Positions 1-64,000 of a stretch of DNA of 64,000 nucleotides are shown piece by piece. Source of the DNA: Sutcliffiella sp. FSL R7-0096. Lineage in GTDB: Bacteria; Bacillota; Bacilli; Bacillales; Bacillaceae_I. The stretch lies in NCBI RefSeq assembly GCF_038595065.1, contig NZ_CP152003.1, forward strand, positions 2,088,001 through 2,152,000, read 5' to 3'. The position numbers and the translations under genes are program-made. The notes under the pieces were generated by a model. That model was not told the origin of the DNA, ran no database searches, and saw nothing but the letters and a program-made list of their open reading frames with translations. Each line of letters opens with the position of its first letter. Position 1 is the stretch's first letter.

Positions 1-501
1 TATAAAGGTCACGGTACAGATGTAGCGATTGTAGGTGGCTTACTAGACTTTGATACGTATGATGAGAGAATCAAGACTTCTCTTCAGCTAGCAGATTCTC
101 TGGGGGTCAGCATTTCATTTCATGAAGAAGATGCTATAACCGATCATCCCAATACTGCCAAAGTCGTAATTGGTGATGAAGACGGAGAATTGGAGCTGGT
201 AGGGATATCGATTGGTGGAGGAAAGATAGAGATAACCGAGTTGAACGGTTTTGCTTTAAAGCTATCTGGAAATCATCCGGCCATACTGGTGGTACATGAC
301 GACCGCTATGGTGCCATTGCGGGAGTGGCAAATGTGTTAGCGAAATTTGCCATCAATATTGGCCATATGGAGGTTTCACGTAAGGAAAAAGGCAAAAAAG
401 CCTTGATGACGATTGAAGTGGACCAGAATATTGATGATAAGGTAATCCAAGAATTATCTGCATTGCCTAATATCACACAAGTTACAAAAATTGTAGACTA
501 G
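1..501 (+). CDS. sdaAB: L-serine dehydratase, iron-sulfur-dependent, beta subunit (C-terminal part)
   Basis: The last 166 codons of SdaAB, cut by the window edge; the reading frame is open from base 1. With the alpha subunit it deaminates L-serine to pyruvate and ammonia in the cytosol. The fragment ends in an ACT domain (from HPAILVVHDD to the C-terminus), which is characteristic of the Bacillus-type beta subunit and is thought to sense serine. The alpha subunit gene follows 58 bases downstream, the usual sdaAB-sdaAA order. Identity is clear; the missing N-terminus (roughly 55 residues if family length holds) cannot be judged. Confidence 0.95.
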   Translation, partial: YKGHGTDVAIVGGLLDFDTYDERIKTSLQLADSLGVSISFHEEDAITDHPNTAKVVIGDEDGELELVGISIGGGKIEITELNGFALKLSGNHPAILVVHDDRYGAIAGVANVLAKFAINIGHMEVSRKEKGKKALMTIEVDQNIDDKVIQELSALPNITQVTKIVD

Positions 502-559
502 TTTTCGGAATAATAATGATAGCGCTTTCATTAGGGTGTAGCTCATAGGAGGGAAAACA

Positions 560-1447
560 ATGTTTCGTAATGTGGCAGAACTTATTGAAATTGCGGAGAG
601 TACGAATAAGAAGATTTCCGAGATTATGATAGAACAGGAAATGGAGTTTACAGGCAAGAGCAGGGAAGCTATTTTTGCCCAGATGGATAAGAACCTGGAG
701 ATCATGGAGCAAGCTGTGGAAAGAGGCCTTGAAGGAGTAAAATCCGTATCAGGTTTAACTGGTGGGGATGCGGTGCTCCTTCAGAAGTATATCGAAAAAG
801 GTAACTTTCTTACAGGGAAGAACATTCTGGATGCTGTCAGCAAAGCGGTTGCCACTAATGAAGTGAATGCAGCCATGGGGACGATCTGTGCCACTCCGAC
901 TGCCGGTTCTGCAGGAGTCGTTCCGGGGACACTGTTTGCTGTAAAGAATGTACTTAACCCTACAAGGGAAGAGATGATCAATTTTCTTTTCACATCAGGA
1001 GCTTTCGGGTTCGTTGTCGCAAATAATGCGTCCATCTCCGGAGCGGCAGGAGGTTGTCAGGCTGAGGTAGGTTCCGCTTCTGGAATGGCAGCAGCGGCAA
1101 TAGTTGAAATGGCAGGTGGTACACCTGATCAATGTGCACAGGCAATGGCCATCACCCTCAAAAACATGTTAGGATTAGTGTGTGACCCTGTGGCAGGTCT
1201 TGTGGAAGTTCCGTGTGTGAAACGTAACGCCATGGGAGCGGCAAATGCAATGGTTGCAGCAGATATGGCACTAGCCGGAATTACAAGCACGATTCCTTGT
1301 GATGAAGTAATTGACGCTATGTACAAGATCGGCCAGACTATGCCTACTGCACTAAAAGAAACTGCACAAGGAGGGTTGGCGGCAACACCAACTGGACGTG
1401 AGTTAGAAGCGAAAATATTTGGTGTTCCCTTACAAAAAGGTGACTAA
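560..1447 (+). CDS. sdaAA: L-serine dehydratase, iron-sulfur-dependent, alpha subunit
   Basis: A 295-residue protein, close to the 300 of B. subtilis SdaAA. It forms the catalytic half of the serine dehydratase with SdaAB and binds an oxygen-sensitive 4Fe-4S cluster. Cysteines placed for the cluster are seen in the segments GGCQAEVGSASG, GLVCDPVAG and VEVPCVKRN. The ATG at 560 follows an AGGAGGG ribosome binding site by seven bases. The 3' end overlaps the probable start of recG by 8 bases, so the two are likely cotranscribed. Confidence 0.95.
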   Translation: MFRNVAELIEIAESTNKKISEIMIEQEMEFTGKSREAIFAQMDKNLEIMEQAVERGLEGVKSVSGLTGGDAVLLQKYIEKGNFLTGKNILDAVSKAVATNEVNAAMGTICATPTAGSAGVVPGTLFAVKNVLNPTREEMINFLFTSGAFGFVVANNASISGAAGGCQAEVGSASGMAAAAIVEMAGGTPDQCAQAMAITLKNMLGLVCDPVAGLVEVPCVKRNAMGAANAMVAADMALAGITSTIPCDEVIDAMYKIGQTMPTALKETAQGGLAATPTGRELEAKIFGVPLQKGD

Positions 1448-3488
1448 TTTATCCGATATTACTGTAACAACCTTAAAAGGTATTGGGGAAGAAACCGCAA
1501 ATTCCCTGCATGCAATGGGGATATTTTCTGTGGAAGACCTGCTTATGCACTTTCCATACCGATATGAAGATTACCGCTTGAGAGACATATCAGAAGTCAA
1601 ACATGAAGAAAAGATAACAGTAGAAGGGAAGGTTCATGGCGAGCCTTCTCTTATGTATTTTGGAAAAAAGAAATCAAGGCTTACTTTCCGTTTTTTTGTG
1701 GGCCGATTTCTAGTCAAGGCTGTCTGCTTCAATCGTCCCTATTATAAAAATAAACTTTCCATCAATGACACAATCACTATAACGGGAAAATGGGATCAAC
1801 ATCGTCAAACCATCACTGTGATGGAGATCCATTTCGGACCTTTTTTGAAAGAAAGTGAAGTGGAGCCTGTCTATTCGGTAAAGGGCAATATCACGGTCAA
1901 GCAAATGCGCAAATTTATCGCAAATGCACTTAATGCCTATGGTGACCAGCTTGATAGTTCCCTTCCGCATTCCTTGCTTCAAAAATATAAGCTTCCCTCG
2001 AAGAGTGACTCTGTCAGGGCGCTACATAATCCTGTCAATCAAGATTTATTGAAACATGCGAGAAGGTACTTTGTTTATGAGGAATTTCTACTTTTTCAAT
2101 TGAAAATCCAAGCCTTGCGCAAGTACAAGCGAGAGCAGACAGAAGGATTGGTACATCATTTTTCAAAAGACGCACTAGATCAATTTATCCACACTCTGCC
2201 TTTTCCCCTTACAGGAGCACAGGAAAGGGTATTAGATGAAATTATAGGTGATTTGACATCGCCATTCCGGATGAATCGTCTCTTACAAGGTGATGTTGGT
2301 TCAGGTAAAACGGTGGTGGCAGCCATAAGTCTCTATGCGGCCCATCTATCAGGCTATCAAGGTGCATTGATGGTTCCGACTGAAATCCTGGCAGAACAGC
2401 ATGCGCAATCGTTGACAACCCTTTTTGAAAAAACGCCAGTGAACATAGAACTGTTAACAAGTTCTGTCAAAGGAAAGAGGAGAAGGGAGCTATTGGAAAG
2501 ACTTCAACAAGGTGAAGTTCATATCCTGGTAGGTACCCACGCATTAATTCAGCAAGAAGTGAACTTCCTGAAGCTTGGGTTGGTAATAACGGATGAACAG
2601 CATCGTTTCGGGGTAGAGCAGCGAAGAGTCCTTAGGGAAAAGGGGTCAAACCCTGATGTTCTGTTCATGACGGCTACCCCTATTCCAAGGACGCTTGCCA
2701 TTACTGCGTTCGGGGAAATGGATGTCTCCATCATCGATGAGATGCCTGCCGGTCGAAAAGCCATCGAAACATATTGGGCTAAGCACCAGATGATTGATAG
2801 AGTACTTGGTTTTGTTGAAAAAGAACTGCAAAAAGGAAGACAGGCATATGTAATCTGTCCTCTTATTGAAGAGTCTGAAAAGCTGGATGTCCAAAATGCC
2901 ATTGATGTTCATGATATGCTTACCCACTACTATCGGGGCAACTGGAAGATAGGCTTAATGCACGGGAGATTAAGTTCGGATGAGAAAGAGAAAGTGATGG
3001 AAGCCTTTAGTAAAAATGATGTACAGTTGCTAGTATCCACAACTGTCGTCGAGGTCGGTGTGAATGTGCCGAATGCGACGATGATGGTTATCTATGATGC
3101 CGAACGTTTCGGGCTCTCTCAACTTCACCAGCTCCGTGGGCGTGTGGGACGGGGAAGTGAACAATCATATTGTATTCTTCTTGCCGATCCTAAATCGGAA
3201 GTGGGAAAAGAACGAATGAAAATCATGACAGAAACGAATGACGGTTTCGTGCTCTCTGAGAAGGATCTGGAGTTAAGGGGGCCGGGGGATTTCTTCGGGA
3301 GGAAACAAAGCGGAGTTCCTGAATTTAAAGTGGCAGACATGGTGCATGACTACAGAGCCCTTGAGGTGGCCAGGCAGGACGCTCACAAACTTTTGTACTC
3401 TCAATGGTTTTGGGAGGATGAGGAATACAAAGGATTAAGAGAGATGATTGAAAAGTCGGGGATTCTTGATGGCGATAAATTAGATTAA
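1440..3488 (+). CDS. recG: ATP-dependent DNA helicase RecG
   Basis: Branch-migrating helicase that reverses stalled forks and processes Holliday junctions. It has an N-terminal wedge domain (OB fold), Walker A GDVGSGKT near residue 284, Walker B-type DEQH near 385, motif III TATPIPRTLA and motif VI QLRGRVGRG. I chose the GTG at 1440, which gives 682 residues, the same length as B. subtilis RecG. The frame remains open to a TTG at 1419, but no ribosome binding site precedes it. The start region overlaps the end of sdaAA (TAA 1445-1447), so translation may be coupled. The ribosome binding site is weak for either start. Confidence 0.93.
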   Translation: MTNLSDITVTTLKGIGEETANSLHAMGIFSVEDLLMHFPYRYEDYRLRDISEVKHEEKITVEGKVHGEPSLMYFGKKKSRLTFRFFVGRFLVKAVCFNRPYYKNKLSINDTITITGKWDQHRQTITVMEIHFGPFLKESEVEPVYSVKGNITVKQMRKFIANALNAYGDQLDSSLPHSLLQKYKLPSKSDSVRALHNPVNQDLLKHARRYFVYEEFLLFQLKIQALRKYKREQTEGLVHHFSKDALDQFIHTLPFPLTGAQERVLDEIIGDLTSPFRMNRLLQGDVGSGKTVVAAISLYAAHLSGYQGALMVPTEILAEQHAQSLTTLFEKTPVNIELLTSSVKGKRRRELLERLQQGEVHILVGTHALIQQEVNFLKLGLVITDEQHRFGVEQRRVLREKGSNPDVLFMTATPIPRTLAITAFGEMDVSIIDEMPAGRKAIETYWAKHQMIDRVLGFVEKELQKGRQAYVICPLIEESEKLDVQNAIDVHDMLTHYYRGNWKIGLMHGRLSSDEKEKVMEAFSKNDVQLLVSTTVVEVGVNVPNATMMVIYDAERFGLSQLHQLRGRVGRGSEQSYCILLADPKSEVGKERMKIMTETNDGFVLSEKDLELRGPGDFFGRKQSGVPEFKVADMVHDYRALEVARQDAHKLLYSQWFWEDEEYKGLREMIEKSGILDGDKLD

Positions 3489-3494
3489 CCAAAG

Positions 3495-3532
3495 CAGAGG
3501 CACGTCATGGGATGGCGGACCTCTGTCTTTTT
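3495..3532 (+). terminator. Probable terminator after recG
   Basis: CAGAGG (3495-3500) pairs with CCTCTG (3520-3525) and is followed by TCTTTTT. The loop is long (19 bases) and the stem short, so strength is uncertain. Confidence 0.45.
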
Positions 3533-3556
3533 GACTCTTGTAGCGATATTTTTTCC

Positions 3557-3585
3557 TTGCAATCTCCTTTTTAAGTATATATACT
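3557..3585 (+). promoter_or_regulatory. Sigma-A promoter of fapR-plsX-fabD-fabG
   Basis: TTGCAA at 3557-3562, a 17-base spacer and TATACT at 3580-3585. Transcription would start about 3591-3593, inside the FapR operator. Good match to the vegetative consensus. Confidence 0.75.
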
Positions 3586-3588
3586 ACT

Positions 3589-3607
3589 ATTAGTACCTAG
3601 TCATAAT
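3589..3607. promoter_or_regulatory. FapR operator
   Basis: ATTAGTACCTAGTCATAAT closely matches the FapR box known from Bacillus (imperfect palindrome around TTAGTACCTG). It sits just downstream of the -10 element and over the likely start point, the classic place for repression. In the known system, malonyl-CoA binding to FapR releases it, so this site predicts autoregulation of fapR and control of plsX-fabD-fabG. Confidence 0.85.
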
Positions 3608-3628
3608 AGTTCGGATGGTGTGTTATTT

Positions 3629-4195
3629 ATGAGAAGAAATAAAAAGGAGCGCCAGTTATCTTTAAAGGATAAGATACAGGAGAACCCTTTCATAACAGAT
3701 GAAGAACTTGCCGATTTTTTTCAGGTAAGCATCCAGACTGTTCGTTTGGATCGCCTGGAGTTAAACATTCCTGAATTGCGTGAGCGAATAAAAAACGTAG
3801 CAGCGCGTACACTCGAAAAAGAGGTAAGGTCTCTGCCCCTCGATGAAGTGATCGGTGAAATAATCGACCTGCAGTTGGACGAGAGTGCCATTTCCATTTT
3901 TGATGTACAAACCGAGCATGTCTTTAAAAGAAATCAGATTACACGAGGACACCACTTGTTTGCCCAGGCCAATTCATTGGCAGTTGCAGTAATCAATGAT
4001 GAGCTGGCACTGACGGCAAAAGCGACCATTCGCTTTACAAGGCCGGTAAAACTAGGTGAGAGAATTGTCGCAAAGGCAGTTGTGAGTAAGGTAGATAAAG
4101 AAAAAGGAAGAACAACTGTTGAAGTGAAAAGCTCTGTCGGAAGTGAAAAGGTTTTTCACGGAGAGTTCGAAATGTTCCGTTCAACAAGTTCTTAA
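3629..4195 (+). CDS. fapR: Transcription factor FapR, malonyl-CoA-responsive repressor of lipid synthesis
   Basis: 188 residues from the ATG at 3629, identical in length to B. subtilis FapR. The N-terminus holds a winged helix-turn-helix ([20 protein letters not shown], about residues 24-43). A long helix ([10 protein letters not shown]) links it to a hotdog-fold effector domain that includes the [17 protein letters not shown] segment. FapR represses fatty acid and phospholipid genes until malonyl-CoA accumulates. An upstream in-frame GTG at 3620 was rejected: the MRRNK start matches the family and has GGATGG upstream. Followed 19 bases later by plsX. Confidence 0.95.
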
Positions 4196-4214
4196 TCAAA
4201 GGTAGGTTAAAGCT

Positions 4215-5234
4215 ATGAGAATTGCCATAGATGCAATGGGTGGGGATCATGCGCCGAAATCGATTGTCGAAGGCGTCATGAAAGCCGTGGAGAAATACAA
4301 TGACGTTACATATACCCTTGTTGGGGACGAAAATAAAATACGACCATTTTTAACAAATGATAAGAATATAAGCATCATACATACAGAAGAAGTCATTTCA
4401 GGGGATGAAGAACCGGTCAGAGCGGTTCGCCGTAAAAAGAATTCTTCCATGGTCCTGATGGCCAAAGAAATTAAAGAAGGAAGAGCGGATGCATGTATCT
4501 CAGCGGGAAATACCGGGGCTTTAATGACAGCAGGGCTATTGATTGTTGGTCGCATCAAAGGAATTGAGAGACCTGCCCTCTCACCTACCTTACCTACAGT
4601 CGATGGAAAAGGGTTCGTGATGCTCGATGTCGGTGCAAATGCAGATGCAAAGCCAGAGCACTTATTTCAATATGCATTGATGGCTTCCATATATGCGGAG
4701 AAAGTGCGAGGAGTGAAAGCGCCTCGGGTAGGTCTGCTGAACGTCGGGACCGAGGATAAAAAAGGAAACGAGCTGGCAAAGGCCGCTTTTGAATACATCA
4801 AAGAGTCCAATATGGTCCATTTTACTGGAAATGTGGAGGCTCGGGACTTGTTAAATGGGGTAGCGGATGTCGTAGTCACAGATGGATTTACCGGGAATGT
4901 TACGTTAAAAGCGATTGAAGGTACGGCATTATCCGTATTTGCCATGCTAAAAGAAGCACTGACAAGTGATCTGAAAAGTAAGATGGCCGCAGCAGTACTA
5001 AAGCCGAAGCTGAAAACGATTAAAAATCAAATGGACTATTCCGAATACGGTGGAGCAGCCCTCTTTGGTCTCAAAGCACCGGTTGTAAAGGCACATGGTT
5101 CGTCTGATGCGAATGCTGTGTTCAATGCAATCCGACAAACCAGGGAAATGCTTGAAACGGATATGGTCGGAACAATCGCACAAACAATTGAGAAAATGGA
5201 ATTTGTGACAACACAAGAGAACGGGGGAGAATAA
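4215..5234 (+). CDS. plsX: Phosphate acyltransferase PlsX
   Basis: 339 residues (family about 330). PlsX converts acyl-ACP plus phosphate to acyl-phosphate, the donor for PlsY in glycerol-3-phosphate acylation; it is a peripheral membrane enzyme. The N-terminal [20 protein letters not shown] signature is diagnostic, and the conserved SAGNTGALM and [10 protein letters not shown] segments are present. Its stop TAA shares one base with the fabD ATG (TAATG at 5232-5236), showing translational coupling in the FapR regulon. Confidence 0.96.
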
Positions 5235-6190
5235 TGGGAAAGGTCGCGTTTGTTTTTCCTGGTCAAGGCTCACAAATTGTAGGTATGGCCCAGGAGTTAG
5301 CCAAAGACTTTAATGAAGTTCAACATGTGATTGCACAAGCGGATGAAAAGCTTGGCTACAAGCTGTCAACGCTGATGTTCGAAGGTCCTCAAGAAGAACT
5401 TACTCTTACTTACAACGCCCAACCAGCCCTTTTGACTTCAAGCATAGCGATTTTGCAGATGCTGAAAAAGGCGGGAATCAAGGCTGATTATGCTGCAGGT
5501 CACAGTTTGGGTGAATATTCTGCCTTGGTGGCCGCAGAAGCTATCCGTTTCGAAGATGCCGTTCAAACAGTTCATATGCGAGGGAAGTATATGGAAGAAG
5601 CAGTTCCGGCAGGCGTTGGTTCCATGGCGGCTGTATTAGGCCTCGAGGAGCAACTTTTAAAAGAGGCGTGTGAGGATGCATCTAAAGAAGCAGGTCCTGT
5701 TCAACTTGCAAATCTGAATTGTCCAGGTCAGATTGTGATCTCAGGTACTACAGAAGGTGTAACTGCAGCCTCTGAAAAAGCAAAGGAGAAGGGTGCAAAG
5801 CGGGTTATTCCATTGGTGGTCAGTGGCCCATTTCACTCCAGTCTGATGAAACCGGCTGCCTCCAAGCTTGAAGACACACTATCATCGATTGAAATAAATG
5901 ATGCAATCATTCCGGTCATAGCAAATGTGGATGCCGGTGAGATGACTAGCGCTGCTGAGATCCCCGTTAAATTGGTGGAACAGCTTTATTCACCTGTAAG
6001 ATGGGAACAATCGGTTGAAAAAATGATAGACCTTGGGGTTGATACTTTTATTGAAGTAGGTCCAGGAAAGGTGCTGTCAGGCTTAATTAAAAAAGTGAAC
6101 CGAAAAGTGACAACGATCCCGGTATACGATAACGAAACATTGCAAAAAGCAATCGATCACTTTAAAGAGGGGGACACATCCAATGCTTAA
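5234..6190 (+). CDS. fabD: Malonyl-CoA:ACP transacylase FabD
   Basis: 318 residues. Transfers malonyl from CoA to ACP, feeding chain elongation. The catalytic serine is Ser91 in GHSLG and the partner histidine is His201 in SGPFHSSLM; the N-terminal FPGQGSQ oxyanion loop is intact. It starts on the base that ends plsX and overlaps fabG by 8 bases. Function is certain from motifs and operon position. Confidence 0.96.
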
Positions 6191-6923
6191 AGGAAAAACT
6201 GCGGTTGTAACGGGGGCTTCTCGTGGAATCGGACGTGCTGTTGCACTAGAACTGGCGGAACAAGGTGCCAATGTGGTTGTCAACTACTCAGGAAGTGAAG
6301 CAAAAGCACATGAGGTAGTGGAAGCGATCAAAGAGATGGGTGGCGAGGCCATCGCAGTCCGTGCAAATGTCGGTAACATGGAAGATGTGCAAGCGATGAT
6401 GAAAGAAGCGCTTGCTCAATTCGAAACCATTGATATATTGGTGAATAATGCAGGAATTACACGTGATAACCTATTGATGCGCATGAAGGAAGACGAGTGG
6501 GATGATGTGATCAATATCAACTTGAAGGGTGTCTTCAACGCGACAAAAGCGGTAACGCGTCAAATGATGAAGCAGCGTTCGGGAAGAATCATCAATATCG
6601 CATCCATCGTTGGAGTAATGGGAAATGCCGGGCAAGCTAACTATGTTGCGGCAAAAGCAGGTGTAATCGGGCTGACGAAATCTACTGCCCGTGAACTTGC
6701 TTCACGCCACATTACAGTAAATGCCATTGCACCAGGCTTCATCACAACGGATATGACGGACAAATTAACAGAAGAAGTAAAAGCGGAAATGCTGAAGCAG
6801 ATCCCCCTTGCACGATTTGGAGAAGCGAAAGACATCGCATCAGTCGTATCTTTCTTAGCTTCCGAAAAAAGTGCCTACATCACCGGCCAGACCCTCCATG
6901 TCGACGGCGGAATGGTGATGTAA
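6183..6923 (+). CDS. fabG: 3-oxoacyl-ACP reductase FabG
   Basis: 246 residues, the standard FabG length. NADPH-dependent short-chain dehydrogenase carrying out the first reduction of each fatty acid elongation cycle. The nucleotide loop GASRGIG (11-17), NNAG (88-91) and the catalytic set Ser141, Tyr154 and Lys158 (YVAAK) are all present. The ATG at 6183 lies inside the end of fabD with a GAGGGGGAC-type ribosome binding site. No convincing terminator follows; a GC-rich repeat separates it from acpP. Confidence 0.96.
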
Positions 6924-6956
6924 TCACTAAAAAAATCTAAATATAAGAGTTCCCCC

Positions 6957-7084
6957 TGTTGACTGAAGTGCAGGGTGAGAGACTCCTGCGGGAGGTAGCG
7001 TTTGGTTGAGACCCCGCAGGCGAAGCCGAGGAGGCTCAAGCACCGTCCCGCGGAAAGCGAACACCTGGAACGGAAGTCATCTGG
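6957..7084 (+). repeat. GC-rich intergenic repeat, family A copy 1
   Basis: Carries the family A core: GAGACTCCTGCGGGAGG, then GACCCCGCAGGC, CCGAGGAGGCTC, CCGCGGAAAGCGAA and CCTGGAACGG. It is much richer in GC than its AT-rich flanks and has no sensible open frame. Related copies lie at 8460-8643, 13366-13497 (reverse), 13581-13720 and 63354-63418. Ends are approximate. The CTCCTGCGGG and CCCCGCAGG segments can pair, so a folded transcript is likely. Confidence 0.75.
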
Positions 7085-7104
7085 AGTGTGAAAGCAATAA
7101 ACAC

Positions 7105-7133
7105 TAGTTTTTTAAAACCAAATTCACTATAAT
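7105..7133 (+). promoter_or_regulatory. Probable sigma-A promoter of acpP
   Basis: A perfect TATAAT at 7128-7133 with a weak -35 (TAGTTT, 7105-7110) 17 bases upstream. It suggests acpP has its own strong transcript apart from the fapR operon. Confidence 0.5.
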
Positions 7134-7154
7134 ACTTGAGGGGAGGTGAAAGTT

Positions 7155-7388
7155 ATGGCAGATGTATTAGAGCGTGTAACAAAGATCATTGTTGATCGAT
7201 TAGGTGTAGACGAGTCCGAGGTGAATCTTGATTCTAAATTCAAAGACGATTTAGGTGCTGATTCTCTTGATGTAGTTGAACTAGTGATGGAGCTTGAAGA
7301 TGAGTTTGATATGGAAATCTCAGACGACGAAGCGGAAAACATTACAACAGTTGCCGATGCGGTGAACTACATAAAAGCGAACGCTTAA
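7155..7388 (+). CDS. acpP: Acyl carrier protein
   Basis: 77 residues, the usual ACP length, strongly acidic. Carries growing acyl chains on 4'-phosphopantetheine attached to Ser37 in GADSLD. The ATG at 7155 follows GGGGAGGTGA at an ideal distance; an in-frame GTG at 7146 is part of that ribosome binding site. It is separated from fabG by a repeat and has its own promoter and terminator. Confidence 0.97.
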
Positions 7389-7402
7389 TAGCTTTCTTTC
7401 TT

Positions 7403-7456
7403 GTCCCACTCAGTGGGACTACTTTCTTGTCCCACTCAGGTGGGGCTTTTTGTTTT
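7403..7456 (+). terminator. Double-hairpin terminator after acpP
   Basis: An 18-base unit (CTTTCTTGTCCCACTCAG) occurs twice, at 7396-7413 and 7422-7439. The first forms GTCCCAC-TCA-GTGGGAC (7403-7419). The second forms CCCAC-TCAG-GTGGG (7431-7444), then C and TTTTTGTTTTTT. The second hairpin with its T-run is a standard intrinsic terminator; the first looks like a duplicate. Confidence 0.8.
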
Positions 7457-7545
7457 TTCAGGGGATAATTAATCTTATAGATGTCAAATCCGTTACAACT
7501 ATCCGTAAAAGTTAAAGGATTCTGCCCAAATCTGAAACTTGCTAT

Positions 7546-7573
7546 TTGTATCCTCTTCATAATTTGTTAAAAT
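7546..7573 (+). promoter_or_regulatory. Probable sigma-A promoter of rnc-smc-ftsY
   Basis: TTGTAT (7546-7551), a 16-base spacer and TAAAAT (7568-7573), about 84 bases before the rnc start. Plausible but not a perfect match. Confidence 0.45.
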
Positions 7574-7656
7574 AGTAATGTTATACAACTTTCATCATCC
7601 CAAAGAGAATGTTGCCATCTTAGTGAAAGAAGATTGTATGTTGGAGGCTCCTTTAT

Positions 7657-8400
7657 ATGACTAGGAACAGAAGTAGAATAAATGAAATGAAAAATGAAGC
7701 AATTAGAAAGAATTTTGCTTTTCTACAAGATAATTTAGGAGTTCAGTTTCAAAATGAGAAACTGTTATATCAAGCTTTCACCCATTCATCCTATGTGAAT
7801 GAGCATCGGAGAAAACCTTACGAAGATAATGAACGACTGGAATTTCTAGGAGATGCTGTTTTGGAGTTGACTATTTCACAGTTTCTTTATAAGAAATACC
7901 CTATGATGAGTGAAGGTCAATTGACAAAACTTAGAGCATCGATTGTTTGCGAACCATCTCTCGTTTCATTTGCAAATGATCTTTCGTTTGGTAAGTATGT
8001 ATTGCTTGGAAAGGGAGAGGAGATCACTGGTGGACGGGCCAGACCAGCTTTGCTTGCCGATGTATTTGAAGCATTTATCGGTGCCTTATATCTGGATCTT
8101 GGACTGGATACCGTATTCCAATTCCTTGAAAAGTATGTATACCCTAAAATTAATGAAGGTGCTTTTTCTCATGTGATGGATTTTAAAAGTCAGTTACAAG
8201 AGATGATCCAGCGTAATGCGCTTGGTGTCATCGAATATGAAGTGCTTGAAGAAAAGGGACCGGCGCATAACAGGGAGTTTGTATCCAAAGTCTCCTTGAA
8301 TAAAGAAGAGATGGGTATAGGAGTGGGCCGTTCCAAGAAAGAAGCGGAACAACACGCCGCTCAGTTTGCTCTTCAGAAGCTGAAACAAGCCAAAAAATGA
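7657..8400 (+). CDS. rnc: Ribonuclease III
   Basis: 247 residues (B. subtilis RncS 249). Cleaves double-stranded RNA in rRNA and small cytoplasmic RNA maturation. The catalytic signature [14 protein letters not shown] is intact, with the second acidic cluster at [16 protein letters not shown]. The C-terminal double-stranded RNA binding domain ends in [16 protein letters not shown]. The ATG at 7657 follows TTGGAGG. It heads the conserved rnc-smc-ftsY cluster, although here a 312-base gap with a repeat precedes smc. Confidence 0.96.
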
Positions 8401-8459
8401 AAGTGGGCGATCCGAGGGTGCACAGGTGTGCCCATACGGTCGCTTTCCTTTTCCAATTG

Positions 8460-8643
8460 GCTCTGTTAAAGCATACTGTTGATTTTTGCAGCAACATAGC
8501 TGTTGATTGGAGCAATAGGCGAAGACTCCTGAGGGAGATAGCGTTTTAGGGGAGACCCCGCAGGCCCAAGCCGAGGAGGCTCCCCAAACGCCCCTAGGAA
8601 AGCGAAGCCTAGTGCGGAAATCAACAGCGGTGTTTAACAGAGC
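8460..8643 (+). repeat. GC-rich repeat, family A copy 2, with perfect 11-bp terminal inverted repeats
   Basis: The element begins GCTCTGTTAAA (8460-8470) and ends TTTAACAGAGC (8633-8643), perfect inverted repeats. Inside lies the family A core: GGCGAAGACTCCTGAGGGAG, GAGACCCCGCAGGC, CCGAGGAGGCTCC and GGAAAGCGAAGCC, bounded by TGTTGATTGGAG and GGAAATCAACAGC. It fills most of the 312-base gap between rnc and smc. I see no clear target-site duplication. Confidence 0.8.
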
Positions 8644-8712
8644 TTTCCATTACATAATTATAGGCAATAACCAACCAAAGAAATTTTTATTAGTGTAGAT
8701 GAGGTGAGGAGT

Positions 8713-11700
8713 ATGTACCTCAAACGATTAGAAGTAGTAGGATTTAAGTCGTTTGCTGAAAAGATATCCGTTGACTTTGTCCCTGGCGTCACAGCTGTGG
8801 TAGGGCCGAACGGAAGCGGAAAAAGTAATATTATAGATGCCATCAGGTGGGTTCTTGGGGAACAATCAGCGAAATCCCTGCGTGGTTCCAAAATGGAAGA
8901 CATCATTTTTGCCGGGAGTGATAGCAGGAAGGCTTTGAATATGGCAGAGGTGACCTTGACACTTGACAACAGTAACCGCATCCTTCCGATTGATTATATG
9001 GAAGTGAGTGTCACAAGGAGAGCCCTCCGTTCAGGAGATAGTGAATTCCTGATAAACAAGCAGACATGCCGTCTCAAGGACATTGTAGATCTGTTTATGG
9101 ATTCAGGTCTTGGCAAGGAGGCTTTCTCCATCATCAGTCAGGGGAAAGTCGAAGAAATCCTTAGCAGTAAATCGGAGGAGCGCCGCAGTATTTTTGAAGA
9201 GGCTGCAGGAGTCCTCAAATACAAGTCCAGAAAAAAGAAGGCCGAAAGTAAGTTGTGGGATACACAAGAAAACCTGAATCGAGTATCCGACATTTTACAT
9301 GAATTGGAAGGTCAGGTCGAGCCACTGAAAATCCAGGCATCCATTGCTAAGGACTATCTGGAGAAAAAAGAAGAGCTTGAACAGATTGAAGTCGGTGTGA
9401 CAGTCTATGAAATTGAGGAGTTGCACCAAAAGTGGGAACAGAATTCCTTGGAAGTGAAGAACAGTTCAGAAAAAGAGCTGCACCTATCTGCCGAGCTATC
9501 CCAAAAAGAAGCTACCCTTGAAAAATATAAAGATCAAGTAGCTGCTCTGGATGAATCCATCGATTCCTTGCAACAGGCCCTACTTGTAGCAAGTTCAGAA
9601 CTTGAGAAACTTGAAGGCAGGAAAGAAGTACTCAAGGAACGCAAAAAGAATGCAACTACGAACAGAGCACAATTGGAAAAAACGTCAGTGGAACTTGTCG
9701 AATTCATCCAAGCCCAAAAGGAAAAACTTACAACGGAAAGCGGTATGTTGGATGCGCTCCGTAAGGAATTGGTATTAACCGAACAGAACCTGAAAGAAAA
9801 GCAGGTCATCAACGAACAGTTCGACCAGAACATCGAAGAGAAAATTGATGCGTTGAAGAGCGAATATATTGAACTGCTAAATAAACAGGCTTCCATTCGT
9901 AATGAATTTTCCTATTTGGAACAGCAGGAAAAACAAGAAGGGTTGAAAGTGTCCCGTCTTGATGAGGGCAATCGGAAGTATGTGGAGATGCGCACTGAAA
10001 CACAAGCGAAAAAGGAAAAGGTGCTCACAGACCAGAAAAAAGTTCAAGAAGAGCTGAATCAAACAGTCGACCTCTACAGGACAGAGCAGGGGGCACTTGA
10101 GCAGTACAAGCAATCCTATCAGAAGAAGGAGACCACCTTGTACCAGGCCTATCAATTCCTGCAACAGACCCGTGCAAGAAAAGAAATGTTAGAGACAATG
10201 CAAGGAGATTTCACTGGCTTTTTCCAAGGGGTTAAAGAAATCCTGAAGGCCAGGGATGAAAGCAGGCTCACGGGGATCAAGGGGGCTGTTGCGGAGATCA
10301 TCCAAGTAAAACAGGATGTAGAAACAGCTATCGAGATTGCTCTAGGTAGTGCGACCCAGCATATTGTAGTGGATAATGAACAGAATGCTAGGACTTCCAT
10401 CCAGTACTTAAAGAAGAATGGTTTTGGCCGTGCGACTTTCCTCCCGATGACAGTCATGAAGCCTCGTACATTATCTGACTATCAATTGAACCAAATCAGC
10501 CAGCATGAATCCTTTGTAGGAATAGCGGCCACCCTGGTGGATTATGATCAATCCTTTGAAAATATCGTTTATAATCTTTTGGGGACAATCGTCATAGCGA
10601 AAGATTTAAAAGGGGCGAATGCACTTGCTGGAATCCTTCAGCACCGCTTCCGAATCGTGACTCTTGAGGGGGATGTTGTCAATCCTGGTGGTTCCATGAC
10701 AGGCGGAGCTGTTAAGCAGAAATCGAACTCGCTATTGAGCCGGGGGCGGGAACTTGACTCTATCTCAGCAAAGCTGGAAGAGATGGAAAATAAAACAGCT
10801 CTCTTAGAAGATCAGGTAAAGACGTTAAAGAAGAAAATTGAAGAAAAAGAAACACAAGTGATGGAGCTTAAAGTCTCTGGGGAAGACCTGAGATACAAGG
10901 AACAGCAAGTTACTAGCCTTCTTAGGGAAGTGGAACTAGAAGAGAAGAACATCAATGAACATTTAAGCTTGTATGATTATGAGAAACAACAACTAACTAC
11001 TTCGATACAAGGTGCCGGTGACAGAAAAGTAAAACTGGAAACAGAACTGAAAAACGTAGGGGTCCAGATAGTCGCCTTAGATAAGGAAATTGCAGACCTC
11101 AACTCTTTGAAAGTGGAGCAGCACGCAACCAAAGAAACTGTTCAACAAGAATTAACACAGCTAAAAGTCGAGTATGCGGGCAAGAAAGAAAAGCTTCTTA
11201 ATCAGTCAGAAAAGGTGGAGACGTTAGAAACTGACCTTGATCATGCACAAGAAAGGCTGACAGACATACAGGAGGATCTTGCTCTGTTGCAAAGCGAAAT
11301 GAATGATAATTCTTCCGGGGAACAGAAATTAGAAGTGGCAGCAGAGGAAAAGCTCCAAGATAAAAACACCACCATGAAGTTGATAGCAGAACGCCGTGCA
11401 GAACGCTTATCCTTTTATGAAAAAGTAGAGCAAGAGGAACTTGAACTTAAAGACTTGAAGCGTCAGTACAAGCAGCTTGCAGAGGTGCTGAAGGCAGAAG
11501 AGGTGAAGCTTAACCGTCTAGATGTGGAGCTAGATAATAGACTTCATCATTTAAGGGAAGAGTATATGCTGTCCTTTGAAGCGGCCAAAGAAGAATATCC
11601 ACTAGAAATCGATATTGACGAGGCGAGGAAAAAAGTGAGGCTGATCAAGCTTGCAATCGAAGAGCTGGGGACGGTCAACATAGCGGCAATCGAGGAATAT

Positions 11701-12279
11701 GAGAGGGTCAGCGAACGCTATACTTTCCTAAAGGAACAGAAGGATGACCTTCAGGAAGCAAAAGATACGCTATTCCAGGTCATCGGAGAGATGGACGAGG
11801 AAATGAAAAAGCGCTTTGAAACGACCTTTATCAATATCCGTGCACATTTTCATGATGTATTCAGATCCTTGTTTGGTGGGGGAAGAGCGGATCTTGTCTT
11901 AACCGACCCATCAGATATGTTGAATACTGGTGTCGATATCGTGGCCCAGCCTCCTGGCAAAAAGCTTCAGAATCTTGGCCTTTTATCAGGGGGAGAAAGA
12001 GCATTGACGGCCATAGCATTACTATTCTCCATCCTGAAAGTGAGACCCGTGCCATTCTGCATCTTGGATGAAGTGGAAGCGGCTCTTGATGAAGCCAACG
12101 TTCATCGTTTTGCCCAGTATTTGAAGCAGTTCAGTGAAGATACACAGTTCATCGTCATTACCCACCGTAAAGGCACAATGGAATTCAGTGATGTCCTATA
12201 TGGAGTGACAATGCAAGAATCGGGTGTCTCGAAGCTGGTTTCAGTCCGTTTGGAAGAATCAAAAGAACTTGTTCAATAG
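8713..12279 (+). CDS. smc: Chromosome partition protein Smc
   Basis: 1188 residues (B. subtilis 1186). Cytosolic ATPase that loads at origins with ScpAB and ParB and drives chromosome arm alignment. Walker A GPNGSGKSN is at 31-39. Long coiled coils flank a hinge in the middle third (around GATFLPMTVMKP and VVNPGGSMTGGAV). The C-terminal head has the LSGGERALTAIALLF signature and Walker B PFCILDEVEAALDEANV. The ATG at 8713 follows GAGGTGAGG; the in-frame GTG at 8704 is inside that site. Followed 18 bases later by ftsY. Confidence 0.97.
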   Translation: MYLKRLEVVGFKSFAEKISVDFVPGVTAVVGPNGSGKSNIIDAIRWVLGEQSAKSLRGSKMEDIIFAGSDSRKALNMAEVTLTLDNSNRILPIDYMEVSVTRRALRSGDSEFLINKQTCRLKDIVDLFMDSGLGKEAFSIISQGKVEEILSSKSEERRSIFEEAAGVLKYKSRKKKAESKLWDTQENLNRVSDILHELEGQVEPLKIQASIAKDYLEKKEELEQIEVGVTVYEIEELHQKWEQNSLEVKNSSEKELHLSAELSQKEATLEKYKDQVAALDESIDSLQQALLVASSELEKLEGRKEVLKERKKNATTNRAQLEKTSVELVEFIQAQKEKLTTESGMLDALRKELVLTEQNLKEKQVINEQFDQNIEEKIDALKSEYIELLNKQASIRNEFSYLEQQEKQEGLKVSRLDEGNRKYVEMRTETQAKKEKVLTDQKKVQEELNQTVDLYRTEQGALEQYKQSYQKKETTLYQAYQFLQQTRARKEMLETMQGDFTGFFQGVKEILKARDESRLTGIKGAVAEIIQVKQDVETAIEIALGSATQHIVVDNEQNARTSIQYLKKNGFGRATFLPMTVMKPRTLSDYQLNQISQHESFVGIAATLVDYDQSFENIVYNLLGTIVIAKDLKGANALAGILQHRFRIVTLEGDVVNPGGSMTGGAVKQKSNSLLSRGRELDSISAKLEEMENKTALLEDQVKTLKKKIEEKETQVMELKVSGEDLRYKEQQVTSLLREVELEEKNINEHLSLYDYEKQQLTTSIQGAGDRKVKLETELKNVGVQIVALDKEIADLNSLKVEQHATKETVQQELTQLKVEYAGKKEKLLNQSEKVETLETDLDHAQERLTDIQEDLALLQSEMNDNSSGEQKLEVAAEEKLQDKNTTMKLIAERRAERLSFYEKVEQEELELKDLKRQYKQLAEVLKAEEVKLNRLDVELDNRLHHLREEYMLSFEAAKEEYPLEIDIDEARKKVRLIKLAIEELGTVNIAAIEEYERVSERYTFLKEQKDDLQEAKDTLFQVIGEMDEEMKKRFETTFINIRAHFHDVFRSLFGGGRADLVLTDPSDMLNTGVDIVAQPPGKKLQNLGLLSGGERALTAIALLFSILKVRPVPFCILDEVEAALDEANVHRFAQYLKQFSEDTQFIVITHRKGTMEFSDVLYGVTMQESGVSKLVSVRLEESKELVQ

Positions 12280-12297
12280 AGAGGAAGAGAATGGAAA

Positions 12298-13296
12298 ATG
12301 AGTTTTTTTAAAAAGCTGAAAGACAAACTTACTAATCAAACAGAGTCCGTGACGGAAAAATTCAGAGAGGGATTAACCAAAACCCGTGACTCTTTTTCTG
12401 GTAAAGTAAATGATCTTGTTGCACGCTATCGTAAAGTAGATGAGGATTTCTTTGAAGAATTGGAAGAGATCCTCATCGGAGCGGACGTTGGCGTGAATAC
12501 AGTGATGGAATTGATCGACGAGCTTAGAATGGAAGTGAAACGCCGTAATATTCAAGATCCACGTGAGGTACAGAGTGTCATTTCTGAAAAGCTTGTGGAA
12601 ATTTATGAGTCCGGTGAAGATATTTCCCCGACCATCAATTTTCAGCAGGATGGCCTGACTGTCGTACTTGTAGTAGGGGTTAATGGAGTCGGCAAAACCA
12701 CTTCGATTGGAAAGATCGCCAAAAAGCTGAAGCAGGAAGGCAAGAGTGTCCTGCTTGCAGCAGGAGATACATTCCGAGCAGGTGCGATAGAACAGCTTGA
12801 AGTATGGGGGGATCGTGTAGGCGTCGACGTTATCAAGCAATCAGCTGGTTCTGATCCGGCGGCGGTCATGTATGATGCCCTCCAAGCGGCAAAAGCGCGT
12901 AAAGTGGATGTACTACTTTGCGATACAGCCGGGCGTTTGCAAAATAAAGTAAACCTGATGAAGGAACTTGAAAAGGTGAAGCGGGTAATTGAACGCGAAG
13001 TACCTGGAGCACCACATGAAGTCCTGCTTGTATTGGATGCAACCACTGGTCAGAATGCCCTTAGTCAGGCAAAGATTTTCTCTGAAGCAACGAATGTAAC
13101 TGGAATTGTGTTGACGAAGCTAGACGGTACAGCAAAAGGTGGAATTGTTCTGGCTATACGAAATGAAATGCGCATCCCAGTCAAATTTGTCGGCTTGGGA
13201 GAAAAAGCCGATGACCTGCAGGAGTTCAACGCAGAACAATATGTGTACGGCTTATTTGCAGATATGATGGAAAAAGAAGAAGCACAAGAAAGCTAA
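12298..13296 (+). CDS. ftsY: Signal recognition particle receptor FtsY
   Basis: 332 residues. Membrane-associated GTPase that docks SRP-ribosome complexes at SecYEG. It has a short helical N domain without the long acidic A domain of enterobacteria, then the G domain. There, GVNGVGKTT (P-loop), DTAGRLQNK and TKLDGTAKGG are intact, with the C-terminal GLGEKADDLQEF segment. It ends the rnc-smc-ftsY unit at a strong terminator. Its partner gene ffh follows after ylxM. Confidence 0.96.
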   Translation: MSFFKKLKDKLTNQTESVTEKFREGLTKTRDSFSGKVNDLVARYRKVDEDFFEELEEILIGADVGVNTVMELIDELRMEVKRRNIQDPREVQSVISEKLVEIYESGEDISPTINFQQDGLTVVLVVGVNGVGKTTSIGKIAKKLKQEGKSVLLAAGDTFRAGAIEQLEVWGDRVGVDVIKQSAGSDPAAVMYDALQAAKARKVDVLLCDTAGRLQNKVNLMKELEKVKRVIEREVPGAPHEVLLVLDATTGQNALSQAKIFSEATNVTGIVLTKLDGTAKGGIVLAIRNEMRIPVKFVGLGEKADDLQEFNAEQYVYGLFADMMEKEEAQES

Positions 13297-13314
13297 TAAA
13301 CGATATTTTTACTG

Positions 13315-13346
13315 ACCGCCCTCTATTATAGACGGGCGGTTTTTTA
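13315..13346 (+). terminator. Terminator after ftsY
   Basis: ACCGCCC (13315-13321) pairs with GGGCGGT (13334-13340), followed by a run of six T. Strong intrinsic terminator. Confidence 0.9.
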
Positions 13347-13365
13347 AATAAGAAAGCATGTGAAA

Positions 13366-13497
13366 CTGTTGATTTCCGTTCCAGGCACTTCGCTTGCCTG
13401 GGGGCGGTCCGTGAGCCTTCTTCGGCTTGCGCCCTACGGGGTCTCGCCTGTCCCATCCTCCCGCGGGCGTCTGCGCGCCTTCCACTCCAATCAACAA
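13366..13497 (-). repeat. GC-rich repeat, family A copy 3 (reverse)
   Basis: Read on the minus strand it matches family A: TTGATTGGAGTGGAAGGCGC, CCCGCGGGAGG, GCGAGACCCCGTAGGGCGC, CCGAAGAAGGCTC, GCAAGCGAAGTGCCTGGAAC and GGAAATCAACAG. It faces copy 4, with 83 bases between them. The region 13297-13863 (567 bases) holds the ftsY terminator, copies 3 and 4 and the ylxM promoter, and no supported gene. Confidence 0.75.
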
Positions 13498-13580
13498 GGT
13501 GACTTCATTCAACTAAGGGTAATGAAAGCCCATTTAATCGAGTTATCTGAAAAACATGAACGTTTCTTAACGTAAATTCT

Positions 13581-13720
13581 AGCTGTGTATTGGAGCAAAT
13601 GGCGAAGACTCCAGTGGGGGGAGTAACGGTAGGGTGAGGACCGTGCAACGAAGTGAGGAGGCTCAAGCGCCGTCCTGCGGAGAGCGCAGCCATTTGCGGA
13701 AAGGAACAGCGGCGGTCAAC
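13581..13720 (+). repeat. GC-rich repeat, family A copy 4
   Basis: Contains GTATTGGAGCAAATGGCGAA, GACTCCAGTGGGGGGAG, GTGAGGACCGTGCAACGAAG, GAGGAGGCTCAAGCGCCGTC and GCGGAAAGGAACAGCGG. It is more diverged than copies 1 and 2 in the paired CCTGCGGG and CCCGCAGG arms, which seem to have decayed together in part. Confidence 0.7.
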
Positions 13721-13789
13721 CAACAAACTAAAGTCATTTTGTCTAATTTTTTTCATATTCTCGCTTTTTTACCAGGTCAAGAAAAAAAC

Positions 13790-13818
13790 TTGACATTCCC
13801 AATCCCACCCTGTAAACT
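13790..13818 (+). promoter_or_regulatory. Sigma-A promoter of ylxM-ffh
   Basis: TTGACA (13790-13795), a 17-base spacer and TAAACT (13813-13818). Strong match, 45 bases before the ylxM start. Confidence 0.8.
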
Positions 13819-13863
13819 AAGCTATTGTAAAGGCATTTCACTTAACAAGGGAGAGTGAAGAGG

Positions 13864-14202
13864 ATGCTTGAAAAAACAACGAGAATGAACTATCTTTTTG
13901 ATTTCTATCAGTCGTTGTTAACACCAAAGCAACGAAGCTATATGTCTTTGTATTACTTAGATGATCACTCCCTTGGTGAGATAGCAGAGGAATATAACAT
14001 AAGTCGTCAAGCAGTGTATGATAACATAAAACGTACAGAACAGATGCTTGAGCAATATGAAGAAAAGCTTTTGTTATTTCAAAAGTTTCAAGAGCGGCAG
14101 TCGCTTTTGCAGCAGTTGAAGGAGGAAGTCGAAAAGGCGGATGATCCGTTGAACGGCCAATCCCTTACGGCGCTGATCGAGTCGCTTGAGAAATTAGATT
14201 AG
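13864..14202 (+). CDS. ylxM: Putative helix-turn-helix protein YlxM (UPF0122), SRP operon partner
   Basis: 112 residues. A small helical protein with a sigma-70 region 4-like helix-turn-helix ([21 protein letters not shown]) and an N-terminal [19 protein letters not shown] signature of the YlxM family. It is nearly always next to ffh and is thought to modulate SRP function; in streptococci it binds SRP RNA and Ffh. The ATG at 13864 matches the family start; the upstream in-frame ATG at 13855 lies close to the GGGAGAGTG ribosome binding site. ffh starts 13 bases after the stop. Confidence 0.92.
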
Positions 14203-14214
14203 GGGGCGGCATAC

Positions 14215-15561
14215 ATGGCATTTGAAGGTTTAGCCGACCGTTTGCAAAATACGATTCAGAAGATTCGCGGGAAAGGTAAGGTAAGCGAGCAGGACGTTAA
14301 AGAGATGATGCGTGAAGTTCGACTGGCTTTACTTGAAGCGGATGTAAACTTCAAAGTAGTGAAAGACTTTGTGAAACGCGTAAATGAGCGTGCAGTTGGA
14401 CAAGAAGTCATGAAAAGTCTTACACCCGGTCAGCAAGTTATCAAAGTGGTTAAAGAAGAACTCACCGCACTTATGGGTGGGGAACAAAGTAAAATCGCTG
14501 TAAGCAGCCGACCGCCGACCGTCATCATGATGGTAGGTCTTCAAGGTGCAGGTAAAACGACGACAACAGGAAAGCTTGCAAACCTATTGCGCAAAAAGCA
14601 CAATAGAAAGCCGCTTTTAGTTGCAGCGGATATTTACCGACCGGCGGCTATCAAGCAGCTTGAAACACTTGGGAAACAGCTAAGCATGCCTGTTTTCTCT
14701 TTAGGAGATCAGGTAAGTCCAGTTGAAATCGCCAAGCAGGCCATCCAAAAAGCAAAAGATGAGCATCATGATTATGTGCTGATTGATACCGCTGGGCGCT
14801 TGCATGTGGATGAGACACTTATGGACGAGCTTAAGCAGGTAAAAGAGCTCTCCAAACCGGATGAAATTTTCCTTGTAGTGGATGCGATGACAGGACAAGA
14901 TGCTGTAAATGTGGCACAAAGCTTCAATGAACAGCTGGGCTTGACTGGTGTCGTATTAACGAAACTGGATGGAGACACCCGTGGTGGAGCGGCATTATCC
15001 GTCAAAGCGGTAACGAATACTCCTATCAAGTACATTGGTATGGGAGAAAAGTTGGATGCCATAGAACCTTTTCACCCTGAACGTATGGCTTCCCGTATTT
15101 TAGGTATGGGAGATGTGCTGACTCTTATTGAGAAAGCACAATCGAATGTGGACGAAGAGAAAGCCAAGGAGCTGGAACAGAAGCTGCGTACGATGAACTT
15201 TACGTTCGATGATTTCTTAGAGCAGCTGGGGCAAGTGAGAAACATGGGCCCGCTCGATGAAATTCTGGGAATGATACCTGGAGCCAACAAGATGAAAGGC
15301 TTAAAAAATGTCCAGGTGGATGAAAAGCAGATTGGTCATGTCGAGGCGATCATACAATCGATGACCAAAACGGAAAAAGAAAACCCGGATTTGCTTAATG
15401 CTAGCCGCAAAAAACGGATAGCAAAAGGTAGCGGACGTCCTATACAGGAAGTAAACCGCCTACTTAAACAATTTGAAGAGATGAAAAAAATGATGAAACA
15501 GATGACAAGCATGCAAAAAGGGAAAGGCAAAAAAGGCGGCTTCAAATTTCCTTTCATGTAA
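14215..15561 (+). CDS. ffh: Signal recognition particle protein Ffh
   Basis: 448 residues. GTPase subunit of SRP that binds signal peptides and scRNA and targets nascent membrane proteins to FtsY. N domain at 1-90, P-loop GLQGAGKT at 108-115, then DTAGRLHVDE and TKLDGDTRGGA. The methionine-rich M domain lies from about residue 300 and ends in a Met/Lys/Gly-rich tail. Cotranscribed with ylxM, in the same neighbourhood as ftsY. Confidence 0.97.
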   Translation: MAFEGLADRLQNTIQKIRGKGKVSEQDVKEMMREVRLALLEADVNFKVVKDFVKRVNERAVGQEVMKSLTPGQQVIKVVKEELTALMGGEQSKIAVSSRPPTVIMMVGLQGAGKTTTTGKLANLLRKKHNRKPLLVAADIYRPAAIKQLETLGKQLSMPVFSLGDQVSPVEIAKQAIQKAKDEHHDYVLIDTAGRLHVDETLMDELKQVKELSKPDEIFLVVDAMTGQDAVNVAQSFNEQLGLTGVVLTKLDGDTRGGAALSVKAVTNTPIKYIGMGEKLDAIEPFHPERMASRILGMGDVLTLIEKAQSNVDEEKAKELEQKLRTMNFTFDDFLEQLGQVRNMGPLDEILGMIPGANKMKGLKNVQVDEKQIGHVEAIIQSMTKTEKENPDLLNASRKKRIAKGSGRPIQEVNRLLKQFEEMKKMMKQMTSMQKGKGKKGGFKFPFM

Positions 15562-15611
15562 GCAATCACACCATTTTTTCTCTTAATAAATGAAGTGACA
15601 AGAAAAAACAC

Positions 15612-15640
15612 TTTACAAACAAGTAACTACTTGTTATCAT
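15612..15640 (+). promoter_or_regulatory. Sigma-A promoter of rpsP, with a palindromic spacer
   Basis: TTTACA (15612-15617), a 17-base spacer and TATCAT (15635-15640). The spacer contains a perfect inverted repeat, ACAAGTA-AC-TACTTGT (15619-15634), which could be an operator. Confidence 0.65.
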
Positions 15641-15679
15641 ACTATCTTGTGTGAAATATTTTCGGAGGTGCTATATTAA

Positions 15680-15952
<273 letters not shown>

Positions 15953-15960
15953 GAGGCAAA

Positions 15961-16191
15961 ATGACAGAATTAATCCAAACAATTGTGACGTCGTTGGTAG
16001 ATCATCCAGAAAATGTAGTGGTTACGGAAAAGGAAACAGGTAATGCCCTCACGTATCAACTTACAGTGCATCAAGATGATTTAGGGAAAGTGATTGGCAA
16101 GCAGGGTAGAATTGCTAAAGCAATCCGGACAGTCTTGTTCGCTGCCGCTTCTCACGAGAATAAACGAGTGCAATTAGAGATTATGGAGTAG
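15961..16191 (+). CDS. khpA: RNA-binding KH domain protein KhpA (YlqC)
   Basis: 76 residues, essentially a single KH domain. The nucleic-acid binding GXXG loop is seen as IGKQGR. KhpA forms a dimer with KhpB (Jag/EloR) and affects cell elongation and division in Firmicutes. Position after rpsP is conserved. B. subtilis has ylqD between this gene and rimM; it is absent here. Confidence 0.93.
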   Translation: MTELIQTIVTSLVDHPENVVVTEKETGNALTYQLTVHQDDLGKVIGKQGRIAKAIRTVLFAAASHENKRVQLEIME

Positions 16192-16219
16192 GGGAGGCTT
16201 TAGAGCTTCCCCTTTTCTT
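16191..16219 (+). terminator. Terminator after khpA
   Basis: GGGGAGGCT (16191-16199) pairs with AGCTTCCCC (16204-16212) with one G-U pair and a 4-base loop, then TTTTCTT. The stem begins on the last base of the khpA stop codon. Confidence 0.85.
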
Positions 16220-16317
16220 ATGGTTTAACACTCATTAAAAGCTTTAAGTGTCCCCTCAAAAGGGTACGCTATTGATACATAGAGAACAGTCAAAATTTGC
16301 GCGTGGAGGTGCAAGAA

Positions 16318-16836
16318 ATGTCAAAGTGGTTTAACGTAGGTAAGCTTGTCAATACACACGGCATAAAAGGTGAGGTGCGTGTTGTTTCCAGAACGGATTT
16401 TCCTGATGAACGTTACAAAAAGGGTAATCATCTCTATTTATTCATGCCAAATGAAAAGGAACCCGTTGAAGTGAAGGTATCATCTAGAAGGGTGCATAAG
16501 TCATTTGATCTTCTAACGTTTGAAGGCTACCATAATGTAAATGAAGTGGAGAAGTTTAAAGGTGCCATTGTCAAGGTTCCGGAAGACCAACTCGGGGACT
16601 TAGAAGAAGGCGAATATTATTTCCATGAAATCGTCGGCTGTAAAGTTATTCTTCAGGAAAGCATGGAGGAGTTAGGGTTGGTCAAGGAAGTCTTGACTCC
16701 TGGTGCAAACGATGTCTGGGTGGTTAAAGCGAAAAAGGGGAAAGACATTTTGATTCCTTATATCGATCAAGTAGTCAAGAAAGTGGATGTTAAGGAAAAA
16801 ACAATCATCATTGAGCCGTTAGAGGGGCTGTTTTAA
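16318..16836 (+). CDS. rimM: Ribosome maturation factor RimM
   Basis: 172 residues. Assists 30S assembly by binding S19. Two beta-barrel domains: the N-terminal RimM domain begins [20 protein letters not shown], and the C-terminal PRC-barrel holds [11 protein letters not shown] and [10 protein letters not shown]. The ATG at 16318 follows TGGAGGTG; an upstream in-frame start at 16297 precedes this site and was rejected. One base separates it from trmD, so the two are coupled. Confidence 0.96.
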
Positions 16837-16837
16837 T

Positions 16838-17587
16838 ATGAAGATTGATATTCTTTCCATTTTCCCTGAAATGTTCAAAGGAGTATTGGAATCTTCCATC
16901 TTAAAAAAAGCGGCCGAAAAAGGTGCCGTGGAATATAGCGTAACGGACTTCCGGGAGTTTGCTGATAACAAGCATAAAACGGTGGATGATTATCCTTATG
17001 GTGGCGGGGCGGGGATGGTACTGAAAGCCCAGCCCATCTTTGATGCTGTTCTATCCCTTACAGAAGGCCAACCTTCCGTTAAAAAGCCCCGCGTCATCCT
17101 TATGTGTCCACAGGGAGAACGCTACACGCAGAAAAAAGCGGAGGAGCTTGCAGAAGAAGAGCACCTGATCTTCATCTGTGGTCATTATGAAGGCTATGAT
17201 GAACGGATAAGAGAGCATGTAGTGACAGATGAAATTTCCATCGGTGACTATGTCCTGACTGGTGGAGAGTTGGCGTCGATGGTGATCGTGGATAGTGTGG
17301 TTCGTCTTTTGCCGGATGTACTAGGGAAGGCGGCATCTCATGAACAGGACAGCTTCAGTACCGGACTTCTGGAACACCCCCATTATACAAGACCTGCTGA
17401 TTTTCGGGGAATGAAGGTTCCGGATGTCCTTCTTTCAGGAAACCATGCACATATAGAAAATTGGCGGACGAAAGAGTCCTTACGAAGAACTTGGAGCAGA
17501 AGGCCTGACCTATTTAATATGTATCCGTTGACGGAAGAGCAGCAGGAGTGGTTGCAAGAAATTAAAAAAGAGGATAAGTCATATTGA
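16838..17587 (+). CDS. trmD: tRNA (guanine-N1)-methyltransferase TrmD
   Basis: 249 residues. Makes m1G37 in tRNAs to prevent frameshifting, using S-adenosylmethionine. Trefoil-knot (SPOUT) motifs are present: [26 protein letters not shown] and [15 protein letters not shown]. Also seen is the C-terminal HPHYTRP segment. It overlaps the rplS promoter at its 3' end. Confidence 0.97.
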
Positions 17588-17612
17588 TTTTATTCTTTCA
17601 ATATGCTATTAT
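17584..17612 (+). promoter_or_regulatory. Sigma-A promoter of rplS
   Basis: TTGATT (17584-17589), a 17-base spacer and TATTAT (17607-17612). The -35 begins in the trmD stop codon region. Confidence 0.7.
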
Positions 17613-17708
17613 ACTCTTTGTGACTTAGCTATTGCTATGTCTAAAAACGATGTTCCGCTGCATCAAACAAGTATGGTATGAGCATCTGTGGAAAAGGAGT
17701 AGAAAACT
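17613..17708 (+). promoter_or_regulatory. Probable L19 autoregulatory leader
   Basis: The roughly 90-base untranslated leader contains GATGTTCCGCTGCATC and GAGCATCTGTGG, in a spacing that resembles, from memory, the ribosomal protein L19 leader found upstream of rplS in Bacilli. L19 would bind its own leader. This is inference from position and short motifs; a covariance search would settle it. Confidence 0.5.
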
Positions 17709-18053
17709 ATGCAAAAACTAATTCAAGAAATTACTCAAGAGCAGTTAAAAACTGATCTTCCTTCTTTCCGTCCTGGTGACACTGTACGTGTTAACGTTAG
17801 GGTTGTAGAGGGTACACGTGAGCGTATCCAGGTGTATGAAGGAGTAGTAATCAAGCGTCGTGGCGGCGGTATCAGCGAAACATTCACAGTACGTAAGATC
17901 TCTTACGGTGTAGGTGTTGAGCGTGCATTCCCTGTACATTCTCCAAAGATTGAGGGAATTGATGTTGTTCGTCGTGGTAAAGTACGTCGTGCGAAACTTT
18001 ACTATCTACGTGCATTACGTGGTAAAAAAGCGCGTATTAAAGAAATTCGATAA
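17709..18053 (+). CDS. rplS: 50S ribosomal protein L19
   Basis: 114 residues, standard length. Lies at the 30S-50S interface. Family signature [12 protein letters not shown] and the basic stretch [20 protein letters not shown] near the C-terminus are intact. The ATG at 17709 follows AAAAGGAG. Followed by a strong terminator. Confidence 0.98.
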
Positions 18054-18062
18054 TAGAAAGGG

Positions 18063-18089
18063 GAGCTTGGTGACAAGCTCTCTTTTTTT
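18063..18089 (+). terminator. Terminator after rplS
   Basis: GAGCTTG (18063-18069), loop GTGA and CAAGCTC (18074-18080), then T, C and seven T. Strong intrinsic terminator. Confidence 0.9.
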
Positions 18090-18155
18090 ACTAAAAAAAA
18101 CTTCAAAAAGGCTATTGGTTTTCCATCTGCGAATACAAAGTATATAATAGAATAA

Positions 18156-18340
18156 GGCTCTTTTCTCAAAGATTGTTGCTAATTCAACTAGTAAAAAGTC
18201 GGCAATTGGACTTTTTACAGCTTGGATACTCTCGATATGCATGAAATATAATTAGTGTTACAGCGAAAAGAGCACGACAGTAAATAATAATAGGGATGGT
18301 TTAAAAATACGTAAAAGCAACAAAGTTTACGAAAACAGCC
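18156..18340 (+). mobile_element. MITE-like element, family B copy 1
   Basis: A 185-bp non-coding element. It starts GGCTCTTTTCTCAAAGATTG and ends AAAGTTTACGAAAACAGCC; the outer 25 bases of the two ends are inverted repeats matching at 20 of 25 positions. It is flanked by the 8-bp direct repeat TAGAATAA (18148-18155 and 18341-18348), a target-site duplication. Inside, GTAAAAAGTC (18191-18200) pairs perfectly with GACTTTTTAC (18209-18218). GAAAAGAGC (18265-18273) can also pair with the left end. No transposase is encoded. It fills half of the 360-base rplS-lepB gap. Confidence 0.85.
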
Positions 18341-18365
18341 TAGAATAATTAATGGTACATATAGA

Positions 18366-18385
18366 TTCTCGATAACTTACGAGAA
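18366..18385 (+). other. Small hairpin before lepB
   Basis: TTCTCG (18366-18371) and CGAGAA (18380-18385) form a 6-bp stem with an 8-base loop, 28 bases before the lepB start. Role unknown. Confidence 0.4.
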
Positions 18386-18413
18386 ACATAAAGGAAACGG
18401 CGGAGGAACAAAT

Positions 18414-18965
18414 ATGGCACGTTCTAAAAATGAGCTCTGGGAATGGATCAAAGCGTTAGCTATCGCAATAATTTTGGCAGCGGCAATTCGTTATTTCTTT
18501 TTTGCTCCGATTGTGGTGGATGGTGATTCCATGATGCCGACTCTTCATGATCAGGATCGAATGATTGTAAACAAAATAGGTTACAAAATAGGTGAACCGG
18601 ACCGTTTTGACATTGTTGTATTTCATGCCACAGTGGACAAGGACTATATCAAACGTGTCATCGGCTTGCCGGGTGATGAAGTCGAGTATCGGGATGATGT
18701 CCTTTATATCAATGGAAAAGCATACGATGAACCGTATCTGGATGAATTTAAGGCGCAATATCCAGATGGTCCTTTGACAGAGGATTTCACATTGGAAGAA
18801 AAAACAGGTCACAAAGTCGTACCGGAAGGGCATATCTTTGTACTTGGCGATAACCGCAGGTTCAGTAGAGATGGGCGCCATATAGGTACCGTTCCCCAAG
18901 AAGAAGTATTAGGGAAAACAAATATCGTCTACTGGCCAATTTCAGATCTGCGAAGGGTAAAATAA
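18414..18965 (+). CDS. lepB: Type I signal peptidase (SipS/SipT-like)
   Basis: 183 residues, the short Gram-positive form with one N-terminal membrane anchor (about residues 12-31). It removes signal peptides outside the membrane with a Ser/Lys dyad: Ser39 in GDSMMPTL and Lys80 in YIKRVIGLPGDEV. The late GDNRRFSRDGRHIG motif is also present. The ATG follows GGCGGAGGAAC. B. subtilis has no signal peptidase gene at this site. The gene is bracketed by two direct family B repeats, and its stop codon lies inside the target duplication of the second. Confidence 0.95.
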   Translation: MARSKNELWEWIKALAIAIILAAAIRYFFFAPIVVDGDSMMPTLHDQDRMIVNKIGYKIGEPDRFDIVVFHATVDKDYIKRVIGLPGDEVEYRDDVLYINGKAYDEPYLDEFKAQYPDGPLTEDFTLEEKTGHKVVPEGHIFVLGDNRRFSRDGRHIGTVPQEEVLGKTNIVYWPISDLRRVK

Positions 18966-18968
18966 ATA

Positions 18969-19153
18969 GGCTCTTTTCTCAAAGTTTGTTGCTATTTACT
19001 TGTAAAAAGTCGGCAAATTAGATTTTTTTTAGCTTAAATACTCTAAAGGTTGCAAGTAGTATTTTAAAGTACTGTAGGGAAAAGAGCACCACAGTAAGGA
19101 AAATAACGGGTTATGTATGAATACGAAAAGCAACAAAGTTTACGAAAACAGCC
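18969..19153 (+). mobile_element. MITE-like element, family B copy 2
   Basis: 185 bp, the same length and orientation as copy 1. It starts GGCTCTTTTCTCAAAGTTTG and ends AAAGTTTACGAAAACAGCC. The 8-bp direct repeats AATAAATA flank it at 18961-18968 and 19154-19161; the left copy contains the lepB TAA (18963-18965). The internal hairpin is decayed on its right arm (GTAAAAAGTC at 19002-19011, then GATTTTTTTT). It fills most of the 309-base lepB-rbgA gap. Confidence 0.85.
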
Positions 19154-19274
19154 AATAAATATAATATAATAGACAATCAGCTGTTGGTTGGAGCCCAGGG
19201 GGGAATTCAAAAACGGCGTTTGTCAGATACTATAAATAGCTTTAATTGTGCAAGGACTTCAGGAGGCAATTTTC

Positions 19275-20132
19275 ATGACAATACAATGGTTTCCAGGGCA
19301 TATGGCAAAAGCCCGCAGACAAGTGACAGAAAAACTCAAATTGATTGATATCGTATACGAGTTGGTGGATGCGCGTATTCCCGTATCATCCCGGAACCCG
19401 ATGATCGATGAAATCATCTCCAATAAGCCGAGAATCATTCTTTTGAATAAAGCGGATATGGCAGATGCAAAAGTCACGAGAGAGTGGCTGGACTATTTCA
19501 ATTTGCCCGGCTCCACTACAAAAGCAATAGCAATTGATTCACAGACAGGTAAAGGGATTCAGCAGATTGCAACCTTATCCAAAGAACTGCTTAAAGAAAA
19601 ATTCGATAAAATGCAGTCGCGCGGTATCAGGCCAAGAGCAATCAGGGCGTTGATAGTAGGTATCCCTAACGTAGGTAAGTCAACGCTGATCAATAGGCTT
19701 GCTAAGAAAAACATAGCTCAAACCGGCGATAGACCTGGTGTTACCAAAGCTCAGCAATGGGTGAAGGTCGGAAAAGAGCTGGAACTGCTTGATACTCCTG
19801 GAATTCTCTGGCCAAAATTTGAGGATCAGGAGGTCGGCTATCGCTTAGCAACGACTGGGGCGATTAAAGATACGATAATCAACCTTCAAGATATTGCTGT
19901 ATTTGCCCTAAGGTTCTTGACGGACGCATATCCGGAGCGGTTGATGGACCGATATGGACTCGAAGAAATACCAGAAGATATCGTGGAACTTTTTGATGCG
20001 ATAGGCTCTAAACGCGGATGTAAGATGAGTGGTGGGCTAATCGATTATGATAAGACCGCTGAGTTGATTATACGGGAGATCCGTTCCGAGAAACTGGGCA
20101 AGCTCAGTTTGGAAAGACCGGAAAAACTTTAG
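19275..20132 (+). CDS. rbgA: Ribosome biogenesis GTPase RbgA (YlqF)
   Basis: 285 residues (B. subtilis 282). Essential for late 50S assembly, binding the precursor particle that lacks L16. It is a circularly permuted GTPase: NKAD (58-61) comes before the P-loop GIPNVGKS (129-136) and DTPG (173-176). The [15 protein letters not shown] start is diagnostic, so the ATG at 19275 after AGGAGGC is used rather than an upstream in-frame codon at 19248. A terminator follows at once. Confidence 0.96.
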
Positions 20133-20163
20133 AAAAAGGCTGTTATCATGCAGCCTTTTTCTT
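20133..20163 (+). terminator. Terminator after rbgA
   Basis: AAAAAGGCTG (20133-20142) pairs with CAGCCTTTTT (20151-20160) around an 8-base loop. The A and T runs make it potentially bidirectional. Confidence 0.85.
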
Positions 20164-20185
20164 TTGGGGAAATGGAGTTAAATAC

Positions 20186-20956
20186 ATGGAAAAGAAGTCG
20201 ATAAAAGAAATAGAGAGAATGCTGGTTGGAATTGAAAGTGAAAAAGACCCTTTCCTTTTATCCATCAGAGAGGACGAGCGGAAAGGCGTCCAAGCCCTTC
20301 TGAAAAGGTGGGAAAAGAGAAGATTGGAAAAGGAGCAGCTTCTCGAGCAGTTTGAAGAAATGAAAAAATATGAACTTCTTCATTGGGAAAGAGGGTGCCA
20401 GTATATCGCCGGCATTGACGAAGTGGGACGCGGTCCTCTCGCAGGACCAGTGATAGCTGCTGCCGTTATTCTGCCGAAAGATTTTTACCTGCCGGGACTT
20501 ACTGACTCCAAGAAGCTGAGTGCGCAAAAAAGGGAACACTTTTTCCACTATATTAAAGAACATGCTATCAGCTACGGGATAGGCATAATAGATTCAAAAA
20601 GAATTGATGAAGTCAATATTTATGAAGCCACAAAGCTTGCGATGATGGAAGCGGTGGAAAATCTCCACCATATACCTGACCATCTATTGATTGATGCGAT
20701 GAAGTTGGATCTTGACATGGAGCAGACCTCCATTATAAAAGGGGATGCAACCAGCATATCCATTGCTGCAGCCTCTGTGCTGGCAAAAGAGACAAGGGAT
20801 ACATACATGAAGGACCTTGCACATGAATTTCCGCAGTATGGATTTGAAAAAAATATGGGATATGGTACACAGGAGCATCTTCTTGCTTTACATGAGGTAG
20901 GGGTGACCCGAGAGCACCGTCAATCATTTTCACCGGTAAAAGAAATGGTGGACTAA
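20186..20956 (+). CDS. rnhB: Ribonuclease HII
   Basis: 256 residues (B. subtilis 255). Cleaves RNA in RNA-DNA hybrids and removes single ribonucleotides from DNA. The GIDEVGRGPLAGPV motif carries the first catalytic acids. DSKKLS, LIDAMKLDL and KGDATSISIAAASVLAKETRD complete the site. It has the N-terminal extension of about 70 residues typical of Bacillus RnhB. Followed 17 bases later by ylqG. Confidence 0.96.
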   Translation: MEKKSIKEIERMLVGIESEKDPFLLSIREDERKGVQALLKRWEKRRLEKEQLLEQFEEMKKYELLHWERGCQYIAGIDEVGRGPLAGPVIAAAVILPKDFYLPGLTDSKKLSAQKREHFFHYIKEHAISYGIGIIDSKRIDEVNIYEATKLAMMEAVENLHHIPDHLLIDAMKLDLDMEQTSIIKGDATSISIAAASVLAKETRDTYMKDLAHEFPQYGFEKNMGYGTQEHLLALHEVGVTREHRQSFSPVKEMVD

Positions 20957-20973
20957 AGAAAAAGGAGTTAGCT

Positions 20974-22086
20974 ATGAATATCTGGCAATTGATCCAGCAT
21001 AAAGTAACTGCTACACAAAATATGTCTTCATTCAACAGGCCTCCCTCATTAGTTGAAAAAGATACTGGAGTTATGTCAACTGCCTTATCAACGGAGAAAT
21101 CAGCACCTCCTCAAACAACACAGGAACGCATTCAGGCAATCTTTTCACAAAAAGGGGATAATACGCTTACTGGCACTATTAGAGAACTTGTATCGGTGAT
21201 AGACCGCCTGCCAACGGTTGATAAGGAGAGAGCCATAGAATTGCTGAAAGTGCTTTCTAACCGGACCGGAATCACGAACATCCCTGAAAAGTTGCAAATG
21301 ATCCTATCAAGTTTAGCTGATAATGAGACAACCTTACAGACACTAGCAAAAGTGGAAACAAGTCTCCGGAACCTAACCATGCCAACACCTGCACAGCAAA
21401 AGCTTATGGAAGTCATTCAACAAATGCAACAGCCGCTAACAATCCATACAAAAAAGGAAGCGTTGCAATTTATCAGGCATGCATTGTCCTTGCTGGGTCT
21501 AGACTTTGAAAAAGGTCTAAATGATATGATGCGGCAGGGGCAGCCTTTTTCTGAGGAGAAAGTAGGGCGGTTAAAACCTTTATTGATGAATTATTTACAA
21601 CAAGTGGAAACTCCTGAAGAGAAAGCGGCGATTACACAGCTCCTTTCCAGATTGACTAGTTTCCAACTGCTTTCAAGGGAAGAAGGTAATCTTCAACATA
21701 TCTTTTTACCACTCCCGATTAAAATGCATGAAGAAGCGAAGGAATGGTATGTACATCTAAGCTCCAAGAAAAAAGAAGGTATGCTTGATCCGGATTATTG
21801 TCGTGTTGTCTTTCTGTTAGATATGCCTGTATTTTCTTCTGTGATGGTGGATGTATTCATCCAACAAAAAGTGGTCAGTATATCCTTACATCATTCCTAT
21901 CAGGGGATGGAGGAATTGTTAGAAAAAAGCTCATCGCTTCTTAGGAAGAGCCTATCCGTTAAAGGTTTTACTTTAAGCGCCATTAAAGCGGAGTGGAAGG
22001 AGCAGGAGAAAAAACCTGGTATACCTGTTGATTTTCTGAAGGCAATTCTTCATCCTAATGAGAAAGGATTGGATGTAAAAATATGA
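20974..22086 (+). CDS. ylqG: YlqG-like protein, possible FliK-type relative
   Basis: 370 residues with no signal peptide or membrane segment. The N-terminal two thirds are low in hydrophobic patterning and rich in Gln, Thr, Ser and Lys. The last 120 residues (from LPLPIKMHEEAKEWYVHL) look like the folded C-terminal domain of FliK: alternating strands, then a helix near ELLEKSSSLLRKSL followed by KGFTLSAIKAEW. Position between rnhB and the FlhB-like ylqH matches B. subtilis ylqG. It overlaps ylqH by 4 bases (ATGA). Function unproven; the FliK link is inference from pattern and partner. Confidence 0.75.
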   Translation: MNIWQLIQHKVTATQNMSSFNRPPSLVEKDTGVMSTALSTEKSAPPQTTQERIQAIFSQKGDNTLTGTIRELVSVIDRLPTVDKERAIELLKVLSNRTGITNIPEKLQMILSSLADNETTLQTLAKVETSLRNLTMPTPAQQKLMEVIQQMQQPLTIHTKKEALQFIRHALSLLGLDFEKGLNDMMRQGQPFSEEKVGRLKPLLMNYLQQVETPEEKAAITQLLSRLTSFQLLSREEGNLQHIFLPLPIKMHEEAKEWYVHLSSKKKEGMLDPDYCRVVFLLDMPVFSSVMVDVFIQQKVVSISLHHSYQGMEELLEKSSSLLRKSLSVKGFTLSAIKAEWKEQEKKPGIPVDFLKAILHPNEKGLDVKI

Positions 22087-22370
22087 AAGAGCACCTAGAC
22101 AAGAGGAAAAAAGCAGTTGCTATAAAATATGACCAGGCGAAAACAGTTGCCCCTGTTGTTAAAGCGAAAGGTGCAGGAATTATTGCAGAAAATATTTTGG
22201 AAGAGGCAATAAAACATAATGTTCCGGTCCAGGAAGACAAGGCGCTTTTGGAGATCTTGATAGAACTCGAACTGAATGAAACCATCCCTGAAGAGTTATA
22301 TGAAGTGGTAGCAGAGGTTCTAGCGTATGTTTACAACCTCCATGAAGTAGCCGTAAAGAATGTGAAATAA
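22083..22370 (+). CDS. ylqH: FlhB C-terminal-domain-like protein YlqH
   Basis: 95 residues that align with the cytoplasmic C-terminal domain of FlhB just after its NPTH autocleavage site. KAVAIKYDQAKTVAPVVKAKG here corresponds to YAIALKYDAEKGDAPIVLAKG in flhB of this window, and AEVLAYVYNL to AEILAYVYRL. There are no membrane segments and no NPTH. Such free FlhB-C paralogues (FlhX-like) are known elsewhere and may substitute for the cleaved domain. Coupled to ylqG, so the pair mirrors FliK plus the FlhB switch. Confidence 0.85.
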   Translation: MKEHLDKRKKAVAIKYDQAKTVAPVVKAKGAGIIAENILEEAIKHNVPVQEDKALLEILIELELNETIPEELYEVVAEVLAYVYNLHEVAVKNVK

Positions 22371-22497
22371 TCCACGTGAAAGTTTTTCAGCATAATGAAA
22401 GAAGATTGAATTATCTGTCAAATTGTACACGTTTTTGCGTTATATGTTGGTTTTGTCGACATAATCAGATGTCAATCTATTAATTTTTTGAAAATAG

Positions 22498-22503
22498 TAT
22501 AAT
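22498..22503 (+). promoter_or_regulatory. -10 element upstream of sucC
   Basis: A perfect TATAAT at 22498-22503, preceded by an AT-rich tract without a good -35. A second TATAAT lies at 22568-22573, closer to the gene. Which is used cannot be told from sequence. Confidence 0.35.
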
Positions 22504-22545
22504 ATTTTTGCAGAAAGGTAGACATTTGTCAGTGCATTTAATAAA

Positions 22546-22560
22546 ATGAAAGCGCAGTCT
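22546..22560. promoter_or_regulatory. cre-like CcpA site before sucC
   Basis: ATGAAAGCGCAGTCT fits the degenerate cre consensus WTGNAANCGNWNNCW at every position. It lies between the two candidate -10 elements and 46 bases before the sucC start, consistent with carbon catabolite repression of the TCA step. Inference only. Confidence 0.55.
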
Positions 22561-22605
22561 ATTTTTATATAATGTTCTGTTATACATAAGATTGGAGGAT
22601 GGGAA

Positions 22606-23766
22606 ATGAATATCCATGAATATCAAGGAAAAGAGATCCTCAGAAAATACGGGGTAGCTGTTCCAAACGGCCGTGTAGCATTTACTGTGGAAGAAGCAGT
22701 TGAAGCTGCAAAAGAACTAGGAACACAAGTTTGTGTAGTGAAGGCGCAAATTCACGCAGGTGGCCGCGGTAAAGCGGGCGGTGTGAAAGTTGCCAAGAAC
22801 TTGGATGAAGTTCGTGAATACGCGGGTGAAATTCTAGGCAAAACGTTAATTACTCATCAAACTGGTCCAGAAGGTAAGGAAGTAAAACGCTTACTTATCG
22901 AAGAAGGGTGCGACATCAAGAAAGAATACTATATCGGACTTGTTTTAGACCGTGCAACTTCCCGAGTTGTGTTAATGGCATCTGAAGAAGGCGGTACAGA
23001 AATTGAAGAAGTGGCAGAGCAAACGCCTGAAAAAATCTTCAAAGAGGTAGTGGATCCAGTTGTAGGTTTAACTGGCTTCCAAGCTCGCCGTATTGCATTT
23101 AACATCAACATTCCGAAAGAATTGGTTGGACAAGCAGTTAAATTCATGATGAGCCTATACACTGCATTTGTGGAAAAGGACTGCTCTATCGCAGAAATCA
23201 ATCCTCTAGTGGTTACAGGTGATGCGAAGGTAATGGCACTGGATGCGAAGCTTAACTTTGATGCTAATGCTCTATACCGTCATAAGGACATCGTAGAATA
23301 CCGTGATTTGGAAGAAGAAGATGCAAAAGAAATCGAAGCTTCCAAATACGATCTAAGCTATATTTCACTTGATGGAAACATCGGATGTATGGTAAATGGT
23401 GCCGGTCTTGCGATGGCAACTATGGATATTATCAAACATTATGGTGGAGACCCTGCTAACTTCCTGGACGTTGGGGGCGGAGCAACTGCTGAGAAAGTAA
23501 CAGAAGCTTTCAAGATTATCCTTTCTGATGATAATGTAAAAGGAATTTTCGTTAACATTTTCGGTGGAATCATGAAGTGTGACATCATCGCTACAGGTGT
23601 TGTGGAAGCAGCGAAACAAGTAGGACTTGAAGTTCCTCTAGTGGTACGTTTGGAAGGTACAAACGTAGACTTAGGGAAACAAATCTTACGTGAGTCTGGC
23701 TTAAACATCGTAGCAGCAGAATCCATGGCTGATGGTGCACAAAAAATCGTAGCGCAAGTAGGATAA
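22606..23766 (+). CDS. sucC: Succinyl-CoA synthetase (ADP-forming), beta subunit
   Basis: 386 residues, standard length. With SucD it interconverts succinyl-CoA and succinate with formation of ATP or GTP in the TCA cycle. The ATP-grasp domain is at the N-terminus ([28 protein letters not shown]), and the C-terminal CoA-ligase domain holds FLDVGGGAT and [11 protein letters not shown]. The ATG follows TTGGAGGATG. sucD starts 18 bases after the stop. Confidence 0.97.
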
Positions 23767-23784
23767 GAAAGGCAGGGGACATTC

Positions 23785-24687
23785 ATGAGTGTATTCATTA
23801 ATAAAGATACAAAAGTAATCGTACAAGGTATTACTGGTTCCACAGCGTTGTTCCATACAAAGCAAATGCTTGAGTATGGTACACAAATCGTTGGCGGGGT
23901 TACACCAGGTAAGGGCGGCACTGAAGTTGAAGGTGTACCTGTATTCAATACAGTAGAAGAAGCTGTCAAAGCTACTGGTGCAAATGCATCTGTCATCTAT
24001 GTACCGGCTCCATTTGCTGCAGATGCAATCATGGAAGCGGTAGATTCTGAGCTTGACTTGGCTATTTGTATTACTGAGCATATTCCTGTACTTGATATGG
24101 TAAAAGTGAAGCGTTATATGGAAGGGAAGAAGACTCGTCTAGTTGGTCCTAACTGCCCTGGCGTTATCACTCCTGGCGAGTGTAAAATCGGAATTATGCC
24201 TGGTTATATCCACACTAAAGGCCATGTTGGGGTCGTTTCCCGTTCTGGTACATTAACGTACGAAGCGGTTCACCAATTATCTCAAGAAGGCATCGGTCAA
24301 TCTACTGCAGTAGGTATCGGTGGAGACCCGGTTAACGGAACTGATTTCATTGATGTATTAAAAGCATTCAATGAAGATGAAGATACTTATGCAGTTATCA
24401 TGATCGGTGAAATCGGCGGAACAGCTGAAGAAGAAGCGGCTCTTTGGGTAAAAGAGAACATGACTAAACCTGTTGTCGGCTTCATCGGCGGTCGTACTGC
24501 ACCTCCTGGTAAACGTATGGGTCACGCAGGAGCAATCATCTCCGGCGGTAAAGGTACTGCAGATGAGAAGATTCGTGTGATGAATGAGTGTGGCATTGAA
24601 GTAGCAGATACTCCATCTGTTATGGGTGAAACACTTATTAAAGTCATCAAGGAACAAGGCATTTACGACAAATGTAAAACACATTGA
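23785..24687 (+). CDS. sucD: Succinyl-CoA synthetase, alpha subunit
   Basis: 300 residues, standard length. Binds CoA in an N-terminal Rossmann domain ([20 protein letters not shown]) and carries the phosphorylated histidine in [17 protein letters not shown]. The signature [20 protein letters not shown] is complete. Operon with sucC, ending in a 9-bp hairpin. Confidence 0.97.
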
Positions 24688-24700
24688 TAGATCAGAAAGT

Positions 24701-24729
24701 GGGATAGTCGAGCAGACTATCCCTATTTC
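24701..24729 (+). terminator. Terminator after sucD
   Basis: GGGATAGTC (24701-24709) pairs with GACTATCCC (24715-24723) around GAGCA, followed by TATTTCT. Good stem, weak T-run. Confidence 0.7.
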
Positions 24730-24763
24730 TGTTTAATTAAAAGCGGAAGAGGTGCATCATTTT

Positions 24764-25651
24764 ATGCAATTGTTGAAAGAGAGATTAATAACCCTTCACC
24801 ATTGTCCCCAACTAAGCTGCAAAACCATAAAACACCTTCTTAGACACGACCCTACGTTAGAAAATCTTTATAAGCACGCCCCATCAGATATTGCTTCCTT
24901 TTTCTCCATCAACCACCAACAGGCAGACGCAATCCACCAGTTCATAAGAATAAATAACATGGTTAAACTCCATTCCATTTATAAGGAGCAAAATATCCAA
25001 CTAATTACCATATTCGATCATGAATATCCTTCACTTTTAAAGGAAATCTACGATCCTCCTCTTGTATTATATCTGAAAGGCAACCAGCATCTATTGAATA
25101 CTAGGAAGCTAGGGGTGGTAGGTGCAAGGAATATGTCTTCCTATGGGAGAGAGGCACTAGGGTCATTGATACCCCCACTTATAAGAGAGAATTTTACGAT
25201 AGTCAGTGGGTTGGCAAAAGGGGTAGACATCCATGCACATTGTCTAGCGATGAAAATGAAGGGGAATACGATCGCTGTTCTTGGAAGCGGTATATTCAAC
25301 ATTTACCCCAAAGAGCATAAGGAACTTGCATATTCCATATCTCAACATCATCTCCTCCTTTCAGAATATCCTCCATATACTGCTCCAACAAAATGGAATT
25401 TTCCGATGAGAAACCGCATTATCAGTGGATTAAGTGAAGGTGTGATTGTGGTCGAAGCCAAAGAGAAAAGCGGGTCCCTCATAACCGCCGATCAAGCGAT
25501 GGATCAGGGAAGAGAGGTATTCGCAGTGCCAGGATCAATTCTTTCGGAAACCTCAAAAGGAACGAACTCTTTGATAAAGCAAGGAGCAAAGCTTGTTGCA
25601 GATACAAATGATATTCTTGAAGAATTAAATGGCTTTAAATCGGTTAATTAA
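24764..25651 (+). CDS. dprA: DNA-processing protein DprA (Smf)
   Basis: 295 residues from the ATG at 24764 (AGAGGTG upstream); a GTG at 24752 would add four residues. Binds single-stranded DNA taken up in competence and loads RecA. The N-terminal part resembles a SAM-like helical domain. The Rossmann-like DprA domain has GARNMSSYGREAL, SGLAKGVDIHAH, NFPMRNRIISGLSEGVIVVEA and SGSLITADQAMDQGR. Its usual neighbours sucD and topA are present. Confidence 0.95.
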   Translation: MQLLKERLITLHHCPQLSCKTIKHLLRHDPTLENLYKHAPSDIASFFSINHQQADAIHQFIRINNMVKLHSIYKEQNIQLITIFDHEYPSLLKEIYDPPLVLYLKGNQHLLNTRKLGVVGARNMSSYGREALGSLIPPLIRENFTIVSGLAKGVDIHAHCLAMKMKGNTIAVLGSGIFNIYPKEHKELAYSISQHHLLLSEYPPYTAPTKWNFPMRNRIISGLSEGVIVVEAKEKSGSLITADQAMDQGREVFAVPGSILSETSKGTNSLIKQGAKLVADTNDILEELNGFKSVN

Positions 25652-26114
25652 AATAAAATTCAAATAAATTACACGGAAGTGACAAAAAACTTTCACTTTT
25701 TTGATAGAATTTTTGATTTTCACTTTACAAATGAATATATGTCTATATTATTATAGGGTACAATGATATTGCGGATTGTACCTTCTTTAATTCCTACATT
25801 TTTTAAACTCACTTTCATCTACAGCACGACAAAAGTTAAGTAAGTCGAGTATATAAAGTACATTCTGTGTCTACATATAATACATAAGGTTTAACGTAAT
25901 GTTTATGGAATGGGAAACTAGGAAAATAGAATAAATACGAACAGTCCTGTTTGACAAAGTGTTACATAATATTTGATAATGGTGAAGATTTCTAACGGGA
26001 ATGAATAAAAAAACCTTAACATACCTAAAAAATTAAACATAGAAGCTAAAAACTTTGAGAAAACTCTACACCATGTTTTTTCTAAGAATTTACCCTCTTG
26101 AGGAGGATTATTGA
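25652..26114 (+). other. 463-base gap before topA, promoters only
   Basis: A strongly AT-rich gap with no supported open frame, repeat or terminator. It holds two promoter-like pairs. TTTACA (25724-25729) with TATTAT (25746-25751) has a 16-base spacer. TTGACA (25951-25956) with GATAAT (25975-25980) has an 18-base spacer. The second would leave an untranslated leader of about 125 bases before topA. Confidence 0.5.
25951..25980 (+). promoter_or_regulatory. Probable sigma-A promoter of topA
   Basis: TTGACA (25951-25956), an 18-base spacer and GATAAT (25975-25980), 135 bases before the topA start. Confidence 0.6.
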
Positions 26115-28193
26115 ATGTCAGATTACTTAGTTATTGTGGAATCACCAGCGAAAGCGAAAACGATTGAACGTTATCTAGGAAAAAAATATAAAGTAAAAGC
26201 ATCCATGGGACATGTAAGAGATCTACCTAAAAGCCAAATGGGCGTGAATGTGGATCATGAGTTTGAACCAAAGTATATCACCATCCGAGGTAAAGGACCT
26301 GTACTGAAAGAACTCAAGACCGCTGCTAAAAAAGCGAAGAAAATCTTTCTCGCGGCTGACCCGGATCGTGAAGGGGAAGCGATTGCTTGGCATCTCGCCC
26401 ACAGTTTGGATATCGACATCACTTCAGACTGCAGAGTAGTGTTTAATGAGATAACCAAAGATGCCATTAAAGAGTCCTTTAAGCATCCTAGACCAATCAA
26501 TTTGGATGTGGTGGATGCCCAACAGGCCAGAAGGATCCTTGATCGTCTTGTTGGTTACAATATCAGTCCTTTACTATGGAAGAAAGTGAAAAAGGGTTTA
26601 AGTGCAGGTCGGGTTCAATCCGTTGCGGTCAGACTTGTGATTGAAAGGGAACAAGAAATAAATGCTTTTATCCCAGAAGAATATTGGTCCATTAAAAGTT
26701 CATTCCTAACAGGCAAGTCCAAGGAATTTGAAGCAAACTTTTATGGTATAGATGGTAAAAAGACGGAACTAAAGTCAGAAGCGGAAGTAAAAGATGTATT
26801 AGGTAAGCTGGAAGGCAATTCATTTGAAGTGAAAAATGTTACCAAAAAGGAACGAAAACGAAATCCCGCCCTACCTTTCATCACCTCTTCTCTGCAACAG
26901 GAAGCAGCACGTAAGCTGAATTTCCGTGCAAAGAAAACGATGATGATGGCACAACAGTTGTACGAGGGAATTGAGCTGGGTAAAGAAGGAACGGTAGGTC
27001 TCATTACTTATATGCGTACAGATTCGACACGTATTTCTGAAACAGCCAAAAAAGAAGCGGTGGAATATATCGAAAAAACCTATGGCAGTCAATTTGTCTC
27101 CAAAGAAGAGAGAAAAGAGACGAAAAAAAGCAATGCACAAGATGCCCATGAAGCGATACGTCCAACTTCTACAATGAAGGACCCTCTGTCTATCAAAGAA
27201 TATCTGTCAAGAGATCAATATCGTCTATATAAATTGATTTGGGAACGATTTGTTGCAAGTCAAATGGCACCTGCCATCTTGGATACAGTAAGTGTGGATC
27301 TTATACAAAACAATGTCCAATTCCGTGCGACAGGTTCAACCGTTAAGTTCGCCGGCTTTATGAAAGTGTATGTGGAAGGAAATGATGATCAGCAGGAAGA
27401 AAAGGAAAATCTTCTCCCTCCATTGGAGAAAGGGGATACAGTTTTTTCAAAAGATATCGATCCTAAGCAACATTTCACTCAACCACCTCCAAGGTATACA
27501 GAAGCGAGATTAGTTAGGACGCTTGAAGAATTGGGCATCGGCAGACCATCAACCTATGCTCCTACGCTTGATACTATTCAAAAGCGGGGCTATGTGGCTT
27601 TGGATAATAAACGGTTTGTCCCAACCGAGCTTGGGGAGATTGTTATTCAACTTATCCTGGAATTCTTCCCTGAAATTATTAATGTGGAATTTACAGCGGA
27701 CCTTGAAACCAACTTGGATAATGTGGAAGATGGGAAAGTTAACTGGGTCGATATCATAGACGGTTTTTATCACGAATTTGCCAAACGTCTTGAAAAAGCA
27801 GAACAGGAAATGGAAGAGATCGAGATCAAGGATGAACCGGCCGGTGAGGATTGCGAACTATGCGGTCATGAAATGGTGTTCAAAATGGGAAGATACGGTA
27901 AGTTCATGGCATGTTCCAATTTTCCAGATTGTCGTAATACGAAACCAATCGTAAAAGATATCGGTGTACCTTGTCCCAAGTGTGAAAAAGGGAACATTGT
28001 GGAAAGAAAAAGTAAGAAGAAACGGATATTCTATGGTTGTGACCAGTATCCCTCTTGTGAGTTCCTCTCATGGGATAAGCCAATCGCCAGAAAATGTCCG
28101 AAGTGTGAGTCCTTATTGGTGGAGAAAAAGCTTAAAAAAGGTGTACAGGTACAATGCGTAGAGTGTGACTATAAAGAAGAACCACAAGGATAA
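26115..28193 (+). CDS. topA: DNA topoisomerase I
   Basis: 692 residues (B. subtilis 691). Relaxes negative supercoils through a 5' phosphotyrosine. The TOPRIM domain is N-terminal ([32 protein letters not shown]). The active-site tyrosine is Tyr299 in [13 protein letters not shown]. The C-terminus carries three four-cysteine zinc ribbons: CELCGH...CSNFPDC, CPKCEKG...CDQYPSC and CPKCESL...CVEC. The ATG follows GAGGAGGATTATTGA-type spacing. Confidence 0.97.
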
Positions 28194-28206
28194 GCAGATA
28201 GGTAGA

Positions 28207-28243
28207 GGGGACTGACACACATGCGGTTATGTCAGCCCTTTTT
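28207..28243 (+). terminator. Terminator after topA
   Basis: GGG and CTGACA (28208-28217) pair with TGTCAG and CCC (28230-28238), with one unpaired A and a 12-base loop, followed by TTTTT. Confidence 0.8.
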
Positions 28244-28303
28244 CCTTTGTGATGAAATACCTTGTAGCAACGAATTTTTAAACGTATTTGGAGGAATCTA
28301 GTG

Positions 28304-29605
28304 ATGACAACAACAGTTAATGTAATCGGTGCCGGTCTTGCAGGCAGTGAAGCTGCATGGCAGCTGGCTAACAAAGGGATCCAAGTTAACCTGTATGAAA
28401 TGCGACCGGTGAAACAAACGCCGGCTCATCATACAGATAAGTTTGCTGAGCTTGTTTGCTCGAATTCGCTTCGTGCCAACAATCTGACGAATGCAGTAGG
28501 AGTATTAAAAGAAGAAATGCGGATATTGGATTCTGTCATCATACGCTCTGCAGATGACTGCGCTGTACCGGCTGGCGGTGCCCTAGCAGTAGACAGGCAT
28601 GAATTTGCTGCAAAAGTAACGGAACGTGTCAAAGAACATCCAAATGTGACGGTTTTCAATGAAGAAATGGACCAGATTCCAGAAGGGCCGACCGTCATTG
28701 CAACCGGACCGCTGACTTCCAAATCCCTATCCGACCAGCTCCGTTCATTAACAGGAGAAGAATACCTTTATTTCTATGATGCTGCTGCACCGATTATCGA
28801 AAAGGACAGCATCAACATGGATATCGTGTATTTGAAATCCAGATACGATAAAGGGGAGGCGGCATACTTAAACTGCCCAATGACGGAAGAACAGTTTGAT
28901 CGTTTCTACAATGCATTAATAGAGGCGGAGACAGTTCCTTTAAAAGAGTTCGAGAAGGAAATCTTCTTTGAAGGCTGCATGCCGATTGAAGTAATGGCTA
29001 ACCGTGGAAAGAAAACAATGCTGTTTGGACCTATGAAACCAGTAGGACTCGAAGACCCTAAAACGGATAAACGCCCATATGCTGTAGTACAGCTTCGTCA
29101 AGACGATGCTGCTGGGACTTTGTATAACATTGTTGGTTTTCAGACACATTTAAAGTGGGGCCCACAAAAAGAAGTGATCCGTTTAATACCAGGTTTGGAA
29201 AATGCGGAAATTGTGCGATATGGCGTGATGCACCGAAACACCTTCATTAACTCTCCAAACCTCCTTAAGCCAACCTATCAATTCAAGGCAAGGGAAGACC
29301 TGTTTTTTGCCGGACAAATGACAGGTGTGGAAGGGTATGTGGAGTCTGCAGCATCAGGACTTGTAGCTGGGCTTAATGCGGCGCGTCTCGTACAAGGCCT
29401 TGAGCCACTTGTTTTCCCTAAGGAAACTGCTATTGGAAGCATGGCGAACTATATTACTTCTACAAATGCGAAGAACTTCCAGCCGATGAATGCAAACTTC
29501 GGTCTCTTCCCGGAGCTTCCAAAGAAAATCAAGAACAAGCAGGAACGTAATGAAGCTCATGCTAGGAGAGCGTTGGAAACAATTCAGAATTTTGTAAAAA
29601 ATTAA
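28304..29605 (+). CDS. trmFO: Folate-dependent tRNA uridine-54 methyltransferase TrmFO
   Basis: 433 residues (B. subtilis 435). FAD enzyme that makes ribothymidine at position 54 of tRNA using methylenetetrahydrofolate. The N-terminal dinucleotide fold is [17 protein letters not shown]. The two functional cysteines fall in ELVCSNSLR and [29 protein letters not shown] is the family C-terminal signature. The ATG at 28304 follows GGAGG; the GTG just before it (28301) is less well spaced. Confidence 0.97.
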
Positions 29606-29617
29606 TCAAATTAATTG

Positions 29618-29656
29618 CAAGGGCTACTAAATTGTGATAATATTTAGTAGCCCTTG
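29618..29656 (+). other. 15-bp perfect hairpin between trmFO and xerC
   Basis: CAAGGGCTACTAAAT (29618-29632) is exactly complementary to ATTTAGTAGCCCTTG (29642-29656), with a 9-base loop. It has no T-run; instead the xerC ribosome binding site GAGGTGA begins three bases downstream. It could be an RNA processing site, a weak terminator or a translational control element. Confidence 0.7.
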
Positions 29657-29669
29657 TGAGGTGATAAGT

Positions 29670-30578
29670 ATGCAAAATGTTAACGTTTCGTTAATTTCTT
29701 TTCTGGAATATTTACAAATTGAGAAAAACTATTCAAAATATACTGTTGTATTTTATCAAAAGGATATTGAAGATTTTTTTGATTTTATGAAAGAGGAAGC
29801 CATTTCAAGCATCAATGAAGTCACTCATACAGAAGCACGTTTGTATTTGACCAAGCTACATCAAAAGAAATATGCAAGAAAAACGGTTGCAAGGAAGACC
29901 TCCAGTTTGCGAAGCTTTTATAAGTATCTGCTTCGTGAGGAAAAAGTGGAGCAAAACCCCTTTACCGTGGTTTCGTTACCAAAGCAGGAAAAGCGTCTAC
30001 CGCAGTTTTTGTATAGCGAAGAGTTGGAGAAATTGTTTGCTGCTTCCGATCTTTCAACGCCTCTCGGACAGAGGAATCAAGCCTTGCTTGAATTGCTCTA
30101 TGCTACAGGTATCCGAATAAGTGAATGTTGTCACATACAAGTGCAGGATATCGATTTTCAAGTAGGCACCATCCTTGTTACAGGAAAAGGAAACAAACAA
30201 CGGTATGTTCCTTTTGGCAGTTTTGCGCAGGATGCATTGAAAACCTATATGGAGGATGGTCGCATATCATTGCTTGAAAAGCAAAAGGCATCAACCCCGA
30301 CTAAGCATCTATTTCTCAATTTTCGGGGTGACGCACTTACTCCGCGTGGGGTCAGGGTCGTCCTGAACGATCTGGTAAAACAAGCATGCACAACCTTACA
30401 TATTAGTCCGCATATGCTTCGACATACCTTTGCTACACATATGCTGAATGAAGGGGCAGATCTTCGTGTGGTTCAGGAACTGCTTGGACATGCCAGCCTT
30501 TCATCCACACAGATTTACACACATGTGTCAAAAGAACATCTACAAAAGACGTATAATCAATTTCATCCTCGTGCATGA
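29670..30578 (+). CDS. xerC: Tyrosine recombinase XerC (CodV)
   Basis: 302 residues (B. subtilis CodV 304). Resolves chromosome dimers at dif together with XerD. The N-terminal core-binding SAM-like domain spans about 1-100. The catalytic residues are visible: Arg in ATGIRISECC, Lys in GKGNKQRYVPFG, HMLRHTFATH, LLGHASLSSTQIY with the nucleophile Tyr. The ATG at 29670 follows GAGGTGATAAGT. It heads the conserved xerC-hslV-hslU-codY operon. Confidence 0.95.
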   Translation: MQNVNVSLISFLEYLQIEKNYSKYTVVFYQKDIEDFFDFMKEEAISSINEVTHTEARLYLTKLHQKKYARKTVARKTSSLRSFYKYLLREEKVEQNPFTVVSLPKQEKRLPQFLYSEELEKLFAASDLSTPLGQRNQALLELLYATGIRISECCHIQVQDIDFQVGTILVTGKGNKQRYVPFGSFAQDALKTYMEDGRISLLEKQKASTPTKHLFLNFRGDALTPRGVRVVLNDLVKQACTTLHISPHMLRHTFATHMLNEGADLRVVQELLGHASLSSTQIYTHVSKEHLQKTYNQFHPRA

Positions 30579-30599
30579 GGATCGAACGGAGGGTCACTG

Positions 30600-31142
30600 A
30601 TGTCAACATTTCATGCTACTACGATATTTGCAGTCCAGCATAATGGACAAAGTGCAATGTCAGGTGACGGTCAAGTTACATTTGGAAATGCGGTTGTTAT
30701 GAAGCATACAGCACGAAAGGTGCGAAAGCTTTTTAATGGGAGGATCTTGGCCGGCTTTGCAGGATCCGTAGCAGATGCTTTCACCTTGTTCGAAATGTTC
30801 GAGGCAAAACTTGAGGAATACAACGGAAACATCCAACGCTCTAGCGTCGAGCTTGCCAAAGAGTGGAGAAGTGACAAAGTACTGAGGAAATTGGAAGCAA
30901 TGTTGATTGTAATGGATGAGTCCAGCATGTTATTGGTATCTGGGACTGGAGAAGTAATTGAACCGGATGATGGGATACTGGCGATAGGCTCAGGTGGGAA
31001 CTATGCACTTGCTGCAGGCCGTGCATTGAAAAGGTATGCAGGAGAACACATGACTGCACGTGAAATTGCAAAGGCTTCCCTGGAGACTGCAGGAGAGATT
31101 TGTGTGTACACTAATGACAATATCATTGTAGAAGAACTATAG
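30600..31142 (+). CDS. hslV: ATP-dependent protease subunit HslV (ClpQ/CodW)
   Basis: 180 residues. Proteasome-like peptidase that works with the HslU ATPase. As in B. subtilis, the chain begins [12 protein letters not shown], with five residues more before the TTI motif than the usual HslV. In B. subtilis the N-terminal serine rather than threonine is reported as nucleophile; Ser2 is retained here. [14 protein letters not shown] is the family signature. The ATG overlaps no gene and follows GGAGGG. Confidence 0.95.
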
Positions 31143-31159
31143 AAAAGGCGGTTGTGGAC

Positions 31160-32560
31160 ATGAGTACAAAATTGACCCCTAGGCAAATAGTAGATATGCT
31201 TGATCAATATATTGTGGGCCAGACGAATGCCAAAAAAGCTGTTGCTGTGGCGTTGAGAAACAGATACAGAAGAAGCTTGCTCAAAGGCAGTCTCCGGGAC
31301 GAAGTGGTGCCTAAGAACATTTTGATGATCGGGCCGACCGGTGTCGGCAAGACGGAAATTGCCCGCAGGATTGCCAAACTTGTGGGAGCACCATTCATAA
31401 AGGTCGAAGCGACGAAATTTACAGAAGTAGGATATGTAGGTCGCGATGTGGAGTCTATGGTCCGTGACTTGGTGGAAACTTCCGTTCGTCTTGTAAAAGA
31501 AGAAAAAATGGCAAGTGTCAAAGATAGAGCTTTGGAAAATGCAAACAAACGAATTGTAGAACTCTTAGTACCTGGCAAGCAAAAAAACACCTCCTACAAA
31601 AATCCTTTAGAGATGTTTTTTGGAGGCAACGCGCCGACCAATGAAGCGGAGGAGCAGGAAAAACAGGAAGAGGTCTCCATTAAAGAGCAGCGAAGAAGGA
31701 TGGCCCACCAACTTGCATTGGGGGAGCTTGAGGACCGATATATCACGGTGGAAGTGGAAGAACAGCAGGGCTCCATGTTTGACATGCTTCAAGGGTCGGG
31801 TATGGAACAAATGGGCATGAACATGCAGGATGCTCTTAGCAACCTGATGCCAAAGAAAAAGAAAAAAAGAAAGCTCACGGTACGTGAAGCAAGACCGGTG
31901 TTGACCCATGAAGAAGCGCAAAAGCTTATAGATATGGATGAAGTGACACAGGATGCAGTGATGCGTGCGGAACAGAGCGGAATCATCTTCATCGATGAAA
32001 TTGATAAGATAGCCAAAAAGAACAGTGGCTCTTCTGCAGATGTTTCCCGCGAAGGAGTACAACGTGATATTCTTCCCATTGTGGAAGGTTCCACTGTTGT
32101 CACCAAGTATGGACAGGTGAAAACCGATCATGTTCTTTTCATATCCGCAGGTGCCTTTCATATTGCCAAACCGTCCGACCTCATTCCCGAACTGCAGGGG
32201 CGTTTTCCGATTCGTGTTGAATTGACGAAACTGTCCATTGAAGATTTCGTGAGGATATTGGTGGAGCCGGATAATGCATTGTTGAAACAATATACGGCAT
32301 TATTGGAAACGGAAGGTATAAAAGTCGAATTTTCTGACGATGCTATTCGTAAAATAGCCGAAGTTGCGTTTCAGGTGAACCAGGATACGGATAACATCGG
32401 AGCAAGACGCCTACATACGATTCTCGAAAAACTCTTAGAGGATCTATCCTTTGAAGCGCCAGACATCAATCTCGAAAAGATTGTCATCACCCCGCAGTAT
32501 GTAGATGAAAAACTAGGAAATATCGTAAAAAACAAAGATTTAAGCCAATTTATTTTATAG
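31160..32560 (+). CDS. hslU: ATP-dependent protease ATPase subunit HslU (ClpY)
   Basis: 466 residues (B. subtilis 467). AAA+ unfoldase feeding HslV. Walker A GPTGVGKT is at 58-65 and Walker B is in [10 protein letters not shown]. The intermediate domain sits between (about 110-240, including [18 protein letters not shown]). The sensor and C-terminal [12 protein letters not shown] and the tail ending DLSQFIL insert into HslV. The ATG at 31160 is preferred to a GTG six bases upstream because the family begins near KLTPRQIV. Confidence 0.96.
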
Positions 32561-32584
32561 AAGTAGATTCTAGGAGGAAATAAG

Positions 32585-33364
32585 ATGCCATTATTACAAA
32601 AAACAAGAACAATCAATGCAATGTTACAAAGAGCAGCAGGAAAACCGGTTAATTTCAAAGAGATGTCTGAAACATTATGTAATGTAATCGAAGCTAATGT
32701 ATTTGTGCTTTCCCGCCGTGGAAAGCTATTGGGATATTCCATCAATCAACAGATTGAAAACGAACGTATGATTAAAATGCTTGAAGACCGCCAGTTCCCG
32801 GAGGAATATACAAAGAACCTGTTCAATATCTCTGAAACATCATCCAACCTGGATGTAGAGAGTGAATATACTGCATTCCCTGTAGAGAACAAAGAATTGT
32901 TTCAATCAGGTTTAACGACCATCGTACCAATCATCGGTGGTGGAGAGCGTCTTGGTACACTGATTCTTGCTCGCCTGCAAGAACCATTCTCTGACGATGA
33001 TCTTATCTTGGCTGAATATGGTGCGACAGTGGTAGGGATGGAAATTCTTCGTGAGAAAGCGGAAGAGATCGAAGAGGAAGCCAGAAGTAAAGCTGTCGTA
33101 CAAATGGCGATCAGCTCGCTATCGTACAGTGAGCTAGAAGCGATTGAGCATATTTTCGAAGAGCTTGACGGAAAAGAAGGTCTGCTAGTGGCAAGTAAAA
33201 TTGCCGACAGAGTTGGGATTACACGTTCTGTCATCGTAAATGCATTACGTAAACTAGAAAGCGCAGGAGTAATAGAGTCGCGTTCATTAGGAATGAAAGG
33301 TACTTACATTAAAGTGCTTAACGACAAATTCTTGTTTGAACTTTCAAAATTGAAATCACACTAA
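32585..33364 (+). CDS. codY: Global transcriptional regulator CodY
   Basis: 259 residues, identical in length to B. subtilis CodY. Senses GTP and branched-chain amino acids and represses stationary-phase, nutrient and motility genes. The N-terminal GAF domain covers about 1-155. The C-terminal winged helix-turn-helix contains [20 protein letters not shown]. It ends the xerC operon at a strong terminator and lies directly before the flagellar operon, which CodY controls in B. subtilis. Confidence 0.98.
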
Positions 33365-33376
33365 TTATTAAAAAGT

Positions 33377-33426
33377 AGGGTCTGACCATTGGTTGCTAAA
33401 ATAGCAACTGGTCAGACCCTTTTTTG
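33377..33426 (+). terminator. Terminator after codY
   Basis: AGGGTCTGACCA (33377-33388) pairs with TGGTCAGACCCT (33409-33420), with an inner stem GGTTGCTA/TAGCAAC, followed by TTTTTT. Very strong; it separates codY from the fla/che operon. Confidence 0.95.
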
Positions 33427-33518
33427 TTCATTTCAAGAGCTTTTTCTATTCCTTGAAACCTAATAGGTCTATATACCCATAATGAAAAATGAGTCAAATT
33501 ATCGATTTTTTTTAACAA

Positions 33519-33588
33519 TTGACACATAGACATATGTGTTACCTTAATTTACAATACAAATATACATATTTCGACAAACTTATATAAT
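33519..33588 (+). promoter_or_regulatory. Candidate sigma-A promoters of the fla/che operon
   Basis: Two candidates are seen. TTGACA (33519-33524) with CTTAAT (33543-33548) has an 18-base spacer. TATACA (33561-33566) with TATAAT (33583-33588) has a 16-base spacer. A perfect inverted repeat ACACATA-GACA-TATGTGT (33522-33539) covers the first spacer and may bind a regulator. No good sigma-D motif was found here. Confidence 0.5.
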
Positions 33589-33620
33589 TCGTTACAAAAG
33601 ATTTATTTGTGGGGGTACTA

Positions 33621-34010
33621 ATGAAGATTTTTTCGACATCCATCCAAGCATTGGAAAAAGGGATTCAATACTCAGGGGTAAAACATAAAGCGATTTCTCA
33701 TAATATCGCAAACGTAGATACACCGAATTTCAAGCGAAAAGAAATTACACCGAATTTTGGAGAGACTTTTCAAAAAGCACTAAAGTCACATAAAACAGAT
33801 GCCAGGCATCAGGATTTCTCGGGGACTACGAATCTCCCATACAAAGCAGATAAAACGTCCCATTCCTATTCGCATAATGGCAATAATGTGGACATCGATA
33901 AAGAAATGTCAGACTTGGCTGAAAATCAAATTTATTATTACACTTTGATTGACCAGATGAATGGGAAGTTTCAATCCCTGCAATCCGTGATTAAAGGAGG
34001 TAAGGCATAA
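33621..34010 (+). CDS. flgB: Flagellar basal-body rod protein FlgB
   Basis: 129 residues, equal to B. subtilis FlgB. Proximal rod subunit exported through the flagellar apparatus. It has the N-terminal rod-hook motif ISHNIANVDTPNFKRKE and the heptad-rich C-terminal helix. The ATG at 33621 follows GTGGGGGT; an in-frame upstream GTG at 33609 lies in that site. First gene of the fla/che operon; its TAA shares a base with the flgC ATG. Confidence 0.96.
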   Translation: MKIFSTSIQALEKGIQYSGVKHKAISHNIANVDTPNFKRKEITPNFGETFQKALKSHKTDARHQDFSGTTNLPYKADKTSHSYSHNGNNVDIDKEMSDLAENQIYYYTLIDQMNGKFQSLQSVIKGGKA

Positions 34011-34462
34011 TGTCAATGTTTAAAAGCATGAATATTTCTGCCTCCGCGCTGACTGCACAGAGACTCAGAATGGATGTCATCTCTTCTAATATGGCAAATG
34101 TCGACTCTACAAGAGGAACATACCGTAATGGTCAATGGGAGCCATACAAGAGGAAGGTCGTGGAAACTGCAGCAAAAGAGAACAGTTTCCAGTCGTTCTT
34201 ACAGAAAGCCTCCGGTACAAATAATGGAATTGGCAATGGAGTGAGTATTACGAGAATTAAAGAAGATGATGCTCCATTCCGAGTGGTTTTTGACCCAGAA
34301 CATCCGGATGCCAATGAAGAGGGTTATGTAGAACTGCCAAACGTGGATCCATTGAAAGAAATGGTGGATCTTATGAGTGCTTCAAGGTCATATGAAGCAA
34401 ACGTTACAGTTTTCAATGCCTCCAAGGGAATCATGATGAAAACTTTGGAGCTTGGTAAATAA
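34010..34462 (+). CDS. flgC: Flagellar basal-body rod protein FlgC
   Basis: 150 residues, equal to B. subtilis. Rod subunit next to FlgB. SALTAQRLRMDVISSNMANV is the rod motif, and VDLMSASRSYEANVTVFNA is the C-terminal family signature. Coupled to flgB by a TAATG junction; fliE follows 15 bases later. Confidence 0.96.
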   Translation: MSMFKSMNISASALTAQRLRMDVISSNMANVDSTRGTYRNGQWEPYKRKVVETAAKENSFQSFLQKASGTNNGIGNGVSITRIKEDDAPFRVVFDPEHPDANEEGYVELPNVDPLKEMVDLMSASRSYEANVTVFNASKGIMMKTLELGK

Positions 34463-34477
34463 ATGGGAGGGTTTTAA

Positions 34478-34774
34478 ATGATTTCCAAGATAACTAACAC
34501 CAATCAAGTCGTCCAACAGACAAACAGCCTTCAGAAAACGAGCGGTGATGTGCATCAGCAATTTTCGACCTATCTGAAGAACGCAATCAATGAAGTGAAC
34601 AACTCTCAAGTTGCTTCCAATCAAATAACGACAAAGCTGGTCAACAATGAAGGAGTCGAGCTTCATGATGTCCTGATTGCCCAACAAAAAGCAAGTGTTG
34701 CCATGCAATTGACGATGGAAGTGAGAAATAAAGGCGTTGAAGCCTATCAAGAAATCATGAGAATGCAAGTTTAA
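34478..34774 (+). CDS. fliE: Flagellar hook-basal body complex protein FliE
   Basis: 98 residues (B. subtilis 106). Links the MS ring to the rod. The C-terminal half VELHDVLIAQQKASVAMQLTMEVRNK is the conserved FliE block. The ATG follows TGGGAGGG. A 72-base gap with no clear terminator separates it from fliF. Confidence 0.95.
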   Translation: MISKITNTNQVVQQTNSLQKTSGDVHQQFSTYLKNAINEVNNSQVASNQITTKLVNNEGVELHDVLIAQQKASVAMQLTMEVRNKGVEAYQEIMRMQV

Positions 34775-34846
34775 TCACTAGAAAAATAGATGCGGTTATT
34801 CACTGCATAATCGTGCTGCAAGATAATAACCGGGGGAATTGACGTA

Positions 34847-36436
34847 ATGAAAGAAAAATTACAAGAGATAAAGATAAAAACTACTTCCTTTTGGAGAGAC
34901 AGAAATAAAACCCAAAAGACAGCGATAATAAGTACGATGGTCGTATCATTCTTTGCAATATTTTCCATCATTTATTTTTTAACAAAAACGGATATGGCAC
35001 CCTTATATAAAGACCTGACAGTCCAGGAAACTGGACAGATCAAAGAAGTATTGGACGGAAGAGGAATCCAATCACAAATAACGAGTAATGGTACAGCCAT
35101 TCTAGTTCCCGCACACACAGTGGATTCCTTAAAGGTGGAACTGGCAGCAGAAGGGGTACCAAAAAGCGGAAGTATCGATTATGGCTTTTTCGGAGAAAGA
35201 TCAGGGTTTGGCATGACCGATAACGAATTTCAAATCATGAAGCTCGATGCCATGCAAACGGAATTGGCCAATCTAATCAAAGGAATAGATGGGGTTAGAG
35301 ATGCTCAAGTAATGCTTAGTCTTCCAGAGGAAGGCGTTTTCGTAAGAGAATCCAATCAGGAGGCATCTGCATCCATTGTCATACATAATGAAGCTGGTTA
35401 TCAGTTTGATCAGAATCATATAAATGCACTCTACCACCTTGTATCCAAAAGTGTTCCGAACCTATCTACGGATAATATCGTCATTATGAATCAAAATTTT
35501 GAGTACTTTGATTTGAAAAATAATCAAAATAATGGAAATTCTTTCAACGTGGCAACACAGCTTGAATTAAAAAAAGAGATTGAAAGAGATATCCAAAGGC
35601 AAGTGCAACAAATGCTCGGCATGATGATGGGTTATAACAAAGTGGTCGTTTCTGTTACAACCGATATTGATTTTACCCAGGAAAACAGAGAAGAGAATCT
35701 TGTCTCGCCGGTTGATTCGGAAAATATGGAAGGTATTGCAGTTAGTGTGGAACGGATCACAGAAACCTACACCGGAAGTGAAGACGCAGCAGGGGGAGTT
35801 CCAGGTACTGGAGAAGCAGACATCCCAGCATATGTTGCCGGTGGAGGAAGCGGTAGTGGCGATTATGAACGAATGGAAGAACGAATCAACAATGATGTTA
35901 ATAGAATCAGAAAAGAGATAGTGGAGAGTCCTTACAAAGTAAGGGACATGGGTATCCAGGTAATGGTGGAACCGCCGATTGCAGATGATCCCCTATCCAT
36001 GCAGGAAACCACGGTAGATGATATCAGACAGATTTTGAGCACGATTGTGCGTACTACCATTGATAAGAACATGTTAGGGGAAGATCCTCAAAATGCAAAT
36101 ATTGATGATAAAGTCGTGGTATCTGTGCAACCGTTCAATGGAAAAGTGGATATGGAAGAAGCGACTGCCTCCGCTATCCCTATGTGGGTGTATATCGCTG
36201 CAGGAATTTTACTCGCAGTAATTCTTCTTTTATTGTTCCTGCTATTGAAACGAAATAGGAATGAAGAAGAAGAAGAGGATATTTTTGTGGAAGAAGAAAC
36301 GGTCCAGATAAATGTGCCGGATATAAACAATGAAAAAGAATCAGAAAGCACAGCGCGTAGAAAACAACTTGAGAAAATGGCAAAAGAGAAGCCGGATGAA
36401 TTTGCAAAATTGTTACGCTCATGGCTCTCTGAATAA
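34847..36436 (+). CDS. fliF: Flagellar MS-ring protein FliF
   Basis: 529 residues (B. subtilis 536). Forms the membrane ring that supports the rod and the C ring. Two membrane segments flank a large periplasm-side region: about residues 24-43 (IISTMVVSFFAIFSIIYFL) and near 445-467 (MWVYIAAGILLAVILLLLFL). The ring-building motifs are seen as YKDLTVQETGQI and LPEEGVFVRESNQ. The acidic cytoplasmic tail after the second segment should bind FliG. Confidence 0.96.
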   Translation: MKEKLQEIKIKTTSFWRDRNKTQKTAIISTMVVSFFAIFSIIYFLTKTDMAPLYKDLTVQETGQIKEVLDGRGIQSQITSNGTAILVPAHTVDSLKVELAAEGVPKSGSIDYGFFGERSGFGMTDNEFQIMKLDAMQTELANLIKGIDGVRDAQVMLSLPEEGVFVRESNQEASASIVIHNEAGYQFDQNHINALYHLVSKSVPNLSTDNIVIMNQNFEYFDLKNNQNNGNSFNVATQLELKKEIERDIQRQVQQMLGMMMGYNKVVVSVTTDIDFTQENREENLVSPVDSENMEGIAVSVERITETYTGSEDAAGGVPGTGEADIPAYVAGGGSGSGDYERMEERINNDVNRIRKEIVESPYKVRDMGIQVMVEPPIADDPLSMQETTVDDIRQILSTIVRTTIDKNMLGEDPQNANIDDKVVVSVQPFNGKVDMEEATASAIPMWVYIAAGILLAVILLLLFLLLKRNRNEEEEEDIFVEEETVQINVPDINNEKESESTARRKQLEKMAKEKPDEFAKLLRSWLSE

Positions 36437-36449
36437 AGGGGAGATATAA

Positions 36450-37469
36450 ATGGCAAAAGCAGCCCAGTCAAAAGTCTTTTCAAATAAACAAAAAGCGGCC
36501 ATATTATTGATCTCGCTCGGCCCGGATGTATCGGCTTCCGTATACAAGCATCTATCAGAAGATGAAATCGAGAAGCTGACACTTGAAATTAGCGGTGTAA
36601 GAACGGTCGATAGTCACATTAAGGAAGATGTTCTTGAAGAATTTCATCAAATTGCTCTTGCACAGGATTATATATCACAGGGTGGAATCAGCTATGCTAA
36701 AACAGTTCTCGAAAAAGCTTTGGGGAAAGAACAGGCCGCAGCGATCATTACCCGCCTGACGTCATCCCTACAGGTGAAGCCATTTGATTTTGCGAGGAAA
36801 GCGGATGCATCGCAGATCCTTAATTTCATCCAGACCGAACACCCACAGACAATTGCATTGGTGTTATCGTATTTGGAACCGACAAAGTCTGGTCAGATCC
36901 TTTCGGAATTGCCTCAGGAGCTACAGGCGGATATAGCGAAAAGGATAGCGGTAATGGATAGCACCTCTCCGGAAATAATTAATGAAGTGGAACAGATACT
37001 CGAACGGAAGCTTTCGACCACTGTTACACGGGATTACACCAATACTGGTGGCATCGATTCTGTCGTGGATGTGCTAAATCAAGTGGATAGAAGCACGGAA
37101 AGAACCATTTTGGACTCTCTTGAAATTCAAGACCCCGAACTGGCGGAAGAAATCAAGAAACGCATGTTTGTATTCGAAGATATTGTCACATTGGATAATA
37201 TGGCCATCCAAAGGGTCATCCGTGATGTGGAAAATGAAGATCTGATGCTTGCGTTGAAGGTCGCAAGTGAAGAGGTCAAAGACATTGTCTTTAAAAATAT
37301 GTCCAAGAGAATGGTAGAAACGATGAAGGATGATATGGAATATATGGGGCCAGTCCGTCTGAAGGATGTGGAGGAGTCGCAATCCCGTATTGTTGGTATC
37401 ATCAGGAAGTTGGAAGAAGCAGGGGAGATCGTCATTGCCCGTGGTGGAGGAGATGACATCATTGTCTAG
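36450..37469 (+). CDS. fliG: Flagellar motor switch protein FliG
   Basis: 339 residues (B. subtilis 338). C-ring component that contacts the stator. Three armadillo-like domains: the N-terminal FliF-binding part with AAILLISLGPDVSASVYKHL, the EHPQTIALVLSYL motif of the middle domain, and the C-terminal charged helix region MFVFEDIVTLDNMAIQRVIR that interacts with MotA. fliH overlaps its 3' end by 17 bases. Confidence 0.97.
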   Translation: MAKAAQSKVFSNKQKAAILLISLGPDVSASVYKHLSEDEIEKLTLEISGVRTVDSHIKEDVLEEFHQIALAQDYISQGGISYAKTVLEKALGKEQAAAIITRLTSSLQVKPFDFARKADASQILNFIQTEHPQTIALVLSYLEPTKSGQILSELPQELQADIAKRIAVMDSTSPEIINEVEQILERKLSTTVTRDYTNTGGIDSVVDVLNQVDRSTERTILDSLEIQDPELAEEIKKRMFVFEDIVTLDNMAIQRVIRDVENEDLMLALKVASEEVKDIVFKNMSKRMVETMKDDMEYMGPVRLKDVEESQSRIVGIIRKLEEAGEIVIARGGGDDIIV

Positions 37470-38235
37470 ACTTATAAAATCCTCCCGTTTAGGTGATGTG
37501 GGAGCCGGTTCGGTATCCATTAAGGTCGCTCCTATCTTTTCAAGGAAGCAATCAGAGGCTCCATCAGAAACTGGAGTAGGCCATAGTATTGATTTTATCA
37601 ATCAAACGATTGAAAAAGCCAAAAAAGAAGCGGCAAGTATTGTGGAACATGCAACCAAGGAACGTGAAAAGGCTTTCTTGCAGATAGAAAAAGATAAAAA
37701 GGATTGGGAAAAAGAAAGAGAAACATGGAAGCAGCAAGCTTACATGGAAGGACATGAGCAAGGATATCAGGTTGGTGAAAAGGAAGCGCTCACCGAATAC
37801 GAAGCTAGATTGGCAGAGGCGCAAAGAATCATAGACTTAGCAAAAGTGGAGCATCACAACAAATTAGACAGCTCCATAGAGTTCATCGTGACACTTAGCA
37901 TGAAGGTCGCAGAAAAAGTTCTGGGATGTACGCTGGAAACAGACCCTTCCTTCTATACAAAACTAGTTCAAACCGCATTGAAAGAAGTGAAAGAAAAAGA
38001 AGAAATAAGAATTTATGTCAGCCCAACACAATACCCGAATATCCTGCAACATAAACAACTTCTCCAAAATATTATTAACAGTCAATACGATCTTGCCATC
38101 TATCCTGAATCTGACTTGGCCGAGGATGGCTGCTGGATTGATTCCTCCGCTGGAAGGATGGAGGTTTCCGTCCAAACTCAACTGGCAGAGATAAAAAATC
38201 ACTTACTGCAATTGGTAAGGATGGATACAGAGTGA
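37453..38235 (+). CDS. fliH: Flagellar export regulator FliH
   Basis: 260 residues from the ATG at 37453. Dimeric stalk-like protein that binds and restrains the FliI ATPase. It has a long charged helix (about 45-130, many EK/KE pairs) and a conserved C-terminal domain ending SDLAEDGCWIDSSAGRMEVSVQTQL. A TTG at 37462 is an alternative with better Shine-Dalgarno spacing to GGAGG and also matches the B. subtilis N-terminus. The stop overlaps the fliI start (GTGATG). Confidence 0.93.
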   Translation: MTSLSRLIKSSRLGDVGAGSVSIKVAPIFSRKQSEAPSETGVGHSIDFINQTIEKAKKEAASIVEHATKEREKAFLQIEKDKKDWEKERETWKQQAYMEGHEQGYQVGEKEALTEYEARLAEAQRIIDLAKVEHHNKLDSSIEFIVTLSMKVAEKVLGCTLETDPSFYTKLVQTALKEVKEKEEIRIYVSPTQYPNILQHKQLLQNIINSQYDLAIYPESDLAEDGCWIDSSAGRMEVSVQTQLAEIKNHLLQLVRMDTE

Positions 38236-39548
38236 TGATTAGCATTGAAGAATTGCTGCAAGAGATAGAAGGCATAAGCCCCTATAAACGCTACGGGAAA
38301 GTTAAAAGGGTTATTGGTCTGATGATAGAATCCAAAGGGCCAGAGAGCTCAATTGGCGACGTTTGTAATATTATCATTAATAAGAAGAAAAATCGAATTG
38401 TGCAGGCAGAAGTTGTAGGCTTCAGGGATGAACATGTGATTCTGATGCCATTTACAGAAATTCAGGACATCGGTCCAGGATGTATAGTGGAAGCTACAAA
38501 CAACGCACTAGAGATCCGGATTGGCGAAGAGCTCAGAGGCATGGTGCTAGATGCTTTGGGAAGACCTTTGAACCCTGAGGAGGAATTGCCATTCGGGCTG
38601 GGTAAATACCCGACAGACCAAGCGCCGCCAAATCCGATGACAAGGCCTTCCATTTCCGAGGAATTGGAAGTGGGGGTCAAGGTGATCGATGGACTCCTGA
38701 CAGTCGGCAAGGGGCAAAGGGTAGGTATATTTGCAGGCAGTGGTGTCGGAAAAAGCACCCTTCTCGGGATGATTGCAAAAAATACACATGCTGATCTAAA
38801 TGTAATTGCTCTTATAGGAGAAAGGGGAAGAGAGGTTCGGGATTTTCTGGAACGAGATTTAGGTCCTGAGGGATTGAAAAGGTCTATTGTCATCGTTGCA
38901 ACCTCCGATCAGCCTGCCCTAATGCGAATAAAGGGGGCTTACACCGCAACTGCCATTTCCGAATATTTTCGTGACTTGGGATATAACGTGATGTTGATGA
39001 TGGACTCTGTTACAAGGGTGGCGATGGCCCAGAGGGAAGTAGGCTTGGCTGTAGGAGAGCCACCAACCACAAAAGGATACACACCTTCCGTCTTTTCCAT
39101 GCTGCCAAAGTTGTTAGAGAGGACTGGGACGAACAAACATGGATCCATCACTGCTTTTTATACGGTGCTTGTAGACGGTGATGACATGAACGAGCCGATT
39201 GCGGACACTGTCCGGGGAATCTTGGATGGACATTTTGTTTTGGATAGGGAACTAGCAAATAAAGGCCAATATCCAGCGATAAATGTACTGAAGAGTGTAA
39301 GCCGTGTGATGAATAACATCGTTGGACCTGAACATAAGAAAGCAGCAGAATCCATGCGCGAAAAGCTGTCTAAGTATTATCAAGCAGAGGATTTAATAAA
39401 TATTGGTGCGTATAAACGCGGTAGTTCGAGGGAGATAGATGACGCAATACAATCTTATCCCTTCATCATTCAATACCTGAAGCAAGAAGTAGAGGATAAA
39501 TGGAGCTTTGCAGATAGTAAGGCGGAACTTACGAAATTAATGAATTAG
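38235..39548 (+). CDS. fliI: Flagellum-specific ATP synthase FliI
   Basis: 437 residues (B. subtilis 438). Hexameric ATPase of the type III export gate, related to F1-beta. P-loop GSGVGKST and the GERGREVRDFLE motif are intact, with Walker B NVMLMMDSVTRVAMAQRE and the PPTTKGYTPSVF segment. The ATG at 38235 is embedded in the fliH stop (TGATG). Confidence 0.97.
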   Translation: MISIEELLQEIEGISPYKRYGKVKRVIGLMIESKGPESSIGDVCNIIINKKKNRIVQAEVVGFRDEHVILMPFTEIQDIGPGCIVEATNNALEIRIGEELRGMVLDALGRPLNPEEELPFGLGKYPTDQAPPNPMTRPSISEELEVGVKVIDGLLTVGKGQRVGIFAGSGVGKSTLLGMIAKNTHADLNVIALIGERGREVRDFLERDLGPEGLKRSIVIVATSDQPALMRIKGAYTATAISEYFRDLGYNVMLMMDSVTRVAMAQREVGLAVGEPPTTKGYTPSVFSMLPKLLERTGTNKHGSITAFYTVLVDGDDMNEPIADTVRGILDGHFVLDRELANKGQYPAINVLKSVSRVMNNIVGPEHKKAAESMREKLSKYYQAEDLINIGAYKRGSSREIDDAIQSYPFIIQYLKQEVEDKWSFADSKAELTKLMN

Positions 39549-39562
39549 AGTAGGTGAAAGGC

Positions 39563-40012
39563 ATGGCTGTTAGAAAAGGACGCCTGGAGAAAATCTTAGT
39601 TGTAAAAAAAGCAGAGAAAGATCAGGCAAGTTCGGAGTACCAACAAGCGATTTCCACATTTGAAACAGAAGGACAGGCATTATACGACCTATTAAAGCAA
39701 AAGGAAAAGCTGGAAGAGTCATTGCAAGGGAAGCTCAAGGCGGGAATACCGATCGAAATTCTCAAGCAACAGCAATTCTTTATGGGGAACTTGGAAAAGA
39801 ACGTCTTTCATCAACAGAAAAAGGTTAGCCATGCCAGAGCCTTCATGAATTTAAAGGAAGAGAAACTGAAGGAGCATTCCGTGGAATGTAAAAAATACGA
39901 AGTGTTGGATGATAAAGAGAAGCTTTTCTGGAAGCAAAATGACCTTAAAGTGGAGGCAACTTATATAGACGAACTCTCCATTCTTCAATATTCGCAACAC
40001 ACAAATAGGTGA
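39563..40012 (+). CDS. fliJ: Flagellar export chaperone FliJ
   Basis: 149 residues (B. subtilis 147), almost entirely charged helix predicted to form an antiparallel coiled coil. Acts with FliH/FliI and FlhA in export. The ATG at 39563 follows TAGGTGAAA; the GTG at 39554 lies within that site. Identity rests on helix pattern, length and position, since sequence conservation in FliJ is low. Confidence 0.9.
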   Translation: MAVRKGRLEKILVVKKAEKDQASSEYQQAISTFETEGQALYDLLKQKEKLEESLQGKLKAGIPIEILKQQQFFMGNLEKNVFHQQKKVSHARAFMNLKEEKLKEHSVECKKYEVLDDKEKLFWKQNDLKVEATYIDELSILQYSQHTNR

Positions 40013-40019
40013 AAAAACC

Positions 40020-40595
40020 ATGAAAAAAGACAATCAATTCGAAGAAAAAGAAGAGAAATACACCTTCATGCAAAAACTACTTTACCTTTTTATCATACCA
40101 CTTCTTTTTACAGTGGTAGTTGTGCTTGGGTATCTGACATACGAAGGCAAGAATGTATTTGAAGTAGCCCAAAGTTTCCTGCCTGAAAAGGAAGAAGTGA
40201 ATATTTCTATAGAAGGTCAGGTAGAACAGGAAACAACCTCCCCTGAGGAAAATAAGAAAGGAAGTTCTTCTCAAGATGTCATCCTTCTAGAGCGAAAGGT
40301 CAGCGAGAAGGAAAGGGAGATAACCAAGCTTGTTTCCCAGTTAGAACAAGCAAACAAGCGGATAGAGGACCTAGAACAGCAGCAACAACAGGTGAGAATT
40401 TCCAATCGCGAGTTGGCCAAGTTATATGAAGGAATGTCAACGAAAAAAGCTGCCCAGATCATCATGGAATTGGAGGAAGAGAGGGCACTTCTCATTCTTA
40501 AAGAATTGAGTACTTCAAAAACATCCTCTATATTAGGTCAATTGGAACCGAAACAGGCAGCAAGGTTCACTGAACTATTAGCTAAAAATGAATAG
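40020..40595 (+). CDS. ylxF: YlxF/MotE-family flagellar operon protein
   Basis: 191 residues. One membrane segment near the N-terminus (about residues 20-40, LYLFIIPLLFTVVVVLGYLT), then a coiled coil (EKEREITKLVSQLEQANKRIEDLEQ) and a C-terminal MgtE_N-like helical domain (LYEGMSTKKAAQIIMELEEE). Proteins of this layout stabilise stators (MotE) in other bacteria. Between fliJ and fliK, as in B. subtilis ylxF. Confidence 0.88.
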   Translation: MKKDNQFEEKEEKYTFMQKLLYLFIIPLLFTVVVVLGYLTYEGKNVFEVAQSFLPEKEEVNISIEGQVEQETTSPEENKKGSSSQDVILLERKVSEKEREITKLVSQLEQANKRIEDLEQQQQQVRISNRELAKLYEGMSTKKAAQIIMELEEERALLILKELSTSKTSSILGQLEPKQAARFTELLAKNE

Positions 40596-40603
40596 AGAAA
40601 GGA

Positions 40604-41818
40604 ATGAACGAAGTGAACTTTTTTGTTGCCGGAGATATCGCTGCCATTCATTCAGAACAACTAAGAAAAATGGAGGGAAAGGCGAAACAGGCTTCCATAG
40701 AAACAACGGAAAGCTTTAGTTCCACCTTATCACGAAACCTCCTGGATTCATTATTTGCACTATCCAAACCTGAAAACGGAAATATGGATTTGGTGGGAAC
40801 GGGTAGTGATGAATTACTACTTGAAGTTGAAGACATGGTACAACAAATGGATGAAATCTTGTCTCTGCAACTTTCGATTCTGAATGAAGTACAAGAATTG
40901 GAAAGTAAACCAAATCGCTCTATTAATACAGATGGTATTCCAGACGGCTATTATGAATTGCTCGAGGATGTTATGGCCATGGTGAATGTACTTACTACAT
41001 TGGATAATACAACACAAGGAGAGACAAGGGAGGCGTTTGAATCTTTTGCCCGTCTATCGGAAAGAGTGCTGATGTTTATGAAGGGTTTTCTTCAGACAAA
41101 AGAAGAGAAAACAGATCAGTTTGTACTCCCTATGAAAGAGCATAAGAACTTGAAAGAGCTTATGAGTATGATTGAGACAAGGCTTGGTAAGCTGTTGTCG
41201 TTTGAAGTTACACAGGGACAGAACTCCACATCTGTAACGGAGAACTCACCCAAACGTCCTGCCTATGCTTCTATTCCCGAAGCGGTTCTGCAAAACGGAC
41301 CTGTAACAATGAATTTACTACAGCTCCCAAAGCAGACTACGATTCAGTGGACAATCGATACAACAACCAATGAGGCTGCCCGCGAGCAATTGCTTCAAAA
41401 ACTTGAAGGTATTTTGGCAAAAACCTCAAGTAGACTTGTCAATGGTAATCAGTCCATCACAATCAGATTGGCACCAGAGCATCTAGGAACACTCCATATA
41501 AAACTTCAGGAAACACAACATGGACTAATGGCGAAACTGATCGTGCATTCCAAGGCGGCGGCATCCTTGCTTGAAAGCGGGCTGTCAAACCTGAAACAAG
41601 CTCTGGTTCATTCGAATGTGAACATGGAAAAGCTAGAGATTGTCTATCAGGACCAAGAACAAAAGTTCACTCAACAAAACAAAGACAACAACGAGGATTC
41701 ATCCCATACAAGACATTTTTCCAAAAAGGACTCAAACGATGGGGATAATAATCAATCCTTTGAAGATGTACTCTTGGAAGAATTGGAAATAAAAAACGCT
41801 GTAGGTGACGGAGAATGA
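40604..41818 (+). CDS. fliK: Flagellar hook-length control protein FliK
   Basis: 404 residues. Secreted ruler that tells FlhB to switch substrate once the hook is complete. The N-terminal region is variable and helical. The folded C-terminal domain (about 285-350) contains SITIRLAPEHLGTLHIKLQE and LLESGLSNLKQALVHSNV, the FliK_C pattern. The tail is rich in Asn, Asp and Ser. The last four bases overlap flgD (ATGA). Confidence 0.92.
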   Translation: MNEVNFFVAGDIAAIHSEQLRKMEGKAKQASIETTESFSSTLSRNLLDSLFALSKPENGNMDLVGTGSDELLLEVEDMVQQMDEILSLQLSILNEVQELESKPNRSINTDGIPDGYYELLEDVMAMVNVLTTLDNTTQGETREAFESFARLSERVLMFMKGFLQTKEEKTDQFVLPMKEHKNLKELMSMIETRLGKLLSFEVTQGQNSTSVTENSPKRPAYASIPEAVLQNGPVTMNLLQLPKQTTIQWTIDTTTNEAAREQLLQKLEGILAKTSSRLVNGNQSITIRLAPEHLGTLHIKLQETQHGLMAKLIVHSKAAASLLESGLSNLKQALVHSNVNMEKLEIVYQDQEQKFTQQNKDNNEDSSHTRHFSKKDSNDGDNNQSFEDVLLEELEIKNAVGDGE

Positions 41819-42468
41819 CAAATACCATTTCATCTGATCTTTATATCCAAAATAGGCCGGTTGACACATCCAAGCAAAACAATGTCATGGGGAAGGATGA
41901 TTTTCTTCGCCTTCTGATTGCACAGCTACAAAATCAGGATCCGCTTAATCCGATGGAGGACAGGGAGTTCATTGCACAGATGGCTAATTTCTCCACACTC
42001 GAACAAATGGCCAATCTAAATAAGAGTATGGAAGGTTTCATTGATACACAAAACAAAATGAACGTTCTTTCTCTCCAACAATATCTTGGTTCAAACCTCA
42101 CGTGGCAGCATGTTTACTATGTGGAGGGGGAACCATTTGTCGAACAAAAGAATGGAACGGTGGAGAGTATTTCCATGCAAGACGGTAAAGCAAGACTTGT
42201 AATGAATGATGGAACTGAAATTGCAGTGGAACAGATCATAAAAGTGAATCAGCCGGGGGAACAATCTCAGGCAGGAAATTCACAGCTTTTGACTGCTAGT
42301 CATCTTATCGGAAAGAAAGTATCGTTTTCTTTTGGTGGGGATAGCTATGAGGACATACCAGTCCAGTCGGTCCTTATGAAAGAAGGAAAAGCGCACCTCA
42401 TTGTCAACGATGCTCGACTGACAGAAGAGAAGATACCGATGGACTCCATCACTAAAATCACTCAGTAA
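41815..42468 (+). CDS. flgD: Flagellar hook capping protein FlgD
   Basis: 217 residues, longer than the 140 or so of the B. subtilis form. Scaffold that caps the growing hook. The N-terminal FlgD domain includes GKDDFLRLLIAQLQNQDPLN and ANFSTLEQMANLNKSM. The extra C-terminal part (from about 95) has two similar strand blocks (VESISMQDGKARLVMNDG, VQSVLMKEGKAHLIVNDA), suggesting an internal repeat. Coupled to fliK. Confidence 0.93.
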   Translation: MTNTISSDLYIQNRPVDTSKQNNVMGKDDFLRLLIAQLQNQDPLNPMEDREFIAQMANFSTLEQMANLNKSMEGFIDTQNKMNVLSLQQYLGSNLTWQHVYYVEGEPFVEQKNGTVESISMQDGKARLVMNDGTEIAVEQIIKVNQPGEQSQAGNSQLLTASHLIGKKVSFSFGGDSYEDIPVQSVLMKEGKAHLIVNDARLTEEKIPMDSITKITQ

Positions 42469-42498
42469 CACTTTTTTTAAAACAGAGGGGGAAAGAGT

Positions 42499-43980
42499 AT
42501 GCTACGTTCGATGTATTCAAGTATAGGAGCACTACGTAATTTTCAAACAAAATTAGATGTAATCGGGAATAACATCGCCAATGTAAATACGTATGGCTTT
42601 AAAAAGGGAAGAGCAACTTTTCAGGAAATGATGGTACAGCAATTATCAGGTGCAAGTGGGCCAGCAGCAGGAAAAGGTGGAGTCAATGCAAAACAGATTG
42701 GTCTAGGATCCATGATCAGTTCGATTGACACTATCCAGACGCAAGGCTCTCTTCAGACAACCGCAAGGCCACTTGACCTAGCACTTTCAGGGGATGGATT
42801 CTTCGCAGTAGCTTCCATTGCCGATATTACAAGGGTGAATGTAGATACAAACACATCTTATGGAGATAATCGCATACTTGGCGGTGCCATAAACAACGCA
42901 GTAGCGATGAACTACACACGTTCCGGGAATTTCTATCTTGATAACAATGGTTATATTGTTAATTCAAATGGTATGTACTTGATTGGTGAAACTGGAGAGA
43001 AGAGGATTCCTAACGATAACATAATGGCCGCTTCGAATGCAGCATTGAATGCTGGAGAAATATTCTTCGGTGAGTACAGGGACTTCCGAAATGTTACGAA
43101 CAAGTTCCTTGATCTTGCAATGAAGTTCTTGGAAGCACAAAGAACTTTCGAAGATGCAGAGAAAGCTAATACAGAGTCTGGTGGTACAGATCCACAATTG
43201 GCTGCTGCAGCCGCTGCAGCCCAAACTGCCAGAAACAATGCAGCAACCCAATTTAATGATTTCAATACTAATATATATGTGGGTGAAAGGGCAGCATTTA
43301 TTACTTCAGCACGTACAATGAACCAAGGAATTGATAGTTTCATAGCTTCAACAGGTGAGATTGCTTATAGAATGATCGATCCCGTTGTTCAAACTCCTTC
43401 TAACCCAATTCCAAATGGAACGACAGCAAATATTAACGACCTTTCAAATCTTGTAAGCTATGCCCAATCAGTGAAAACAAGCTTGGATACAGCATTTAAA
43501 ACATTTGAGAATTTTGTCGCGAAAGCTGAAATGATTCAACAGCCTACTTGGACGGACTCCTTGAGCGGAAGTCCAGGCCTTATCCAAATACCGCCGAATG
43601 CACGAAGCTTCAGTATTTCAGGAGATGGAAAAGTGAATTTCATCGATCAGTTTGGAGACTTGAAAGTGGCTGGGCAGCTGATGCTGGCAAAATTCCCAAA
43701 TGATGCCGGATTGGAGAGAATCGGAGAAAACCTGTTCCAGCAATCAAACAACTCAGGAACAATGGATAAAAACGGGGACGGAATTCAACTCGAAGAAATG
43801 TTCAGACCGGGAGAGAACGGGGCCGCAGCCATCATTTCCGGTACACTTGAAATGTCCAATGTAGACCTATCCGAAGAATTCACCGAGATGATCACTGCTC
43901 AAAGGGGATTCCAGGCAAATACGAGAATCATCACGACATCTGATGAAATATTACAGGAGCTTGTCAATCTGAAGCGTTAA
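42499..43980 (+). CDS. flgE: Flagellar hook protein FlgE with a large central insert
   Basis: 493 residues against about 264 in B. subtilis. Both ends are typical hook: MLRSMYSSIGALRNFQTKLD and IGNNIANVNTYGFKKG at the start, and LEMSNVDLSEEFTEMITAQR with TTSDEILQELVNLKR at the end. Residues about 105-136 and 167-361 are extra. The second stretch is rich in Ala, Asn and Thr and partly helical, with a run of seven alanines near 235-241, and likely projects from the hook surface. After it the frame returns to canonical SFSISGDGKVNF. Ordinary frame, no stop. Confidence 0.93.
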   Translation: MLRSMYSSIGALRNFQTKLDVIGNNIANVNTYGFKKGRATFQEMMVQQLSGASGPAAGKGGVNAKQIGLGSMISSIDTIQTQGSLQTTARPLDLALSGDGFFAVASIADITRVNVDTNTSYGDNRILGGAINNAVAMNYTRSGNFYLDNNGYIVNSNGMYLIGETGEKRIPNDNIMAASNAALNAGEIFFGEYRDFRNVTNKFLDLAMKFLEAQRTFEDAEKANTESGGTDPQLAAAAAAAQTARNNAATQFNDFNTNIYVGERAAFITSARTMNQGIDSFIASTGEIAYRMIDPVVQTPSNPIPNGTTANINDLSNLVSYAQSVKTSLDTAFKTFENFVAKAEMIQQPTWTDSLSGSPGLIQIPPNARSFSISGDGKVNFIDQFGDLKVAGQLMLAKFPNDAGLERIGENLFQQSNNSGTMDKNGDGIQLEEMFRPGENGAAAIISGTLEMSNVDLSEEFTEMITAQRGFQANTRIITTSDEILQELVNLKR

Positions 43981-44015
43981 GGGGGGAGGGCTAAGTTTAA
44001 TCGCTTAGCCCATCT
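43981..44015 (+). promoter_or_regulatory. swrD ribosome binding site separated from the start by a hairpin
   Basis: The purine-rich GGGGGGAGGG (43981-43990) is 25 bases from the first ATG. Between them, GGGCTAAG (43988-43995) pairs perfectly with CTTAGCCC (44004-44011). Folding would bring the outer GGGGGGA to within about four bases of the ATG, or alternatively hide part of the site. It lacks a T-run, so it is not a terminator. Confidence 0.65.
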
Positions 44016-44018
44016 ATG

Positions 44019-44237
44019 ATGATAAAGCTGACCAAGCTGAATGGGAAAGTGTTTGCAGTCAATGTTTGGCTGATTGAGCAAGTGGAAGAAACACCTGACA
44101 CCATGATTACCTTGAATAATGGAAAAAAAGTGATAGTAAAAGAGAGAATGCAAGAAGTGATTCTCTTATGCAAAGAGTTCTATGCTCATATGCATCATGG
44201 AACACATTTGGAGGCTAAAAAAGATGTTTCGCAATAA
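44019..44237 (+). CDS. swrD: Swarming motility protein SwrD (FlbD/YlzI family)
   Basis: 72 residues. Small protein required for full flagellar torque in B. subtilis, encoded between flgE and fliL there as here. The family core is visible: IKLTKLNGKVFAVNVWLIEQ and TPDTMITLNNGKKVIVKE. Two adjacent ATG codons (44016, 44019) can start it. The 3' end overlaps fliL by 14 bases. Translation may depend on a hairpin described separately. Confidence 0.92.
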   Translation: MIKLTKLNGKVFAVNVWLIEQVEETPDTMITLNNGKKVIVKERMQEVILLCKEFYAHMHHGTHLEAKKDVSQ

Positions 44238-44655
44238 ATTATTGAATGCCATGATGATTATCCTTCTGGTCATTACACTTTTAGGGGTGGTGGCGCTTGT
44301 TACGGTGGATGAATTATATGCAGATGAAAAAGTAGATGAGCCCACGATTGATGAAATTATAAAATACTCGGTGGATTTTGAAGAAATCACCACCAATCTA
44401 CAAAGCGGAGGCTATATTCGCTTGAAAATGAAAGTTCAAACTGATAGCAAAAAAGCAACATCGGAACTACTGAAAAGGGATTTTCAGGTCAAGAACATAG
44501 TCATTCATGAAATTGCTACCAAGTCTGCTTCTGATTTTGATGGTGAAAATGGACTGACACAGTTGGAAAAGGATATTCAAGAGAAAATTAATGAAGTGAT
44601 GCAGGACGGAGAAATCGTGAAAGTCTATACAACCTCCTTTCTCCTTCAAAATTAA
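44224..44655 (+). CDS. fliL: Flagellar basal body-associated protein FliL
   Basis: 143 residues (B. subtilis 140). Single-pass membrane protein (about residues 7-25, LLNAMMIILLVITLLGVVALV) with an outside domain that surrounds the stator. The ATG at 44224 follows TTGGAGG inside the end of swrD. The C-terminal stretch IQEKINEVMQDGEIVKVYTTSF matches the family. fliM follows. Confidence 0.94.
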   Translation: MFRNKLLNAMMIILLVITLLGVVALVTVDELYADEKVDEPTIDEIIKYSVDFEEITTNLQSGGYIRLKMKVQTDSKKATSELLKRDFQVKNIVIHEIATKSASDFDGENGLTQLEKDIQEKINEVMQDGEIVKVYTTSFLLQN

Positions 44656-44692
44656 TCACCACGAGATCCATGTAAATTAGGAGGTGATGGAT

Positions 44693-45691
44693 TTGTCAAC
44701 AGAAGTCATGTCACAAAGCGAAATAGATGCGCTTCTCTCTGCTTTGTCAACAGGAGAGATGAATGCAGAAGAACTGAAGAAAGAAAATCAAGAAAAGAAA
44801 GTGAAAGTGTATGACTTTAAACGAGCGCTACGATTTTCAAAGGATCAGATAAGAAATCTCACAAGGATCCATGAGAATTTTGCAAGACTTTTAACCACTT
44901 ATTTTTCAGCACAGCTTCGAACCTACATACAAATAAGTGTAGCATCTGTCGATCAGCTTCCTTATGAGGAATTCATCAGGTCGATCCCGAAAATGACAAT
45001 CCTGAATGTGTTTGAGGTTGCTCCATTAGAAGGAAGAGTAGTGCTCGAAGTCAATCCGACCATTGCTTATGCCATGTTGGACAGGCAGCTTGGGGGAAAG
45101 GGTTCTGGTGTCAAGAAGAGTGATAGTTTAACGGAAATAGAGACAAGGTTGATGACAACATTGTTTGAAGGCGCCATAGAAAATTTCGGAGAAGCATGGG
45201 ACACCGTGTCTGACATACAACCGTTTCTTTCAGACTTGGAAGTGAATCCTCAGTTCTTGCAACTGGTATCCCCTAATGAAACGGTGATTGTCATTTCGAT
45301 GAATATCACGATCGGCGAAGTGACAGGCATGATAAATATATGTATCCCCCATGTCGTGTTGGAGCCAGTGATCCCCAAACTCTCTGCACATTACTGGATG
45401 GAGGAGAAAAACAAGGTTCGCCAAGATCATGAAATTGCAACCTTGGAGAAAGTTATCCGGACCACTCCTTTGACTGTTACGGCAGAACTTGGCAGTTCGG
45501 AAATTACATTTTCAGACCTATTGAATATCAACATGGGTGATGTTCTGGCGTTACATCAAAAAATCGACGAGCCGATTTGTGTCAAAGTGGACAACAAACC
45601 GAGCTTCTATGCCCAGGTTGGGCAGGTGAAAAAAAACATGGCAATACAGATCATGGAGAAAATCAAGGAGGGATATGAGAATGATGAGTGA
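44693..45691 (+). CDS. fliM: Flagellar motor switch protein FliM
   Basis: 332 residues from the TTG at 44693, identical in length to B. subtilis FliM. AGGAGGTGATGGAT gives ideal spacing to this TTG; an ATG six bases upstream overlaps the ribosome binding site. The N-terminal MSQSEIDALL peptide binds CheY-P. The middle CheC-like domain and the C-terminal SpoA (surface presentation) domain follow. Overlaps fliY by 11 bases. Confidence 0.95.
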   Translation: MSTEVMSQSEIDALLSALSTGEMNAEELKKENQEKKVKVYDFKRALRFSKDQIRNLTRIHENFARLLTTYFSAQLRTYIQISVASVDQLPYEEFIRSIPKMTILNVFEVAPLEGRVVLEVNPTIAYAMLDRQLGGKGSGVKKSDSLTEIETRLMTTLFEGAIENFGEAWDTVSDIQPFLSDLEVNPQFLQLVSPNETVIVISMNITIGEVTGMINICIPHVVLEPVIPKLSAHYWMEEKNKVRQDHEIATLEKVIRTTPLTVTAELGSSEITFSDLLNINMGDVLALHQKIDEPICVKVDNKPSFYAQVGQVKKNMAIQIMEKIKEGYENDE

Positions 45692-46907
45692 TGGGATGTT
45701 ATCTCAAGATGAGATAGATGCGTTGCTTCGAGGAACAGATAACAACAATGATGAGCCCCTCTTTGTTGATCTTAACATAGAAGAATATCTAACTACGATG
45801 GAGCAAGATGCGCTTGGCGAAATAGGAAACATTTCTTTTGGCAGTTCTGCAACGGCCTTATCGACTTTATTAAACCAAAAAGTCGAGATAACGACGCCAA
45901 AAGTTTCTTTAGTGGAAAAAAAGCGGTTGGAAAGCGAGTTTCCTGATCCTTATGTGGCGATTCGGGTCAGTTATACAGAAGGATTTACGGGTTCGAATAT
46001 ATTAGTGGTGGAACAGAGCGATGCAGCAATCATTGCGGATTTGATGCTCGGTGGGACCGGGGAAAGTCCTCAATCGGAATTTGATGAGATCCATTTGAGT
46101 GCAGTACATGAAGCGATGAATCAAATGATGGGTTCTGCCGCAACTTCCATGTCGACCGTATTTGCAAAAAAAATTGATATTTCTCCTCCATCCGTGATGT
46201 TGCTTGATTTTAAAGGTGGCGAGGGTGCAACGGAAATGCCACAGGATGAATTATTGATAAAAGTCGCTTTTTCAATAAAAATCGGGAAGTTGATCGACTC
46301 TTCCATTATGCAGATACTTCCCTACCCATTTGCCAAAAATCTGGTGGAGGAGCTTTTGTACCGGGATGACAATTCAGCTGAACCGGCAAGTGCTGAACCA
46401 GAAGCGAAAATAGAGGAAAATCATGCTCCTGTTCATACTTTTGAGGAGCAGCATGCAGCACCACCACAATCTTCTTTCTTTCATGAAGAAGAGGCATTGG
46501 TGCATGCAGGAGCACCGCAAAGGGAACCTGCCTATGCAGGAGGGGGACAAACAAGGTCCAATGCTCCCGCTAGGCCGCAGCAGCCTGTTAATGTTCAGCC
46601 AGCAGTCTTCTCGAATTTCGAAACGACAGCAGTGGAAGAGGCTGAACCGAATAATTTAAACATGCTTCTGGACATCCCACTGCAAGTCACTGTGGAACTT
46701 GGAAGAACAAAGCGCTCAGTCAAAGACATTCTGGAATTGTCGACAGGTTCTATTATTGAACTGGACAAACTTGCAGGGGAACCGGTGGATATTCTTGTTA
46801 ACAACAAACTGATCGCTCAAGGCGAAGTGGTGGTCATTGATGAGAGTTTTGGAGTAAGAGTAACAGATATTGTAAGTCAAACAGACAGAATCAGAAAACT
46901 TCGATAG
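45681..46907 (+). CDS. fliY: Flagellar motor switch phosphatase FliY
   Basis: 408 residues. C-ring protein that replaces FliN and dephosphorylates CheY-P. It has the N-terminal CheY-binding peptide LSQDEIDALLRG and a CheC-like domain with two active motifs (DALGEIGN, SAVHEAMN). A Pro/Ala/Gln-rich linker covers about 230-310. The FliN-type SpoA domain at the end carries LDIPLQVTVELGRTKRSVKD. Among three in-frame ATGs (45675, 45681, 45684), 45681 has the best spacing to AAGGAGGG. Confidence 0.95.
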   Translation: MMSDGMLSQDEIDALLRGTDNNNDEPLFVDLNIEEYLTTMEQDALGEIGNISFGSSATALSTLLNQKVEITTPKVSLVEKKRLESEFPDPYVAIRVSYTEGFTGSNILVVEQSDAAIIADLMLGGTGESPQSEFDEIHLSAVHEAMNQMMGSAATSMSTVFAKKIDISPPSVMLLDFKGGEGATEMPQDELLIKVAFSIKIGKLIDSSIMQILPYPFAKNLVEELLYRDDNSAEPASAEPEAKIEENHAPVHTFEEQHAAPPQSSFFHEEEALVHAGAPQREPAYAGGGQTRSNAPARPQQPVNVQPAVFSNFETTAVEEAEPNNLNMLLDIPLQVTVELGRTKRSVKDILELSTGSIIELDKLAGEPVDILVNNKLIAQGEVVVIDESFGVRVTDIVSQTDRIRKLR

Positions 46908-46925
46908 ATCCTAGGAGGAAACGAC

Positions 46926-47288
46926 ATGAGTAAAAGAATTTTAATTGTGGACGATGCGGCATTTATGAGAATGATGATCAAGGATATCTTGACGAAGAAT
47001 GGATATGACGTAGTGGGCGAGGCAGCGGATGGGGTCCAAGCTGTGGAGAAATATAAAGAACATCACCCTGATCTTGTCACCATGGACATCACTATGCCCG
47101 AGATGGACGGGATAACCGCGTTGAAAGAAATAAAGAGCATTAATCCAAATGCGAAAGTCATCATGTGTTCAGCGATGGGCCAGCAGGCAATGGTCATTGA
47201 TGCAATCCAGGCAGGTGCGAAAGATTTCATCGTCAAACCGTTTCAAGCGGACCGGGTGATTGAAGCTATCCACAAAACTCTGTCGTAG
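46926..47288 (+). CDS. cheY: Chemotaxis response regulator CheY
   Basis: 120 residues, a single receiver domain. Phosphoacceptor Asp54 (VTMDITMPEMDG), acidic pair Asp9/Asp10, Ser at MCSAMG and Lys at FIVKPF. CheY-P binds FliM and FliY and in Bacillus promotes counter-clockwise rotation (smooth swimming). The ATG follows AGGAGGAAACGAC. Confidence 0.97.
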   Translation: MSKRILIVDDAAFMRMMIKDILTKNGYDVVGEAADGVQAVEKYKEHHPDLVTMDITMPEMDGITALKEIKSINPNAKVIMCSAMGQQAMVIDAIQAGAKDFIVKPFQADRVIEAIHKTLS

Positions 47289-47299
47289 AGGTGTCTGTT

Positions 47300-47980
47300 T
47301 TGTATGCTACCAAGATATTGCGTATTTTAATTGTGGTCGCCATTCTGTTCATCTTGCCTTCCCATGGTTTTGCTAACAAGAACGTTCAGAAAGAGGGCAT
47401 CGACGACAGTGTCTTCAATCAGTTTCAAGATCCAACGGGACAATCAGAACAACCGGCAGGGCAATTGGAAACACCTTCGGCTGAACAACAGGATGTTATG
47501 GACCATAAACCGCCATCCGTTTCTATTTTTGATTTTATTAAAATGATGTTCGCACTGCTCTTTGTATTGGCCTTACTATACGGAGCTTTGAAACTTATAA
47601 ATAGCAAAAATAGAGTAGGAAATGGCAGATCAGTTGAAAACATCGGAGGGACAAACCTCGGAAATAATAAATCCCTTCAACTTGTTAAGGTTGGAAACAG
47701 TATATTGGTAGTCGGAGTGGGGGACTCTATCAATCTTTTGAAAGAAATTACGGATGAGGAGGAAAGAGAGCAACTCTTACAGTCCTATCAAGATCGGGCT
47801 GATAGCGTGACTCTTCGTTCAGATAAGTTAACAGGGTGGATCCAGAAATTAAGAGAAGCAAAGAAATCAAAGAATCAATCGGGTTTCTCCGTGCTTTTAC
47901 AAGATCAGCTAGGTCAACTATCAAAAGATAGGAAAAAGAAAATGGATCAACTGGATAATAATAAGGGGTTCGGACGATGA
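47300..47980 (+). CDS. fliZ: Flagellar biosynthesis protein FliO/FliZ
   Basis: 226 residues from the TTG at 47300, which is seven bases after AGAGGTG; a GTG at 47291 in that site is the alternative. It has an N-terminal signal or membrane segment (ILRILIVVAILFILPSHGFA), a Gln/Glu-rich linker and a second membrane segment (IKMMFALLFVLALLYGALKL). A FliO-type cytoplasmic domain follows (GNSILVVGVGDSINLLKEI). Helps assemble FliP in the export gate. The stop overlaps fliP by 4 bases. Confidence 0.92.
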   Translation: MYATKILRILIVVAILFILPSHGFANKNVQKEGIDDSVFNQFQDPTGQSEQPAGQLETPSAEQQDVMDHKPPSVSIFDFIKMMFALLFVLALLYGALKLINSKNRVGNGRSVENIGGTNLGNNKSLQLVKVGNSILVVGVGDSINLLKEITDEEEREQLLQSYQDRADSVTLRSDKLTGWIQKLREAKKSKNQSGFSVLLQDQLGQLSKDRKKKMDQLDNNKGFGR

Positions 47981-48642
47981 CGGAATTCATGGACATATTT
48001 AGTGGAAATGATGCCTCTACCGTATCTACATCTGTACAGCTTCTTTTATTGTTGACTGTTTTCTCCCTGGCACCTGCCATCCTGATTTTGATGACAAGTT
48101 TTACAAGGATTATTATTGTTCTTTCGTTTGTGAGGACGTCCCTTGCGACACAATCTATGCCTCCAAATCAGGTCCTGATTGGATTGGCATTGTTTTTGAC
48201 ATTTTTTATCATGGCACCAACCTTTGCACAAGTAAATGACCAGGCCCTTCAACCTCTATTCAACGAGGAGATTACGTTGGATGAGGCATATGAGCGGGCA
48301 AGTATCCCTATGAAGGAATTCATGAGCAAGCATACACGGCAAAAGGACCTAGCGCTCTTCCTTGATTATGCACAAATGGAGAGGCCGGAAAGCATAGAAG
48401 ATATTCCGCTGACTGTCCTGGTTCCCGCATTTGCCATCAGTGAATTGAAAACAGCTTTTCAGATCGGATTCATGATCTTTATCCCTTTTCTAGTGATTGA
48501 TATGGTCGTGGCAAGTGTGCTGATGAGTATGGGGATGATGATGCTTCCGCCAGTCATGATTTCCTTGCCGTTCAAGATACTGTTGTTCGTCTTGGTGGAT
48601 GGTTGGTATCTGATTGTAAAATCTTTATTGCAGACATTTTGA
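47977..48642 (+). CDS. fliP: Flagellar export protein FliP
   Basis: 221 residues, equal to B. subtilis. Core of the FliPQR export gate. Four membrane segments, with the family signatures SFTRIIIVLSFVRTSLATQS and PPNQVLIGLALFLTFF, and the C-terminal MGMMMLPPVMISLPFKILLF. ATG within the end of fliZ (ATGA). Confidence 0.97.
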   Translation: MTEFMDIFSGNDASTVSTSVQLLLLLTVFSLAPAILILMTSFTRIIIVLSFVRTSLATQSMPPNQVLIGLALFLTFFIMAPTFAQVNDQALQPLFNEEITLDEAYERASIPMKEFMSKHTRQKDLALFLDYAQMERPESIEDIPLTVLVPAFAISELKTAFQIGFMIFIPFLVIDMVVASVLMSMGMMMLPPVMISLPFKILLFVLVDGWYLIVKSLLQTF

Positions 48643-48655
48643 ATGAGGTGTAAAA

Positions 48656-48925
48656 ATGAGCCCGGAATTTGTTATATCAATGGCAGAACGAGGAGTATTC
48701 ACCATCCTTTTAATAAGTGCACCTCTTCTGGTACTGGCTTTAGTTGTGGGCTTAATCGTCAGTATTTTTCAAGCGACAACCCAGATTCAAGAGCAGACCC
48801 TTGCTTTTATTCCGAAGATAGTGGCAGTGTTGGTGGGATTGGTCGTTTTTGGTCCGTGGATGTTGTCCAATATGCTTTCTTACGCATTGGAAATATTCAA
48901 TAACATTCATCGCTTTGTGAGTTAG
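48656..48925 (+). CDS. fliQ: Flagellar export protein FliQ
   Basis: 89 residues, two membrane helices (about 17-38 and 52-72). Gate subunit with FliP and FliR; ATTQIQEQTLAFIPKI is the conserved loop. The ATG follows GAGGTGTAAAA. fliR starts 4 bases after the stop. Confidence 0.97.
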   Translation: MSPEFVISMAERGVFTILLISAPLLVLALVVGLIVSIFQATTQIQEQTLAFIPKIVAVLVGLVVFGPWMLSNMLSYALEIFNNIHRFVS

Positions 48926-48929
48926 GCAG

Positions 48930-49706
48930 ATGATAGAATGGTTGAACTATTTTCCCGCATTTTTATTGGTTTTAACGAGAGTGACTGCTTTTTTCGTGAC
49001 GCTCCCTCTCTTTTCTTATCGGAATGTCCCTTCTACTTTTAAAGTGGGTTTTGGATTTTTCTTTGCACTTGTTATGTCCTTTTCAATGGATCTTCCGATT
49101 ATCGGAATTGATGGTGCGTATATCCTCCTTGTATTGAAAGAGCTAATGGTCGGATTGTTGATTGGCCTGGTCGCTTACATGGTGCTGGCAGCAATCCAGA
49201 TTGCTGGAGGCTTCATCGACTTTCAGATGGGTTTTGCTATTGCCAATGTCATTGATCCGCAAACAGGAGTGCAAAGTCCCATCATCGGACAATTCTTTTA
49301 CATGTTTGCGATGTTGCTGCTATTGGCGGTGAATGGCCATCACATGATGTTGGATGGAATATTTTTCAGTTATGAACTAATATCCCTTACACAGGCATGG
49401 ATTCCCATTGGGGATGCGGGAGTATTCGAGCTTGTGTTGACGACGGTCAATAGGATGTTCATCATTGCCTTGCAACTTGCCATACCAATTGTCGGTGTCC
49501 TCTTTCTGGTGGACGTGGCACTTGGCATCGTTGCACGGACAGTTCCACAGCTTAACGTTTTTGTTGTCGGGCTACCTTTGAAAATTGGTGTAAGCTTTAT
49601 CACCATCATCTTTTCGCTGACGATATTATTTACGCTTTTTTATAAGCTGTTTGAACTGATGCTTCATACGATGAGAGGTTTAATGGAATTGCTTGGAGGT
49701 TTCTAG
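48930..49706 (+). CDS. fliR: Flagellar export protein FliR
   Basis: 258 residues, about six membrane segments. Third gate subunit. Family motifs FPAFLLVLTRVTAFFVTLPL near the start and GFIDFQMGFAIANVIDPQTG in the middle. One base separates its stop from the flhB start. Confidence 0.96.
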   Translation: MIEWLNYFPAFLLVLTRVTAFFVTLPLFSYRNVPSTFKVGFGFFFALVMSFSMDLPIIGIDGAYILLVLKELMVGLLIGLVAYMVLAAIQIAGGFIDFQMGFAIANVIDPQTGVQSPIIGQFFYMFAMLLLLAVNGHHMMLDGIFFSYELISLTQAWIPIGDAGVFELVLTTVNRMFIIALQLAIPIVGVLFLVDVALGIVARTVPQLNVFVVGLPLKIGVSFITIIFSLTILFTLFYKLFELMLHTMRGLMELLGGF

Positions 49707-49707
49707 G

Positions 49708-50796
49708 ATGGCCCAATGGGTGAGGTTGGATTTACAATATTTCAGTGGTGAAAAAACAGAGAAAGCCACACCGAAAAAAAGGCAGGATACCAGAAAGAAG
49801 GGCCAGGTTGCAAAAAGTGCGGATGTTAATACCTCATTTGTGTTAATAGCCGTATTTCTGTGCCTGTTGGCTATCGGACCATGGATGAAAGATCAAATCA
49901 CGACCTTGTTTGTTCAATCCTTCCAGATCTACATGCTAGAGGAAGTGACCATCGATAGGGTGCATACGATTTACTTGGAACTGATCATGCAACTGATTTG
50001 GGTAATCGGCCCGATAATGCTTGCCGCCATGTTAGGAGCAATCATTTCCAACTATCTGCAGGTAGGGCCCTTATTTTCAACAGAAGCCATACATATGAAA
50101 CTCAACAAACTCGACCCTATACAAGGATTTAAACGAATCTATTCGGTCCGGGCCATTGTTGAATTTGTGAAGTCGATGTTGAAAATTGTGTTTGTCGGAG
50201 TAATCACTTTTTCGATTTTATGGTTCAGCCTAGAAGATGTTCTTCTTCTTTCTCAAAAGAACCTTCACGAAGCGTTCGCTTTTTTAGGGACATTGACGGT
50301 TCGGATGGGACTTTTTGCAGGTGGAGCATTATTGTTTTTATCCATTTTTGATTACTTTTATCAAAAATATGATTATGAGAAAAACATCCGAATGTCCAAA
50401 CATGATGTAAAAGACGAATATAAAAAAGCGGAAGGGGACCCGCTCATCAAATCCAAAATAAAACAGAAACAGCGTGAAATGGCCATGCAGAGAATGATGC
50501 AGGACGTACCCCAGGCCGATGTCATCATAACTAATCCCACCCATTATGCCATTGCATTGAAATATGATGCAGAAAAGGGAGACGCTCCGATTGTGCTTGC
50601 AAAAGGTGTAGATTTCATTGCGAAGAAAATCAGGGAAAAAGCAATGGAGCATGATGTTGTTACAGTGGAGAACAAGCCGCTTGCCAGGGCGCTTTATAGC
50701 CAGGCTGATATAGGCGACGCCATTCCGGAAGAGTTCTTCCAGGCGGTTGCAGAGATTTTGGCATATGTCTATCGGTTACAGAATCAAGTGAAATGA
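49708..50796 (+). CDS. flhB: Flagellar export switch protein FlhB
   Basis: 362 residues (B. subtilis 360). Four membrane helices and a cytoplasmic domain that self-cleaves at Asn276-Pro277 within NPTH, switching export from hook to filament. The N-terminal GEKTEKATPKKRQDTRKKGQ is diagnostic. The ATG at 49708 is seven bases after GGAGGT; an upstream in-frame start at 49693 precedes this site. Its C-terminal domain is paralogous to YlqH (22083-22370). Confidence 0.96.
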   Translation: MAQWVRLDLQYFSGEKTEKATPKKRQDTRKKGQVAKSADVNTSFVLIAVFLCLLAIGPWMKDQITTLFVQSFQIYMLEEVTIDRVHTIYLELIMQLIWVIGPIMLAAMLGAIISNYLQVGPLFSTEAIHMKLNKLDPIQGFKRIYSVRAIVEFVKSMLKIVFVGVITFSILWFSLEDVLLLSQKNLHEAFAFLGTLTVRMGLFAGGALLFLSIFDYFYQKYDYEKNIRMSKHDVKDEYKKAEGDPLIKSKIKQKQREMAMQRMMQDVPQADVIITNPTHYAIALKYDAEKGDAPIVLAKGVDFIAKKIREKAMEHDVVTVENKPLARALYSQADIGDAIPEEFFQAVAEILAYVYRLQNQVK

Positions 50797-50825
50797 TGGG
50801 GAAAGAAAAGGAGAGATAGTAGACT

Positions 50826-52865
50826 ATGTCAGCCAGAGATTTATCCGTATTACTTAGTGTCATCCTTATTATTGCCATGCTTATTATTCCTTTTTATCCT
50901 TGGATGCTAAGTATTTTTATCATTATTAATATCTCCCTTGCTTTGATTGTCCTTTTGACAACCATGAATATACAGGAGCCGTTGCAATTCGCCATCTTCC
51001 CATCTTTACTTTTATTACTGACATTGTACCGATTAGGTCTAAACGTTTCTACGACAAGATCCATTCTTAGTGAAGGTACGGCGGGTACTGTTGTAGAAAC
51101 GTTTGGGACATTTGTGGTTGGCGGAAATGTGGTAGTGGGACTTGTAGTCTTTATCATATTGGTGGTTATTCAATTCGTGGTTATTACCAAGGGTGCTGAA
51201 CGTGTTTCGGAAGTCGCAGCCCGCTTTACCTTGGATGCTATGCCAGGGAAACAAATGAGTATCGATGCAGACCTTAACGCAGGAATGATTTCCGAACAAG
51301 TTGCAAAAGAAAGGCGCGAAAAGATTGCCAAAGAAGCAGACTTCTACGGAGCGATGGATGGTGCCAGTAAATTTGTAAAAGGCGATGCCATCGCAGGTAT
51401 CATCATCGTGTTCATCAATGTCATTTTCGGAATTGTCATTGGTATGGCACAAATGGGTTTAAGCTTTGCGGAGTCCGCTCAAAAGTTTACCCTTCTGACA
51501 GTTGGTGACGGTATTGTCTCCCAGATTCCAGCTTTATTGATAGCGACAGCAACAGGTATCGTCGTTACAAGAGCAGCTTCAGAGGGTAATCTTGGTGGGG
51601 ATATCACGAAACAGTTATTCGCTTATCCACAAATGCTCTATGTAGCAGGGATTACCATCTTGTTATTGGGAATTGCGACCCCTATCGGTCCGTTGCTCAC
51701 CGCACCGGTTGCTGCTCTCATCATTGTCGGAGGGTATTTGATCGGCAAGAAGCAAAAAGAGGATGTTTATATAGAAGAGGAAACGGAGGAAGAAGTGGTA
51801 ACCGACGAACTCCGCAGTCCAGATAGTGTAGTGAACTTATTATCGGTAGATCCTGTTGAATTTGAATTTGGCTATGGCTTGATCCCTTTGGCTGACTCCA
51901 AACAAGGAGGCGATCTGCTTGACAGGATTGTCATGATCAGGCGTCAACTTGCCCTTGAGCTTGGATTGGTCATTCCGGTCGTCCGCATCCGGGATAATAT
52001 TCAGCTTCAGCCCAATGAATACCGGTTGAAAATCAAAGGCAATGAAGTAGCAAGAGGGGAACTGCTCCTCGACCACTACTTGGCGATGAGCCCTGGGATG
52101 GAGGAAGATAGCATCGAGGGGATCGATACGATTGAACCTTCCTTTGGGTTGCCTGCAAAGTGGATAAGTGATGATATGAAAGACGAAGCGGAGATGTATG
52201 GATATACAGTGGTTGATCCTCCTTCTGTCGTTTCCACACATATCACCGAAAAAATGAAACAGCATGCATTTGAACTCCTTGGAAGACAAGAAACAAAGCA
52301 GTTGGTAGATCATCTGAAAGAAAGCACCCCCATCCTTGTGGAGGAAGTTACACCATCGCCTCTATCTATCGGGGACGTTCAAAAAGTGCTTGCCAAGCTG
52401 TTGAAAGAAAATGTATCAATACGAAATCTACCTATCATCTTTGAGACATTAGCAGACTATGGAAAAATGTCAGCGGATACCGATCTGTTGACAGAGTACG
52501 TGCGGCAGGCTCTAAGTAAACAAATCACCAATCAGTATGTGGTAGGAAATGAATCCTTTAAAGTGGTTACTTTATCAGGAAGAGTGGAAAAGCTTATCGC
52601 AGATCATATCCAGCAAACGGAACATGGGAATTTCCTATCCCTTGATCCGAACATATCCATGGAAATTGTCCAAAAGGTGGGAGAACAAATGGAACAGTTT
52701 TCTGTATATGAACAGACACCGATTCTTTTATGTTCCCCAGCGGTGAGGATGTATGTGAAGCAGTTACTAGAAAGGTATTTACCGCAATTGCCGGTTCTTT
52801 CCTACAATGAATTGGAAGCGAGTATAGAAGTGCAGAGCATAGGGGTGGTGAACGTGGAAGGATGA
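50826..52865 (+). CDS. flhA: Flagellar export protein FlhA
   Basis: 679 residues (B. subtilis 677). The N-terminal half has about eight membrane helices and forms the export gate with FlhB. The FHIPEP-type motif is seen in RFTLDAMPGKQMSIDADLNA. The C-terminal half (from about 330) is the cytosolic docking domain for chaperones and FliI. The stop overlaps flhF by 4 bases (ATGA). Confidence 0.97.
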   Translation: MSARDLSVLLSVILIIAMLIIPFYPWMLSIFIIINISLALIVLLTTMNIQEPLQFAIFPSLLLLLTLYRLGLNVSTTRSILSEGTAGTVVETFGTFVVGGNVVVGLVVFIILVVIQFVVITKGAERVSEVAARFTLDAMPGKQMSIDADLNAGMISEQVAKERREKIAKEADFYGAMDGASKFVKGDAIAGIIIVFINVIFGIVIGMAQMGLSFAESAQKFTLLTVGDGIVSQIPALLIATATGIVVTRAASEGNLGGDITKQLFAYPQMLYVAGITILLLGIATPIGPLLTAPVAALIIVGGYLIGKKQKEDVYIEEETEEEVVTDELRSPDSVVNLLSVDPVEFEFGYGLIPLADSKQGGDLLDRIVMIRRQLALELGLVIPVVRIRDNIQLQPNEYRLKIKGNEVARGELLLDHYLAMSPGMEEDSIEGIDTIEPSFGLPAKWISDDMKDEAEMYGYTVVDPPSVVSTHITEKMKQHAFELLGRQETKQLVDHLKESTPILVEEVTPSPLSIGDVQKVLAKLLKENVSIRNLPIIFETLADYGKMSADTDLLTEYVRQALSKQITNQYVVGNESFKVVTLSGRVEKLIADHIQQTEHGNFLSLDPNISMEIVQKVGEQMEQFSVYEQTPILLCSPAVRMYVKQLLERYLPQLPVLSYNELEASIEVQSIGVVNVEG

Positions 52866-54010
52866 AGGTGAAAAAATATAAAGCAGAAAATATGCAAGAA
52901 GCCATGCAGCTGGTTCGTCTCGAACTTGGGGATGAAGCGGTCATCCTAAATTCCAAAGCAGTCAAGACTACTAAATTCTTCGGTCTTCTTTCTAAAAAAA
53001 GTGTTGAAGTAATCGCGGCTGTTGATGAGGATGTATCTAAGTCAACTGTGAAAATAAGAAACAATGAATCTCAACATTTCAAAACGGATCAAAAATCTCC
53101 GATTAGCAATGATAGAACCCATTCAACATTAACTCAGGATCAATTGCTGGAGGATATCATGGATATGAAAAAAATGATGAAAAGCATGACCAAGGGACAT
53201 CATAGGGACCCGTCCCTTCCGCCTTTATTTTATGAGCTGGAAGAAAGGGTGGCGCAAAGCGATATTGGAGCTGCCTATGCGGAAGAAATCATGGAAAGAG
53301 TCTACCAAAGCTGGCTAAAGCACAAATCGTCTGATAAACGATCGATGCTCGAACTTCTGGAACATGAACTACTTTTTTCATTAGAGGGAATCACCTTCGA
53401 GGAAGACCCATATAAAAAGAAATTTGTTTGTCTGGTCGGTCCGACAGGTGTGGGGAAAACGACAACTCTGGCAAAGCTTGCAGCGAATGCCGCACTTAAG
53501 CATGGGAAATCAATCGGCTTCATCACCACAGATACCTACCGGATTGCGGCGATCGAGCAATTGAAAACGTATGCCAATATATTGGAAGCACCAATAGAAG
53601 TTTGTTACTCTGCCGAGGATTTTAAACTGGCTAAATCTAAACTGTCCAACCTGGATGTCATATTTATTGATACTGCCGGTCGAAATTTTTTAAATGGGGC
53701 CTATGTTGAAGAATTAAAGCAAGTACTGGACTTCCAAGAGGAAATGAAAACGTATCTTGTATTGTCACTTACATCTAAAGTGGAAGATATGAAGCAAATC
53801 ACGGAGCAATTCTGGAGTGTGGGGATTCATCAATTCATTTTCACAAAAAAAGATGAAACAACTTCCTGTGGTGCTATGTACGGGCTTTCAAGAGCATATA
53901 AAAAGGGGACGGCATTTGTGACAGACGGACAAAATGTGCCGGAAGATCTTATTCCATTTACGAGCGAACAGTTGATAAGTGCTGTTATTGAGGAAATCAA
54001 TAATGAATGA
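52862..54010 (+). CDS. flhF: Flagellar SRP-like GTPase FlhF
   Basis: 382 residues (B. subtilis 366). Third SRP-family GTPase of the window beside Ffh and FtsY; sets flagellar position and number together with FlhG. A basic B domain comes first (MKVKKYKAENMQEAMQLVR). The N and G domains follow, with P-loop [17 protein letters not shown] and TKKDETTSCG. Overlaps flhG by 8 bases. Confidence 0.96.
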   Translation: MKVKKYKAENMQEAMQLVRLELGDEAVILNSKAVKTTKFFGLLSKKSVEVIAAVDEDVSKSTVKIRNNESQHFKTDQKSPISNDRTHSTLTQDQLLEDIMDMKKMMKSMTKGHHRDPSLPPLFYELEERVAQSDIGAAYAEEIMERVYQSWLKHKSSDKRSMLELLEHELLFSLEGITFEEDPYKKKFVCLVGPTGVGKTTTLAKLAANAALKHGKSIGFITTDTYRIAAIEQLKTYANILEAPIEVCYSAEDFKLAKSKLSNLDVIFIDTAGRNFLNGAYVEELKQVLDFQEEMKTYLVLSLTSKVEDMKQITEQFWSVGIHQFIFTKKDETTSCGAMYGLSRAYKKGTAFVTDGQNVPEDLIPFTSEQLISAVIEEINNE

Positions 54011-54878
54011 TCAAGCAAGTCTATTAAGAGAACAAGTGATCCGATCGAGGGAAAGAAAGCTCTCCACAATCAAAAATGAAGCAAAGGCGATTGCAGTCAT
54101 GAGTGGAAAAGGCGGGGTGGGGAAATCTAATTTTTCCCTTAATTTCTCTTTGACTCTTCAGAAAAAAGGACACAAGGTCCTTCTATTTGATATGGATATC
54201 GGCATGGCCAACATTGATATTTTATTGGGCAACACACAAAGGCATAGCATCATCCATCTTTTTGAACCTGGTTTATCCATGGATGAAATTATTCAAAATG
54301 GACCGGAAGGCCTTGATTATATTGCAGGGGGATCGGGATTGAATGATATTTTCCATTTCGATGAGCGGAAGCGGAATCACTTTCTTTCCCAACTCCAAGA
54401 GCTTTCCTTCCGATATGACTATATTATTTTTGATATGGGAGCGGGCATTACAACAGAAAGTCTTCAACTGATCTTAGCTTGTAATGAAATCATTCTTGTA
54501 ACATTATGTGAGCCTACTGCGATGACAGATGCCTACTCTGCCCTGAAATTTGTCCACCACCATAATCAAGACATCCCTTTTCAACTGGTCATCAATCGAG
54601 CTTTAAATACCAAACATGCCAATAAGACTGCCGGCAGGCTTCAGTCCGTTACCCAGCAATTTCTGAAAAGGGACCTTTTCCACTTAGGATCTTTGCCGGA
54701 CGATAAATATGTCACCAAGGCAGTCATGGAACAGGCGCCTTTTGTCATCAAATATCCGACATGCCAGGCAAGCAGAGGGCTTGAGGAAATAGCTACCCGT
54801 TATTTGAATGAAGGCAACTCTTCTGACACCAAGAACACTTACACATTTATGTATAAGCTGCGTGGCTTGTTTCGTTAG
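54003..54878 (+). CDS. flhG: Flagellar number regulator FlhG (YlxH), MinD-like ATPase
   Basis: 291 residues. Activates the FlhF GTPase and limits flagellar number. The N-terminal DQASLLREQVIRSRE segment resembles the conserved activator region that stimulates FlhF. The deviant Walker A AVMSGKGGVGKSN and the DMDIGMANIDILLG motif define the MinD/ParA class. The ATG at 54003 lies inside the end of flhF. Confidence 0.95.
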   Translation: MNDQASLLREQVIRSRERKLSTIKNEAKAIAVMSGKGGVGKSNFSLNFSLTLQKKGHKVLLFDMDIGMANIDILLGNTQRHSIIHLFEPGLSMDEIIQNGPEGLDYIAGGSGLNDIFHFDERKRNHFLSQLQELSFRYDYIIFDMGAGITTESLQLILACNEIILVTLCEPTAMTDAYSALKFVHHHNQDIPFQLVINRALNTKHANKTAGRLQSVTQQFLKRDLFHLGSLPDDKYVTKAVMEQAPFVIKYPTCQASRGLEEIATRYLNEGNSSDTKNTYTFMYKLRGLFR

Positions 54879-54903
54879 CTTCTAGGAGAGGAGAACGTTT
54901 ACG

Positions 54904-55986
54904 ATGGAAAAAGTGAAAGTTCTAATAACAGATGATTCCATCTTCATGAGAAAGTTGTTATCGGATCTATTGGATAAACATCCATTGATCGAAGTGGTGG
55001 CAACTGCGAAAAATGGAATAGAAGCATTGGAGAAGATCCATGAATATTCCCCTGATGTCGTTACATTGGATGTAGAGATGCCCAGAATGAACGGTTTGCA
55101 GGCTTTGGATAAAATAATGCAAGACTACCCTGTACCAATTATCATGCTTTCGAGTACCACTGCAGAAGGATCGTTAAACACCATTATTGCCATGGAAAAA
55201 GGAGCAGTGGACTTTGTGGCCAAACCCTCTGGCTCAATATCCTTGGACATTCACAAAGTAAAAGAAGAACTGATCGAGAAAATCCTTCTTGCATCCAAGA
55301 CAAATGTCCGTGTTTTACATCCGGAAAGGAAAAAAGAGGGGAAAGCACTGTCCAAATTGGTGAAGTATAGTAAAATGGACCTATTGGAAAAATTGGCCAA
55401 CACCGAACCTTCTTTGGTTTGCGTTGGTACATCCACCGGTGGTCCGAGAGCTTTACAAGCAATATTGACAAAGATGCCCAAGTCGTTTCCTGCTCCTGTA
55501 TTCATTGTGCAGCATATGCCGAAGCATTTTACAAAATCGCTTGCTAACAGGCTTGACTCCATGAGTGCCATTACCGTGGTGGAAGCGATACATAATCAAA
55601 CCGTGGAAGCGGGAACAGCTTACATTGCACCAGGAGATTTCCACATGGAAGTAATTAAACACAGAGGGAACTTGGTCATCCAACTTCTTGATTCTGCTCC
55701 ACTTAAAGGTCATCGCCCTTCTGTTGATGTATTATTTACATCCATCAGCAAGCTTGCGAACCATAAAAAAGTTGCGGTGATTCTAACTGGAATGGGTAAT
55801 GATGGAACAGCTGGTCTTAGGCAAATGAAGGAAAAGGATGTGGGGTGTACATTGGCACTTGCAGAATCAGAGGGCTCATCCATTGTGTTCGGAATGCCGA
55901 AAGCTGCTATCCAGACAGGTTTTGTAGATGAAGTCCTCGATTTGGACGACGTTGCGCAAAGGATTCAACAATACATATATTCATAG
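54904..55986 (+). CDS. cheB: Protein-glutamate methylesterase CheB
   Basis: 360 residues (B. subtilis 357). A receiver domain (phosphoacceptor Asp in VVTLDVEMPRMNG) is joined to a methylesterase domain. Catalytic Ser is in STGGPRALQ, His in VQHMPKHFTKSLANRLD and Asp in GMGNDGTAGL. Demethylates and deamidates chemoreceptors for adaptation. The gene for its counterpart CheR is not in this operon, as in B. subtilis. Confidence 0.96.
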   Translation: MEKVKVLITDDSIFMRKLLSDLLDKHPLIEVVATAKNGIEALEKIHEYSPDVVTLDVEMPRMNGLQALDKIMQDYPVPIIMLSSTTAEGSLNTIIAMEKGAVDFVAKPSGSISLDIHKVKEELIEKILLASKTNVRVLHPERKKEGKALSKLVKYSKMDLLEKLANTEPSLVCVGTSTGGPRALQAILTKMPKSFPAPVFIVQHMPKHFTKSLANRLDSMSAITVVEAIHNQTVEAGTAYIAPGDFHMEVIKHRGNLVIQLLDSAPLKGHRPSVDVLFTSISKLANHKKVAVILTGMGNDGTAGLRQMKEKDVGCTLALAESEGSSIVFGMPKAAIQTGFVDEVLDLDDVAQRIQQYIYS

Positions 55987-55997
55987 GGGTGCAAGGT

Positions 55998-58037
55998 ATG
56001 GACTTAAACCAATATTTAGATATTTTTCTAGAAGAGAGCAAGGAGCATTTGCAAACGATCAATAATCGGTTATTGGAGTTGGAGAAACAACCGGAAAACA
56101 TTGAAATTGTAAATGAGATTTTCCGTTCTGCGCACACCCTTAAAGGAATGTCCGCAACAATGGGGTATGAGGACCTTGCCAGTCTGACCCATCAAATGGA
56201 GAATGTGCTCGATATGATTCGTAATAGCAAATTGACTGTCACTGCTAATCTATTAGATGTTATTTTCCGCTCTGTTGAGTACCTGGAAGAGATGGTGATT
56301 TCCATTTCAGAAGGAGGGGACGGAAAAAAAGATGTGAAGGATGTGGTCGCTCTCCTTGTTAAAATCGAAAAAGGGGAAGAGTACTTGGCACTGGAAGCAT
56401 CAGGGGTCAAGGACAGCAATGATCATTCTTTTGACTCCTATGAACTTACAATCATGCAGCAATCAGAAGAACTGGGCTACTTCCCATATGAGGTCACTGT
56501 CAGTCTTAGGCAGGATTGCCTTCTGAAGGCTGCCAGAGTATTCATGGTGTTTGAAGTGGTGGAAGGAATCGGGGAAGTGATAAAAAGCAACCCTTCCGTG
56601 GAAATGTTGGAAGAGGAGAAATTTGATCACAGCTTCCAGATTACGATGGTCGCAAAAGAAGAGGCAAGTAGCATAGAAGCAAAAATCATGAAGGTTTCAG
56701 AACTTGATCATGTGAAAGTTATCAAGCTGGATACTAAATCGCTCTCAACGACAGAAATGGAAAGTCAGACAGAGACAGCCATCCAAGAGGCTATATCGGC
56801 CCAGGAAGAAGCAGCTTCAGCAGCCGTCCTTATAAAGAAGCCTGAAGAAAAGGCAACCCCGTCCAAAGGGAATGCTTTATCCAATAAAACCATCAGAGTA
56901 AGCATCGATCGTTTGGATGGCTTGATGAATCTATTTGAAGAACTGGTTATCGACAGAGGTAGACTAGAGCAGATCTCCAAGGAACTTAATGAATCAGAAT
57001 TAACTGAAACGGTTGAAAGAATGTCGCGGATTTCCAATGACCTTCAGAATATCATCTTGAACATGCGTATGGTTCCTATTGAAACAGTCTTTAACAGATT
57101 CCCTAGAATGGTAAGGCAATTAGCGAGAGACTTAGGCAAAAAAGTGGATATCGATATTATAGGCGCGGAAACCGAGCTTGATAGGACAGTGATGGATGAA
57201 ATTGGGGATCCATTGGTCCACCTTTTACGTAACGCGATCGACCATGGCATTGAAACTCCGGAAGTGCGAAATGCAAAGGGGAAGTCTGAGGAAGGAAAAA
57301 TCACCCTAAAAGCCTACCATAGTGGAAATCATGTTTTGATTGAAATCATCGATAATGGTGCAGGTATTTCGAGAGTGAAAGTACTTAACAAAGCAATAAG
57401 TAAAGGGGTCATTGCTGAACAGGATGCAGAAAGGCTGAGTGACCAGGAAGTCTATCAATTGATCCTATCGTCAGGTTTCTCCACTGCGGAAGTCATTTCC
57501 GACATATCAGGTCGAGGAGTTGGCTTGGATGTAGTGAAGAACACGATCGAATCACTTGGAGGAAGAATCACGATTGATTCGGCAGAAGGAAAAGGAACGA
57601 CTTTTTCCATTCAGCTGCCATTAACCCTTTCCATCATCTCTGTTTTATTGACAGAGATTGAAAACGAAAAATATGCGATTCCGCTATCTTCCATCATTGA
57701 GACGGCCATTATAAAAAAAGAAGAAATCTTGACAGCTCACAATCAGGAAGTAATTGATTTTAGAGGCAAAATTGTACCGGTAATTCATTTAGATAAAGTT
57801 TTCCAGGTGGAAAAAGATAGAAAAGAAGACAATCGACCGGAACTATATTCTCTTGTTCTAGTGAAAAAAGGGGAACGGATAGCAGCATTGGTAGTAGATT
57901 CATTTATCGGTCAGCAGGAAGTGGTCCTAAAGGCATTAGGGCAATATCTGAACTCCACATTTGCGATTAGCGGGGCGACCATCCTAGGGGATGGCCAAGT
58001 AGCACTTATTGTAGATTGTAACGCGTTGATTAAATAA
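55998..58037 (+). CDS. cheA: Chemotaxis histidine kinase CheA
   Basis: 679 residues (B. subtilis about 672). P1 Hpt domain with His46 in AHTLKGMSATMG, P2 docking domain about 150-260 and P3 dimer helices. The P4 ATPase follows with NAIDHGIETPE, IDNGAGIS and SDISGRGVGLDVVK, and P5 is CheW-like and ends GDGQVALIVDCNALIK. Phosphorylates CheY and CheB. The ATG at 55998 matches the family start; a GTG at 55989 is in the ribosome binding region. Confidence 0.97.
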   Translation: MDLNQYLDIFLEESKEHLQTINNRLLELEKQPENIEIVNEIFRSAHTLKGMSATMGYEDLASLTHQMENVLDMIRNSKLTVTANLLDVIFRSVEYLEEMVISISEGGDGKKDVKDVVALLVKIEKGEEYLALEASGVKDSNDHSFDSYELTIMQQSEELGYFPYEVTVSLRQDCLLKAARVFMVFEVVEGIGEVIKSNPSVEMLEEEKFDHSFQITMVAKEEASSIEAKIMKVSELDHVKVIKLDTKSLSTTEMESQTETAIQEAISAQEEAASAAVLIKKPEEKATPSKGNALSNKTIRVSIDRLDGLMNLFEELVIDRGRLEQISKELNESELTETVERMSRISNDLQNIILNMRMVPIETVFNRFPRMVRQLARDLGKKVDIDIIGAETELDRTVMDEIGDPLVHLLRNAIDHGIETPEVRNAKGKSEEGKITLKAYHSGNHVLIEIIDNGAGISRVKVLNKAISKGVIAEQDAERLSDQEVYQLILSSGFSTAEVISDISGRGVGLDVVKNTIESLGGRITIDSAEGKGTTFSIQLPLTLSIISVLLTEIENEKYAIPLSSIIETAIIKKEEILTAHNQEVIDFRGKIVPVIHLDKVFQVEKDRKEDNRPELYSLVLVKKGERIAALVVDSFIGQQEVVLKALGQYLNSTFAISGATILGDGQVALIVDCNALIK

Positions 58038-58061
58038 GCTAGAAGATAGGAGGCAAAGAAG

Positions 58062-58511
58062 ATGCAGGAAACCTTACAGAAGATGAAGCTTATCGTTTTC
58101 GAGCTAAAGGGAGAGGAATATGCCATCCCTGTACAGCAAGTACGTTCCATTGAAAAGTTGATGCCAATAACGCGTGTACCCAATGTCGCTCCATATATTA
58201 AAGGGGTTATCAATCTTAGAGGAGTCATCATTCCCATCGTAGATCTGCGTTCCCGCTTTGATTTAGAGATAACTTCCCCTTCGGAATCATCCCGGATCAT
58301 CATTACCGTTATTGAGGATATGGAGGTTGGATTTATTGTGGATGCAGCAAATGACGTCATTGATATAACGGAAGATACAATAGAGCCTGCACCGGATGTT
58401 GTTGGCTCTGTGGAGAACAAATATGTAAAAGGTGTTGTGAAAATCGATAAAAGACTTTTCGTATGTCTAGATTTAGATGAAGTCCTCCAACTGGAACAGC
58501 TCAAGGGATGA
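58062..58511 (+). CDS. cheW: Chemotaxis coupling protein CheW
   Basis: 149 residues (B. subtilis 156). SH3-like coupling protein joining receptors and CheA. GEEYAIPVQQVRSIEKLMPI, RVPNVAPYIKGVINLRGVII and PVVDLRSRF-type IPIVDLRSRF segments are the family marks. The ATG follows AGGAGGCAAAGAAG. cheC starts 10 bases after the stop. Confidence 0.97.
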   Translation: MQETLQKMKLIVFELKGEEYAIPVQQVRSIEKLMPITRVPNVAPYIKGVINLRGVIIPIVDLRSRFDLEITSPSESSRIIITVIEDMEVGFIVDAANDVIDITEDTIEPAPDVVGSVENKYVKGVVKIDKRLFVCLDLDEVLQLEQLKG

Positions 58512-58521
58512 GGGAGGAATA

Positions 58522-59148
58522 ATGAATAATATAGAGAAACTGAATGAATTGGATCTCCTTAAAGAATTGGGAAACATAGGGGCTGGGAATGCTGCGACCG
58601 CCTTGTCCCAGCTGCTAGATAAAGAGATAAATATGAATGTTCCACTCGCGCGAATAGTCTCGTTCAACGAAATGATGGACCTCATGGGGGGCTCCGACAG
58701 ACCTGTTGCAGCTGTATTCTTGCGAATGGAAGGAGAGTTGTCGGGAAGTCTATTCTTTGTCCTTTCCATTGACGATGCCACTAAGCTTGTCAAGCAACTC
58801 ATACAAGATAATCAGTTAACCGAGCAGAACCTTCCATCCCATGAACTTGGCCTATCCGCTCTTCAAGAGGTTGGAAATATCATATCCGCACATTATTTGA
58901 CTGCGTTATCAGAATGCATAGGGTTAGTGGTGACTCCTTCAGTGCCACAGGTAACCATTGACATGGTAGGGGCTATTGTTGTCACAGGTCTCTTGGAAAT
59001 ATCCCATTTCAGTGACCATTCTATTTTCATCGATACAGAATTGACGGAAACGACGGATAATCTGGTTCAAAAGACAAAAGGCCATTTTTTCCTTATCCCC
59101 TATCCTGATTCGTTCGAGAAAATCCTGGCAGCTTTGGGTGAGAAATAA
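58522..59148 (+). CDS. cheC: CheY-P phosphatase CheC
   Basis: 208 residues (B. subtilis 209). Dephosphorylates CheY-P and binds CheD, forming the Bacillus feedback adaptation system. Both D/SxxxExxN active motifs are intact: DLLKELGN near residue 10 and SALQEVGN near residue 113. The ATG at 58522 follows GAGGGAGGAATA; an upstream in-frame start at 58477 lies inside cheW and was rejected. Its stop overlaps the cheD ATG. Confidence 0.96.
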   Translation: MNNIEKLNELDLLKELGNIGAGNAATALSQLLDKEINMNVPLARIVSFNEMMDLMGGSDRPVAAVFLRMEGELSGSLFFVLSIDDATKLVKQLIQDNQLTEQNLPSHELGLSALQEVGNIISAHYLTALSECIGLVVTPSVPQVTIDMVGAIVVTGLLEISHFSDHSIFIDTELTETTDNLVQKTKGHFFLIPYPDSFEKILAALGEK

Positions 59149-59648
59149 TGCTAGAGCTTGCAACTGTCGTTAAAGTAGGTATTGCAGAAATGGGTATAGT
59201 CAAGGCTCCGCAACTTATTCGTACATCAGGTCTTGGCTCCTGTGTTGGGGTTGTTATTTTTGATCCCACCTCTAAAACTGCCGGAATGGTCCATGTGATG
59301 CTGCCTGATTCAAGCTTGTCCCGGCTGACAGCTATCAATGTGAACAAATATGCAGATACGGGAATCGTACATCTAGTGGACTCACTCCTTCTAAAGGGGT
59401 TGAAGCCTTATAGCATGAAGGCCAAGATTGCAGGTGGGGCACAGATGTTTCAATTCAATAGCCCAACCAGTGAGATGATGAGGATCGGACCGAGAAATGT
59501 GGAAGCGGTAAAAGGGAAATTGGCAGCCTTGCATATTCCACTTCTCAGTGAAGATTGTGGAGGAAACAACGGAAGGACCATAGAGTTTAATCCTGAAAAT
59601 GGGAAATTGATGATAAAAACAGTAAATAAAGGTATTCGTTACATCTAA
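59148..59648 (+). CDS. cheD: Chemoreceptor glutamine deamidase CheD
   Basis: 166 residues, equal to B. subtilis. Deamidates receptors and stimulates CheC. Catalytic Cys in TSGLGSCVGVVIFD and His in AGMVHVMLPDS are intact, with the family C-terminal LAALHIPLLSEDCGGNNGRT. In B. subtilis sigD follows closely; here a family B element separates them. Confidence 0.96.
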   Translation: MLELATVVKVGIAEMGIVKAPQLIRTSGLGSCVGVVIFDPTSKTAGMVHVMLPDSSLSRLTAINVNKYADTGIVHLVDSLLLKGLKPYSMKAKIAGGAQMFQFNSPTSEMMRIGPRNVEAVKGKLAALHIPLLSEDCGGNNGRTIEFNPENGKLMIKTVNKGIRYI

Positions 59649-59668
59649 TGCTTTCGGTCTTAGGATTA

Positions 59669-59850
59669 GGCACTTTTCGAAAACTTTGTTGCTTTTACGT
59701 ACTTTTAAAACCAACCGTTATATTCCTTATTGTCGTACTCTTTTCCTGCGGTAATAAATTTACTACTGCAATTTTTAGAGTAAGTACGCAGTAAAAGTCC
59801 AATTACCGACTTTTTACTAGTTAATAGCAACAATCTTTGAGAAAAGAGCC
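59669..59850 (-). mobile_element. MITE-like element, family B copy 3 (reverse), between cheD and sigD
   Basis: 182 bp, in reverse orientation to the other three. Read on the minus strand it starts GGCTCTTTTCTCAAAGATTG and ends AAAGTTTTCGAAAAGTGCC. The 8-bp direct repeat TAGGATTA flanks it at 59661-59668 and 59851-59858. The internal stem GTAAAAGTC (59791-59799) with GACTTTTTAC (59808-59817) is kept with one bulge. The right end lies 24 bases before the sigD start, adjacent to the sigD ribosome binding site. Confidence 0.85.
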
Positions 59851-59874
59851 TAGGATTATATTAGGAGGAAAGCC

Positions 59875-60639
59875 ATGACTACTTCAACTTCAACGAACGA
59901 TTCCACTTACTGGAATCTGTGGAAAACCAAAAAAGATCCCGACGCTGGAGATTTTCTTGTAAAAAAATATATGCCTCTTGTCCATTACCATGTGCAGCGG
60001 ATTTCAACTGGCCTTCCCAAAAGTGTGAAAAGGGAAGAATTGAAAAGCTTGGCTTTCATGGGCTTGTTTGATGCTATCGAAAAATTTGACCCTTCGCGGG
60101 ACCTGAAATTTGATACATATGCTTCTTTTAGGATCAGAGGTTCTATTATAGATGGATTAAGAAAAGAGGATTGGCTGCCAAGGAGTGTAAGGGAGAAGGC
60201 AAAACGAATTGAGTCCACTTTGGAGAAGCTTGAACAAAGCCTGATGAGGAATGCGACCTTGGAAGAAGTGGCATTGCATCTCGGTATGCCAGAAGAAGAA
60301 GTGGCAACCGTCCTGCATGAGGTATTCTACTCCAACATCCTCTCCATGGACGAAATGCCGAAGGAGAACGATGAAGTGTCCCAAGGCGCATATGTCCTCA
60401 AGGACGATAAGACCATCTCTCCTGAGGAGGAACTCATCAAGTCCGAAGCCATACAGCAACTCATCCGTCATATTGAAAGTTTGACAGAGAATGAGCAAAT
60501 TGTAATCAGCTTGTTTTATAAAGAAGAACTGACACTTACAGAAATTGGACAAGTACTGGGACTTACCACATCCCGTATCTCCCAGATACATTCCAAAGCA
60601 ATCGTTAAATTAAGGAAGCAACTAGATCCTGTATGGTAA
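59875..60639 (+). CDS. sigD: RNA polymerase sigma-D (SigD/FliA family)
   Basis: 254 residues, equal to B. subtilis SigD. Directs late flagellar, chemoreceptor and autolysin genes. Region 2 includes LKFDTYASFRIRGSIIDGLR, followed by DWLPRSVREKAKRIE. Region 4 has the helix-turn-helix ELTLTEIGQVLGLTTSRISQ. The ATG follows TTAGGAGGAAAGCC. The gene lies between two inverted family B copies, unusual for an operon gene. FlgM is not in the window. Confidence 0.97.
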   Translation: MTTSTSTNDSTYWNLWKTKKDPDAGDFLVKKYMPLVHYHVQRISTGLPKSVKREELKSLAFMGLFDAIEKFDPSRDLKFDTYASFRIRGSIIDGLRKEDWLPRSVREKAKRIESTLEKLEQSLMRNATLEEVALHLGMPEEEVATVLHEVFYSNILSMDEMPKENDEVSQGAYVLKDDKTISPEEELIKSEAIQQLIRHIESLTENEQIVISLFYKEELTLTEIGQVLGLTTSRISQIHSKAIVKLRKQLDPVW

Positions 60640-60651
60640 ACTGGACATGTA

Positions 60652-60681
60652 GCCGGCTGTTATTTTAATCATTCAGCCGGC
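60652..60681 (+). other. Hairpin directly after sigD
   Basis: GCCGGCTG (60652-60659) pairs perfectly with CAGCCGGC (60674-60681) around a 14-base loop, 13 bases after the sigD stop. No T-run, so it may stabilise or pause transcripts rather than terminate them. Confidence 0.5.
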
Positions 60682-60689
60682 AATTGTAA

Positions 60690-60890
60690 AAGCTCTTTAC
60701 TAAAAGATTGTTGCTATTCACCAAGAAAAAGTCGGCAATAGGACTTTTTACAGAATAAGTCGGCAATAGGACTCTTTACTGCTTACATACCCTAAAATAT
60801 GCAGGCGGCCTTTTTAGTACAACTGGGAAAAGAGCACGACAGTATTACATTTAACGGTGACATCGAAAATACGAAACAATAACAAAGAGT
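60690..60890 (+). mobile_element. MITE-like element, family B copy 4, between sigD and swrB
   Basis: 201 bp, forward. The left end (AAGCTCTTTACTAAAAGATT) and right end are degenerate; the last 14 or so bases of the consensus are missing. AATTGTAA flanks it on both sides (60682-60689, 60891-60898). The internal hairpin region is duplicated: AAGTCGGCAATAGGACTTTT at 60729 and a near-identical unit at 60757, period 28. GGGAAAAGAGCACGACAGTA is conserved with copies 1 and 2. It takes up most of the 276-base gap. Confidence 0.75.
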
Positions 60891-60915
60891 AATTGTAAAA
60901 AAGGACTGTGAGAAC

Positions 60916-61386
60916 ATGTTAATAATCTTCACCATCGTAAATTTCGCATTAATACTTCTTGCGATTTTTTTTATTATCTTGCTTTACATTAAATTTTCCA
61001 CCATACAACAGCTTGAACAGGAATATCGACGTCTGCTTCAGGAAGCCGAAGATACTATAAGCAGTTATGTACTGGAAATGAAAGAAGAGAACACTACTTT
61101 CCTGAGAAGGCTGAATGAAAATTCCACTGAGACAGAAGACAACAAGATGGAAAGATTTGATGAACGAGAAGACAACCTATCTCCTACGGATGTTAAGGAA
61201 CTACTTGCACAAGAAAGCCAGGAGATATACGAAGAACCACAACTCGAACAGAAGGCTTTTGAAGATTGGAATATAAAAGATCAGGTGCTGCATCTGCGTA
61301 ATGAGGGGAAAACATCTGAAGAAATTGCTAGAAAGCTTAACAAGGGGAAGACGGAAATAGAATTACTGCTTAAATTTCGACAATGA
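60916..61386 (+). CDS. swrB: Swarming motility protein SwrB (YlxL)
   Basis: 156 residues (B. subtilis 167). Single N-terminal membrane helix (about residues 2-25), then an acidic helical region and a C-terminal helix-turn-helix-like end (NEGKTSEEIARKLNKGKTEI). SwrB promotes FliG/FliF assembly and flagellar type III export activation in B. subtilis. Last gene of the fla/che operon. The ribosome binding site AAAGGACTGTGAG is modest. Confidence 0.9.
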   Translation: MLIIFTIVNFALILLAIFFIILLYIKFSTIQQLEQEYRRLLQEAEDTISSYVLEMKEENTTFLRRLNENSTETEDNKMERFDEREDNLSPTDVKELLAQESQEIYEEPQLEQKAFEDWNIKDQVLHLRNEGKTSEEIARKLNKGKTEIELLLKFRQ

Positions 61387-61400
61387 AATCTATTTAAAAC

Positions 61401-61429
61401 TTGATTGTAAAAAGTGATTGTGATATATT
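61401..61429 (+). promoter_or_regulatory. Sigma-A promoter of rpsB
   Basis: TTGATT (61401-61406), a 17-base spacer and TATATT (61424-61429), 14 bases after the swrB stop. Confidence 0.7.
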
Positions 61430-61435
61430 TATTTT

Positions 61436-62252
<817 letters not shown>

Positions 62253-62267
62253 TTTGATTTAAGAAAA

Positions 62268-62306
62268 AAGGTGATAAGAGGGGAAAGCCTTTTATCACTT
62301 TTTTTT
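62268..62306 (+). terminator. Terminator or attenuator between rpsB and tsf
   Basis: AAGGTGATAAGAGG pairs with CCTTTTATCACTT (62288-62300) and leads into eight T. A strong stem, but tsf normally shares the rpsB transcript, so partial read-through is expected. Confidence 0.8.
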
Positions 62307-62362
62307 GGAAAATATGACATTCGTTATAAAACTATTTACATATCCTAAGGAGGAAATGAACA

Positions 62363-63244
62363 ATGGCTGTTACTGCTCAAATGGTAAAAGAATTACGTGA
62401 AAAAACTGGCGCTGGCATGATGGATTGCAAAAAAGCGTTAACGGAAACAAACGGAGACATGGAAAAAGCAATCGATTTCTTGCGTGAGAAAGGTATTGCT
62501 AAAGCTGCAAAGAAAACAGATCGTATCGCTGCTGAAGGTCTAACTGCCATCGTAACTAAAGGAAACGAAGCGGTTATCCTTGAAGTGAACTCCGAGACTG
62601 ACTTTGTTGCGAAAAACGAAGGTTTCAAAACCCTTGTAAATGAATTAGGAGAATTCCTTATCTCCAACAAGCCGGAGTCTGTAGAAGTAGCTCTTGAAGC
62701 AAAAATGGACAACGGTGTTGCAGTTTCTGAACACATCAACTCTGCAATCGCTAAAATTGGTGAGAAATTGACTCTTCGTCGCTACACTATCGTAACAAAA
62801 ACTGACGCAGACGCATTCGGTGCATACTTGCACATGGGCGGACGCATCGGTGTATTAACTCTTCTTGAAGGCACTACTGATGAAGCTGCAGCAAAAGACG
62901 TTGCTATGCACATCGCTGCCATCAACCCTAAATACATCTCTCGTGACGAAGTTTCCCAAGAAGAAGCTGACCGCGAGCGCAAAGTATTAACTGAACAAGC
63001 TCTAAACGAAGGTAAGCCTGAAAACATCGTAGCTAAAATGGTTGAAGGGCGTCTTGGAAAATACTTCGAAGATATCTGCCTACTAGATCAAACTTTCGTT
63101 AAGAACCCTGACATGAAAGTGCGTCAATTCGTAGAAAGCAAAGGCGCTACTGTAAAATCCTTCATCCGTTACGAAGTTGGAGAAGGAATCGAAAAACGTC
63201 AAGACAACTTTGCTGAAGAAGTAATGAGCCAAGTTAAAAAATAA
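62363..63244 (+). CDS. tsf: Translation elongation factor Ts
   Basis: 293 residues, equal to B. subtilis. Guanine nucleotide exchange factor for EF-Tu. The UBA-like start ([20 protein letters not shown]) and the exchange motif [12 protein letters not shown] are complete. The ATG follows AAGGAGGAAATGAACA. Confidence 0.98.
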
Positions 63245-63260
63245 GAGGAACAACATATAT

Positions 63261-63293
63261 AAGAGGGGAACACAATATGTGTTCCTCTTTTTA
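63261..63293 (+). terminator. Terminator after tsf
   Basis: AAGAGGGGAACAC (63261-63273) pairs with GTGTTCCTCTT (63279-63289), one bulged G, followed by more T. Strong. Confidence 0.9.
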
Positions 63294-63353
63294 GGAAAAA
63301 TATTTTATAATGATTCTGTTTAAGTGTAAGTATTAGTCCTAGAGAAAGAACCT

Positions 63354-64000
<647 letters not shown>

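What the first reader, a model, noticed from the sequence alone, without database searches (positions are those of the whole stretch)
18156..60890. Four-copy MITE-like family (B) with about 25-bp inverted ends and 8-bp target duplications
Copies at 18156-18340, 18969-19153, 59669-59850 (minus) and 60690-60890. The first two are both exactly 185 bp. Ends are imperfect inverted repeats starting GGCTCTTTTC. Each copy is flanked by a different 8-bp direct repeat: TAGAATAA, AATAAATA, TAGGATTA, and AATTGTAA for the degenerate copy. Different duplications mean separate insertions rather than one duplicated segment. No transposase is inside. An 8-bp duplication is typical of some IS families (for example ISL3 and IS1595), but the parent element is not in the window.
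Basis: partly seen in the sequence, partly recalled or inferred. Interest (0 to 1): 0.72.

Follow-up and report, generated by a model that had tools for sequence, protein, structure and literature searches.

The report
Transposase-free mini-transposons shared across Bacillales
Four short DNA pieces in this Bacillus-type genome are copies of a small mobile element that cannot move by itself; its end sequences match those of larger IS1595-type transposons in related bacteria, and over a hundred copies lie in this genome although no such transposon was found in it.

Summary
In detail: four copies, each with an exact 8-bp target duplication. Of 97 copies assembled, 43 have exact and 27 one-mismatch duplications, against 0.5 and 2.0 when flanks are shuffled. 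Relatives show empty sites for all four window copies (a single 8-mer; one base different for copy 3). In 400 kb compared with relative G011, 6 of 16 copies are own-only, 7 shared, 3 unscored.

The same ends bound 1.4-2.0 kb IS1595-family transposons in other Bacillales (two found by their ends; 12 of 30 further transposase loci with exact duplications). Transposases with these ends group together. ISL3 is rejected on 50 loci. No IS1595 transposase was found in the window's genome, so mobilisation in trans is inferred.

In other genera the ends stay nearly constant while interiors change: hairpins, a GC-rich repeat, or transposase plus differing second genes. This is a new, widespread member of a known kind. 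Copies are mostly intergenic; one lies 8 nt past the likely sipS -10 box and two flank sigD.

The parts
18148..18155 (.). left target duplication of copy 1, TAGAATAA
   Evidence: one copy only in relative G011
18156..18340 (+). copy 1, 185 bp, in the presumed 5' leader of sipS; insertion begins 8 nt after the -10-like TATAAT at 18143-18148
   Evidence: absent in 14 of 14 readable relatives
18191..18218 (+). internal hairpin GTAAAAAGTCGGCAATTGGACTTTTTAC of copy 1
   Evidence: conserved among 67 copies
18265..18273 (+). inner third copy of the tip, GAAAAGAGC, inside a conserved block
18341..18348 (.). right target duplication of copy 1, TAGAATAA
18961..18968 (.). left target duplication of copy 2, AATAAATA, overlapping the sipS stop codon
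   Evidence: single copy in G006
18969..19153 (+). copy 2, 185 bp, 3 nt after the sipS stop codon
   Evidence: shared with G011, absent in 13 of 14 readable relatives
19154..19161 (.). right target duplication of copy 2, AATAAATA
59661..59668 (.). left target duplication of copy 3, TAGGATTA
59669..59850 (-). copy 3, 182 bp, between cheD and the start of sigD
   Evidence: absent in 14 of 15 relatives, G011 has it with an internal deletion
59851..59858 (.). right target duplication of copy 3, TAGGATTA
60682..60689 (.). left target duplication of copy 4, AATTGTAA
60690..60890 (+). copy 4, 201 bp, degenerate tips, hairpin region duplicated, after sigD
   Evidence: single AATTGTAA at the empty site in G006
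60891..60898 (.). right target duplication of copy 4, AATTGTAA

Best explanation
The four copies belong to a family of non-autonomous mini-transposons (MITEs) related to a Bacillales clade of IS1595-family transposons. SHOWN: they share about 25-bp asymmetric inverted ends and 8-bp A+T-rich target duplications with transposase-carrying elements of 1.4-2.0 kb in other Bacillales. SHOWN: relatives hold empty sites. INFERRED: an IS1595-type transposase supplied in trans binds both ends, moves the element and joins it to an 8-bp staggered target, which repair duplicates. INFERRED: the transposase comes and goes by horizontal transfer while the mini-elements stay; none was found in this genome, although some insertions look younger than the split from G011. 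INFERRED: the conserved internal hairpin and inner-tip block help the element move. Among paralogous copies they depart from consensus 2.6-3.6 times less often than the stretches between; in four own-G011 orthologue pairs all conserved blocks together change only about 1.6 times less.
For: 122 left and 99 right ends at up to 3 mismatches in the genome, reversed controls 0. TSDs exact in 43 of 97 copies against 0.49 in shuffles. 4 of 80 copies overlap an ORF of at least 100 aa, against 1261 of 1398 random positions. Empty sites for the four window copies; in 400 kb of G011, 6 of 16 copies own-only, 7 shared, 3 unscored. The query matched 149 of 397 genomes of the order, 61 of 135 genera. In a named-genome scan 85 of 122 right ends pair with a left end plus TSD of up to 2 mismatches, 54 exact; shuffled 18.5 and 0.9. 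Two of these pairs, 1473 and 1920 bp with exact TSDs, encode IS1595 transposases (NF033547 210 and 203 bits, cut-off 75; PF12762 62 and 59 bits, cut-off 27). Of 30 further transposase loci, 12 have both ends with exact TSDs; the 8 loci at 41-45% identity have neither end pair. Tree of 27 intact rows: 19 with such ends and 8 without separate with support 100/100.
Against: No IS1595 transposase was found in the window's genome, so trans-mobilisation there is not seen. The Sutcliffiella transposon inspected (G004, 57% identity) has diverged tips, GCCTGTTTTC. The MITE interiors do not resemble those of the two full transposons I read, so they are not simple internal deletions of these. 18 of the 30 transposase loci do not show both ends with an exact TSD; besides the 8 divergent ones these are one-mismatch, unclear, one-ended or fragmentary cases. 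16 of 97 own copies have 3 or more TSD mismatches, and 37 of 122 right ends in the named scan found no partner. An own-only copy could also be a precise excision in G011; for copy 1 absence in 13 further relatives argues for insertion, the other five own-only copies were compared with G011 alone.
Confidence: 0.92

Rival explanations
1. The family derives from an ISL3-family insertion sequence, which also makes 8-bp duplications and has ends beginning GGCTCT or GGTTCT.
For: ISL3 elements of the order have asymmetric ends such as GGCTCTAAAATATATGTTGGGGT and 8-bp duplications, mostly A+T-rich; PF01610 occurs in 113 of 299 genomes of the order.
Against: PF01610 is absent from the window's genome. 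None of 30 + 20 ISL3 loci carries a pair of MITE-type ends around the transposase: best end mismatches are 5-9 of 24, except L096 with one 2-mismatch end that points away from the transposase and has no mate in the locus. A genus ISL3 copy has ends GGGTAAACAACTTTC.
Confidence: 0.02
2. The copies are now host-useful regulatory sequences (leader or spacer RNA structures) kept by selection on the host, not just mobile debris.
For: Copy 1 folds better than shuffles (z -4.0) and probably sits in the sipS leader; copies 3 and 4 flank sigD downstream of cheD; an internal hairpin is conserved among paralogues. In the four orthologue pairs the conserved blocks change less, 37 of 395 against 34 of 230 sites, so weak constraint after insertion is not excluded.
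Against: Copy 1 is absent in 14 of 14 readable relatives and copy 3 in 14 of 15. Promoter- and terminator-like matches are near or below shuffles in three of four counts; one terminator-like site against 0.5 expected lies at 18063-18080, outside the copies. Folding is expected from inverted ends.
Confidence: 0.06
3. Another, unidentified transposase that recognises the same ends mobilises the family in Sutcliffiella.
For: 15 of 16 Sutcliffiella genomes have no PF12762 match, yet 6 copies are own-only against G011.
Against: Among elements examined, only those of the IS1595 clade have these ends; a lost or unsampled helper is simpler.
Confidence: 0.05
4. The four copies are an ancestral conserved leader or one duplicated segment.
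For: None found.
Against: Different 8-bp duplications, empty sites in relatives, and copies in both orientations genome-wide, 45 and 52 of 97.
Confidence: 0.01

Closest known systems
IS1595-family insertion sequences and transposons (DDE_Tnp_IS1595 with N-terminal zinc-binding domain)
   Same: Ends starting with GG, 8-bp A+T-rich duplications; the full elements with the same 25-bp ends encode a transposase with zinc-binding and DDE_Tnp_IS1595 domains. Family features read in passages of PMC8101967.
   Different: The window's copies hold no transposase; the full elements examined carry a second, differing ORF beside the transposase.
MITEs of other bacterial IS families, for example the two of the IS6 family mentioned in PMC7986276 (passage)
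   Same: Short, two ends, no ORF, flanked by target duplications.
   Different: Here nearly the same ends occur in many genera around unrelated interiors, and over 100 copies stand in this genome while no parent was found in it.
ISL3 family
   Same: 8-bp duplications, ends beginning GGCTCT or GGTTCT.
   Different: The rest of the end sequence differs and no ISL3 locus examined bears the MITE ends.
Merlin superfamily of eukaryotes
   Same: Related transposase domain, terminal GG, 8-9 bp duplications (PMC8101967 passages).
   Different: Eukaryotic; the paper says Merlin transposases lack the zinc domain. Not compared here by sequence.

Membership tests
MITE (non-autonomous mini-transposon) | short element with inverted ends and no transposase gene | tested here: met
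   185/185/182/201 bp, too short for a transposase gene
MITE (non-autonomous mini-transposon) | target duplications differing from copy to copy | tested here: met
   43 of 97 exact against 0.49 in shuffles
MITE (non-autonomous mini-transposon) | empty sites with a single target copy in relatives | tested here: met
   for copy 3 the single 8-mer differs by one base
MITE (non-autonomous mini-transposon) | mobilised in trans by a parent transposase | not testable with these tools
   inferred only; no transposase found in own genome
IS1595-derived | full element with the same ends encodes a DDE_Tnp_IS1595 transposase | tested here: met
   L217 and L181, and 12 of 30 further loci with both ends and exact TSD
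IS1595-derived | N-terminal zinc-binding domain in that transposase | tested here: met
   NF050000 51 and 53 bits, cut-off 28; Pfam Zn_ribbon_IS1595 24.8 and 22.4 bits, just under its cut-off of 25.4. A C..C-C..C motif is in 18 of 19 intact rows with such ends; the 19th, L288, aligns only from residue 67 of the query
IS1595-derived | 8-bp duplication and terminal GG | tested here: met
   8-bp TSD as family feature from PMC8101967. Copy 4 has lost the GG
IS1595-derived | which ISfinder subgroup it belongs to | not tested
   ISfinder is not available here; Siguier 2009 is not held
ISL3-derived | full ISL3 element with the same ends | tested here: not met
   0 of 50 loci examined

The most novel reading that the evidence does not exclude
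The 25-bp ends are a portable mobilisation signal that has repeatedly been wrapped around new interiors: different second genes beside the transposase, a GC-rich Bacillales repeat, and several unrelated hairpin interiors. That would make this an order-wide cargo-capturing mini-transposon system living off a wandering IS1595 helper, with an internal conserved hairpin and third tip that take part in movement or in end capture.
Probability: 0.35. Interest if true: 0.6.

Novelty: new member of a known kind. Interest (0 to 1): 0.42.

Why it matters
It names the likely parent group of a high-copy repeat of this genome and of repeats with the same ends in other Bacillales, and gives a marker (ends plus 8-bp duplication) with which such intergenic repeats can be annotated instead of being taken for conserved leaders or unknown RNAs. 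A helper found in only one of 16 Sutcliffiella genomes while mini-elements number over a hundred in this one makes the question of how MITEs outlive their parents directly testable. Insertions before sipS and beside sigD are natural experiments on gene expression.

Tried and rejected
ISL3 as the parent: searched in own genome, family and order and ends inspected at 50 loci besides five; rejected.

A full-length parent in the own genome: of 27 left ends without a partner, most were fetched among 20 stretches; where a partner could be seen it was mini-element size, the others had no recognisable partner within about 4 kb, and no long element was seen. The one 5.7-kb pairing was two separate copies. 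Transposase searches of the own genome were negative.

Viral contigs, plasmids and phages as a source of the parent: an exact right end gave 0 viral contigs. A degenerate end gave 4; three share one sequence, which I judged a chance match, and the fourth (L126) has a full match to the end pattern but neither a mate nor a transposase match in the 2.3 kb held, and is unexplained. Plasmid and phage searches with about 30-nt queries gave mostly weak hits. In the six regions opened no transposase is annotated at the match; one region has an IS21 pair about 2.2 kb away.

RNA-family explanation: Rfam at gathering scores finds only the L19 leader in the window and nothing on the interiors of the elements in 8 loci, where a tRNA and a T-box lie elsewhere. 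RNAalifold in a script returned energy 0 and no structure with both letter sets, so covariation was not assessed.

A first tree used a filter that demanded the zinc motif, which dropped four intact rows and made the invariance of its cysteines circular; it was rebuilt without that filter with the same split.

Literature: eight full-text searches listed no paper that I recognised as describing this family; I opened passages of only four of the papers listed. This covers the open-access library and those terms only. The B. subtilis 190-bp repeat is recalled and was not tested.
Full report
The observation. The four copies are at the stated places and each is flanked by an exact, different 8-bp repeat. 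The first two are 185 bp, the third 182 bp (minus strand), the fourth 201 bp with worn tips and a doubled hairpin region. The two ends are alike but not equal: left GGCTCTTTTCTCAAAGATTGTTGCT, right (reverse complement) GGCTGTTTTCGTAAACTTTGTTGCT.

The family in the genome. The window lies in a single contig of 4,908,118 bp. A BLAST search with copy 1 listed 43 matches, with 40 of 197 candidates scored. A two-end pattern gave 40 matches on each strand and none for the reversed control. Left ends number 122 and right ends 99 at up to 3 mismatches, with 0 for the controls. From the stretches I fetched, 97 distinct copies could be assembled; 65 are 181-186 bp. Their flanks give an exact 8-bp duplication in 43, one mismatch in 27, two in 11 and more in 16; shuffling the flanks among copies gives 0.49 exact and 2.0 one-mismatch per shuffle. 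Targets are A+T-rich, roughly TTTTAAAA. Of 80 copies with enough flank, 4 overlap an ORF of at least 100 aa, against 1261 of 1398 random positions in the same stretches. The genus is taken to be Sutcliffiella: same-genus genome G006 has a contig of the length of KV440964.1 (Bacillus horikoshii FJAT-14233), and G005 one of the length of LQXN01000063.1 (S. horikoshii DSM 8719). The order is called Bacillales in GenBank lines and Caryophanales in the current NCBI taxonomy.

Empty sites. The sipS and sigD neighbourhoods were read in 15 other genomes of the genus; one sipS locus (L307) lacked the neighbouring genes. Copy 1 is absent in 14 of 14 readable relatives; in G011 the site reads through with a single TAGAATAA. 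Copy 2 is present in G011 and absent in 13 of 14; G006 shows a single AATAAATA. Copy 3 is absent in 14 of 15, where the closest sites read TAGGAATA or TAGGAGTA once, one base off the window's 8-mer; G011 carries the copy with an internal deletion. Copy 4 is a remnant in G011, a right-end fragment in G005, and in G006 an empty site with one AATTGTAA; the gap of one relative (L330) was too long to be printed. Over 400 kb of G011, with flanks 87-96% identical, 16 copies were looked at: 6 own-only, 7 shared (some with deletions) and 3 not scored. Of the six, four have a gap of exactly -8; one (C1:1921048) the script did not call empty because the flank alignment stopped short, and I read it by eye; one (copy 1) has 6 unaligned bases. 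One own-only copy (C1:1997893) went into the tip of an older copy that is unbroken there in G011, which accounts for that tandem pair.

The parent. A DNA search over 397 genomes of the order matched 149 (61 of 135 genera) at E up to 1e-3. In the rows listed (the list is cut) full-length matches are all in the same genus; elsewhere only one end matches, over about 24-53 bp at 81-100%. Thirteen of 15 loci from other families could be paired: the same two ends 95-412 bp apart around other interiors, with an 8-bp duplication exact in 6, one mismatch in 2, two in 4 and five in 1. Of 122 right ends, 85 pair with a left end and a duplication of up to 2 mismatches (54 exact) and 37 do not; with shuffled duplications 18.5 and 0.9 pair. 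Two of the pairs are long: 1473 bp in Metabacillus mangrovi (L217, TSD TTCAAAAA) and 1920 bp in Perspicuibacillus lycopersici (L181, TSD TTCTAAAA). Both encode an IS1595-family transposase.

End and transposase go together. The M. mangrovi transposase has matches at E up to 1e-20 in 108 of 397 genomes; the window's genome has none, and in its genus only G004 (two copies, 57% identity) and a fragment in G014 match. A search with PF12762 found the domain in 1 of 16 Sutcliffiella genomes, G004. Thirty loci were laid out. Of the 20 loci L270-L289 (57-85% identity) 11 have both MITE-type ends with an exact duplication, one (L280) with one mismatch, three have both ends without a clean duplication (L271, L272, L276), and five show one end only (L275, L277, L281, L288, L289; several are broken or at contig ends). 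Of the ten loci L290-L299, the broken L294 (53%) has both ends and an exact duplication, the eight at 41-45% identity have no end pair, and L299, a fragment at 78%, has none either. A first tree of 22 rows dropped four intact rows by a filter of mine. Rebuilt with every frame of at least 300 aa (27 rows; L277, L287, L289, L294 and L299 dropped as short or broken) the 19 rows with at least one such end and the 8 without separate with support 100/100; the tool warns of long branches.

ISL3. I looked at 30 loci laid out and 20 more fetched, a part of those listed. None has a pair of MITE ends around the transposase; L096 has one near-match (2 mismatches) that points away from it and has no mate.

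Anatomy. In 67 copies of 178-187 bp (mean pairwise identity 0.79) both ends, a hairpin (consensus about 33-60) and a block with an inner third tip GAAAAGAGC (about 107-140) are conserved; the stretches between are not. Departure from consensus is 0.055 and 0.079 at the ends, 0.069 in the hairpin, 0.096 in the inner block, and 0.252 and 0.244 between them. In four own-G011 orthologue pairs the conserved blocks changed at 37 of 395 sites and the variable ones at 34 of 230. I read this as constraint acting mostly on movement and only weakly after insertion; with four pairs this is an inference. Copy 1 folds as RNA better than shuffles (z -4.0) and copy 2 as DNA (z -2.7, 2 of 200 shuffles as good), as inverted ends would make it.

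Interiors and second genes. Of 83 short paired elements from named genomes, 37 contain a GC-rich repeat by my motif rule, 6 the hairpin of the window's family and 40 neither by that rule; several of the 40 visibly hold the GC-rich repeat in diverged or reverse form, or interiors shared within one genus. In the 13 full elements and the two an ORF of at least 70 aa lies on the strand opposite to the transposase outside its gene. Ten were scanned: a 2'-5' RNA ligase-like protein (L273), an alpha/beta hydrolase (L278), a HAD hydrolase (L283, as in L181), an HTH regulator (L274); the other six had no Pfam match.

Neighbourhood. Copy 1 begins 8 nt after a -10-like TATAAT before the signal peptidase I gene (TIGR02227), so it probably lies in the mRNA leader; the promoter-like count in that region is not above shuffles (4 against 3.5), but the TATATAAT stretch recurs in most of the relatives' gaps. 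Copy 2 starts 3 nt after its stop codon; copies 3 and 4 flank the FliA-type sigma factor gene downstream of cheD. No effect on expression was tested.

What is known. The features of the IS1595 family (8-bp duplications, zinc domain in most groups, DDE_Tnp_IS1595) are from passages of PMC8101967. The founding paper, Siguier 2009, was not held. That IS66 elements can carry passenger genes ('tIS') was seen in a passage of PMC12888890 that cites it, and IS6 MITEs in one of PMC7986276; passages of PMC9208149 were also seen. My eight searches of the held library listed no paper that I recognised as an account of this family.

Verdict. An ordinary mechanism with an unusually wide footprint: IS1595-related MITEs of Bacillales, high copy in this genome, apparently moved since the split from G011, no parent found in the genome.

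Noticed in passing
window 8589-8641, 13671-13723, 63367-63419: Three copies of a GC-rich repeat (CGCCCCGCGGAAAGCGAAGCC..) that resembles the interior of many elements with the MITE ends in other Bacillales genera.
   Followed up: partly
L073 (G000:C1:359878) and L085 (G000:C1:955153-955368): Own-genome copies with the same left end but with an interior like the GC-rich repeat instead of the hairpin interior.
   Followed up: partly
G000:C1:1997717-1998076 and 3445142-3445500: Head-to-tail pairs of copies; for the first, G011 suggests that the newer copy went into the tip of the older one. The second was not examined.
   Followed up: partly
L087 (G000:C1:1326080-1326276): A copy with a doubled left tip, GCTCTTTTCTTAAGGCTCTTTTC, whose outer tip is the one flanked by the exact duplication.
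   Followed up: no
L270-L287, L217, L181: The IS1595 transposons carry a different second ORF from element to element, on the strand opposite to the transposase.
   Followed up: partly
L286 (G004:C1:3966716-3967717): The Sutcliffiella IS1595 transposon inspected has diverged tips, GCCTGTTTTC, and is flanked by an exact 8-bp duplication; a second copy at 4614032 was not inspected.
   Followed up: no
L126 (viral contig IMGVR_UViG_3300011805_000010), position 421, minus: A full match to the end pattern (GGCTGTTTTCTCAAAGATTGTTGCT) on a viral contig, without mate or transposase match in the 2.3 kb held.
   Followed up: partly
L318, gap after sigD (G005): A bare right-end fragment, GCAACAAAGTTTACGATAACAGCC, lies in the gap where the window has copy 4.
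   Followed up: no
window 17647-17688: Ribosomal protein L19 leader (RF00556), 46 bits, upstream of rplS.
   Followed up: no
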